Shown here: piece after piece, positions 1-35,767 of the stretch
How the letters are laid out: every line of letters starts with the position of its first letter
How positions within the stretch are numbered: the first letter of the stretch is position 1
NCBI GenBank assembly: GCA_937860145.1
Contig: CALMBF010000157.1
Coordinates: 1 to 35,767, forward strand
Reading direction: 5' to 3'
From: an uncultured Geobacter sp.
GTDB lineage: Bacteria; Desulfobacterota; Desulfuromonadia; Geobacterales; DSM-12255
Length of the DNA: 35,767 bases
The notes under the pieces: generated by a model
Seen by the model: the letters and a program-made list of their open reading frames with translations, nothing else
The model's database searches: none
What the model was told of the DNA's origin: nothing
Translations under genes and position numbers: made by a program

Positions 1-20
1 AATTTGGACGCCGATTTAGG

Positions 21-674
21 CTATAGGTGGGTCATTTTTGCATGCCGATTCACAGATGTTTCCATTTTGAATCTTAAGGCCAGGGGGGCCAACTGGGTGC
101 GACTGGTGACGCCGGCCTTGCTGAAGATGCGGCTGATGTGGGTTTTGGTGGTCTGTTCACTGATATTGAGCTGTGAGGCAATTTCCCGGTTCGTTTGCCC
201 CTCTGCGACCAGCAGCACGATATCCCGCTCTCTTTTACTGTAGCTTACCTGGGCGGTACTGATGCCCTCCGAGGAGAGGTTGTAAAGAATTGCCTTGATT
301 TTGCCGTGGTCGAGCCAGACCTGGCCGGAACGGATTGTCTCAAGAGCCTTCCAGAAAAGTTCTACGCTGGTGTCGACGGAAATCACGCCGTCCAGGCGGT
401 AGTGGAACAGGAGCCGGATCATCTCATCCTCGGTCAGGCCTGTGTCGATCAGGATGACCTTGGCATCGTTCCATAGCACCGAAAACGATTGTTCCAGAGT
501 AGCGGCATCGACGAGAATCTTGTGCGGAGTGAATCCTACCACTTCATCAGTATCGTGGACGATCACGAGCCGGTAGTTTGTCGAGCCCTGTTCCATAAGC
601 AGACGCATCCCCTCACAAAGGAGTCTGCTGCTCAAGTTTAAGAGAACATTCGTCCGCTGAATTTGAGAATCCAC
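21..674 (-). CDS. NarL/LuxR-type transcriptional regulator with degenerate receiver domain
   Basis: The 217-residue protein has the NarL/FixJ layout: an N-terminal receiver-like region (about 8-130) and a C-terminal LuxR helix-turn-helix (about 145-205, with SKRERDIVLLVAEGQTNREI and KTHISRIFSKAG). The receiver is unusual. The acidic pair expected after the first beta strand is replaced (VLLNLSSR), and the lysine expected near VISVDTS is missing, although Asp77 lies near the usual phospho-acceptor place. It therefore probably does not use standard phosphorylation and may respond to a ligand or partner (inference). The start is GTG, preceded by a strong GGAGG about nine bases upstream. No histidine kinase lies beside it. 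DNA targets cannot be deduced, but a palindrome lies just upstream of its putative promoter. Confidence in the fold is high, in the role low. Confidence 0.88.
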   Translation of the reverse strand: MDSQIQRTNVLLNLSSRLLCEGMRLLMEQGSTNYRLVIVHDTDEVVGFTPHKILVDAATLEQSFSVLWNDAKVILIDTGLTEDEMIRLLFHYRLDGVISVDTSVELFWKALETIRSGQVWLDHGKIKAILYNLSSEGISTAQVSYSKRERDIVLLVAEGQTNREIASQLNISEQTTKTHISRIFSKAGVTSRTQLAPLALRFKMETSVNRHAKMTHL

Positions 675-755
675 TTCAATTACCCCTCCCTGGCAGAGCG
701 GTAAGAGGCTGATTATCCGTACCGATTTCAGAGAGCAATAGAATTAATAATTTCA

Positions 756-783
756 AATATAGCCTTGTAATTACGTAAATCAA
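756..783 (-). promoter_or_regulatory. putative sigma70 promoter of the LuxR-type regulator
   Basis: Read on the minus strand, a TTGATT -35 box (778-783) and a TATATT -10 box (756-761) are separated by 16 bases, in a strongly AT-rich patch upstream of the GTG start at 674. This would give a leader of about 75 bases. It is called by eye only. Confidence 0.4.
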
Positions 784-797
784 GAGTAATATTTATT

Positions 798-823
798 AAT
801 GAACATGATCTTCCATGTTCATT
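798..823. promoter_or_regulatory. perfect 10-bp inverted repeat, operator-like
   Basis: AATGAACATG and CATGTTCATT face each other across a 6-base spacer. The palindrome sits 15 bases upstream of the putative -35 box of the regulator at 21-674, a typical place for an activator or autoregulatory site. It could alternatively be a weak hairpin terminator, since a short T run follows on the plus strand. Together with 675-797 and 824-890 it makes up a gene-free stretch in which I see no RNA gene. Confidence 0.4.
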
Positions 824-890
824 TTCAACCTGAACTATCTCAATAGCAGAGAGTTACGATTTTACTTGTATGGACGCCACCTCCCAACTG

Positions 891-924
891 AAAAGCCACC
901 GTCTGTTGCCGGTGGCTTTTCTTT
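891..924 (+). terminator. hairpin terminator in the gap before the macro-like gene
   Basis: AAAAGCCACC (891-900) pairs perfectly with GGTGGCTTTT (911-920) around a 10-base loop, followed by a pyrimidine-rich tail. The A and T flanks make it potentially bidirectional. No gene ends directly before it on the plus strand, so it may end a short untranslated transcript or act as a leader attenuator for the gene at 996. It occupies most of the sequence-specific structure in the 321-base gap 675-995. Confidence 0.55.
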
Positions 925-995
925 CAATGGACCGACGCAAGCCGACGGGCTGGTTCTGACGACTCGGCTGTGCCGACTCACGACAAGGAGATGCC

Positions 996-1577
996 ATGAG
1001 TGGTAATGGTAAGCCGACGTTGCGCCTTGTCCGGGGAGGGAAGGACGGTCACCGGTTCGGCAGGGTGAGCCTGTCGGTCTTTTCCCTTCACGATGTTCCC
1101 GCCTGCGATGCCATCGTGGTCGAAGAAGATTCCTGGCAGATCCTGGCAGCAGGACCGGAGTTCACCTTGTGCCGTGAGCACCCCGTCCGCATCATGACGG
1201 AACTGCTCGATACGAAACCTCTTCCTGCAGGGACAGTCATACCGCGTGAGGGGAATCCGCTGATCATGGTTGCCGTAGTCTACGATTTCGACTCGGTGCC
1301 GTGCTGTCGCCCCCGGTGGGTCACGACCGCCCTCAGGGAGGTTTTCAGGATCTGCCGGCTGAGAAAGATCCAATCACTGCTCATGCCTCTGCCGGGGAGT
1401 CGGTACGGAAGGTTCCCGGCGAGGAAATCCCTGAGACTCGTCTTCAGGATACTCAGGCACGATGGAGATTGCGGTTTGCGAAGGGTGTCGTTTGTGTGTA
1501 CAACAGAAGAGGAAAAGGAGACCGTCGACCAGTTGCTGGCAAGTGAAACTGAGTTCTGGTCACGATCACGGAAATGA
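996..1577 (+). CDS. macro-domain-like protein of unknown function
   Basis: The 193-residue protein has a clean start (AAGGAG six bases before ATG). I do not recognise a named family with certainty. The second half has the order typical of a macro domain (ADP-ribose or nucleotide binding): a strand ending in VVYDF, a helix with VTTALREVFRICR, then SLLMPLPGSRYGRFP resembling the macro PALGTGYGGFP loop, a helix with KSLRLVFRIL, and a final strand RRVSFVCTTEEE. The glycine-rich ligand loop is altered (PGSRYG instead of GTGYG) and the N-terminal Asn of classic macro domains is not evident, so binding may differ. It stands alone between a terminator and a reductase gene. Confidence 0.6.
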   Translation: MSGNGKPTLRLVRGGKDGHRFGRVSLSVFSLHDVPACDAIVVEEDSWQILAAGPEFTLCREHPVRIMTELLDTKPLPAGTVIPREGNPLIMVAVVYDFDSVPCCRPRWVTTALREVFRICRLRKIQSLLMPLPGSRYGRFPARKSLRLVFRILRHDGDCGLRRVSFVCTTEEEKETVDQLLASETEFWSRSRK

Positions 1578-1626
1578 ATTACACTCACTTCCCGCATACC
1601 CACTGCATACCAGGAGGGATTTGTCC

Positions 1627-2196
1627 ATGAATATCGTCTGTCTGCTCGGAAGCCCACGCCAGGCGGGGAACAGTGCGACCATCGCCAGGCGCATCCTGGC
1701 AACCGCCGAGGCCCTGGGGGCCACGACGCGCATGTTTGCCCTCAACCAGATCACCTACCGCGGCTGTCAGGGATGCTACGCCTGCAAAAAAGAGCTCGAT
1801 CACTGCGTCCTGAACGATGATCTCACCGAGGTCCTGGAGGCGGTTGGTTCTGCCGATGCGGTTATTCTTGCCTCGCCGGTTTACTACGGTGACATCACCG
1901 GGCAGCTCAAATGTTTTGTCGACCGCTGCTATTCCTACCTTAAGACGGACTACCTCACAAACCGGCAGCCGAGCCGCCTCTCTCCCAAGCAGCTGGTCAT
2001 GGTCCTTACCCAGGGGCACCCCGACGAAGCACTATTTGCCGACATTTTCCCCCGGTACAACGGGTTTCTTGCCTGGATGGGGCTCAAGGATGGCCGTCTG
2101 CTGCGCCGGTGTGGAATCGGTCCCTCGACGGTTGATAGCGTGCCCGAGGATGCCCTGCGTGAGGCCGATGAGGTCGCACGGGACCTGCTTGCATAA
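1627..2196 (+). CDS. iron-sulfur flavoprotein-like NAD(P)H:FMN reductase
   Basis: This 189-residue protein has the flavodoxin-like fold of the NADPH-dependent FMN reductase family. The FMN-phosphate loop is seen in LLGSPRQAGNSATIARRIL (residues 5-23), and the isoalloxazine region in ASPVYYGDITGQLKCFVDR. A compact cysteine set, CQGCYACKKELDHC (C-x2-C-x2-C-x6-C), matches the [4Fe-4S]-binding motif of the Isf group found in anaerobes, where it transfers electrons between ferredoxin and acceptors or detoxifies oxygen species. The ATG at 1627 was chosen because AGGAGG lies nine bases upstream and the flavodoxin strand begins at once; an in-frame upstream extension has no family similarity. It is probably monocistronic, since a hairpin follows. 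Confidence 0.9.
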   Translation: MNIVCLLGSPRQAGNSATIARRILATAEALGATTRMFALNQITYRGCQGCYACKKELDHCVLNDDLTEVLEAVGSADAVILASPVYYGDITGQLKCFVDRCYSYLKTDYLTNRQPSRLSPKQLVMVLTQGHPDEALFADIFPRYNGFLAWMGLKDGRLLRRCGIGPSTVDSVPEDALREADEVARDLLA

Positions 2197-2197
2197 C

Positions 2198-2241
2198 AGG
2201 CCGCAGCGAACGGCACGGCCCTCTGCCATTCGCTGCGGCCT
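2198..2241 (+). terminator. long hairpin downstream of the flavoprotein gene
   Basis: A 13-bp perfect stem pairs AGGCCGCAGCGAA (2198-2210) with TTCGCTGCGGCCT (2229-2241) around an 18-base loop, starting two bases after the stop codon. The following T run is weak (CGTTGT), so termination may depend on the stem or on Rho. Confidence 0.6.
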
Positions 2242-2294
2242 CGTTGTCCCTCATGCTGTGTTCGGGTTGCTTCTCTCAATGAATCCGGATGCGC

Positions 2295-2534
2295 TTATTT
2301 CTGAGCATCGTCTCCCTTAAGGGTCCTGTCCATGGACTCGTTGTGCTGGTCGCCCTTGTTCAGGGCGTTGTCCACACTTTTGCGCACGGCGGTACCGTCG
2401 TAACCGGCCGCGTCCGCCCCCTGAAGTTTCTTCGTTTCAGGGCGGCCCTCGTAGGCGGCTCCCTTTTCTTCCGTTTTGCTGCATCCGACTGTCAGCGTGG
2501 TCAGCAGTGCAAGCACAAACACTCTCGTAGCCAT
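2295..2534 (-). CDS. small lipoprotein, function unknown
   Basis: The 79-residue product has a signal peptide with a lipobox ending at Cys18 (TLTVGC). The mature part is about 60 residues of polar, charged, low-complexity sequence (EEKGAAYEGRPETKK, then DNALNKGDQHNESMDRTLKG). The Cys should be lipidated, placing the protein in the inner or outer membrane facing the periplasm. No catalytic motif is visible. An AGGGAG-like ribosome site precedes the ATG. The gene lies downstream of, and in the same direction as, the cytochrome gene at 2701-3021, about 165 bases away, so co-transcription is possible but not shown. Confidence 0.75.
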   Translation of the reverse strand: MATRVFVLALLTTLTVGCSKTEEKGAAYEGRPETKKLQGADAAGYDGTAVRKSVDNALNKGDQHNESMDRTLKGDDAQK

Positions 2535-2700
2535 GTCCCGTTCTCCCTAGTAAGTTCCCGAAATGCGCCGCTCATATCACTTCTTTATGTACCACCCGGC
2601 CGTTTCGGAAACAACACCAATCAACAGCCGTGCGACATCCCCATGCAGTGCGTCGCTGTGCGGAGCTTTCGTGAATGATTCAGGAGAGTGCCTGCCCCGT

Positions 2701-3021
2701 CTACTTGCGGGACCCCGAAAGGCTCTTGAGGTACAGCACCAGTGATTTCATCTCCATTGATTCCGGATCGAGTTTCTTCCCCTTGAGAGGTCCGGTAACG
2801 CAGGCATTGACGGTGGTGGTCAACTCGTCGTCCCCCCAGCTGCCGACCCCTTCGAGTTTCTTTCCCCCGGGATGACAGGTCGCACAGCTCATGCCGGCTG
2901 TGCCGAGATCCTTGCTTTCAAAAAGCTCCTGGCCCTTTGCGACGGATGGGGTGGATGCGCCGATACAGCTGACGGACCAGGCAAGAACGCTGCAGGTTAC
3001 ACACAATGCCAGACGATTCAT
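2701..3021 (-). CDS. small periplasmic monoheme cytochrome c
   Basis: The 106-residue protein has a signal peptide (about 1-22) and one CXXCH heme site, CATCH, at residues 46-50. The C-terminal region SMEMKSLVLYLKSL supplies candidate methionine axial ligands and the terminal helix of class I cytochromes c. The mature size of about 85 residues fits a soluble electron carrier in the periplasm. A strong AAAGGAGG precedes the ATG. It is transcribed in the same direction as the hydrogenase operon at 3198-7326 and could pass electrons from a periplasmic respiratory chain, but a strong terminator lies between them, so it is probably its own unit. Confidence 0.9.
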   Translation of the reverse strand: MNRLALCVTCSVLAWSVSCIGASTPSVAKGQELFESKDLGTAGMSCATCHPGGKKLEGVGSWGDDELTTTVNACVTGPLKGKKLDPESMEMKSLVLYLKSLSGSRK

Positions 3022-3138
3022 GGGCTCCTCCTTTGGGATGGGTTCCTACGGCAAGCTTAGCCGATTGCATCTTCTAGTCAATGCACCCAGATACGAAACC
3101 GGCCATGCTTCAATCAGGTGTGAGATTAATTTGTGAAG

Positions 3139-3173
3139 AAAAGCCCGGTAGCGGATGATGCTGCCGGGCTTTT
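3139..3173 (-). terminator. terminator of the hydrogenase operon
   Basis: AAAAGCCCGGTAGC (3139-3152) pairs with GCTGCCGGGCTTTT (3160-3173) through 14 positions with one G-U wobble, around a 7-base loop. Read on the minus strand it begins about 25 bases after the cytochrome b stop codon at 3198 and ends in a T run. It looks functional in both directions. Confidence 0.8.
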
Positions 3174-3197
3174 TGCTATCTGCACAATCAGTCAAGC

Positions 3198-4373
3198 CTA
3201 GTCGTCATCGAATTTCGTCCCCTTCCTGCACCAGCGGCCACCGCTGAATATGGATGAAATGGCGCCCTCCCGCTCCACTGTGTCGGCACGGATGGAGAGG
3301 TAGATATGAATCGGGATGAAGGCGAGGAATATCCACATGGTCGCCAGGTGCATGATGCGTACATACTGGGGACCGATCAGGTGGTTCAGCCAGAGGATGT
3401 GACCGAAGAGCCAGTGATCGGGGGCATACATGCCATAGAGGCTGAACCCCGTGAAGATCGCGGCGCAGCCGACCAGGTAGATGCCGGTATAGGCGACCTG
3501 TTGGAGAGGATTATGGCCGATGTAGTGGGGCCCCTGCTCGAAGATGCAGAGAAGGTAGTTGAGCATGACCCGGACCAGGTTGCGCAGGTCCGTGGAGGTG
3601 ACGGGGAAGAGAGCCTGCCACCGCTGGTATTTGGTCGAGGCGATGAACAGCCCGGCGATGCGGAGGAGGGCGGTGGCGAGGAGGAGCCAGCCGCAGGTGA
3701 AATGGGCCAGTCGGAGCCAGCCGATGTAGAAGGTATCTGTCCCGGGGGTCACATAGACGAGGTTCCCACTCCCCATGAGCCAGCCGGTCAGTGAGAGGGA
3801 GAGGATACAGAAAACGGCCGTCCAATGGAGCACCCTGAGTTGCCAGTCCCATACCGGGACATACCGGTAGGCTGCCGGCTCCTCCTTCCTGCTCCGGGGT
3901 GAGCGCGTTGCCCTTACCGGTATGAAGCCGAGGTACGCCCACTCTTCATGACCGTCAACGGCAGACACGGAACCCCGTGCAACACCGACCGACCGGAAAC
4001 CGTGGACCTCCTCGATATCGGCCAGCAGGTCTGCACGGTGCCGTCCTGCCTCTTCCGCACGGCAGAGGTAGAGGATCGAGTCCAGGTCGCCCCGGGCGAT
4101 CAGCTGCTCCTGGCCGCTGTCCAGGTGGCGAACCCGGCTGATGCTGCGGCAGAATTCAGGATCAGGCGGTGCATACTCCAGCTGCTGGTAATGCCGGAGA
4201 TCCTCGTAGTGCGCGGCAGCGCTCAGGATGGCCAGGTCCACGGGATCCCGCGTCCCCGCACGGGCCCCCAGTGCTGCGGCAACAGTGAGTTCCCGGGTGG
4301 ATACGCCGCCATACGGTACGGGAGTGTCCAGGGTCACCTGAATCTCTCCCTGGTGATTTACTGTGCGGGTCAT
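3198..4373 (-). CDS. [NiFe]-hydrogenase b-type cytochrome with N-terminal P-type-ATPase-like domain
   Basis: This is the membrane anchor and quinone-reducing subunit of the hydrogenase encoded just upstream. Residues about 172-391 form a multi-helix di-heme cytochrome b domain, with VLHWTAVF, RLAHFTCGWLLL, HNPLQQVAYTG and RIMHLATMWIFLAFIPIHIYLS supplying histidines. Residues 1 to about 165 are extra and look like the cytoplasmic nucleotide-binding part of a P-type (PMA-type) ATPase: STRELTV near a DKTGTLT-N-like position, RDPVDLAIL, ARGDLDSILYLCR resembling the KGAPE loop, and HGFRSVGVAR then EWAYLGFIPV. The phosphorylation motif itself is absent, so it cannot be a pump. The start at 4373 overlaps the large-subunit stop as ATGA. 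Usual HupC/HyaC anchors are about 220-260 residues, so the extension is unusual. Confidence 0.88.
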   Translation of the reverse strand: MTRTVNHQGEIQVTLDTPVPYGGVSTRELTVAAALGARAGTRDPVDLAILSAAAHYEDLRHYQQLEYAPPDPEFCRSISRVRHLDSGQEQLIARGDLDSILYLCRAEEAGRHRADLLADIEEVHGFRSVGVARGSVSAVDGHEEWAYLGFIPVRATRSPRSRKEEPAAYRYVPVWDWQLRVLHWTAVFCILSLSLTGWLMGSGNLVYVTPGTDTFYIGWLRLAHFTCGWLLLATALLRIAGLFIASTKYQRWQALFPVTSTDLRNLVRVMLNYLLCIFEQGPHYIGHNPLQQVAYTGIYLVGCAAIFTGFSLYGMYAPDHWLFGHILWLNHLIGPQYVRIMHLATMWIFLAFIPIHIYLSIRADTVEREGAISSIFSGGRWCRKGTKFDDD

Positions 4374-6085
4374 ACCCCTTTCACCTCCTTCAGGAGACAG
4401 CCGGTGGCATCGAACAGGTGGACTGCGCACGATATGCAGGGGTCGAAGGAGTGGATGGTCCTGAGTACCTCCAGGGGGCGCTTCGGGTCGAGCAGCGGGT
4501 GGTTCCCGCTTCCTGCCAGAGCCTCCTCGTAGGGCCCCTGTTTGCCGTCCTGGTCGCGCCCCGAACTGTTCCAGGTGCTGGGAACAATGCATTCGTATCG
4601 GCTGATCCTGCCGTTTTCTATCTGTACCCAGTGACTGAGCGTTCCCCGTGCCGCCTCTGCAAAACCAACTCCCTGGGCACTCCTGGGCCAGGTTCCCGGA
4701 TCCCATTTCCCGGGATTGAAGGTCTTCGTGTCTCCCTGGTTGATGGCCTCCCGAAGGCCTGCAAACCACTGTTCCAGGTGACCGGCGACCTGAACCGTTT
4801 CGAGACACCGGCAGAGGGTACGGCCGAGGGTCGAGTTGAGCTGCTCTTTTTTCAGGCCCAGTGTCTGCAACGCCTTGCTGACAAGCGCGACGGTTGGCTG
4901 GTGATTCCTGGCAAACGCCACCATCAGGCGGGCATTGGGACCGACCTGCACCGGCCGGCCGTCATAGCGGGGGGCTTTAGACCAGGTATACTTCTGACCG
5001 TCTGAGAGCTGCTTGTAGGGTGGGGTCGGTCCCGAGTAACGAGGGTTTGTCTCCCCCTGCCAGGGGTGGCGACCTGCCTTGTCTCCGTCAGGGTAGGAGT
5101 ACCATGCCGATGTGATGTATTCTGCGATCTTGAGATGGTCGAAGGGGACAACTCTGTCATAGGCTCCGTCAACGAGTACCCCCGCCCCGGATTCGGAGGG
5201 TGTGCCCGAGCATGAGTATCCGCTCTCTCCGACCGCCATGAGAGTAGGCGATGATATGCCGATATCGGCATATTCCTTGTAAAATCCGGCAATGGCCATG
5301 AGATCGGGGTAGTACACCTCTTCGACAAAGCGCCGGGCACGTCGCAACATACCCTCTATCTGCTGAAGGGATACTTCATTGATGGTCAACTGGTTGTCCA
5401 TGTTGATGGCACAGGCCATACCGCCGACAAGGAAGTTGGGATGGGGATTTTTCCCGCCGAAGATGGTCTGGAGCTTGATGATGTCCCTCTGCCACTCGAG
5501 TGCTTCCAGGTAGTGTGATACCGCCATGAGGTTGGCCTCGGGCGGCAGTCGGTAGGCGGGGTGTCCCCAGTAGCCGTTGGTGAATATGCTGAGCTGGCCT
5601 CCTGCTATGGACGTGCCGACCTTCTGCTGCACTTCGCGGAAACGGCTTGCGGAGTTGTTGGGCCAGGTCGAGATGGATGCCGCAAGGCGGGCTGTTTTCT
5701 CCGGATCCGCCTTGAGAGCGCTGGTCACATCGACCCAGTCCAGGGCATGGAGGTGATAGAAGTGAATGACATGGTCCTGGACCGTGCCGATCCCGGTCAC
5801 GAGGTTGCGGATCAACTCCGCTGCCTTGGGCACCGGATACTTGAGGGCATCTTCAACGGCGCGGACGGAGGCGATGGCATGGATACCCGTGCAGACTCCA
5901 CAGATCCGCTGGGTAATTGCCCAGGCGTCCCGAGGATCATGTCCTTGCAGAATTTTCTCGATGCCACGAAACTGGGTCGAACATGCCCATGCCCTGGAGA
6001 TTTTTCCCCCCTCCGTCTCCAGTTCAATCCGGAGATGCCCCTCGATACGTGTGATAGGGTCGATGACAATCCGTTCTGGTGACAT
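4370..6085 (-). CDS. [NiFe]-hydrogenase large subunit
   Basis: This is the catalytic subunit of an uptake hydrogenase, carrying the Ni-Fe(CN)2CO centre. The N-terminal pair lies in QRICGVCTGIHAI (Cys62, Cys65) and the C-terminal pair in DPCISCAVH (Cys550, Cys553), near the end of a 571-residue chain. The 15 residues after His556 form the tail normally removed by a maturation endopeptidase after nickel insertion; no such peptidase or hyp genes lie in the window, so maturation must be encoded elsewhere. ATG at 6085 was chosen over a GTG two codons upstream because AAGGAG ends five bases before it. It is the second gene of the operon, 11 bases after the small subunit. The whole-length similarity to group 1 respiratory enzymes supports H2 oxidation in the periplasm. 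Confidence 0.96.
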   Translation of the reverse strand: MSPERIVIDPITRIEGHLRIELETEGGKISRAWACSTQFRGIEKILQGHDPRDAWAITQRICGVCTGIHAIASVRAVEDALKYPVPKAAELIRNLVTGIGTVQDHVIHFYHLHALDWVDVTSALKADPEKTARLAASISTWPNNSASRFREVQQKVGTSIAGGQLSIFTNGYWGHPAYRLPPEANLMAVSHYLEALEWQRDIIKLQTIFGGKNPHPNFLVGGMACAINMDNQLTINEVSLQQIEGMLRRARRFVEEVYYPDLMAIAGFYKEYADIGISSPTLMAVGESGYSCSGTPSESGAGVLVDGAYDRVVPFDHLKIAEYITSAWYSYPDGDKAGRHPWQGETNPRYSGPTPPYKQLSDGQKYTWSKAPRYDGRPVQVGPNARLMVAFARNHQPTVALVSKALQTLGLKKEQLNSTLGRTLCRCLETVQVAGHLEQWFAGLREAINQGDTKTFNPGKWDPGTWPRSAQGVGFAEAARGTLSHWVQIENGRISRYECIVPSTWNSSGRDQDGKQGPYEEALAGSGNHPLLDPKRPLEVLRTIHSFDPCISCAVHLFDATGCLLKEVKGV

Positions 6086-6096
6086 ATCCACTCCTT

Positions 6097-7326
6097 TCAG
6101 GATGTTTCATGGTGGCATGCGGGGTCAGGCCTGCTCTGATTTCTCTTTATCTGTCGACTCTCCGGCCTCTTTGTCTCCCAAAATGGCAAGGGGGACGGTC
6201 TCGGGGGGCGCCCCTTGTGTGTCTGCTGCCTTCTGATGACCGTAGCCGCGCTATGTACAGCCACCCCCGCGACAGACGCCGCAACGGCGAGTCCTCCTAT
6301 CTGGTTGGTGGTGAGCTCCACCCCCGTGCCGGGTACTTCCAGACCGGGCAGCCGACGGTAGAACGGGGTCATGCGGTCGAAAAAGTGGCGTTCCGTGCAG
6401 CCGAGGCAGGGGTGTCCAGACTTGATCGGGAAGCTGCACCCCTGGTTCCACTCCATGATGGCGCAGGGGGCGAAGGTGGCAGGGCCCTTGCATCCGACCT
6501 TGTACAGGCAGTACCCCTTGCGGGCGTTTTCGTCGTCGAACTGCAGGACGAACTGCCCCGCGTCGTAATGGGCACGGCGGGGACACTTGTCGTGGATTCT
6601 CTGGCCGTAGGCAAACAGGGGACGGCCGTCCTGGTCGACATGGGGCGCGTGGCCGTAGATCACGTAGTAGAGGAGGGTGGCGGTGATTACTTCACCAATG
6701 GGGGGGCAGCCTGACAGATTGATCACCGGTCGGTCCCTGACGATGCTGGAGACTCCCACCGCACCGGTCGGATTGGGCGCGGCCGCCTGAATGCAGCCAT
6801 AGTGGGCACATGCTCCGATTGCCACGACCGCGGTCGCACTCCGTGACGCCTTGATGAGCAGTCCCTCGGCAGACTCCCCGCCGATGACACAGTAGGCCCC
6901 TTTTTCCTTGGTAGGGATCGAACCGTTGACCACCAGCAGGTGCGGCCCAGCTGACGCCTTTTCCAGGGCTGCATTCGCCTGGTCTCCGGATGGCGCCATG
7001 AGGAGTTCGTTATAGTCCAGGGAGATGATACTGAGGACAAGGTCTTCCAGGGTGCGGTCTCCAGAGCGCAGCGCACTTTCCAGACAGCCGGTGCACTCCT
7101 GGAGTTGCAGCCAGACGACAGTCGGCCTTTTTGCACTGTTCAGTCGCTCGGCGATCTCCTTGGCAAACGCTTTCTTGTCGTGACTCGACAAGAGGGCTCC
7201 ACCACCCAGCAGGAGCGCTACCTTGCCGCAGAACTTAAGGAACTGACGACGACTCAGCCCCTGCCTCACCAGGTATTCGGTGAATGTCTCGTCCTTGGTC
7301 CACGGGTCAAAGGGTGTAGGCAGCAT
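6097..7326 (-). CDS. [NiFe]-hydrogenase small subunit, Tat-exported
   Basis: This is the electron-transfer subunit with three iron-sulfur clusters. It begins with a twin-arginine signal (SRRQFLKFCG, about residues 25-34, then a hydrophobic core) that would carry the folded heterodimer out of the cytoplasm. Cluster ligands are seen in QECTGCLES (Cys78, Cys81), GACAHYGC, LSGCPP and, for the medial and distal clusters, the Cys-rich stretch KVGCKGPATFAPC through GHPCLGC. A C-terminal hydrophobic helix (IGGLAVAASVAGVAV) anchors it, followed by a basic tail, typical of membrane-bound group 1 enzymes. The ATG at 7326 fits the AGGGAG site seven bases upstream; a further in-frame ATG ten codons earlier would place that site inside the coding region. 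Confidence 0.96.
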   Translation of the reverse strand: MLPTPFDPWTKDETFTEYLVRQGLSRRQFLKFCGKVALLLGGGALLSSHDKKAFAKEIAERLNSAKRPTVVWLQLQECTGCLESALRSGDRTLEDLVLSIISLDYNELLMAPSGDQANAALEKASAGPHLLVVNGSIPTKEKGAYCVIGGESAEGLLIKASRSATAVVAIGACAHYGCIQAAAPNPTGAVGVSSIVRDRPVINLSGCPPIGEVITATLLYYVIYGHAPHVDQDGRPLFAYGQRIHDKCPRRAHYDAGQFVLQFDDENARKGYCLYKVGCKGPATFAPCAIMEWNQGCSFPIKSGHPCLGCTERHFFDRMTPFYRRLPGLEVPGTGVELTTNQIGGLAVAASVAGVAVHSAATVIRRQQTHKGRPPRPSPLPFWETKRPESRQIKRNQSRPDPACHHETS

Positions 7327-7635
7327 GACCGCTCCCTCCATCTGTATGAATTGCACGCCGTTACATTTAAGCTTAACCCCTAGTTTTAGTATTACAAATA
7401 ACTAATGTGCAGAATCTTGAGTAATCGACTGTCTGGAGGGGCTGTTTACGGGGAGATGATATGTGACTCGGAAAACCGCCGCTGGAGCAGGAAGCCTGGA
7501 AATCTGCCGGGAAATATTGCCTGCTGAGCGGGGGGAATTGGTTAATGAGCATGAGGTATGTTGATTTTTGTCGCATATTTGTCTATGTATAATGGTTGCG
7601 CTTGTGAAACGTTAGTTATCGGGAAGGTGAAAGAC
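7327..7635. other. divergent intergenic region between hydrogenase operon and lipoprotein gene
   Basis: About 309 bases separate the divergent starts at 7326 and 7636. The part nearest the hydrogenase is AT-rich and must hold its promoter, but I could not find a convincing sigma70 or sigma54 pair. No hairpin terminator, RNA gene or repeat is evident. An in-frame ATG at 7558 would extend the lipoprotein upstream, but that extension lacks signal-peptide character. Confidence 0.5.
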
Positions 7636-7956
7636 GTGGTGAAGAGAGCCGGTTGTATCCTGCTTGCCAGTGTGTTGTTCGTTTGCGGCTGTTCGGAAAA
7701 CAAGGACAAGAAGATCGTGGGGAGCTGGCAGGAGGTCGGAGATCCTCTGGGAAGGCTCGAGTTCCGCAACGACCATACGGGACGCGCCTTTTGGCCCAAT
7801 GAACAGCGACGGCAGGAGAGCGAGGCGATGAAGTGGGTGCTCGTGAACGACGGGACCATGGTGTCGGTCATGACCCCTCCCGGTGCGGTAAACTTTACGA
7901 TCAAGGATGACCGTCTTGTATCTCCCAATGGCGTGGTTCTGGTCAAAGTAAAATAG
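7636..7956 (+). CDS. small lipoprotein with lipocalin-like/DUF beta-strand domain
   Basis: The product is about 106 residues. A basic start (VVKRAG), hydrophobic core (CILLASVLFV) and a lipobox ending in CGC-S predict a lipidated periplasmic protein. The mature domain begins KKIVGSWQEVGDPLGRLEFRNDHTGRAFW and continues with alternating strands to the C terminus, resembling the small lipocalin-like domains that start with a conserved G-S/T-W motif. No function is assigned. The GTG at 7636 was chosen because GGAAGG lies eight to nine bases upstream; GTG at 7639 or 7627, or the distant ATG at 7558, are alternatives. A terminator follows. Confidence 0.7.
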   Translation: MVKRAGCILLASVLFVCGCSENKDKKIVGSWQEVGDPLGRLEFRNDHTGRAFWPNEQRRQESEAMKWVLVNDGTMVSVMTPPGAVNFTIKDDRLVSPNGVVLVKVK

Positions 7957-7974
7957 TCGCTGATACGTACAGTG

Positions 7975-8009
7975 GCCCGGGGTGTTGCGTGTCTGTACCC
8001 CGGGCTTTT
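7975..8009 (+). terminator. Rho-independent terminator after the lipoprotein gene
   Basis: GCCCGGGGT (7975-7983) pairs perfectly with ACCCCGGGC (7997-8005) around a 13-base loop and is followed at once by TTTT. It begins 18 bases after the stop codon and separates the lipoprotein gene from the ParB-like gene. Confidence 0.75.
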
Positions 8010-8068
8010 CTGTGCCCGGGATGTGCCGGTTCGACCATGGTCCGGCTGGAGAAACAGGAGGAGCAGGT

Positions 8069-8902
8069 ATGTCGCAACTGAGTCTGTTCGGATCACCGGA
8101 GGGTGCCGAGTCGCCCCAAACCACGGCACGCGGTGCTGTTGTCAAGGGGAAACTGTATGAACTCAATCTGTCACAGCTCAAGGCCGATCCCGCTCAGCCG
8201 CGCAAATACTTCGATGAGCAGGCATTGACGGAGTTGCAGTCATCCATTGCCCGGCATGGTGTGTTGCAACCTATCCTGGTCCGGAAGGGGAGCGGGGGGG
8301 CCTACGTCATCGTCTCAGGTGAACGGCGCTACAAGGCGGCCGTGCTCGCCGGCCTGTCGGCCATCCCGGCCATACTCACGGACGGAAACCCCGCCGAGAT
8401 TTCCATCATAGAAAACCTCTTGAGGGAAAACCTCACCGCCATCGAGGAGGCTGAAGCCATTGAGCAGCTGCGGAGTCTTAACGGGTATCAACTGGGTGAT
8501 CTCGGCGTCATCCTGGGGAAGGCGATCTCCACACTTTCGGAAATCCTGTCCCTCAACAGGCTTCCCGATGAGGTAAAGGATGATTGCCGCAAGGATCCCC
8601 GAACCGCACGGGGGGTGCTGGTCGAGATCGCCCGTCAGCGTGACCCCGCACGGATGATCTCACTGTACCGGAAATGCAAGGAGAACGGCCTGACACGGGG
8701 TGAAATCAGAAAGAACAACGCCAGGCCCCGGAAGATGAAGGCACCCGTGAACCTCGGATTTCTTTCGGTCTGCAGCGAGAAGATCGACTCCATCGACCTG
8801 GAGATGATGGGGGGTGAGCAGAAGGACGCCCTGCGTGGGGAGCTTGAGAAACTGCGCGGTGTTGTCGCGCAGAAACTGAGGAAACTCAAGGGTAACGCCT
8901 GA
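8069..8902 (+). CDS. orphan ParB/Spo0J-family DNA-binding protein
   Basis: The 277-residue protein has a ParB N-terminal (CTPase-type) domain: LKADPAQPRKYFDEQALTEL, then QPILVRK, the signature GERRYKAAVLAGLSAIPAI, and the ENLLRENLTAIEEAEA helix. A ParB-type helix-turn-helix follows (YQLGDLGVILGKAISTLSEILSLNRLPDEV). The C-terminal 60 residues are basic and charged (coiled-coil-like LRGELEKLRGVVAQKLRKLKG). Chromosome or plasmid ParB normally follows parA; no ParA is present, so this is more likely a KorB/Noc-like regulator or a solitary homologue. The ATG at 8069 has AGGAGG upstream; the in-frame extension upstream overlaps the terminator and is rejected. Target sites are unknown. Confidence 0.88.
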   Translation: MSQLSLFGSPEGAESPQTTARGAVVKGKLYELNLSQLKADPAQPRKYFDEQALTELQSSIARHGVLQPILVRKGSGGAYVIVSGERRYKAAVLAGLSAIPAILTDGNPAEISIIENLLRENLTAIEEAEAIEQLRSLNGYQLGDLGVILGKAISTLSEILSLNRLPDEVKDDCRKDPRTARGVLVEIARQRDPARMISLYRKCKENGLTRGEIRKNNARPRKMKAPVNLGFLSVCSEKIDSIDLEMMGGEQKDALRGELEKLRGVVAQKLRKLKGNA

Positions 8903-8918
8903 CTTCGGCGCGCCGAAG
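8903..8918. terminator. GC-rich palindrome between convergent genes
   Basis: CTTCGGCGCGCCGAAG is a perfect 16-base palindrome immediately after the ParB-like stop codon, in the short gap before the convergent M23 peptidase gene. It could be a bidirectional terminator hairpin, though no T run follows, or a protein-binding site. Confidence 0.35.
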
Positions 8919-8955
8919 AGGGGGGTGCTGACTGGTCGGAAAACGGTATCTCCGC

Positions 8956-9684
8956 TCAGCGCATGTTAGAAAAGACGATGGTCCCGTCGACCTGCAGGTA
9001 GCGTTTGATGGGGGCAGTGGCCACGGTGCTCGGCTGCTGGTTGACCGCGTTTCCGGGCATGAATTCCGATGTGATGTTTATGCCGCTCCGCCAGGCTTCG
9101 AAATGGAGGTGGGGACCGGTCGCGCGACCGGTCGATCCGGTCAGTGCGATGACGCTGCCCGTATCCACCGTATCCCCTTCATATACGCTGTTGCTGGCAT
9201 GGTGTGCGTACACCGTCACCATGCCGCCGCCATGGTCCAGGATGACCGTGTTGCCGTACCCTTTCCTCCACCCGCTGTAGATGACGGTTCCCGGGGCGAC
9301 CGGTTTGACCGGTGTGCCCGTGGGTGCGGCGATGTCCAGGCCGTTATGGTGTTTCAGTTTGCCGTCAAAGGGGTCGTTCCGCATACCCGCGGGGGAGGTG
9401 ATCCGCCCCTGGATGGGCAGAATCCTGGCATTGTCGCCATGTTCCCCAGTCTGGTTGACGGCACCGGCCTTGGGAAGATCCGGTTGTCCGGTGAGCTTCG
9501 CGCCGCTTCGGTGGACCGGGCGGCTCCGCTGTTCCTTCTGCACCAGCTGGAACCCCTTGTTCCGGGGGGAGTCGGTGAAGGAGACAACGTCATCATCCCC
9601 GTCGTGGCGGTAGATATCCGCCCGGCAAGCCGAGGCAGCAAGGATGATGCAACATATGGTCAGCGTGCAGGATGCTCGTTTCAT
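8956..9684 (-). CDS. M23-family (LytM-type) murein endopeptidase with DUF4124-like N-terminus
   Basis: The 242-residue secreted protein begins with a signal peptide with possible lipobox (ILAASAC, Cys20). A short DUF4124-like segment follows (DIYRHDGDDDVVSFTDSP), often seen before envelope enzymes. Residues about 95-200 are a peptidase M23 domain: HHNGLDIAAP gives the zinc ligands of the HxxxD motif (His113, Asp117), YAHHAS the catalytic His, and GPHLHFEAW the HxH ligand (His194). All expected zinc and catalytic residues are present, so it is probably an active cell-wall endopeptidase. The C-terminal 45 residues contain a second short strand motif (YLQVDGTIVFSNMR) similar to the N-terminal DUF4124 segment. 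It runs convergent to the ParB-like gene. Confidence 0.92.
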   Translation of the reverse strand: MKRASCTLTICCIILAASACRADIYRHDGDDDVVSFTDSPRNKGFQLVQKEQRSRPVHRSGAKLTGQPDLPKAGAVNQTGEHGDNARILPIQGRITSPAGMRNDPFDGKLKHHNGLDIAAPTGTPVKPVAPGTVIYSGWRKGYGNTVILDHGGGMVTVYAHHASNSVYEGDTVDTGSVIALTGSTGRATGPHLHFEAWRSGINITSEFMPGNAVNQQPSTVATAPIKRYLQVDGTIVFSNMR

Positions 9685-9842
9685 GGCCAGCTCTGTACCG
9701 TTTTCGATCTGGTTCGCCGCACCACGATAGCATGATGCGCTCGATCAGGCAATCCGCTTCGCTCCGCCCCCCCTCGGTTCCACGAATCCTCCCGATGTCA
9801 GGGATGCCACCCTTGAACACGCCTCAGCGTCGAATCTGCCCG

Positions 9843-9865
9843 TTATCAACCGCACCTGTTGATAA
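9843..9865. promoter_or_regulatory. perfect inverted repeat TTATCAAC-N7-GTTGATAA
   Basis: Two 8-base arms face each other across 7 bases, a geometry typical of a dimeric helix-turn-helix operator. The half-site GTTGATAA recurs in part at about 10036 (GTTGATAAC). It lies between the M23 peptidase gene and the lipid cluster; which gene it controls is not clear. Confidence 0.4.
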
Positions 9866-9920
9866 GAGGCCCTGATCTGTGGATAAACGGCATATTCCTT
9901 CGTGTTATCTGCTACTTTTC

Positions 9921-9947
9921 CGCACTGCACAAGGAGTGGGCAGTGCG
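9921..9947. repeat. short hairpin CGCACTGC/GCAGTGCG
   Basis: CGCACTGC (9921-9928) pairs with GCAGTGCG (9940-9947) around 11 bases. The left arm overlaps one of two copies of CACTGCAC in the region. It may be an operator or a weak hairpin; there is no T run. Confidence 0.3.
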
Positions 9948-10066
9948 TGTAACGTGCCGTAATTCCATGTCAATACTTATTTGGGCCACTGCACGAAATA
10001 TTTTCTCGCAGTTAGCACTTCATCCGCTGCTTTAAGTTGATAACTCGGTGATTTCCCAGACGGATT

Positions 10067-10170
10067 GGCAGGATGCCCGGCTTCACGGCCTTTCGATGAC
10101 CGGTGTGGTGCCCGTGCCCCTTCACATCGGAACCCGCGGCTTTCCCGCCGCCACATCGCCTGAAGCCGGG
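10067..10170. other. candidate structured RNA element, orientation uncertain
   Basis: CCCGGCTTCA (10076-10085) pairs perfectly with TGAAGCCGGG (10161-10170), with GGC/GCC continuing the stem inward. The interior contains another hairpin, GCGGC-TTTCCC-GCCGC (10136-10151). On the minus strand, 10067-10083 reads AAGCCGGGCATCCTGCC, which resembles the B12 box of cobalamin riboswitches, but the remaining conserved parts are not convincing and the length is short. It could also be a palindromic intergenic repeat. Confidence 0.3.
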
Positions 10171-10181
10171 TGTAATGCATC

Positions 10182-10209
10182 TTGACACGCAGATGCACAA
10201 TGATGTAAA
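10182..10209 (+). promoter_or_regulatory. putative sigma70 promoter of the lipid cluster
   Basis: A consensus TTGACA -35 box (10182-10187) is followed after 16 bases by TGTAAA (10204-10209, 4 of 6 matches, AT-rich surroundings). It would give a leader of roughly 95 bases before the FabG-like start at 10312 and is the best candidate for driving the long plus-strand cluster. Confidence 0.5.
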
Positions 10210-10311
10210 TTTTTCTATTTACTGAGCATTGCAACTGACTGGAAATACGTGGTTTGTGCGCAGCAGTATGGTTCCGTTACCGCACCACGGGCAGGGAGAC
10301 AGTACATTCTC

Positions 10312-11046
10312 ATGGGAACGACCGGTAACAGAATTGCGCTGGTAGTCGGCGGCAGTCGCGGCATAGGCCGCGCCATAGCACTGAAACTGGCTGCATCGGG
10401 TTTTGATATCTGGCTTACCTACAAGGGTAACCACGAAGCGGCGGCATCGACCAGGGCCGAGATCGAGGCGACCGGAAGGGTTTGCGAAACGATCCCCTTC
10501 GATGTCGCGAGTTTTGCCGAAACGGAAGCGGCACTCCTCCCCCGTCTGGAAAACGCTACCCCGGACGTGATGGTCTATAATTCGGGGATTGCCCGGGATA
10601 ATCTTCTCATGTGGATGTCCCCGGAAGAGTGGCATTCGGTCGTCTCCACCAATCTTGACGGTTTTTTCAATGTCACCAGACAGATTGTCTTTGCCATGCT
10701 CAAGGCCAAGAGGGGGCGGATCGTGGTTATCTCCTCCACGTCGGGACAGGTGGGGCAGGCAGGCCAGGTCAACTACTCCGCATCAAAGGCCGGTCTCATC
10801 GGCGCTGCCAAGGCTCTTGCCCGAGAGGTGGGCAAAAAGAACATCCTTGTGAATGTGGTTGCCCCCGGTTTCATCGAAACCGAGATGACGGCGGAAATCC
10901 CCGCGGAACAGGTACTGCCCCTCATTCCCCTCAACCGGGTCGGTCGGTCAGAGGAGGTTGCCTCGCTGGTCGATTTTCTCTGTACCGAGCCGAACATGTA
11001 CATCCACGGTCAGGTCATCGGTGTCAACGGCGGCCTGGCGATGTAA
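10312..11046 (+). CDS. FabG-like 3-oxoacyl-[ACP] reductase
   Basis: This 244-residue short-chain dehydrogenase should reduce beta-ketoacyl-ACP to 3-hydroxyacyl-ACP with NADPH in the chain-extension cycle. The Rossmann motif GGSRGIG is at residues 13-19, followed by NSG (90-92), catalytic Asn114, Ser142 in ISSTSG, Tyr155 and Lys159 in YSASKAG, and the C-terminal HGQVIGVNGGLAM typical of FabG. All catalytic residues are present. The ATG at 10312 puts the first beta strand at the usual distance; an in-frame GTG at 10249 adds 21 residues without family similarity. It is the first gene of the cluster and the only ketoreductase in the window. It resembles the ketoreductase (ApeQ role) of aryl polyene clusters. 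Confidence 0.93.
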   Translation: MGTTGNRIALVVGGSRGIGRAIALKLAASGFDIWLTYKGNHEAAASTRAEIEATGRVCETIPFDVASFAETEAALLPRLENATPDVMVYNSGIARDNLLMWMSPEEWHSVVSTNLDGFFNVTRQIVFAMLKAKRGRIVVISSTSGQVGQAGQVNYSASKAGLIGAAKALAREVGKKNILVNVVAPGFIETEMTAEIPAEQVLPLIPLNRVGRSEEVASLVDFLCTEPNMYIHGQVIGVNGGLAM

Positions 11047-11125
11047 GCTGGCTAGAAAAATCATTTATTATCAACCTGTTGGCAGACAGTAGTACATGTT
11101 CTGCTGTAACATATTCCGGCGGTAT

Positions 11126-12619
11126 ATGAAAAGGTACGACAACATCGTAGTCGGGAGCGGAATCAGTGGCCTGACCATGACCCTGCTATTGGCCATGAAC
11201 GGCCGCAGGGTCCTCCTCCTGGAAAAAGGGACGCACATCGGTGGCTCACTCTGCCGTTTCCGCAAGGGACAGCTCTCCTTCGACACGGGGTTCCACTTCA
11301 CCGGAGGGCTGAACGACGGGGGGATCCTGGCCGATATCCTCGGCCTGCTCGGCTTGCGGGACATGATCGAGCCGCTCTTTATCGAGGATTCGAGCGAAAA
11401 CCGTTTCATCTTCGAGTCGACAGGCCGCTCCTTCGAGCATCCGGTGGGATTCGCCAATGTGAAGGCCAGATTCCGGGAGTACTTCCCGTCGGAGTCGACG
11501 GCTATCGATGCCTATTTCGACGCGGTGCAGTCGGTCTGCAGCAGGACCCCGTCCCTCAACATCCATGACAACCTGATTGCCCCCCCCAACCTCGAGGAGG
11601 ATTACATCTCCCTGGACGCCGTCCTCAAGGAGATGACCCCCGATCCGCTCCTCCGTGGCCTGCTCTCCGGGTATGCCATGTGTTACGGTGTGCGCCCCGA
11701 CGAAGTCTCTTTTGCCAACCACTGCCGGATGGTGCAGAACTTCTATGAGTCGATCGCTTTCGTCAGGGACGGTGGCGACGGTTTTATCCACGCCTTCAAG
11801 GAGAAGTTCAAGGGGTATGAGGTTGATATCCGCTGTAGCACGACAATTGCCGAGCTTGCCGAGGTAAGCGACAGCCGGGTGCACCGGTTCGTTCTCAGCA
11901 CCGGTGAGGAGGTGAGTGCCGACTCCTGCGTTTTCACCATCCACCCGTCCCAGGTCCTCTCTCTGCTGCCGGAAAAGCAGTACAGTCGTGCCTTTGCCAG
12001 CAGGGTGAACGGCTTCGAACCATCGGCGGGTTTCTTCTCCCTCTTCGCTCGTCTCAAGCCCGGGGCGGCGAGCAGAACAAAAAGCTCCATCGTTTCGCTC
12101 TTCCCCGACCCGGACGTGAACAATCTCCTCGACCCTGAGTGGGGCGGGACTCCCGCCCTGGTCATCATCACGTCTCCCGATGCCCCTGACCCGGACGGGG
12201 GGAAGGGTATCTGCATTTTGGAGCCATCCTTTCCCCGACATGTGGCACAGTGGAGCGATTCCCGTCTGGGCAGCCGGCCCGAGGGGTATCGTGAGTACAA
12301 GGAGCGGCGGGTGTCCGCGATCCGGGAACATCTCTGCTCCGTCTTCCCCCATTACCTGGAGGGGTTGGAGATTCTCGATGCTGGCTCCATGCTGACCTAC
12401 AAGGATTACCTCAACTCGCCCGACGGCAGCGCCTACGGGGTGAAGCAGAAGATGCGCCAGTTCAACATGATCGGCAGGCTGCCGCTTCATAACCTCTATG
12501 CCGCCGGGCAGAGCGCGCTCCTTCCGGGGGTGATCGGCGCCATGATGTCGTCCCTCATCGTGGGGCGCTCCGTGCTGGGGAAGGACGAGTACGGCAGGTT
12601 TCTCGGGAGGGCCGCATGA
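11126..12619 (+). CDS. CrtISO/phytoene-desaturase-like FAD-dependent oxidoreductase
   Basis: The 497-residue enzyme has an N-terminal dinucleotide fold (YDNIVVGSGISGLTMTLLLA, then VLLLEKG, then GGSLCRF) and the C-terminal FAD signature LYAAGQSALLPGVIGAMMSSLIVGRSVLG. The segment FDTGFHFTGGL near residue 65 resembles the carotenoid isomerase/retinol saturase branch rather than classical CrtI. Members isomerise, reduce or desaturate polyene chains, so it may act on the double bonds of the cluster's product (inference). Desaturase-like genes also occur in gene sets proposed for ladderane lipids. ATG at 11126 was preferred to one at 11096 because the fold starts immediately, but neither has a strong ribosome site. 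Its stop overlaps the next start (ATGA). Confidence 0.9.
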   Translation: MKRYDNIVVGSGISGLTMTLLLAMNGRRVLLLEKGTHIGGSLCRFRKGQLSFDTGFHFTGGLNDGGILADILGLLGLRDMIEPLFIEDSSENRFIFESTGRSFEHPVGFANVKARFREYFPSESTAIDAYFDAVQSVCSRTPSLNIHDNLIAPPNLEEDYISLDAVLKEMTPDPLLRGLLSGYAMCYGVRPDEVSFANHCRMVQNFYESIAFVRDGGDGFIHAFKEKFKGYEVDIRCSTTIAELAEVSDSRVHRFVLSTGEEVSADSCVFTIHPSQVLSLLPEKQYSRAFASRVNGFEPSAGFFSLFARLKPGAASRTKSSIVSLFPDPDVNNLLDPEWGGTPALVIITSPDAPDPDGGKGICILEPSFPRHVAQWSDSRLGSRPEGYREYKERRVSAIREHLCSVFPHYLEGLEILDAGSMLTYKDYLNSPDGSAYGVKQKMRQFNMIGRLPLHNLYAAGQSALLPGVIGAMMSSLIVGRSVLGKDEYGRFLGRAA

Positions 12620-13842
12620 AACTGAACCGGGTCGTCATATCCGGCCTGGGGGTCGTGTCACCCTTTGGCAACGGAGTTTCCGCCCTGATGCACGGACTGC
12701 GTGAAGGGCGGAGCGCGGTCAGGTACATGGAGGGGTGGGATCAGTACATCGGCCTGCAGAGCATGCTCGGGGCACCGGTCGAGATGGTCGACGAAAAGCG
12801 GATCCCGCGGCAGAAGCGGCGCTCCATGGGAAGGATGAGCATCTTCGCCGCCCAGGCTGCCGACGAGGCAGTGGCTGATGCGGGCATTTCCCTCGACAGG
12901 GAGGACCTCTGGCGGGTCGGCTGCGTCATCGGGTCGACCATGGGAAGCGCCAAGAGCATCAACGATGCCTTTGAAACCATGCTGCCGGACAGGGACCTGA
13001 GCCGTCTCAACTCGACCATGTTCTTCCAGTGCATGTCACACACCGCCGCGGTCAATACCGCCCAGTATCTCGGCCTGGTGGGGACGGTCATGGCTCCGGC
13101 GGCGGCCTGCGCTTCGGCGCTTCACTCCATCGGGACCGCCTATGACCTGATCCGCCTCGGCAGGCAGGACATCATCCTCTGCGGCGGGGCCGAGGAGTTG
13201 CACCCGACGGTCACCGGCTCCTTCGATATCCTCTTTGCCACCTCCACCCGTTACAACGCCACCCCCTCACTGTCACCTCGTCCCTTCGACCGGGAGCGGG
13301 ACGGCCTGGTGTGCGGCGAGGGGTGCGGCATCCTGGTGCTGGAGGAGTATGAACGGGCCGTCAGGCGCGGTGCACGTATCTACGCAGAGGTCTGCGGTTA
13401 TTCCACCACCGCCAACGGACTGCACGTGAGCCAGTCCAACCGTGATTCCATGGTCGCGTGCATGAAGCAGGCCTTGAGCGAGGCGGGATCGGCCCTGTCC
13501 GACATCGACTACATCAACGCCCATGCCACGGCCACCATCCAGGGGGACATGGAGGAGGCTGAGGCGATTCGCGACCTGTTTGGTGACACCGCCCCGGTCA
13601 GCAGCCTCAAGGGGTATTTCGGCCACACCCTCGGCGCTTCCGGTGCCATCGAGACGGCGGCCACCCTGAAAATGATGGAAGAGGGGGTCATATACCCGAC
13701 CCGCAACCTGGAGCATGTGGCCGATGACTGTGCCGGCATCCGTCACGTCTTTGAACCGGAAGCACGGAAGGTCACCACCATGCTGAAAAACGGCTTTGCC
13801 TTCGGCGGCATCAACGCAGCCCTCGTCTGTCGCACAATCTGA
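12616..13842 (+). CDS. beta-ketoacyl-ACP synthase (FabF-type), Cys-His-His intact
   Basis: This 408-residue condensing enzyme extends an acyl chain with malonyl-ACP. The nucleophile is Cys165 in PAAACASALHS, and the two histidines are His303 in NAHATATIQGD and His337 in KGYFGHTLGASG. The loop NAHATAT replaces the usual NAHGTST, a small but unusual change beside the active site. The GFAFGGINAALV motif closes the fold. Start ATG overlaps the desaturase stop, showing translational coupling. It is followed by an ACP gene 21 bases on. It is one of three full catalytic ketosynthases in the window, and its partner subunit cannot be deduced. Confidence 0.94.
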   Translation: MKLNRVVISGLGVVSPFGNGVSALMHGLREGRSAVRYMEGWDQYIGLQSMLGAPVEMVDEKRIPRQKRRSMGRMSIFAAQAADEAVADAGISLDREDLWRVGCVIGSTMGSAKSINDAFETMLPDRDLSRLNSTMFFQCMSHTAAVNTAQYLGLVGTVMAPAAACASALHSIGTAYDLIRLGRQDIILCGGAEELHPTVTGSFDILFATSTRYNATPSLSPRPFDRERDGLVCGEGCGILVLEEYERAVRRGARIYAEVCGYSTTANGLHVSQSNRDSMVACMKQALSEAGSALSDIDYINAHATATIQGDMEEAEAIRDLFGDTAPVSSLKGYFGHTLGASGAIETAATLKMMEEGVIYPTRNLEHVADDCAGIRHVFEPEARKVTTMLKNGFAFGGINAALVCRTI

Positions 13843-13863
13843 CCACGTATCCAGGAGGATGTC

Positions 13864-14121
13864 ATGACCGAACAGGAGATCATCGACCGTACCAACAAGG
13901 TCTTCGAGGAATCCTTTGAGATAGAACCCGAGCGGCTCGTCCCCGAGGCGCATATCTTCGCCGACCTGGGGCTCGACAGTCTGGACATCGTCGACCTGAT
14001 CGTGGCGCTGCAGACGAGTTTCGGCGTCAAGATCCGCACCGATGAAAAGGTCCGGGAGATCAGGACCCTTGGGGATGTGTACCGCTTCATATCGGCGATC
14101 AAGAACGGCGGACAGGAGTGA
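13864..14121 (+). CDS. acyl carrier protein
   Basis: The 85-residue acidic protein carries the growing chain on a phosphopantetheine arm attached to Ser39 in LGLDSLDIVDLIVAL. It has the ACP four-helix pattern (EIIDRTNKVFEESF, then the DSLD helix, then TLGDVYRFISAI). An ideal AGGAGG lies before the ATG. It lies directly after a ketosynthase and before a PlsC-type acyltransferase, which may use this ACP as donor. A second, divergent ACP is encoded at 32650-32934. Confidence 0.95.
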   Translation: MTEQEIIDRTNKVFEESFEIEPERLVPEAHIFADLGLDSLDIVDLIVALQTSFGVKIRTDEKVREIRTLGDVYRFISAIKNGGQE

Positions 14122-14131
14122 ATCGTCTCCG

Positions 14132-14884
14132 ATGCTGCGGCGCTTGATGCTTTACCTTTTCAACGCGTATTTCTACGCACTGTTCCTGCTCAGTGCGGTG
14201 ACCATGATCCCGCTCCTCACGCTCTATGTGGCATGTACCAGGCCGTTCACCACCCATCGCGCCGCCATGAAGAGATTCCGGCGCGCCATGGTCTGGTGGG
14301 GGAGGGCGGTCGCCCTGATACCCTGGCCGTTCATCAGAATTCGGTATGAGCTGGCCGGTGAGAACGATACAGGCCGGCCGTTCATCTTCATCTGCAACCA
14401 CCGGTCGGCGGTTGATGCTTTTCTCATGGGGGTGCTCCCCCACGAGTTCGTCGAGATCGTCAATGACTGGCCGTTCCGCATCCCTGTCCTCGGCTTCTAT
14501 GCCAGGTACGCAGCGTTCCTGAACATCCGGAACATGGACCATGGCGCATTCGTCTCCAAGGCCGTGCGGCTGCTGCGGGAGGGGGTGTCCATCGTCTTCT
14601 TCCCCGAGGGGACGAGGTCGCCCGGGAAAGGGATGGGGAGTTTCCACGGCACCGCATTCCGCCTGGCACTTGAAACCGGGACCTCGATCATTCCGCTCTG
14701 CATCACCGGCAACGAGATCGTCATGCCCAAGGGTTCGCCCCTGCTGCACCCCGGCACCATACGAGTCCGGCAGCTGCCGGCGGTATCCGGGGCGGAGTAT
14801 GCAGGTCTGAACCACTTCACCCTGAAGAACAGGATTCGAGAGATGATGGAAAAGGAGTTACACCACATGGAGGGTGGCATATGA
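14132..14884 (+). CDS. PlsC-type 1-acyl-glycerol-phosphate acyltransferase homologue
   Basis: The 250-residue membrane-bound acyltransferase has an N-terminal hydrophobic helix (about 6-36), the HX4D catalytic motif NHRSAVD (His90, Asp95) and the acceptor motif FFPEGTRS with Glu159. It should transfer an acyl group from ACP or CoA to a hydroxyl acceptor. In a lipid cluster this may attach the product to a glycerol or sugar backbone (the ApeD-like role in aryl polyene clusters is a comparison, not proof). The ATG at 14132 begins ten bases after the ACP stop; the upstream GGAG is rather distant. Its stop overlaps the next start (ATGA). Confidence 0.92.
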   Translation: MLRRLMLYLFNAYFYALFLLSAVTMIPLLTLYVACTRPFTTHRAAMKRFRRAMVWWGRAVALIPWPFIRIRYELAGENDTGRPFIFICNHRSAVDAFLMGVLPHEFVEIVNDWPFRIPVLGFYARYAAFLNIRNMDHGAFVSKAVRLLREGVSIVFFPEGTRSPGKGMGSFHGTAFRLALETGTSIIPLCITGNEIVMPKGSPLLHPGTIRVRQLPAVSGAEYAGLNHFTLKNRIREMMEKELHHMEGGI

Positions 14885-16179
14885 CCGTCTTCACCCCCCG
14901 CCCCGGCCTCGAATTCCTCTCCCCCGACGAGATCAGAAGCGTCCAGGAAGAGCTGCTGCGCCGTCACGTCACCTATGCAGCAACCGCATCTCCCTATTAT
15001 CGCGAACTGTTCGCGCACCAGGGTATCGACCCCGCCACCGTCACCCTGGAGAGCCTGAAAAGCCTCCCCCTGACCGACAAGTCGGTCTTTTCCAGTCGCA
15101 ACAGCGAGTTTCTGGCGGTGCCCCGGGAGGCGATTGTCGATATCGTCCTCTCTTCCGGCACCACCGGCCAGCCGACCACCGTCATGTACACGGAGAGCGA
15201 CCTGCACCGCCTGACCTACAACGAGGAGATATCCTTCGCCTCGTGCGGGCTCACCGCCAGCGACACGGTGCTCCTCACCTGCACCATCGACCGCTGCTTC
15301 ATCGCCGGTCTGGCCTACTACTCCGGGGTCAGGAAGCTGGGTGCCGCGGCCATCAGGAACGGCCTGGCATCCGTGGAAAGCCACGGGGAGATCATCCGGC
15401 GCCTCAGGCCGTCGGTTCTGGTCGGGGTGCCGACCTTTCTCCTCAAGCTCGGCAGGCATCTCCTCTCCCAGGGGACCGATCCCCAGTCGGTCGGGGTCCG
15501 GAAGCTGGTCTGCATCGGCGAGCCGGTCAGGGACCGCTCCCTTGCCTTTCTCAAGGCCGGCGAAGAGCTTGAGTTCATCTGGGGGGCAAAGGTCTACTCA
15601 ACCTATGCCTCCTCCGAAACCATCACCAGTTTCTGCGAGTGTACCGCCCAGTGCGGCGGGCACCTCCACCCGGACCTGGCAGTGGTCGAGATCGTCGATG
15701 AACAGGGGTGCCCGCTCCCCTGCGGCGAGGTGGGTGAGGTGGTCGTGACCCCCCTGGGGATCGAGGGGATGCCCCTGGTCCGTTTCCGGACCGGCGACAC
15801 CGGCTTTCTCCTGGATGGTCCCTGTCTCTGCGGTCGCAACTCTGTCCGGCTGGGCCCCATCCTCGGCCGGATGAGGCAGATGATGAAGCTCAAGGGGACC
15901 ACCATCTACCCCGAATCCATTTACGCAGTCATGGATACCATCCCGGGGGTGAGCGAATATTTCGTCACCGCGTCGTCCGACTACGACCTGTCCGACCAGG
16001 TAAGGGTCTATGTCGCGGTGAACGACGGCTCCTGCAGCGAAGGGGTGATCCTGGAGAGGTTGCAGGCCGCGCTGAGGGTCCGCCCCGAGGTCATCATCAC
16101 GTCGGAGGAGACCGTCAATCGCTGGCGCAATGCCGGTAACTCCCGCAAGCTGATCCGCTTCATCGATGAAAGAAAATGA
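14881..16179 (+). CDS. AMP-forming acyl/aryl ligase, phenylacetate-CoA-ligase-like
   Basis: The 432-residue enzyme belongs to the ANL adenylating superfamily, PaaK-like branch. Visible motifs are the P-loop SSGTTGQPT (about 91-99), YASSET, RFRTGD, the hinge region GRMRQMMKLKGTTIYPESI and a C-terminal lysine in NSRKLIRF. Clustered cysteines (FCECTAQCGGH and GPCLCGR) resemble the zinc-binding loop of short aryl ligases. It should activate a carboxylic acid as acyl-AMP and pass it to CoA or an ACP; with type II PKS-like genes around, a starter-loading role is likely. PaaK relatives often use aromatic acids, suggesting an aromatic starter, but substrate specificity cannot be read from sequence by eye. 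No ammonia lyase for making a cinnamic acid is present. Confidence 0.92.
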   Translation: MTVFTPRPGLEFLSPDEIRSVQEELLRRHVTYAATASPYYRELFAHQGIDPATVTLESLKSLPLTDKSVFSSRNSEFLAVPREAIVDIVLSSGTTGQPTTVMYTESDLHRLTYNEEISFASCGLTASDTVLLTCTIDRCFIAGLAYYSGVRKLGAAAIRNGLASVESHGEIIRRLRPSVLVGVPTFLLKLGRHLLSQGTDPQSVGVRKLVCIGEPVRDRSLAFLKAGEELEFIWGAKVYSTYASSETITSFCECTAQCGGHLHPDLAVVEIVDEQGCPLPCGEVGEVVVTPLGIEGMPLVRFRTGDTGFLLDGPCLCGRNSVRLGPILGRMRQMMKLKGTTIYPESIYAVMDTIPGVSEYFVTASSDYDLSDQVRVYVAVNDGSCSEGVILERLQAALRVRPEVIITSEETVNRWRNAGNSRKLIRFIDERK

Positions 16180-16220
16180 TCTGACAAGCAGCATGGCGCA
16201 GTACTAACGAGAAAGGTTCT

Positions 16221-17708
16221 ATGACCACCTGTCAAACCCGTATATACGGTTCGGAGTTTTCCCCGCAGGAGATCGAGGATGCCGTCAGGAACGGCCGTCT
16301 CCTCTCCATGGAGATCGAGTTCAACCAGGCGTGCAACCTGCGCTGCATCTACTGCTATGCCCTGGACACCCCGGTCGATCGCAATGAACTGACGGTCGAC
16401 GAGTTCAAGGATGTCATCAGGCAGGCCGGCGAGATGGGGGCACGCAAGATCATCATCCTCGGCGGCGAGCCTCTTCTCTATCCCCACCTCCTGGAGATGA
16501 TCCGTTACATCCGCGGCCTGGGGATGGAGATCGAACTCTTTACCAACGGCACGCGGGTCACCCCCGAGATGGCGAAGATCCTCTACGACCATGACGTCCG
16601 GGTCGTCCTGAAGATGAACACCTTCGACGAGGCCCTGCAGGACACCCTCTCGGGGAGCCAGGGATCCTACAAGCTCATCCAGCAGGCCCTGAAGAACCTG
16701 AAAAAGGCGGGGTACCCCTCCGAAACCCACCCCCTCGGTGTCAGCTCCATCATCTGCCAGCAGAACATCGACGAACTGCCGACCATGTGGGAATGGCTAC
16801 GCGACCAGAACATCCTCCCCTATTTCGAGATGATGACCCCCCAGGGTGGCGCAAAACGGCACGCCATGCTTGATATCGATACCCGCGCGGTCGAGCAGTT
16901 CTTTCACCGGATCGCCGAGATCGACCGGACCAAGTACGGCCACGTGTGGGAGCCCAAGCCCCCCCTGGTGGGGGGCGAGTGCCTCCGCCACCAGTTCTCC
17001 TGCGCGGTCAATTCGGAAGGGTATGTCCAGTCCTGCGTCGGGATCACCATCCCCATCGGCAACGTGCGCAAGCAGTCGCTGAAGGAGATCCTGCGGGACA
17101 GCGAGGTGGTCCAGGACCTGAAAAGCTACAGGAACATGATCAAGGGCCCCTGCGGCGAGTGCGAGAAGATCGACGAGTGCTACGGCTGCCGTGGGACCGC
17201 CTACCAGCTGACCGGCGATTACCTGGCATCCGACCCGATGTGCTGGAAGAACCTGGACCGCCAGGACGACATCATGTTCCTCCCCGTGGAGGCTTCCCGG
17301 CTCGTGCCCCACAAGCCACCCGTCCTGATGATCGACAGGCTCGTCGAGGTGAAGGAGCGGGCTTCGGTGTCGGAGATGACCGTGGGGGGCGACATGATTT
17401 TCGTCAGCGCCGACGGCTTCCTCGACGATGCCGCATTCCCCGAGATCATCTCCCAGGCGATTGCCGCCCAGGAAGGGTTCAGGAAGATGGGGAGCCGTTC
17501 CCCCGAACTCGAAGGGTTCCTTCTGGGGGTGAAAAAACTGGAGATCTACTCCCGACCGCGGGTGGGGGACACCCTGCGCATCTCCGTCTTCAAGGCGGCG
17601 CGGTACGGCGATTTCGGCATCATCGAGGGTGAGGTCCGCAAGGGGGATGAACTGGTTGCAAGGGGAGAGGTAAAGGTATGGCAGAAAAGCGGGGACCAGG
17701 AACCATGA
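16221..17708 (+). CDS. radical SAM/SPASM enzyme fused to a hotdog dehydratase domain
   Basis: Residues 1 to about 345 are a radical SAM enzyme: the cluster motif CNLRCIYC (Cys38, Cys42, Cys45), GGEP (81-84), and a SPASM-like set of cysteines for auxiliary clusters (Cys254, 261, 272, 311, 314, 320, 323, 341, including CGECEKIDECYGC). Residues about 352-490 are a hotdog domain like the ApeP/FabA-type 3-hydroxyacyl-ACP dehydratases: RLVPHKPPVLMIDRLVEV with candidate catalytic His364, ISQAIAAQEGF, GFLLGVKKLEIYSRPRVGDTLRI, then a typical last strand. The two halves are one uninterrupted frame. Radical SAM/SPASM enzymes usually modify peptides or anaerobic sulfatases; fusion to a lipid dehydratase points to radical chemistry on an ACP-bound chain (inference). 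A modest AAAGG site precedes the ATG. Confidence 0.9.
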   Translation: MTTCQTRIYGSEFSPQEIEDAVRNGRLLSMEIEFNQACNLRCIYCYALDTPVDRNELTVDEFKDVIRQAGEMGARKIIILGGEPLLYPHLLEMIRYIRGLGMEIELFTNGTRVTPEMAKILYDHDVRVVLKMNTFDEALQDTLSGSQGSYKLIQQALKNLKKAGYPSETHPLGVSSIICQQNIDELPTMWEWLRDQNILPYFEMMTPQGGAKRHAMLDIDTRAVEQFFHRIAEIDRTKYGHVWEPKPPLVGGECLRHQFSCAVNSEGYVQSCVGITIPIGNVRKQSLKEILRDSEVVQDLKSYRNMIKGPCGECEKIDECYGCRGTAYQLTGDYLASDPMCWKNLDRQDDIMFLPVEASRLVPHKPPVLMIDRLVEVKERASVSEMTVGGDMIFVSADGFLDDAAFPEIISQAIAAQEGFRKMGSRSPELEGFLLGVKKLEIYSRPRVGDTLRISVFKAARYGDFGIIEGEVRKGDELVARGEVKVWQKSGDQEP

Positions 17709-18367
17709 GACTCATGGGCATGATCGTGACAATGTGGCTTCTCATCCAGTCGACCCTGGTCTCGGCAGCCCCCGTACATGAGGCTGTGCAACCCGCCGAT
17801 ATCCCCGCCTTCATGGCGGCCCTCGGGAAACGCGCCTCCGACTTCAGGACCCTGAAGACCGACTTTACCCAGGAGAAGCGGATGGCCATGTTCAAGCAGA
17901 AGATGGTCATGAAAGGGCGCATCTACCTGCAGAAGCCGAGCCGTATCGCCTGGCACGTCGACTCCCCCCTCAGGTACTCCGTGCTCATCACCGATAAGCT
18001 GATCCGCCAGTGGGACGAGGATACGGACAAGGTACAGGAGATCTCCCTCGCCAAGAACCCGATCTTCCAGAATGTCCTCAACCAGATGAACGTCTGGTTT
18101 TCCGGCGACTACGGCTCCATGCTCGACTCCAATACGGTCCGGATCGTCAAAACATCCCCCCTTGTCATCGATTTCATACCGAAAGAGAACAACATCGCCC
18201 GCAAGATCATCAAGAGCATCACGGTCACGTTCCGCTCCGACCAGAAGTACCTGCAGCAGATCCGCATCCAGGAACAAACGGGCGATGTCACCACCATAAC
18301 CTTCAGCAACACCCAGCTCAACCCGCCTCTTAGCAACGGCAATTTCGAGGTCAAAGGGCGTGTTTGA
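17705..18367 (+). CDS. LolA-like outer-membrane lipid/lipoprotein carrier
   Basis: The 220-residue protein has a signal peptide (MRLMGMIVTMWLLIQSTLVSA) and the LolA fold pattern: LKTDFTQEKRMAMFKQKMVMKGRIYLQKPSRIAWHVDSP followed by strands SVLITDKLIRQWDE and later KITVTF-like repeats. LolA relatives shuttle acylated molecules through the periplasm. In aryl polyene clusters a LolA homologue sits beside an MMPL exporter, exactly as here. ATG at 17705 overlaps the preceding stop (ATGA) and gives a standard signal peptide; an in-frame ATG at 17678 would add nine polar residues and is less likely. Confidence 0.88.
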   Translation: MRLMGMIVTMWLLIQSTLVSAAPVHEAVQPADIPAFMAALGKRASDFRTLKTDFTQEKRMAMFKQKMVMKGRIYLQKPSRIAWHVDSPLRYSVLITDKLIRQWDEDTDKVQEISLAKNPIFQNVLNQMNVWFSGDYGSMLDSNTVRIVKTSPLVIDFIPKENNIARKIIKSITVTFRSDQKYLQQIRIQEQTGDVTTITFSNTQLNPPLSNGNFEVKGRV

Positions 18368-20738
18368 CCGCATATTCCCGCTTCTCTACGCTGCGGCCCA
18401 TCGTCACAGGAAAGGGGTCGTCGCCTTCGTCCTGCTGATCACCGTGCTGTCGTCCGTCATGCTGCTCTTCACCCGCTATGACGGTAACATCGATCTCATG
18501 CTCCCCCCGGACCGCGAGGTCATGCGGAGCATGGCGTTCCTTCGTGACTCCAATCTTTCGGACAAGATGGTCGTCTCTCTTGCCCTGACCGACGAGAGCA
18601 AGGGGAAGCAGGAGCTCTTCGCCGCAGTCGACCGCCTGGCCGCATCACTCAAGCCACCCCTCTTCAGCCGGGTCATGTACGGGTTTGCCGCCGGCAATGT
18701 CATGGAGGAGTTCTCCGTCCTCAGATACGGTCCCGAAGTATTCGGCGAGCAGGATATCTCGGCGATTGCCGCCATGCTCACACCGGAAACGGTGGCACGG
18801 AAGATGCGCGGCATCTACCTGCAGTCCATGCGGCCCGAAGGGATATTCACCGCATCCCTTGCCCGGACCGACCCCCTCGGGCTCAAACTGATGGTCCTGG
18901 ACAAGCTCAAGGCGCTCCCCGCATCCATGAACTACGAGGTATCGGTCGAGGATGGTCACTTCATAAGCCGCGACGGCCGCCACGCCATGCTTATCATCCA
19001 GACCAACGTGCCGATGATGGATTCCAGGGGGTGCAAGGAGCTGGTCGACACACTGCAGCAGCGCCTCAGGGAGCTTCCCCCCTACGTGGCTGCCGACATC
19101 GTGAGCGGCCACATGCACACGGTCAGCAACGAAAAAGTCATCAAGCGGGATATCATGGTGGCGTCGGTCATCGCCTCCGCCGCCTTTCTCGTCCTCTTCC
19201 TCATCATCTTCCGCGATCAGCGGGTACTGTTCGTCTTCATCATACCGTTCATCGCCGTGGTCTGGTCCATCGCCATTGCCTCGGCCCTGGAGGGGAAGCT
19301 CTCGTTCCTGGTCATCGGCTTCGGATCCTCGATCGCCGGTATCTCCATCGACTATGGACTTCTGGTCTACATCGCCATGAAGAAGGGGGCCGATGCCGCC
19401 CAGATGCTCAAACTGGCCAAGCTGGTCACCGTGGACGCCATGACGACGGTCTTCAGCTTCGTCGTCCTCTTTTTCTCCCTCATCAAGGGGTATCACCAGC
19501 TGGCACTCTTCTCCATCCTCTGCGTGGTCATCTGCCTTCTCTTCTCCCTGTTCGTCCTCCCTGTCGTCCTTACCTGGCGGGGCATTCCCCTGGCAGCTCA
19601 GACCACGGTGGGTGACCGTCTCCGCGACGTCAGGTGGCCGCCGAAACTCTGCATCTCCCTCTGGCTCCTGCTGACCCTGGTGGCGATCTGCTTCGCGACC
19701 AGGGCCAGGTTCGACAGCGACCTGAAGCGTTTCGACGGCACCGAACCCGCAATCCTCCGGATGGAGCAGAATTTCTCCGAAATCTGGGGAGGGAAGGAGA
19801 CCCAGGCCATCGTGGTGGTCCGGGGGAAGAGCCTGGAAGAGGCGATGCAGGCCAACGACAGGCTCTTTCGCGAGGCGATACAGGTGGTGCCCCGCACCGA
19901 GTTCTCCAGCCTCGCCTACTTCTGGCCCTCGGAAAAGATCCGCGGTGAAAACCGGCAGCGGTGGGACAGTTTCTGGAGCGGGGGAGGGGAGGCCCGGCTG
20001 AAGGGGCTGCTTGCGTCCTCCTCCGGCCAGTACGGCTTCAACCCCGGGGCGTTCCACCCTTTTTTCGACGGCCTGTATGCCCATACCGGCGAGACCGTTA
20101 CGGGCGGTGTCATGGCCCAGCTGCATGAACGCTATGTCATCAACAAAAACGGCGAGGTGAAAATCCTCTCCTTTTTCCCCGACCGCCAGGAGTATCTCAC
20201 TGCCCTGGATCCGGTGGTGAAGAGCTCCCCCGACGCCTTCATCGTCTCCCGCAGGGCGATCTCCTCCGCCATAACAAGGTTCACCGGCACGGAGGTGTCC
20301 CTGCTGGCACCCCTGGCGATTCTCTTCAATATCATCCTCGCCTGGCTCTTCTTCCGGAACTGGCGCGAGACCCTCATCGCTCTCATCCCCGTCTTCACCG
20401 GCGTGGTCTGGTTTGTCGGCATCATGTCCATGTTCGACATACCGCTCAACATCGTCAACATCGTCGCGGTCATCGTCTCCACCGGTGTCATCGTCGACTA
20501 CGGCCTGGGGATGACCTACGAGTACCGCTACAACCTGCGGGTGGGGACGGTCGTGGCCGTGACCCTGTCGGCGGCCACCAACATCATCGGCTCGGGGGCG
20601 CTCCTCTTCGCCGACTACCCGGCGCTCTACTCCACCGGCATCGCCATGGTCGTCAGCATGGTCTCCGGTTACCTGTCGTCCCTGATCATCATCCCCTCCT
20701 TCTCCTCCCTGATGAGACCCCTGGAGGAGAGACGGTGA
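18360..20738 (+). CDS. MMPL/RND-family lipid exporter
   Basis: The 792-residue inner-membrane protein has the RND layout of two repeats: a first transmembrane helix (GVVAFVLLITVLSSVMLLF), a large periplasmic domain, a bundle of helices (about 250-410, including FLVIGFGSSIAGISIDYGLLVYIAM), then a second helix, second periplasmic domain and second bundle (about 625-785, including VSTGVIVDYGLGMTYEYRYNLR). Such proteins use the proton gradient to export lipids, as in mycobacteria and in aryl polyene clusters. The paired Asp-Tyr-Gly motifs (SIDYG, IVDYG) are the expected charged spots in the membrane. The GTG start overlaps the LolA-like stop by eight bases. Confidence 0.93.
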   Translation: MFDRIFPLLYAAAHRHRKGVVAFVLLITVLSSVMLLFTRYDGNIDLMLPPDREVMRSMAFLRDSNLSDKMVVSLALTDESKGKQELFAAVDRLAASLKPPLFSRVMYGFAAGNVMEEFSVLRYGPEVFGEQDISAIAAMLTPETVARKMRGIYLQSMRPEGIFTASLARTDPLGLKLMVLDKLKALPASMNYEVSVEDGHFISRDGRHAMLIIQTNVPMMDSRGCKELVDTLQQRLRELPPYVAADIVSGHMHTVSNEKVIKRDIMVASVIASAAFLVLFLIIFRDQRVLFVFIIPFIAVVWSIAIASALEGKLSFLVIGFGSSIAGISIDYGLLVYIAMKKGADAAQMLKLAKLVTVDAMTTVFSFVVLFFSLIKGYHQLALFSILCVVICLLFSLFVLPVVLTWRGIPLAAQTTVGDRLRDVRWPPKLCISLWLLLTLVAICFATRARFDSDLKRFDGTEPAILRMEQNFSEIWGGKETQAIVVVRGKSLEEAMQANDRLFREAIQVVPRTEFSSLAYFWPSEKIRGENRQRWDSFWSGGGEARLKGLLASSSGQYGFNPGAFHPFFDGLYAHTGETVTGGVMAQLHERYVINKNGEVKILSFFPDRQEYLTALDPVVKSSPDAFIVSRRAISSAITRFTGTEVSLLAPLAILFNIILAWLFFRNWRETLIALIPVFTGVVWFVGIMSMFDIPLNIVNIVAVIVSTGVIVDYGLGMTYEYRYNLRVGTVVAVTLSAATNIIGSGALLFADYPALYSTGIAMVVSMVSGYLSSLIIIPSFSSLMRPLEERR

Positions 20739-21418
20739 GAGCGGTTCTGCTCCTGGCACTCTTCTGGCTCCTCGCCGGTTGCGCCGAGTTGCCGTTCCCG
20801 CCCGGAGACCTCGTCCCCCTGGGGACGACGGAACCGGCCACCGTGGTGGAAAAGTACCAGAGGGCAACACCGGAGAAGTTCAGCCAGCTGAACTCCATCG
20901 TCTTCGAGATCGCCGGCCAGAAGTTTCTCGGCATCGGTTTCCTCGACATCGACCGGACTGACCGGACCTTCCGGGTCATCTGCCTCAACCCCATGGGGGT
21001 GAAGCTGTTCGACCTCTCCGGCGACGACCATGGCACGACGTTGAACTTCGCCATCGAACCCCTTACCAGGTTCGGTGACATCGCCACTGCCGTGGGGAAC
21101 GACATCCGCAGGATCTACTTCGGCCTGGCGCCCCGCCGGAACGCCACGCCACGGGTAGGTTCACGGCGCATCACCTTCGGGGGCGGGGTTCCGGACGGCT
21201 ACCAGGAGCACGTCTACGCCGGCCGGGACGGTGACCTGGTGGAAAAAAGGATGTATGATGACAGGTCCATCTCCTGGAGTGTCGGCTACTTCGACTATCA
21301 GGAGCGGGAGGGGAAGCGCTTCCCCCGCGGCATCGTCCTCACCGACTATAGAGGCGGATATCAACTTACCATCAGGGAGAAGGAGCAGCCCGTTGAAGAG
21401 AGTCAGAGAGCAGATTGA
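20735..21418 (+). CDS. DUF3261-type lipoprotein
   Basis: The 227-residue product begins with a short lipoprotein signal (LLLALFWLLAGC, lipidated Cys about residue 16). The mature part is beta-rich: FEIAGQKFLGIGFLDID, TFRVICLNPMGVKLFDLS, then DIRRIYFG and FPRGIVLTDYRGGYQLTI, matching the DUF3261 pattern found next to LolA and MMPL genes in aryl polyene clusters. It is probably the outer-membrane receptor, a LolB-like partner of the LolA homologue (inference). The GTG start overlaps the exporter stop (GTGA). Confidence 0.82.
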   Translation: MRAVLLLALFWLLAGCAELPFPPGDLVPLGTTEPATVVEKYQRATPEKFSQLNSIVFEIAGQKFLGIGFLDIDRTDRTFRVICLNPMGVKLFDLSGDDHGTTLNFAIEPLTRFGDIATAVGNDIRRIYFGLAPRRNATPRVGSRRITFGGGVPDGYQEHVYAGRDGDLVEKRMYDDRSISWSVGYFDYQEREGKRFPRGIVLTDYRGGYQLTIREKEQPVEESQRAD

Positions 21419-21779
21419 AGCATACATGCGCCCCGGCGTCAGCGGTGACAACAGGGCCGTGGCCGAGTTCAGTTTCCCCCCCGAGTTCATCGGGTTCCAG
21501 GGACATTTCCCGACCGGCAGCATCCTCCCCGGTGCCTGCCAGATCCAGTGTCTGCTGACACTGCTGGAACATGCCGGCGGAAAACAGCTTGCCCTGAAGG
21601 AGATCGTGCTGGCAAAATATATGACTCCCGTCATGCCGGCCGAGACCATACGCTGCGAGACATCCGAACTACCCGATTTCAGCGGTAACGACACAGTGGT
21701 CAAGGCGGTCATCACCCGTGACGGTCAGAAGGTAAGCGAGCTGAAGATCAGGGTTGCAGCAGAGGTGGCAGGTTCATGA
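21393..21779 (+). CDS. FabZ/ApeI-like hotdog protein with Glu-to-Gln change
   Basis: The 128-residue single-hotdog protein resembles 3-hydroxyacyl-ACP dehydratases. His38 in FQGHFPTGSILPG aligns with the catalytic His of FabZ, but the catalytic Glu 14 residues later is Gln52 (ACQIQC). The chemistry may thus be altered, or the partner domain of the radical SAM fusion may supply activity. TTG at 21393 is chosen because AAGGAG lies seven bases upstream and the family N-terminus begins there; upstream in-frame sequence is a shadow of the DUF3261 gene, which this gene overlaps by 26 bases. Confidence 0.85.
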   Translation: MKRVREQIEAYMRPGVSGDNRAVAEFSFPPEFIGFQGHFPTGSILPGACQIQCLLTLLEHAGGKQLALKEIVLAKYMTPVMPAETIRCETSELPDFSGNDTVVKAVITRDGQKVSELKIRVAAEVAGS

Positions 21780-22252
21780 ACATGCGCAGGAAGAAGAGCT
21801 ACTTCCCGTCCCTTCCCGGGGTGCCGGCACCGATCGTCGCCGAGATCAGGAGGCGGGTCCATTTCAACGAGGCCGACCCCATGGCGGTGATGTGGCACGG
21901 GCGGTATCCGCTCCTTTTCGAGGAGGCGTCGGAAGCCCTGGGGCGCCTCTGCGGTCTCTCCTACGCCGAGTACTTTGCTGCCGGGCTCAGGGGACCGATC
22001 GTTTCCCTGCATATCGACTACTACCAGTCCCTGTACCTCGACGAGGAGTACACCGTCCGGGCATCGCTCGTCTGGTGCGAAGGGGCCAGGCTGAACACCG
22101 AGTTTCACGTCCTCAAGGACGACGGCACCCTGGCAACCAGCGGTTTCACGGTGCAACTCTTCACCGATCACCTGACGGGGGAACCCTGCCTGGTGTCACC
22201 GGAGATCCTCGTCAGATGCCGTGAACGCTGGCGATCCGGAGAGTTCCATTGA
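21776..22252 (+). CDS. 4HBT-type acyl-thioesterase
   Basis: The 158-residue hotdog protein has the 4-hydroxybenzoyl-CoA thioesterase motif: RVHFNEADPMAVMWHGRYPLLFEEASEALGR, where the Asp-Pro-Met and the following His-Gly-Arg-Tyr match the D-x-x-G-H-V-x-x-x-x-Y/F pattern, with Ala-Val-Met-Trp replacing the glycine part. It should cleave acyl-ACP or acyl-CoA thioesters. It has the position and size of the thioesterase of aryl polyene clusters (ApeK-like comparison). Its ATG overlaps the preceding stop and its stop overlaps the next TTG start. Confidence 0.9.
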   Translation: MNMRRKKSYFPSLPGVPAPIVAEIRRRVHFNEADPMAVMWHGRYPLLFEEASEALGRLCGLSYAEYFAAGLRGPIVSLHIDYYQSLYLDEEYTVRASLVWCEGARLNTEFHVLKDDGTLATSGFTVQLFTDHLTGEPCLVSPEILVRCRERWRSGEFH

Positions 22253-23388
22253 ACGGACACCGGGCTGTCATAGTGCAGGCGGACGTCATCACCCCCTTCG
22301 GCAAGGGGATCGACCCCTGCTGGCAGGCGCTGCTCGAAAAACGGAGCGCTGTTACCCCCGTTTCACGCTTTGCAACCGGGGCGTTCAACTCCGATCTTGC
22401 GGCTACCGTACCCGGTCTCGACTATCTCGGTGAGAAATCCCTGGTGATGCAGCTGCTGGAGCGGCTCTTCCCCGTCCAGGCCATGGTTCCGGCTGACGCC
22501 CACCTCCTGCTCGCAACCATTAAGGGGGAGATCGATTACCTGGAAAGGAGCATTGCCACCGGTGCCGGCGATGCCGGAGAGTGCCGGCTGGACCGCCTTC
22601 TCGCCAGGGTCTCCGGCCTGTGCGGTGTGCGTGGCGGCATGGTGGTCTCGGCTGCCTGCACCTCGTCGTCCGCCGCCGTTGCCCGGGGAGCATCACTGAT
22701 CCGCAGCGGTGCCTTTGATTGCGTGCTGGTCGTCGCCTGCGACGGCGTCACCGAATTCATCTACTCAGGGTTTTCCTCCCTCATGGCCCTGGACAGGGGT
22801 CCTGCCCGTCCCTTCGATAGCAGCAGGACCGGCCTGAGCATCGGTGAGGGAGCGGCGTTCATCCTCCTCATGAGCGAAGGGAGGGCGCTGGCCGAGGGGA
22901 GGGGGGTGCTCGGCGAAATCGCCGGCTGGGGCATGGCTGACGACGCAAACCACATGACCGGCCCGTCCCGGGAGAGCGAAGGGCTGATTGCCGCCATCAA
23001 CGGTGCCCTCGCGTGCGCCGACTGCGACCGCGACGATATCGGGTTCATCTCCGCCCACGGCACCGGGACGGTCTACAACGATGCCATGGAAATGGGCGCC
23101 TTCAGGTCGGTTTTCACGGCGGGGAGCCGCCCTGTCTACTCCATCAAGGGTGCTGTCGGTCACACCATGGGGACTGCCGGTGCCCTCGAGATCGTCGTCG
23201 CCCTGAGGGCGCTCCGGGAGAAGCTCGTGCCGCCGACGGTCAACCTCGCAGAGCCCGGCGAGGATGCCCGGGGCTGGGTGTCACCCGATCCTGTCGAGCT
23301 TAGGGAGTGCACGGCCGCGCTGGTGACCAATGCCGGCTTCAGCGGCATCAACACGGCGATCGTCCTGAAGGGATACGGAACACCATGA
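22249..23388 (+). CDS. beta-ketoacyl-ACP synthase, Cys-His-His intact
   Basis: The 379-residue condensing enzyme has Cys137 in VSAACTSSSAAVARG, His270 in ISAHGTGTVYND and His305 in KGAVGHTMGTAGALE, so it should be catalytically competent. The closing motif is NAGFSGINTAIVL. It is shorter than FabF by about 30 residues, mainly in the N-terminal half. It starts at TTG overlapping the thioesterase stop and is coupled by overlap to the half-size ketosynthase at 23385, suggesting the pair act together, similar to KS pairs of aryl polyene systems (inference). Confidence 0.93.
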   Translation: MNGHRAVIVQADVITPFGKGIDPCWQALLEKRSAVTPVSRFATGAFNSDLAATVPGLDYLGEKSLVMQLLERLFPVQAMVPADAHLLLATIKGEIDYLERSIATGAGDAGECRLDRLLARVSGLCGVRGGMVVSAACTSSSAAVARGASLIRSGAFDCVLVVACDGVTEFIYSGFSSLMALDRGPARPFDSSRTGLSIGEGAAFILLMSEGRALAEGRGVLGEIAGWGMADDANHMTGPSRESEGLIAAINGALACADCDRDDIGFISAHGTGTVYNDAMEMGAFRSVFTAGSRPVYSIKGAVGHTMGTAGALEIVVALRALREKLVPPTVNLAEPGEDARGWVSPDPVELRECTAALVTNAGFSGINTAIVLKGYGTP

Positions 23389-24041
23389 AACTCTTGGTCA
23401 ACGGCATGGGATGGGTATCAGCCAGGGGGTGCGGCATGGTGGCCGCCGACTGGTCCGTTGCGTTCGGAGACGCCGGGACGGTTCTCTCGGTTCCGCGGGA
23501 GACCATCTTTCTGCAACCGGTCAAGAATTTCGGCCGCCTCGACCTGGCTTCACGGATCACCCTGATCGCCGTCTCCCTGGCCCTGCGGGATGCCGGGATC
23601 GAGTCGTCACCCCGGCACAAGCGGAATATCGGCATCGTGGGTACCGGCAGCGACGGTTCGCTGGCCGCTGACATCGACTACTACCGCGACTACGTGGAGA
23701 ATGGGCGCAGACTCTCCCGCGCCAACCTCTTCATCTACACGCTCCCCTCGAGCTCCCTGGGTGAGGCCGCGATCCATTTCGGCCTCACCGGCCCGCTGCT
23801 CTACACCGTCGACCAGGAGTGTTCGACAGCTGCTGCGCTCCAGGTGGCCGCGTCACTGGTCGCCGACGGCAGTGCCCCCCGGGTGCTTGCAGGGAGGACG
23901 GAGGGTGAGCGGGCGCTCTATCTCCTCCTTTCCGGGGAGGACGAGCGCGCACTCTGTACCCTCGATGCCGCGGCCGCCATCCTGACCGGCAGTTTCGACG
24001 TCGACGCCATGGTCGAAGAATTCGCCAGGGCACGCGGCTGA
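23385..24041 (+). CDS. half-size ketosynthase-like protein (N-terminal ketosynthase domain only)
   Basis: The 218-residue protein matches only the first half of a ketosynthase: MGWVSARG at the start, LALRDAGIE, NIGIVGTGSDGSLAAD, NLFIYTLPSSSLGEAAIHFGLTGP, and DQECSTAAALQVAASLVADG, where Cys146 lies at or one residue from the nucleophile place. The C-terminal half with both catalytic histidines is absent. The reading frame is clean, has its own start overlapping the previous stop, and ends well before the next gene, so it is not a recent truncation. Short ketosynthase-like proteins of this kind (Ketoacyl-synt_2 type) occur in aryl polyene clusters and may serve as a structural or chain-length partner of the preceding ketosynthase. 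Confidence 0.85.
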   Translation: MKLLVNGMGWVSARGCGMVAADWSVAFGDAGTVLSVPRETIFLQPVKNFGRLDLASRITLIAVSLALRDAGIESSPRHKRNIGIVGTGSDGSLAADIDYYRDYVENGRRLSRANLFIYTLPSSSLGEAAIHFGLTGPLLYTVDQECSTAAALQVAASLVADGSAPRVLAGRTEGERALYLLLSGEDERALCTLDAAAAILTGSFDVDAMVEEFARARG

Positions 24042-24099
24042 CGCTCCCCGGCTCTCTCAAGGACGTATCCGCAGTTTTTCGTGCAAGGAGAACATATAC

Positions 24100-25371
24100 G
24101 TGAAAATAAAATTGATCTATCCAAAGTGGCCCAAGCTGGACCGCCAGACCGAATTCAATCTCCCCCCCCACGGGCCGGTCTGCTTCGCGGCCACCATTCC
24201 CGGCGATGTGGAGGTCGTCTTCACCGACGAGCATGTGGAGCCGATAGATTTCGACGATCCGGCCGACCTTGTCGCCATCTCCTGCATGCTCACCTGCCAG
24301 ATCAAGCGGGGATGGGAGGTCGCCGACCAGTTCCGTGCCCGGGGCATTCCGGTCATTTTCGGCGGCATCGGCACCATGCTCCACGCCGAGGAGACCATGG
24401 CCCATGCCGACTCGGTCTTCCTCGGCGAGACGGAAGGGCGCTTCGCCGGCGTCATCGAGGACCTGCGTCGCGGCCGGCTGCAGAAGCTCTATGACTACCA
24501 GTGGAATTTCCCCGACATCACGCTTGTCGGCCCGGCCCGCCGGGAGATCCTCAACCGCGAGAAGTACAATTACCGCGGCCTGCAGATGGTCGACCTGATC
24601 CATGCCTCCCGCGGCTGCCGTTTCAACTGTTTCCCCTGCTGTACCCCCTACCTGGGGGGACGGGAGTTCCGGCCCCGCCCCATCGACGACGTGGTGGCCG
24701 AGATCGCGACCATCAACAACAACCGCCTCTTCTTCGTGGACAACTCCATGTCCCAGAACGACCAGTGGGAGAAGGACCTGTTCAGGGCGCTGATCCCCCT
24801 GAAGAAGAAGTGGGTCAGCCACCCGATCAAGGATACGGACGAGATCCTCGACCTGGCTGCCGAAGCGGGGTGCTGGTACGTCTACCAGGCCATCTTCGAC
24901 ACCTCGGACCATATCCGCCGCCGGGTCAAGCGCCTGCAGGAGCGGGGGATCGGCGTGGAGGGGACCATCATCCTCGGCACCGACGACCAGGACGAGGATT
25001 ACATCAAACGCCTGGTGGATTTCCTCCTGGAGATCAACCTGGACCTGGCCGAGTTCACCATCCTCACCCCGTTCCCCCAGACCCCCATCAGGGAGACTCT
25101 GGCGCAGGAGGGGCGGATCCTCTCCAATGACTGGTACCGGTACACCGGGGCCGATGTCGTCTACCAGCCGGCCAAGATGTCACCGGAAAAGCTGCAGGAG
25201 ATGTTCTACTATGCCTGGGATACCTTCTATGGCGACTGCAGCCAGAACCTGAAGATGGCAAAGCTGTTCATGAAGGTCATCGAGAAGGAGAGGGCCGACA
25301 ACACCTACCGCCATCACAATCTGCGCCGCGGCCGCTGGTCAGGCGGCAGGGAGCAGGTGGGGGGCGAATGA
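24100..25371 (+). CDS. B12-binding-type radical SAM enzyme 1
   Basis: The 423-residue enzyme has an N-terminal cobalamin-binding-like Rossmann region (about 1-130: LPPHGPVCFAATIPGDVEVVFTDEHVE, PVIFGGIGTMLHAEE, DSVFLGETEGRF) and a radical SAM core with CRFNCFPC (Cys173, Cys177, Cys180). The cobalamin His motif DxHxxG is not seen, as is common in this class. Members methylate or rearrange unactivated carbons, including lipids and hopanoids. GTG at 24100 has AAGGAG nine bases upstream, a fresh ribosome site after a 58-base gap. Its stop overlaps the second B12-type enzyme, implying joint action. Two further cysteines follow the motif (CCTPYLGG). Confidence 0.92.
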   Translation: MKIKLIYPKWPKLDRQTEFNLPPHGPVCFAATIPGDVEVVFTDEHVEPIDFDDPADLVAISCMLTCQIKRGWEVADQFRARGIPVIFGGIGTMLHAEETMAHADSVFLGETEGRFAGVIEDLRRGRLQKLYDYQWNFPDITLVGPARREILNREKYNYRGLQMVDLIHASRGCRFNCFPCCTPYLGGREFRPRPIDDVVAEIATINNNRLFFVDNSMSQNDQWEKDLFRALIPLKKKWVSHPIKDTDEILDLAAEAGCWYVYQAIFDTSDHIRRRVKRLQERGIGVEGTIILGTDDQDEDYIKRLVDFLLEINLDLAEFTILTPFPQTPIRETLAQEGRILSNDWYRYTGADVVYQPAKMSPEKLQEMFYYAWDTFYGDCSQNLKMAKLFMKVIEKERADNTYRHHNLRRGRWSGGREQVGGE

Positions 25372-26729
25372 AAGTTCTCCTCATCTCTGCCAATGTGACC
25401 CTCGCTCCGTATCCGATCTATCCCATCGGCCTGAGCATGGTCTCCGCCGCCCTTGCCGATGCAGGCCACGACGTGCTCCAGGCGGATTTCCTCTTCCACG
25501 ACACGTCCCTGGAGGCTCTCGGCGAGGAGATACGGGGATACGATCCGGACATCGTCGGCATCTCGGTGCGCAATATCGACAACGTCAACCTGATGAACGA
25601 GAAGTACTACATCGAGAACGTGAAGAACATCGTCTCCACGGTGCATCAGGTATCCACCGCCAAGGTCGTCCTGGGTGGTGCCGGGTTTTCCCTCATCCCC
25701 CGTCTGATCCTGGACGAGACCGGGGCAGACTACGGCGTCGTGGGTGAGGGTGAGCAACTGATGGTTGAGTTTGCCGACAACGCCGCCAGGGGGATCTACC
25801 CGGACGACCCTCTCATCGGGCCCGCACCCCGTATCCACGGCAAGGAGATCGGCTCGGCCCTCTACGACGAGCGCCTGCTGCAGTTCTACCTCCACAGCGG
25901 CAGCATCGCCTCCATCCAGACCAAGCGCGGCTGCTCCTACAAGTGCGTCTACTGCTCCTACCCGCTGCTGGAAGGTGCCCAGCTGCGCAAGCGGGACCCG
26001 AAGGAGGTCGTGGACGATATCAGGAAGCTCCGGGACAGGTACAACTCCAACTACATATTCTTCGTCGATTCGGTGTTCAACGATGACGAGGGGGCCTACC
26101 TTGAGGTGGTCGACGAGATGCTCCGCCAGGAGATCTCCATTCCCTGGACCGCCTTCATCAAGCCGGGCGGCCTGACGGACGACATCGTCCTGAAGATGAA
26201 AAATACCGGGTTCGCCGCCGCAGAGGTTGGGGCCGATGCCGCCTGCGACACCACCCTGACGAAGATGGGGAAGAATTTCCTCTTCAGGGACGTGGTCGAA
26301 TGCAACGACATTCTCACCCGTCACGGCATCGCCACCTCCCACTTCTTCATGTTCGGCGGCCCGGGAGAGACGGAGGAGACGGTACGGGAGGGGATCGCCA
26401 ATATCCTCTCCCTGAAAAAGTGTGTCGCCTTCATCTTCATGGGCATCCGCATCCTGCCGGACACCCCCCTGGCCAGGCTCGCGGAACGGGAAAACATCGT
26501 CGCCCCGGGTGACGGCATGCTCAAGCCGGTCTACTATATCTCCCCCGGCGTCGACAAGGCGTGGATGGAGAAGACCCTGACCGAGGCCTTCGAAGGGGTG
26601 CGCCACTGCCTGTTCCCCCCCGATACCATGGACAACAGCCTGCAGATCCTGCACAAGCTCGGCTACACCGGCCCCATGTGGGACCTCCTCCTGCCGGGGG
26701 CAAAACGGGAGCGTAACCGGCATGCCTGA
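25368..26729 (+). CDS. B12-binding-type radical SAM enzyme 2
   Basis: The 453-residue enzyme follows the previous one by ATGA overlap. The N-terminal part (PIYPIGLSMVSAALADAGHDV, DIVGISVRNIDN, VVLGGAGFSLIP, DYGVVGEGEQLMVEF) has the B12-binding domain pattern, and the core has CSYKCVYC (Cys189, Cys193, Cys196) followed by YPLLEGAQLRKRDP and the SAM-binding FGGPGETEETV. The C-terminal part is helical. It resembles BchE/HpnP-like lipid- or pigment-modifying enzymes in layout. Substrate and reaction are unknown; neighbours indicate action on the acyl chain or the lipid headgroup. Confidence 0.92.
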   Translation: MKVLLISANVTLAPYPIYPIGLSMVSAALADAGHDVLQADFLFHDTSLEALGEEIRGYDPDIVGISVRNIDNVNLMNEKYYIENVKNIVSTVHQVSTAKVVLGGAGFSLIPRLILDETGADYGVVGEGEQLMVEFADNAARGIYPDDPLIGPAPRIHGKEIGSALYDERLLQFYLHSGSIASIQTKRGCSYKCVYCSYPLLEGAQLRKRDPKEVVDDIRKLRDRYNSNYIFFVDSVFNDDEGAYLEVVDEMLRQEISIPWTAFIKPGGLTDDIVLKMKNTGFAAAEVGADAACDTTLTKMGKNFLFRDVVECNDILTRHGIATSHFFMFGGPGETEETVREGIANILSLKKCVAFIFMGIRILPDTPLARLAERENIVAPGDGMLKPVYYISPGVDKAWMEKTLTEAFEGVRHCLFPPDTMDNSLQILHKLGYTGPMWDLLLPGAKRERNRHA

Positions 26730-27918
26730 GGAGGGTTCACTCCCGGCTGGCTTCCTCTGGGCCGCCCTGCCGGTGTACAACAACCGCGAGACCCTGCGCC
26801 GGGTCGTGGTCGAGACCCTGGCGGTCGTCGACCACGTGGTGGTGGTCGACGACGGCTGCACGGACGCCGATGTCGGCGAGCTCCTCGCCGGACTGGACGT
26901 GACCATCCTGTCCCACGACCGCAACCGGGGGAAGGGGGCGGCCATCCTGACCGCTTCCCGTTACATCGAATCCAGGGGGGGGACCTATATGGTCACGGTG
27001 GACACGGACGGCCAGCATCTCCCCGCCGACATCACCAGGTTCATTCCGGCCATCGACCCCGACAACCCCGCTGTCATCATCGGCTGCCGCGACTTCAATA
27101 CCCCCAATGTCCCCGGCTCCAGCAGGTTCGGCCGCTCATTCGCCAACTTCTGGCTCCTGGTGGAGACCGGTTGCGTGGTGAACGACTGCCAGAGCGGCTT
27201 TCGCGCCTACCCGGTCAGGGAGCTCAACCGCCTCACCTTCAGCGGCTCCCGTTACGACTTCGAGGCCGAAGTCCTTGCCCGTGCCGCCTGGGCGGGCCTG
27301 GGCCTCAGGATGGTGGACATCGGGGTCATCTACCCGAAACCGGAAGAAAGGGTTTCCAGTTTCCGCCCCTTCATGGACAACCTCAGGCTCACCCACTGCC
27401 ACGCCATGCTGGTGCTGCGCCGCCTGCTCCCCATCCCCCACAGGAAACTCGTCCGGCGTCAGAAGAGTTTCGACCTGTCGCTGCTGCGCCATCCCGCCAA
27501 GGTGCTGCGCCTCCTGCTCAGGGAGAACGCCACCCCCGAAGGGCTTGCCCTTGCCGCGGGCGTCGGCATGCTCATCGCCGTGCTCCCCATCTTTTTCCTC
27601 CATACCGGCGTGATCCTCTACGTAGCCCAGCGGCTCAGGCTGAACAAGCTGGTGGCACTCAACATCCAGCACCTGGCCATGCCGCCGTTCGTACCCGCTC
27701 TCTGCATCGAACTGGGGTATTATCTGCGCCACGGCCGCTGGCTGACCGACCTCTCCTTTGCCACGGTCTTCAGGCAGTTCTCCGCCAGGCTCTACGAGTG
27801 GTTCCTCGGTTCGCTCCTCATCGCCCCCCTGGCCGCGCTCCTCGCCGGGGGAATCATGTATGTCACCGCAGCCGCCATCAGGAAGTACAGGTATGCCAGT
27901 GCGCCGGAACGGTGTTGA
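26722..27918 (+). CDS. GT2 glycosyltransferase with C-terminal DUF2062 membrane domain
   Basis: Residues 1 to about 230 form a family 2 glycosyltransferase: ALPVYNNRETL, VVVVDDGCTDAD, NRGKGAAILTA and the metal-binding DTDGQHLPAD, with DCQSGFRAYP near the acceptor side. Residues about 265-395 match DUF2062, a hydrophobic domain with three or four membrane segments (GMLIAVLPIFFLHTGVILY, FVPALCIELGYYL, FLGSLLIAPLAALLAGGIMYV). It would transfer a sugar from a nucleotide- or polyprenyl-linked donor to a membrane lipid. Aryl polyene clusters have a combined glycosyltransferase/acyltransferase; here the acyltransferase is the next, separate gene. Confidence 0.92.
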   Translation: MPEEGSLPAGFLWAALPVYNNRETLRRVVVETLAVVDHVVVVDDGCTDADVGELLAGLDVTILSHDRNRGKGAAILTASRYIESRGGTYMVTVDTDGQHLPADITRFIPAIDPDNPAVIIGCRDFNTPNVPGSSRFGRSFANFWLLVETGCVVNDCQSGFRAYPVRELNRLTFSGSRYDFEAEVLARAAWAGLGLRMVDIGVIYPKPEERVSSFRPFMDNLRLTHCHAMLVLRRLLPIPHRKLVRRQKSFDLSLLRHPAKVLRLLLRENATPEGLALAAGVGMLIAVLPIFFLHTGVILYVAQRLRLNKLVALNIQHLAMPPFVPALCIELGYYLRHGRWLTDLSFATVFRQFSARLYEWFLGSLLIAPLAALLAGGIMYVTAAAIRKYRYASAPERC

Positions 27919-28804
27919 ACGGAAAAGGGGAAACCGGCTCGGCATCTGGTTCTTCCAGACTGCCGCACGCCTGACCGGTCTGAAGGGGGCTTACGGTCTC
28001 CTCTACATCGTCTGCACCTACTACCTGCTCGACCTCCCGCTGGTCCGGGAAACGCTCCCCTACATCCGCCGTCGCTTCCCCACCCACGGCCCGCTGCGCC
28101 GTCTTTTCGACCTGTATCTCCTCTTCGTCAGCCAGGGGAAATGCCTCCTCGACCGTTTTGCCATCTCGGCCGGCTACGACGGCATCGGGGTCGACATCGT
28201 CGGCTACGACAGGCTCGGGGAACTGCTGACTGACGACAACAGGGGATTCATTCTCCTTACCGCCCACGTGGGGAGCTGGCAGGTGGCCATGTCGTCCCTC
28301 GACAGGTTCGACCGTGACGTCTATGCCATGATGCGCCCCGAGGACAATGCCGCCGTTCGCGAGGCCCTCGAACTCGGCACCGACAGCGAGCGGATCAGGG
28401 TCATCCTCACCAGCGGCGCCCTGGGGGGCGTGGTAGAGGCGTTGCAGGCCCTGGAGAGCGGTGCCCTGGTGACCATCATGGGGGACCGTCCCTACGACTT
28501 CCCCTCGGTCGGAGTACAGTTTCTCGGCGGCGAGGTCCGCTTCCCCCACGGCGCCTTCACCCTTGCGGCGGCAGCCAGATGCCCCGTGGTAGTGCTCCTC
28601 TCCGCCAAGGTCGCGGCCTATCGTTACGTTGTCGATGTGAGCAATATCATCCCGCCGCCGGAAAAGGTGCGCGGCCGGGGGAACGAGGCGATCACCGCCG
28701 CCGTGCAGCGGTACGCCCGAATCCTCCAGGAGTACGTGGAAACATACCCGCTCCAGTGGTTCGTCTTCCGGGACATCTGGAAGGAGAGGGGGGGGAAATC
28801 GTGA
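27893..28804 (+). CDS. LpxL/HtrB-like lipid acyltransferase, catalytic acid replaced by Gln
   Basis: The 303-residue membrane-associated protein resembles lipid A late acyltransferases and the acyltransferase half of aryl polyene ApeJ-type proteins. It has an N-terminal hydrophobic segment (AYGLLYIVCTYYLL) and the motif FILLTAHVGSWQVA, where His125 is kept but the HX4D/E acid is Gln130. Other family blocks follow (DRPYDFPSVGVQFLGGEVRFPHGAFTLA). The Gln may alter the reaction or mark a subfamily. ATG at 27893 is a good start; it overlaps the glycosyltransferase by 26 bases, so the two are coupled. It ends overlapping the SbcD-like start. Confidence 0.88.
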   Translation: MPVRRNGVERKRGNRLGIWFFQTAARLTGLKGAYGLLYIVCTYYLLDLPLVRETLPYIRRRFPTHGPLRRLFDLYLLFVSQGKCLLDRFAISAGYDGIGVDIVGYDRLGELLTDDNRGFILLTAHVGSWQVAMSSLDRFDRDVYAMMRPEDNAAVREALELGTDSERIRVILTSGALGGVVEALQALESGALVTIMGDRPYDFPSVGVQFLGGEVRFPHGAFTLAAAARCPVVVLLSAKVAAYRYVVDVSNIIPPPEKVRGRGNEAITAAVQRYARILQEYVETYPLQWFVFRDIWKERGGKS

Positions 28805-30051
28805 TCAGGTTCATCCATACCGCCGACATCCACCTGGGGAAGACCTACCGCACCTCGACAGGCGAGGGGGAGCGCTACGAGGACTTTTTCCGCATGCTCG
28901 GCAGCATCGTGGCCGACGCCGTTAGCGAACAGGTCGACTTCGTCCTCATCGCCGGCGACCTGTTCCACACCGGCCAGATCCTCCCCCGGACCTTTGCCCG
29001 CACCATCGAGACCCTGCAGACGCTCAAGGATAACCATGTCCCGTGCATCGCCGTTGAGGGGAACCACGACTGGATCCACCGCCGGGACAGCATCTCCTGG
29101 ATGGAGGCGCTCTCCCAGATGGGCTACATCCGCCTGCTCCGCCCCTCGCGCACGGAGAGTGGCGGCTACCGTTTCGATCCGTTCGATCCGGCGACCGGCA
29201 TGGGGGGGCACATCGAGATCAAGGGGCTCAACATCTACGGCCTCGGCTACATCGGCACCCAGGCCGGTGCCCATGTGGGGCGCATCTGCGAGGCGGTGAC
29301 GACTGGGAACAACCTCCTTCTCTTCCACGTGGGGATATGGACCTATTCGCCGGTGGAGATCGGCAACATGAAGCCGGAGGAGGCGCTGCCGCTGGCCGCT
29401 GTCTTCGACTACGTCGCCCTCGGCCACGGTCACAAACCCTACATCATCTCCACCACCGGAGGCCGCCCCTGCGCTTTCAACCCGGGTTCACCCGAATGCG
29501 TCAATTTCGGCGAGGAGAGATACGACAAGGGGTATTACCTCGTTACCGTCGCGGACGGAGTCTATGCCCACGAGTTCCGCCCGACCGACCCGCGCCCCAT
29601 GCTGGTGACCACGATCGATCTCGACGGTGCCGATGATGCTGACACAGCGCTGCTACGCTTCCGCGAACAGGTCGGCGCGATGTGCGCGGCGATCGATGAT
29701 GACCGCCAGCCGCTCCTGGAGGTGAAACTCACCGGCCGGGTCGGTTTCCACCCCTTCGAACTGGGCCGGGAGCGGCTTCGCCTGGCTCTCGGGGAGATCT
29801 GCAATCCCCTCCATGTGGAGATCAAGAACCACCTCTCCCTGGTCACTGCCGGCAGTGGCACCGAAACCGAGAAGAAGAGCCTTGCCGAAATCGAGCGGGA
29901 GGTGCTCAGGGATCTGGTTGCCGCGAAAAGCGAGTACAAGGGCCGGGAGGATGAGCTGGTGCGCCTGTCTCTGGCGATTCGTGACCAGGTCCTCAAGGGC
30001 GAGGTGGATGGCGAGGAACTGCTGGGACTCCTGATGCGGGAGCCTGCCTGA
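28801..30051 (+). CDS. sbcD: SbcD/Mre11-like DNA nuclease subunit
   Basis: The 416-residue calcineurin-type phosphoesterase has the five-part metal motif: ADIHLGK (Asp9, His11), GDLFH (Asp53), GNHDW (Asn88, His89), LLLFHVG and GHGHKP. With SbcC it cuts blocked DNA ends and hairpins. The GTG at 28801 overlaps the acyltransferase stop (GTGA), putting a DNA repair gene inside a lipid operon. The C-terminal 120 residues are helical and charged and would cap SbcC. The symbol names the family; a canonical pair elsewhere in the genome cannot be excluded. Confidence 0.92.
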   Translation: MIRFIHTADIHLGKTYRTSTGEGERYEDFFRMLGSIVADAVSEQVDFVLIAGDLFHTGQILPRTFARTIETLQTLKDNHVPCIAVEGNHDWIHRRDSISWMEALSQMGYIRLLRPSRTESGGYRFDPFDPATGMGGHIEIKGLNIYGLGYIGTQAGAHVGRICEAVTTGNNLLLFHVGIWTYSPVEIGNMKPEEALPLAAVFDYVALGHGHKPYIISTTGGRPCAFNPGSPECVNFGEERYDKGYYLVTVADGVYAHEFRPTDPRPMLVTTIDLDGADDADTALLRFREQVGAMCAAIDDDRQPLLEVKLTGRVGFHPFELGRERLRLALGEICNPLHVEIKNHLSLVTAGSGTETEKKSLAEIEREVLRDLVAAKSEYKGREDELVRLSLAIRDQVLKGEVDGEELLGLLMREPA

Positions 30052-32504
30052 TGCAGATACTTTCCCTTCACCTGAAGAACATCAAGTCCCACCGCGACAC
30101 TGAACTCTCCTTTTCCGCCGGTATCAACGTCCTTTCCGGCCCCAACGGCGTCGGCAAGAGCACGGTGTTCGAAGCCATCGGTTATGCCCTGTTTGGTGTC
30201 GATGCCAGGGACTTCGTCTCCAACATCGACCGGTTCCTCTCCATCGGTGCCAATAAGGGGGAGATCACCGTCACGTTCCGCACGGACGCCGGAGAAACCT
30301 GGCGGGTGACCCGTACCGTCGGCACTCCTGCCAAGTGGCTTCTGGCAAGGGAGCAGGGCGGGGAGTTCGAAGTGGAGGAGCACGCCCGCATCGAGGAGAC
30401 CGAAACCCGCATCGCCGCACTCCTGGGACTCGACAACGGCCGTCCTCTGGCGGACCAGTTCAAGCTGGTGATCGGTCCCTTCCAGAACGAATTCCTCGGC
30501 CCTTTCGTCATCAAGCAGCCCACCAAGCGGCAGGATGCGTTCGACGAGATCCTGGGTATCGATGCCTGGCGGAAGACCTTCAGGAACACCAGCTCGCTGC
30601 TCGCAACGGTTCAGGAGAAGGTGAAGCTTCTTGCCGTTGAAATAGAGGGGAAAGAGAATCAGCTCGCCGTCCTCCCCGAGTACGAGGAGGAGATGGCGAA
30701 GGTAACGGCGGATGCGGTGGAGCTCCGAAAGGCCCATGCGGTTCATGCGGAAGCCCTGCGGACAGTAGAGGAGCGTCTTGTCGAGCTTGATGGACAGGAA
30801 AAAAGGATTGCCGCCCTCCAGGCCGACATCCTGATCCTTGCCAACCGCATCTCTGATGGCGAAGGGAAGGTCCGGGACCAGAAGCAGCGGGTAGAAGAGG
30901 CTGAGAAGGCTGGCAAGGTTCTGGAACAGACCCGGCCGGGCAAGGACGCGTATGAAGGGGCCGAGTCGACGCTTGTGACATTGCGGGAGAAGGAGCAGCA
31001 GCGTCGTGACATAGAGAAGGAGGTCGCTCTCCTGGAACAGGCGGCCCAGCGCCTGACCCAGGCAGCCGACCACGAGCGGAACGAGATAGAGATGGCAGGC
31101 AGGCTGATCACGGATGACGAAGCCGCCCTCGCCAAGGAACGGAAGGGACTCCAGCCTGACCCGAAAGTGATGGAGTCGGCTGCCCGGCTCACCGCCCTGC
31201 GGAGCGAGGCCAACCGTCTCCGGACGGAAAGGGGACTGCTGGACGGGCGCAGAGCCGCTCTTCTGGAGGGGCAGGAGAAACTTGGCGAGGGGATTTGTCC
31301 CTTCTTCAAGGAATCGTGTCAGAACGTTGCGGGAACCACTCCGATGGATGTGTTCACCGCACGGCTTGCAGACCTCGACAGGCAGGTGCATGGCATCTCC
31401 GAAGCCTTGGGAAAGCTTTCCCTGGAGGTAGCTGCCGCCGAGGAGGCAGAGAAGGGACTTGCTGCCTTCACGGTCCGGGTCCAGGAACTGGACAGGCAGG
31501 CTATGAACCTTGCAGAACGCCGCGCAAGGAACCAGGACCGTGCTGTCAAGCTGGCAGGAGTGGTTTCACAACACGCCGAGGCAGCGGCCCGGGTAAAAAG
31601 GCGCACGGACGATCTTCAGCTCTTTGCCGGCCTCGATGCAGAGATAGCTGCGGCTACCAAGGATCGTGCCCGGTTCCAGTCAGACCGCGACGCCTACCAT
31701 GCCCACGAGAAGGATGGCCTCGATCTGGACAATCGCCGCCAGTCGCTGGACAAGATGCTTCGTCTTCTGGATGAGCTTCAGAAACAGCTCGGCGCGAAGA
31801 ATGAAGAGCTTGACCGTCTCCGGGGTGCGTACCAGCACGACAGGCACGGGGAAGCCCGTAACGAGAAGGACAGGCTCGTAGCGAACGTAGCCGCGCTGCG
31901 CCAGCAGATGGCAGACCTGGAGAAGGATCGGGCGCGCCTCGAGGGGGAGATCGGCAAGCTGAAAGCGCTCAAGGAAGAGATCGACCGGAAACTGGCCGAG
32001 AAGGTCTCATTTGAGCAGAAAGAACAGCTGGTCAGGTTCCTCCGCAACCAGGTCTTCAAGAACGTTTCAGCCCAGCTCTCCGAGCGCTTCAGGGAGGAGA
32101 TAAGCCTGCGTGCCGACCGGATCTACCGGACCATTGCGGAGGCTGACGAAGAGCTGATCTGGGGCGAGAACTACCAGATCATCCTGCGGGATATGGCCGA
32201 TGGCGCAGTCCGCGAGCGGAGCGACGACCAGCTCTCCGGAGGCCAGACCATGAGCGCCGTAGTGGCCCTGCGTCTGGCACTGCTGCAGACCATTGGCGCC
32301 CGGATCGCCTTCTTCGACGAACCGACCTCGAATCTGGACTCGGCGCGGCGGGAAAACCTGGCCAAGGCCTTCCGGGCAATCGATGTGGGGCGCGAGGAGG
32401 TGACGGAGCATTGGTACGATCAGCTCTTCCTCGTCAGCCATGACGTTGCGTTCACCGAGATTACCGATCAGATGATCGATCTCGGAGCTGCCGGAGAGCC
32501 ATGA
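30051..32504 (+). CDS. sbcC: SbcC/Rad50-like SMC ATPase with CX6C hook
   Basis: The 817-residue protein has Walker A GPNGVGKST (30-38), two long coiled-coil arms, the hook at the middle (CPFFKESC, Cys416 and Cys423), the signature LSGGQTMSAVVALRLAL and Walker B IAFFDEPTSNLD near the C-terminus. The canonical zinc hook is CXXC; here two cysteines are six residues apart. It is shorter than E. coli SbcC (about 1050). Its start overlaps the sbcD stop (TGATG). Together they form an ATP-driven end-processing nuclease. A 145-base gap follows before the lipid genes resume. Confidence 0.93.
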   Translation: MQILSLHLKNIKSHRDTELSFSAGINVLSGPNGVGKSTVFEAIGYALFGVDARDFVSNIDRFLSIGANKGEITVTFRTDAGETWRVTRTVGTPAKWLLAREQGGEFEVEEHARIEETETRIAALLGLDNGRPLADQFKLVIGPFQNEFLGPFVIKQPTKRQDAFDEILGIDAWRKTFRNTSSLLATVQEKVKLLAVEIEGKENQLAVLPEYEEEMAKVTADAVELRKAHAVHAEALRTVEERLVELDGQEKRIAALQADILILANRISDGEGKVRDQKQRVEEAEKAGKVLEQTRPGKDAYEGAESTLVTLREKEQQRRDIEKEVALLEQAAQRLTQAADHERNEIEMAGRLITDDEAALAKERKGLQPDPKVMESAARLTALRSEANRLRTERGLLDGRRAALLEGQEKLGEGICPFFKESCQNVAGTTPMDVFTARLADLDRQVHGISEALGKLSLEVAAAEEAEKGLAAFTVRVQELDRQAMNLAERRARNQDRAVKLAGVVSQHAEAAARVKRRTDDLQLFAGLDAEIAAATKDRARFQSDRDAYHAHEKDGLDLDNRRQSLDKMLRLLDELQKQLGAKNEELDRLRGAYQHDRHGEARNEKDRLVANVAALRQQMADLEKDRARLEGEIGKLKALKEEIDRKLAEKVSFEQKEQLVRFLRNQVFKNVSAQLSERFREEISLRADRIYRTIAEADEELIWGENYQIILRDMADGAVRERSDDQLSGGQTMSAVVALRLALLQTIGARIAFFDEPTSNLDSARRENLAKAFRAIDVGREEVTEHWYDQLFLVSHDVAFTEITDQMIDLGAAGEP

Positions 32505-32649
32505 ACAGACGGGAGAGCGTCCCCTTTGCTCCTGGGTGAAGGAAATATCTTTCCAAATCAGCGGGAATAGTGCAAAATATCAAGTTCAGTAATCGGCTGC
32601 CGACGCGTGTTGAGGGTAGCTGTCTGCATATTCACACAAGGAGCGGAAC
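32505..32649. other. 145-base gap splitting the cluster
   Basis: This is the only clear break of more than 60 bases in the cluster after the CrtISO-like gene at 11126. It is AT-richer than its neighbours and ends with the AAGGAG of the second ACP. It probably holds a promoter for ACP2 and downstream genes, but I cannot point to a definite -35/-10 pair or a terminator hairpin. Confidence 0.4.
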
Positions 32650-32934
32650 ATGGCTGACAGGGAACAGGAACTGCGTGAAATTAGGAAATCCCTGAAGGAG
32701 ATGCTTGTCAGAGACCTTTCTCTTGAAGATATTAACCCCGAAGACATCAAGGATGACGAAGTCCTGTTCGGTGACGGCCTCGGCCTCGACTCGCTGGACG
32801 CTGTGGAGATCGTCGTCCTCCTGCAGAGGAATTTCGGTCTCGAGGTAAAAACCATGGACCAGGGGAGGGAGATCTTCTACTCCATCGACACCATTGCCAA
32901 CTTCATCTATGAGAACAGGAAAAAAGACGCCTGA
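32650..32934 (+). CDS. acyl carrier protein 2
   Basis: The 94-residue acidic protein has the phosphopantetheine site Ser48 in LGLDSLDAVEIVVLLQRNFG and an N-terminal extension of about ten charged residues. A strong AAGGAG lies before the ATG. It lies after a fresh 145-base gap that may hold a promoter and opens the last gene block (ACP, deacetylase, ketosynthase pair). It differs considerably from the ACP at 13864 and may carry a different stage or chain. Confidence 0.94.
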   Translation: MADREQELREIRKSLKEMLVRDLSLEDINPEDIKDDEVLFGDGLGLDSLDAVEIVVLLQRNFGLEVKTMDQGREIFYSIDTIANFIYENRKKDA

Positions 32935-32953
32935 CAAGCCGTTGTACGGCACG

Positions 32954-33919
32954 ATGCGCCGACTCTTCTTCATCCTGGCAACAACGATCATTCTGAACTC
33001 CTGTGCCATGGGTACCGTCCGCACCGACACACCTCCAGCCGGATCCGTCCCCATGGTTTCGTTTGTCTTCGACGATGGCAATGACACCGACTATCTCGTC
33101 GGGAAGGATCTATTTGCCGCCCATGGCGCCGTTGCCTCGTCTGCAGTAACCACCGGCTTCATCAATTCCGCCAACCACATGACCACGGCCCAGATACTGG
33201 AGTTGCAGCGAGCCGGATGGGAAATAATGGGGCATACCGTCACCCATCCGAACCTGAAGTCCCTCTCCGTCGAGGCCCTCGACGCGGAACTGGCAGGGGC
33301 AAAGGCAGAGTTGCATCGCAGTGGCATCACGGTCAGCAACCTCGTCTATCCGTACAACAAGAACGATGAAACCGTGAGAGGGGTCGCTGCCCGGTATTAT
33401 CGTTCCGGCCGCGGCGGCACGAACGCCTTCAACAGTCCCGGCCTTGATCCCTACTTCATCAGGTCGTTCAGCATGAAACACGACCTGGCGCTGTCGAAGG
33501 GGCTGATCGACAGGGCGTACGCGGAGAAGAGATGGCTCGTCTTCTACCAGCACGAGATTGACGCCAAGGTCAAGATCAGCGACTATGACGGGACCTTCAT
33601 CAAGGGAGAGATGGTACAGCTTTCCCCCTCGGGTGCCACCGGACGGTTCGTGACCACCCACTGGTTCCCGTTTTACGGCCATGCCGCGTACCTGGTACCT
33701 CTCGCCGGTGCGCCCCGGCCAGGGGATACGCTCAGGGGAGCCACCAGCGGCGCCACCGCGACTCTTGACTCTGTCATCTACAACGAACGGGAGCAGCTTG
33801 ACGAGATGCTGTCCTACATCAGGAACACCTACCCACTGATGCAGATTGTCACGATCGACAAGGGACTGGATCTCCTCGGCATCCCGCGGTTTTCGGGCGG
33901 AGCCTATGCGCAGCGGTGA
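32954..33919 (+). CDS. lipoprotein polysaccharide deacetylase
   Basis: The about 321-residue product has a lipoprotein signal (LFFILATTIILNSC) and a NodB-type deacetylase domain: SFVFDDGNDTD supplies the metal-binding Asp pair, MGHTVTHPNL the His-x3-His, and LVYPYNKND a further motif; it would remove N- or O-acetyl groups from a sugar at the periplasmic side. The C-terminal 130 residues include an inserted beta segment, GDTLRGATSGATATLDSVIY, of the kind seen in phage and surface proteins. The ATG at 32954 gives the best signal peptide, but the ribosome site is weak, and ATG at 32909 inside the ACP gene is possible. Overlaps the next gene by 14 bases. Confidence 0.85.
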   Translation: MRRLFFILATTIILNSCAMGTVRTDTPPAGSVPMVSFVFDDGNDTDYLVGKDLFAAHGAVASSAVTTGFINSANHMTTAQILELQRAGWEIMGHTVTHPNLKSLSVEALDAELAGAKAELHRSGITVSNLVYPYNKNDETVRGVAARYYRSGRGGTNAFNSPGLDPYFIRSFSMKHDLALSKGLIDRAYAEKRWLVFYQHEIDAKVKISDYDGTFIKGEMVQLSPSGATGRFVTTHWFPFYGHAAYLVPLAGAPRPGDTLRGATSGATATLDSVIYNEREQLDEMLSYIRNTYPLMQIVTIDKGLDLLGIPRFSGGAYAQR

Positions 33920-35081
33920 ATTTCTCATAACCGGACTCGGAACGGTCTCGGCAGTGGGTGGAGATCTCCCCGCCGCCCTGGAGAACATGGCTTCGGGCAA
34001 ACGGAACGCTTCCGCCGTCACCCTGTTCCCCACGTCTCTGCCGTATCCCGTGTTCCAGGCCGGCCTGCTCGAATCCCGTGACGACGACCTGGAAGGTCTG
34101 CGCACCATCGCCCTCCTACAGTGTGCGGTGGACGAAGCACTCAGGACTGCCCGTGTCGCATCGACCGAGGGTCAGCGCATCGGCATCTGCATCGGCACGA
34201 CGGTGGCAAGCCAGCTCAACGATCTCGGTTTCTACCGTGCCTACCGCGAGAGCGGCACCCCCCCCCTCCAGCCGGTCAACAGGTTTCTCAAGGGGAACCC
34301 GGCCGAATACCTTGCCCACCGGCTGAAAACACGGGGTCCTGCCCTGACCGTCGTGAATGCCTGCTCGTCCGGGACCGACGCTGTCGGCGTGGCCCTCACC
34401 TGGCTCAAGGCGGGCCTGTGTGACATGGTCATTGCCGGTGGCGCCGACGAACTGAACCATATCCCCTATGCCGGCTTCTCCTCCCTCGGCATTCTCAACC
34501 CCGGCCTCTGCGCACCTTTCGACAGGGAGCGCAGGGGGCTCAACCTGGGGGAGGGGGCTGGCGTCATGGTCATAGAACCGAGGGCTGCCGCGGTGCGGAG
34601 GGGAGAAAAACCCGACCTGTTCCTGGCCGGCTACGGGCTCTCCAGCGATGCCTATCACCTGACCGCTCCGAGTCCCGATGGTGTGGGCCTCAGGGCGGCC
34701 ATCTCCGCCGCCCTGGCGGAGGCAGGTGTCGGACCTGGGGACATTTCCTTTGTCAATGCCCATGGCACCGGGACCCATGACAATGACCTGGTCGAGGGGA
34801 AGGTGCTGGCCGAACTGTTCGGCCCCGCGGTCAAGGTGGTGTCCACCAAGGGGTACACCGGTCACACCCTCGGCGCGGCAGGCGGAATCGAGGCAGTTTT
34901 CACGGCAGCCGGCCTGAGGGACGGCTGGATCCCGGCAAGCGCCGGATTCTCCCTGAGAGACGAAGAGATCCCCCTTGCACCGGTATGCCGCAATACCCGC
35001 ATCAACGGCAGCTTTGCCCTCTCGACATCACTGGCCTTCGGCGGCAACAATGCCGCGCTGGTCATCGGCAGGGAGGGGTGA
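33906..35081 (+). CDS. beta-ketoacyl-ACP synthase, Cys-His-His intact
   Basis: The 391-residue condensing enzyme has Cys153 in VVNACSSGTDA, His286 in NAHGTGTHDND and His320 in KGYTGHTLGAAGGIE, plus the closing LAFGGNNAALV. It should be active. It is followed five bases on by the Cys-less relative at 35087, an arrangement typical of a KS and chain-length-factor heterodimer of type II polyketide systems. ATG at 33906 is supported by a GGAG close upstream. Confidence 0.94.
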   Translation: MRSGEFLITGLGTVSAVGGDLPAALENMASGKRNASAVTLFPTSLPYPVFQAGLLESRDDDLEGLRTIALLQCAVDEALRTARVASTEGQRIGICIGTTVASQLNDLGFYRAYRESGTPPLQPVNRFLKGNPAEYLAHRLKTRGPALTVVNACSSGTDAVGVALTWLKAGLCDMVIAGGADELNHIPYAGFSSLGILNPGLCAPFDRERRGLNLGEGAGVMVIEPRAAAVRRGEKPDLFLAGYGLSSDAYHLTAPSPDGVGLRAAISAALAEAGVGPGDISFVNAHGTGTHDNDLVEGKVLAELFGPAVKVVSTKGYTGHTLGAAGGIEAVFTAAGLRDGWIPASAGFSLRDEEIPLAPVCRNTRINGSFALSTSLAFGGNNAALVIGREG

Positions 35082-35086
35082 CCGGT

Positions 35087-35767
35087 ATGCAGGTCCTCGG
35101 TATCGGCACCATATGCGCCCAGGGGTACGGCATCGGCTCTTTCGAGCATGCCCTTGAAAACAGCCTGATCCCGTCCGGCGGCTCCGGAGACAACCCGTAC
35201 TGGGTCGATTTCGACGCGGTGACCGACAGGAGCCTACTGAAGAAGCTGCGCCGGGCGGACAAGCTCAGCAAGATGTCCGTTCTCGCGGCGGCAGCGGCGC
35301 TGCACGATGCGAACATCGACGATATCGCTGCACACCGGGTCGGCATCATCCTCGCCACGGCATTCGGCGCCCACGTGACGACCTTCAACTTCCTCGACGG
35401 CATCCTGGATTTCGGAGAAGCGAGCGCGTCACCGACCGAGTTTTCCAACTCGGTCCACAATGCGGCAGCATCGTACATCTCGTCGGCACTGGAGATCAAG
35501 GGACCGACCCTTACGGTCACCCGCTTCCGCTTCTCCTTCCCGTCGGCACTCCAGCTGGCACATGGATGGCTTGCGCAGGGGCGCTGCGACTATCTTCTCG
35601 TCGGCGCTACGGAGCAGTACGGCACCGTGCTCGGCCATGTGGCCGGGCGGAAACTCCTCCAACCGGCGAAGGGGATCATCACCCCGTTCGTCTTCAATCC
35701 GGCCGGCCAGGTGCAGGGGGAGGGGGCGGCGTTCTTCCTGCTCGGGAGGGGAGAACCGGGGAACGGC
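35087..35767 (+). CDS. chain-length-factor-like ketosynthase without active-site Cys (partial, cut by window end)
   Basis: The first 227 residues are visible and the frame runs off the right edge. The fold is ketosynthase-like: MQVLGIGTIC, RVGIILATAFGAHVTT, the conserved EFSNSVHNAAASYISSALEIKGPTLTV, and CDYLLVGATEQ. Where the catalytic Cys stands in the preceding gene (NACSSG), this protein reads TRFRFSF, with Arg148 at the aligned place. It is therefore probably a non-catalytic partner that sets chain length (inference from type II systems). The C-terminal histidines cannot be checked. The ATG starts five bases after the ketosynthase stop. Confidence 0.88.
   Translation, partial: MQVLGIGTICAQGYGIGSFEHALENSLIPSGGSGDNPYWVDFDAVTDRSLLKKLRRADKLSKMSVLAAAAALHDANIDDIAAHRVGIILATAFGAHVTTFNFLDGILDFGEASASPTEFSNSVHNAAASYISSALEIKGPTLTVTRFRFSFPSALQLAHGWLAQGRCDYLLVGATEQYGTVLGHVAGRKLLQPAKGIITPFVFNPAGQVQGEGAAFFLLGRGEPGNG

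What the first reader, a model, noticed from the sequence alone, without database searches (positions are those of the whole stretch)
10312..35767. Hybrid aryl-polyene-like lipid cluster with three radical SAM enzymes
The sequence shows type II PKS/FAS genes (three full and one half ketosynthase plus a Cys-less partner, two ACPs, one KR, two hotdog dehydratase modules, thioesterase, AMP ligase), LolA/MMPL/DUF3261 transport genes, two acyltransferases and a glycosyltransferase. These are the parts of aryl polyene clusters. Three radical SAM enzymes and a CrtISO-like oxidoreductase are added, recalling gene sets proposed for ladderane lipids. No enoyl reductase is visible, so an unsaturated chain is expected. 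Inference: a new class of modified polyene lipid exported to the outer membrane.
Basis: partly seen in the sequence, partly recalled or inferred. Interest (0 to 1): 0.85.

Follow-up and report, generated by a model that had tools for sequence, protein, structure and literature searches.

The report
Radical-SAM polyene lipid gene cluster
A long operon in a Geobacter-like bacterium carries the gene set that makes and exports aryl-polyene pigments together with radical enzymes of the kind suspected of building the strange "ladderane" lipids of anammox bacteria, one of them fused to a chain-building enzyme, and the same gene order recurs in several unrelated groups of mostly uncultured bacteria.

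Summary
The inventory is right. Window 10312-35767 holds a KR, a CrtISO-like flavoenzyme, three KS, a half-KS, a Cys-less KS, two ACPs, two hotdog DH modules, TE, AMP ligase, LolA/MMPL/DUF3261, two acyltransferases, a glycosyltransferase and three radical SAM (rSAM) enzymes. SbcCD (28801-32504) does not belong; the contig ends inside the Cys-less KS, and contig C178 very likely continues the cluster with two more B12-type rSAM genes. The order is conserved: of 46 loci found with the rSAM-DH protein, 35 keep at least 5 genes colinear, in Thermodesulfobacteriota, Nitrospirota, Omnitrophota and Lentisphaerota. Thirteen of 17 E. coli Ape proteins tested have a counterpart, one weak. P is TIGR04072 "rSAM_ladder_B12" (617 bits, cut-off 360), and related loci repeat the published Kuenenia ladderane-candidate order. 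Not found described: an rSAM/SPASM enzyme fused to the Glu-bearing half of an ApeI:ApeP-type dehydratase. Best reading: an aryl-polyene-type type II PKS polyene lipid, rSAM-modified on the ACP, exported to the outer membrane. Product unknown; "aryl" not shown. The kind was noted in 2009 (PMC2649909); this is a new variant tying two families together.

The parts
10312..11046 (+). A: ketoreductase (SDR); profile fits ApeQ 229 and E. coli FabG 224 bits (tied); best NCBIfam FlxB 290 (cut-off 340, not reached); also matches PF13561
11096..12619 (+). B: CrtISO/phytoene-desaturase-like flavin oxidoreductase
12616..13842 (+). C: ketosynthase of the ApeR type (421 bits; groups with ApeR 100/99)
13864..14121 (+). 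D: acyl carrier protein of the ApeF type
14147..14884 (+). E: PlsC-type acyltransferase, ApeD-like (start uncertain)
14881..16179 (+). F: AMP ligase, FlxY/phenylacetate-CoA-ligase-like (436 bits, FlxY cut-off 520 not reached)
16221..17708 (+). G: radical SAM/SPASM enzyme (about residues 1-346) fused to an ApeP-like hotdog dehydratase half (about 352-495)
17678..18367 (+). H: LolA-like carrier (LolA2_flexi 127.2 bits, cut-off 125)
18360..20738 (+). I: MMPL/RND exporter, ApeM-like
20735..21418 (+). J: DUF3261/LolB-like protein, weak ApeN match (E 0.0035), below the Pfam cut-off
21426..21779 (+). K: ApeI-like hotdog dehydratase half with the catalytic His
21776..22252 (+). L: 4HBT thioesterase, ApeK-like
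22249..23388 (+). M: ketosynthase; groups with KS of Kuenenia-type clusters (100/98)
23385..24041 (+). N: half ketosynthase; Cys position not conserved
24100..25371 (+). O: B12-type radical SAM protein, no curated family cut-off reached; model nearest AprD4
25368..26729 (+). P: B12-binding radical SAM, TIGR04072 rSAM_ladder_B12
26722..27918 (+). Q: GT2 glycosyltransferase + DUF2062, matches ApeJ (126 bits)
27893..28804 (+). R: LpxL-type acyltransferase, matches ApeJ (84 bits) (start uncertain)
28801..32504 (+). S,T: SbcD/SbcC nuclease pair lying inside the operon, not part of the pathway
32650..32934 (+). U: acyl carrier protein of the ApeE type
32954..33919 (+). V: polysaccharide-deacetylase-like protein (start uncertain)
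33906..35081 (+). W: ketosynthase of the ApeO type; ortholog in 28 of 31 genomes examined
35078..35767 (+). X: Cys-less ketosynthase (chain-length-factor-like), cut by the contig end; very likely continues on contig C178

Best explanation
This is a type II polyketide cluster of the aryl-polyene kind that makes a polyene chain on an acyl carrier protein, modifies it with radical SAM enzymes, anchors it to a glyco/acyl lipid and exports it to the outer membrane. Proposed steps, all inferred from homology and residues: ligase F loads a starter acid; ApeR-type KS C primes; W with X (and M with N) elongate; A reduces; the K:G2 heterodimer dehydrates (K gives His, G2 gives Glu). No dedicated enoyl reductase is recognised, so each cycle would leave an alkene. 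The rSAM/SPASM domain is tethered to the dehydratase and so is placed to act on the fresh ACP-bound enoyl or polyenoyl chain. B12-type rSAM enzymes P and O, and two more on contig C178, act on the chain or its end group; B isomerises or adjusts its oxidation state. L releases; E, R and Q attach acyl and sugar parts; H, I and J export. The chemistry of the radical steps is not known.
For: Profile matches to the E. coli Ape set, 13 of 17 (gene list from PMC8253772, passages). KS tree: C with ApeR 100/99, W with ApeO 93/93. Complementary half sites: His in 29 of 29 K rows and Glu at the other place in none; Glu in 41 of 41 G2 rows and the HF motif in none; the E. coli ApeI and ApeP sequences show the same split. 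Fold: G 354-495 on ApeP of the ApeI:P heterocomplex 6qsr_B, Z 18.8, rmsd 4.1, 142 aligned; G 11-343 on SPASM maturase SuiB, Z 25.6, rmsd 3.4, 305 aligned. CxxxCxxC in 40 of 40 G1, 23 of 23 O and 21 of 21 P rows. P over the TIGR04072 cut-off. Colinear conservation across phyla. Tight coupling: 22 of 23 neighbouring gene pairs overlap or lie within 60 bases.
Against: I know of no product for any member. F does not match ApeH (E 0.52). No PF00221 aromatic lyase or PF04345 chorismate lyase was found in the 95% complete host genome (controls rang in 5 and 1 of 14 genomes), so an aryl starter has no obvious source. X matches ApeC only weakly (E 0.0031). A fits FabG as well as ApeQ and also matches PF13561, titled enoyl-ACP reductase; flavoenzyme B could also be a reductase. 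ApeO is a long branch, so the W-ApeO join is unsure, and W beats FabF by only 14 bits. DUF3261 is below its Pfam cut-off. FabZ folds score within about 1 Z of ApeP. The known arylpolyenes of anaerobic Clostridia come from a type I PKS (PMC12144888, abstract and part 1 of 4).
Confidence: 0.6

Rival explanations
1. An ordinary aryl polyene or flexirubin-type pigment in which the rSAM enzymes only decorate the head group (for example C-methylation or oxygen-free replacement of oxygenase steps) and do not touch the chain.
For: F is FlxY-like and A FlxB-like as best hits, H is over the LolA2_flexi cut-off. AA on C178 is HpnR-like, a methylase family (238 bits, cut-off 650). Structures of CysS and TokK, which the listing describes with pantetheinylated substrates, align to O.
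Against: FlxY and FlxB cut-offs are not reached; no PF00221 aromatic lyase in the genome. The rSAM/SPASM domain is fused to the chain dehydratase, not to a head-group enzyme. O fits the diol dehydratase AprD4 (Z 31.4) better than the methylases listed (MgmA Z 25.3).
Confidence: 0.22
2. A polyunsaturated fatty acid or hydrocarbon pathway, or a ladderane-like cyclised lipid pathway, as proposed for Kuenenia and Desulfotalea; the polyene is a precursor that the rSAM enzymes cyclise.
For: P is rSAM_ladder_B12. L189 has the order deacetylase - (two unknowns) - KS - CLF-like KS - methyltransferase - KS - half KS - ligase - G1 - P - KR - ACP - DH - GT, which parallels kuste3351-3335 as listed in PMC4790861 and PMC2649909. 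PMC2649909 found C31:8 and C31:9 hydrocarbons in Desulfotalea.
Against: Kuenenia genes were compared by published annotation and order only. No ladderanes were identified in Desulfotalea. The E. coli expression study says its efforts to elucidate the pathway were not successful (PMC4790861 abstract). No methyltransferase family was found among genes A-X to correspond to kuste3338 or kuste3347.
Confidence: 0.13
3. Several unrelated operons placed side by side, the rSAM genes serving another pathway.
For: SbcCD does sit inside the block.
Against: Colinear in 35 of 46 loci from several phyla, rSAM genes included where the locus reaches them; G is physically fused to a pathway DH.
Confidence: 0.03

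Closest known systems
Aryl polyene clusters (E. coli CFT073 apeA-R; Xenorhabdus doucetiae)
   Same: Counterparts of ApeD/E/F/I/J/K/L/M/O/P/Q/R, weak ones of ApeN and ApeC; the same dehydratase half-site split; the same export trio
   Different: No ApeH, ApeG or ApeB match (ApeA not tested); adds KS pair M:N, CrtISO-like B, three rSAM in the window and two more on C178; DH-P fused to rSAM/SPASM
Ladderane candidate cluster kuste3335-3352 and Desulfotalea/Geobacter relatives (PMC2649909, PMC4790861)
   Same: rSAM pair, phenylacetyl-CoA-ligase-like gene, phytoene-desaturase-like gene, FabF with non-canonical FabF, ACPs, FabG, FabZ, GT, deacetylase, membrane transporter; P in TIGR04072
   Different: Window has LolA, DUF3261, TE, PlsC and LpxL acyltransferases, ApeR-type KS and the fusion, none of them named in the published Kuenenia list; no counterpart of the two SAM methyltransferases among A-X; compared by annotation and order, not by sequence
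Flexirubin clusters (NCBIfam Flx models)
   Same: LolA2_flexi over its cut-off; FlxY and FlxB best hits
   Different: FlxY and FlxB below cut-off; no PF00221 aromatic lyase in the genome; rSAM enzymes added
Geobacterales-wide rSAM/KS cluster (L025, L027, L028 and others)
   Same: GT, rSAM/SPASM, O- and P-like rSAM, KR, KS, CLF-like KS, LolA, MMPL in one block; its P homolog is also TIGR04072 (395 bits)
   Different: About 23-44% identity to the window genes, rSAM/SPASM not fused to a DH, different order
Polycyclopropanated polyketide pathways (jawsamycin, fuelimycin; passages of PMC13389473)
   Same: Precedent for an rSAM enzyme (the cyclopropanase) acting with an iterative PKS whose listed domains (KS, AT, DH, ACP, KR, CP, TE) include no enoyl reductase
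   Different: Type I iterative PKS and a HemN-like cyclopropanase; no homology was tested here

Membership tests
Aryl polyene (APE) cluster | ApeR- and ApeO-type ketosynthases | tested here: met
   C to ApeR 421 bits (FabB 341); W to ApeO 248 (FabF 234); tree 100/99 and 93/93, the latter not starred
Aryl polyene (APE) cluster | ApeI:ApeP complementary dehydratase halves | tested here: met
   fold
Aryl polyene (APE) cluster | ApeC chain-length factor | tested here: inconclusive
   X to ApeC E 0.0031; ApeC not among the six best hits shown for N
Aryl polyene (APE) cluster | Export trio ApeL/M/N | tested here: met
   H-ApeL 36, I-ApeM 113 bits; J-ApeN weak, E 0.0035
Aryl polyene (APE) cluster | ApeH starter-activating synthetase | tested here: not met
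   F to ApeH E 0.52; F is FlxY/PaaK-like
Aryl polyene (APE) cluster | Aryl starter supply | tested here: inconclusive
   no PF00221 or PF04345 match in the 95% complete genome; other sources not tested
Aryl polyene (APE) cluster | Aryl polyene product | not testable with these tools
   needs chemistry
Ladderane candidate clusters | TIGR04072 rSAM_ladder_B12 | tested here: met
   616.8 bits, cut-off 360
Ladderane candidate clusters | Ligase, second rSAM, FabF + non-canonical FabF, desaturase-like gene together | tested here: met
   F, G1, W, X, B; order link through L189, L194, L195
Ladderane candidate clusters | SAM methyltransferases of the kuste3338/3347 kind | tested here: not met
   no methyltransferase family among genes A-X; contig C178 not scanned with Pfam; relative L158 has a methyltransferase after the last rSAM gene
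Ladderane candidate clusters | Ladderane lipid in the organism | not testable with these tools
   needs chemistry
Flexirubin cluster | FlxY and FlxB above curated cut-off | tested here: not met
   436 against 520; 290 against 340
Flexirubin cluster | LolA2_flexi above cut-off | tested here: met
   127.2 against 125
AprD4-like radical SAM (protein O) | Curated family NF033070 cut-off | tested here: not met
   32.7 against 500 bits; fold only: Z 31.4, rmsd 2.6, 370 aligned

The most novel reading that the evidence does not exclude
The fused rSAM/SPASM-dehydratase is the core of a radical, chain-modifying polyene synthase: after each dehydration by the K:G2 pair the tethered radical domain forms a new C-C bond or ring in the ACP-bound chain. 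Then the ladderane pathway of anammox bacteria is a branch of the same aryl-polyene-type type II PKS, its all-trans polyene coming from KS/KR/DH cycles without enoyl reductase rather than from desaturases.
Probability: 0.15. Interest if true: 0.92.

Novelty: new variant of a known kind. Interest (0 to 1): 0.62.

Why it matters
How ladderane rings are made is an open question (PMC4790861 abstract, PMC9821293 passages). The window-type cluster joins genes of the aryl-polyene machinery, which is understood, with the rSAM family of the ladderane candidate set, and shows one rSAM enzyme tethered to the dehydratase. That gives a concrete, testable idea: a type II PKS makes the polyene, and radical enzymes work on it while it is on the ACP. 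It may also explain why 'ladderane' gene clusters are called in many bacteria not known to make ladderanes. If the product is only a decorated pigment, it is still a widespread uncharacterised lipid of bacteria from several phyla.

Tried and rejected
Flexirubin membership was considered because F, A and H hit Flx models; rejected as a filing since FlxY and FlxB are below cut-off and no PF00221 lyase is found. Plain FASII was rejected: the genome has KS C-domains elsewhere, on C116 and C117, besides the three in the window, and C and W fit ApeR and ApeO better than FabB and FabF (W by only 14 bits). The roughly 36% homologs of P in many relatives proved, where looked at, to lie in a different Geobacterales-wide block. 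G000:C158 was first noted as the likely rest of the cluster; comparison showed C178 instead. The fusion looked rare (full length in 2 of 38 genomes including the window's); wider samples changed that: 25 of 28 matching genomes among 288 of the phylum that holds the Lentisphaerota loci match over both domains and 10 of 12 among 295 of the phylum of L082, Nitrospirota, whereas in the sample of the window's phylum 19 of the 20 matching genomes among 395 match over the rSAM part only, the 20th being the window's own. One origin of the fusion was neither shown nor ruled out: 4-5 label changes on a tree of 43 rows, for which I kept 18 of 40 fused rows, 21 stand-alone and 4 Geobacterales rows; many forks open. 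Not achieved: direct sequence comparison with Kuenenia genes (no handle to anammox genomes). Literature searches (open-licence PubMed Central papers only) gave, in titles, abstract starts and the passages I opened, no such fusion and no rSAM enzyme in an aryl polyene cluster; most listed papers were not opened. Rfam gave no match in the window.
Full report
OBSERVATION. The window is one whole contig (G000:C157, 35767 bases) of a 3.96 Mb, 207-contig genome listed as 95% complete and 3.8% contaminated. Genes A-X run on the + strand from 10312 to the contig end; 22 of 23 neighbouring pairs overlap or lie within 60 bases. Three things need correcting. The SbcD/SbcC pair at 28801-32504 lies inside the operon (its start overlaps R by 4 bases), but nothing like it was matched in the 20 extended related loci L147-L166, of which 15 hold both R and U. 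A polysaccharide-deacetylase-like gene (V) was missed. The contig ends inside X. Contig C178 of the same genome begins with a frame matching residues 231-351 of an X ortholog (45%) and goes on with a third ACP, a conserved protein of about 440 residues, a FAD oxidoreductase, a B12-type rSAM, a second AMP ligase and another B12-type rSAM (the families were read on the same genes of relative L158). That the two contigs adjoin is inferred. The full cluster then has five rSAM genes.

CONSERVATION. A scan of genome contigs (one genome for each of 84,980 species) with an alignment of two rSAM/SPASM-DH proteins gave 46 loci; it rests on two peptide patterns and is not exhaustive. 38 of 46 encode both domains in one frame, 6 the rSAM part alone (L105-L107, L111-L113), one is cut by a contig end (L116) and one is unrelated in context (L115, 21%). 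In 35 of the 46 at least 5, and in 22 at least 12, of the genes A-Q are colinear on one strand; four more have only 2-4 genes, on contigs under 5 kb; seven (L105-L107, L111-L113, L115) show no such cluster in the stretch held. Record names and the tree listings place them in Thermodesulfobacteriota (Geobacteraceae, Desulfobacterales), Nitrospirota, Omnitrophota and Lentisphaerota, with some labelled Myxococcota or only 'bacterium'. An ortholog of W at E 1e-60 is found in 28 of 31 genomes that hold these loci; the misses are the genomes of L077, L100 and L111. X lies near W in 26 of the 28; the other two (L142, L144) are short loci. The order R-U-V-W-X without SbcCD is seen, for example, in L147, L156, L158, L159. 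In samples of whole phyla the G protein matched in 20 of 395 (window's phylum, E 1e-100; 19 of them rSAM part only, the other the window itself), 28 of 288 (phylum that also holds the Lentisphaerota loci, E 1e-70; 25 over both domains) and 12 of 295 (phylum of L082, Nitrospirota, E 1e-100; 10 over both domains).

THE ARYL POLYENE HALF. Profiles built from the related loci were run against 17 Ape proteins of E. coli CFT073 (ApeB-ApeR; ApeA not taken) plus E. coli FabF, FabB, FabG and AcpP (names from PMC8253772 Table 1, passages). Best hits in bits: C-ApeR 421, D-ApeF 60, E-ApeD 44, G2-ApeP 39, H-ApeL 36, I-ApeM 113, K-ApeI 27, L-ApeK 95, Q-ApeJ 126, R-ApeJ 84, U-ApeE 67, W-ApeO 248 (FabF 234), A-ApeQ 229 (FabG 224, a tie), J-ApeN 6.8 (weak). 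That is 13 of 17 Ape proteins with a counterpart, ApeN weakly. No match: ApeH, ApeG, ApeB; ApeC only weakly with X (E 0.0031). M is nearer FabF than any Ape protein. In a KS tree of 47 rows that I chose, C joins ApeR at 100/99; W joins ApeO at 93/93 with a long ApeO branch; M joins KS of the Kuenenia-like loci L189 and L194 at 100/98. The ApeI:ApeP split is kept: K has the His in 29 of 29 rows and never Glu at the other place, G2 has the Glu in 41 of 41 rows and never the HF motif; E. coli ApeI shows GHF and ApeP ELMAQ. In these row counts, and in the rSAM motif counts below, one genome appears twice (L021 and L071) and L023 comes from a cluster without the fusion; seven loci without the cluster were left out. 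That these residues are the FabZ-type catalytic pair is recalled.

THE RADICAL HALF. G is an rSAM with a SPASM cysteine set (pattern recalled; invariant residues) and a C-terminal ApeP-like domain. Its AlphaFold model (31 sequences, mean pLDDT 86, pTM 0.84) aligns at 11-343 with SuiB (Z 25.6, rmsd 3.4, 305 aligned) and at 354-495 with ApeP of the ApeI:P heterocomplex (Z 18.8, rmsd 4.1, 142 aligned); FabZ structures, anammox FabZ among them, are within about 1 Z. No curated NCBIfam cut-off is reached among the hits shown for G or O. P reaches TIGR04072 'rSAM_ladder_B12' at 616.8 bits (cut-off 360), as do its homologs in L082, L108, L189, L190, L194 and L195 and in the Geobacterales-wide block (395 bits, L028). 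O is among the best conserved genes (64-83% identity to the window in A2, two Lentisphaerota loci included). Its model (20 sequences, pLDDT 83, pTM 0.80) is nearest AprD4, a radical SAM 1,2-diol dehydratase (Z 31.4, rmsd 2.6, 370 aligned), ahead of the methylase MgmA (Z 25.3) and of OxsB, CysS and TsrM (Z about 23). A shared fold shows no function.

THE LADDERANE LINK. Rattray et al. (PMC2649909, parts 1-4 of 7 read) described FASII clusters with rSAM and phytoene-desaturase-like genes in Kuenenia and syntenic ones in Desulfotalea psychrophila, with similar clusters in Geobacter and Pelobacter. Javidpour et al. (PMC4790861: outline, abstract, two sections, passages) list kuste3335-3352: GT, desaturase, (membrane protein), methylase, FabZ, ACP, FabG, rSAM, rSAM, phenylacetyl-CoA ligase, unknown, FabF, methylase, non-canonical FabF, FabF, ACP, hypothetical, unknown; PMC2649909 calls 3351 deacetylase-like. 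Locus L189, found through the rSAM domain of G, reads deacetylase, (two unknowns), KS, CLF-like KS, methyltransferase, KS, half KS, ligase, G1 (46%), P (38%, TIGR04072), KR, ACP, FabA-type DH, GT; no desaturase-like gene was matched there. By position G1 corresponds to kuste3343 and P to kuste3342; this is inference from order, since no Kuenenia sequence of these genes could be reached. By function 14 of the 18 Kuenenia genes have a counterpart among A-X; 3338, 3345, 3347 and 3352 do not.

MECHANISM. Shown by sequence: gene content, order, conservation, intact rSAM motifs (40 of 40 G1, 23 of 23 O, 21 of 21 P rows), split dehydratase site, fusion. No FabI/FabK-type gene was called among A-X; A matches PF13561, titled enoyl-ACP reductase, but so does the SDR of L028, and NCBIfam ranks A with FlxB and FabG (best 25 of 222 shown). 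Inferred: starter loading by F, priming by C, elongation by W:X and M:N, reduction by A, dehydration by K:G2, radical modification of the ACP-bound chain by the tethered SPASM enzyme and by O and P, release by L, anchoring by E/Q/R, export by H/I/J. The tether argues that the radical step follows or accompanies dehydration. Polycyclopropanating PKS systems are a precedent for rSAM action with an iterative PKS (PMC13389473, passages). The starter need not be aryl: no PF00221 or PF04345 match was found in the genome (the control genomes rang in 5 and 1 of 14).

NOVELTY. Such clusters are known as 'ladderane' or ladderane-like BGCs of unknown function (PMC9902471 section 10), so the kind is not new. 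What I did not find described in the listings and passages seen (open-licence papers only) is the near-complete aryl-polyene set together with the ladderane rSAM family, the rSAM/SPASM-dehydratase fusion, and its gene order across phyla. The tree of the rSAM domain puts the window's protein with Geobacteraceae L071, Myxococcota-labelled L076 and 'Nitrospirae' L073 (100/99), which suggests transfer between phyla or misbinned MAG contigs.

Noticed in passing
28801-32504: SbcD/SbcC nuclease genes sit inside the operon (SbcD start overlaps R by 4 bases); no match to them in the 20 extended related loci.
   Followed up: partly
3201-7356 (-): NiFe hydrogenase genes upstream on the other strand: cytochrome b561, large subunit (PF00374) and small subunit; the first two frames overlap as listed.
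   Followed up: no
7982-8899 (+): ParB-like protein and, at 8959-9684 (-), an M23 peptidase next to the cluster start; LuxR-type regulator at 24-674 (-).
   Followed up: no
L028 6876-18610 and similar loci L025, L027, L030, L032, L033, L038, L039: A second rSAM/KS/LolA block with a P homolog appears in many relatives of the order, also in a single-contig genome (G022); it may be the easier system for experiments.
   Followed up: partly
L071 18926-19678 (same genome as L002, L021): The P homolog of Geobacteraceae MAG Cfx3-08 comes in two pieces (78% and 75%); the first ends in undetermined residues, so probably an assembly gap.
   Followed up: no
L158 7410-8765 and L169 616-2025: A conserved ~440-residue protein downstream of X; the L158 copy has no Pfam match at E 0.001 and no NCBIfam match at E 1e-10.
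   Followed up: no
L023 (G004:C165): A related cluster in the same bacterial family has the ApeP-like domain as a separate short frame (36%) and no rSAM/SPASM domain matched in the stretch, while O is kept at 66%.
   Followed up: partly
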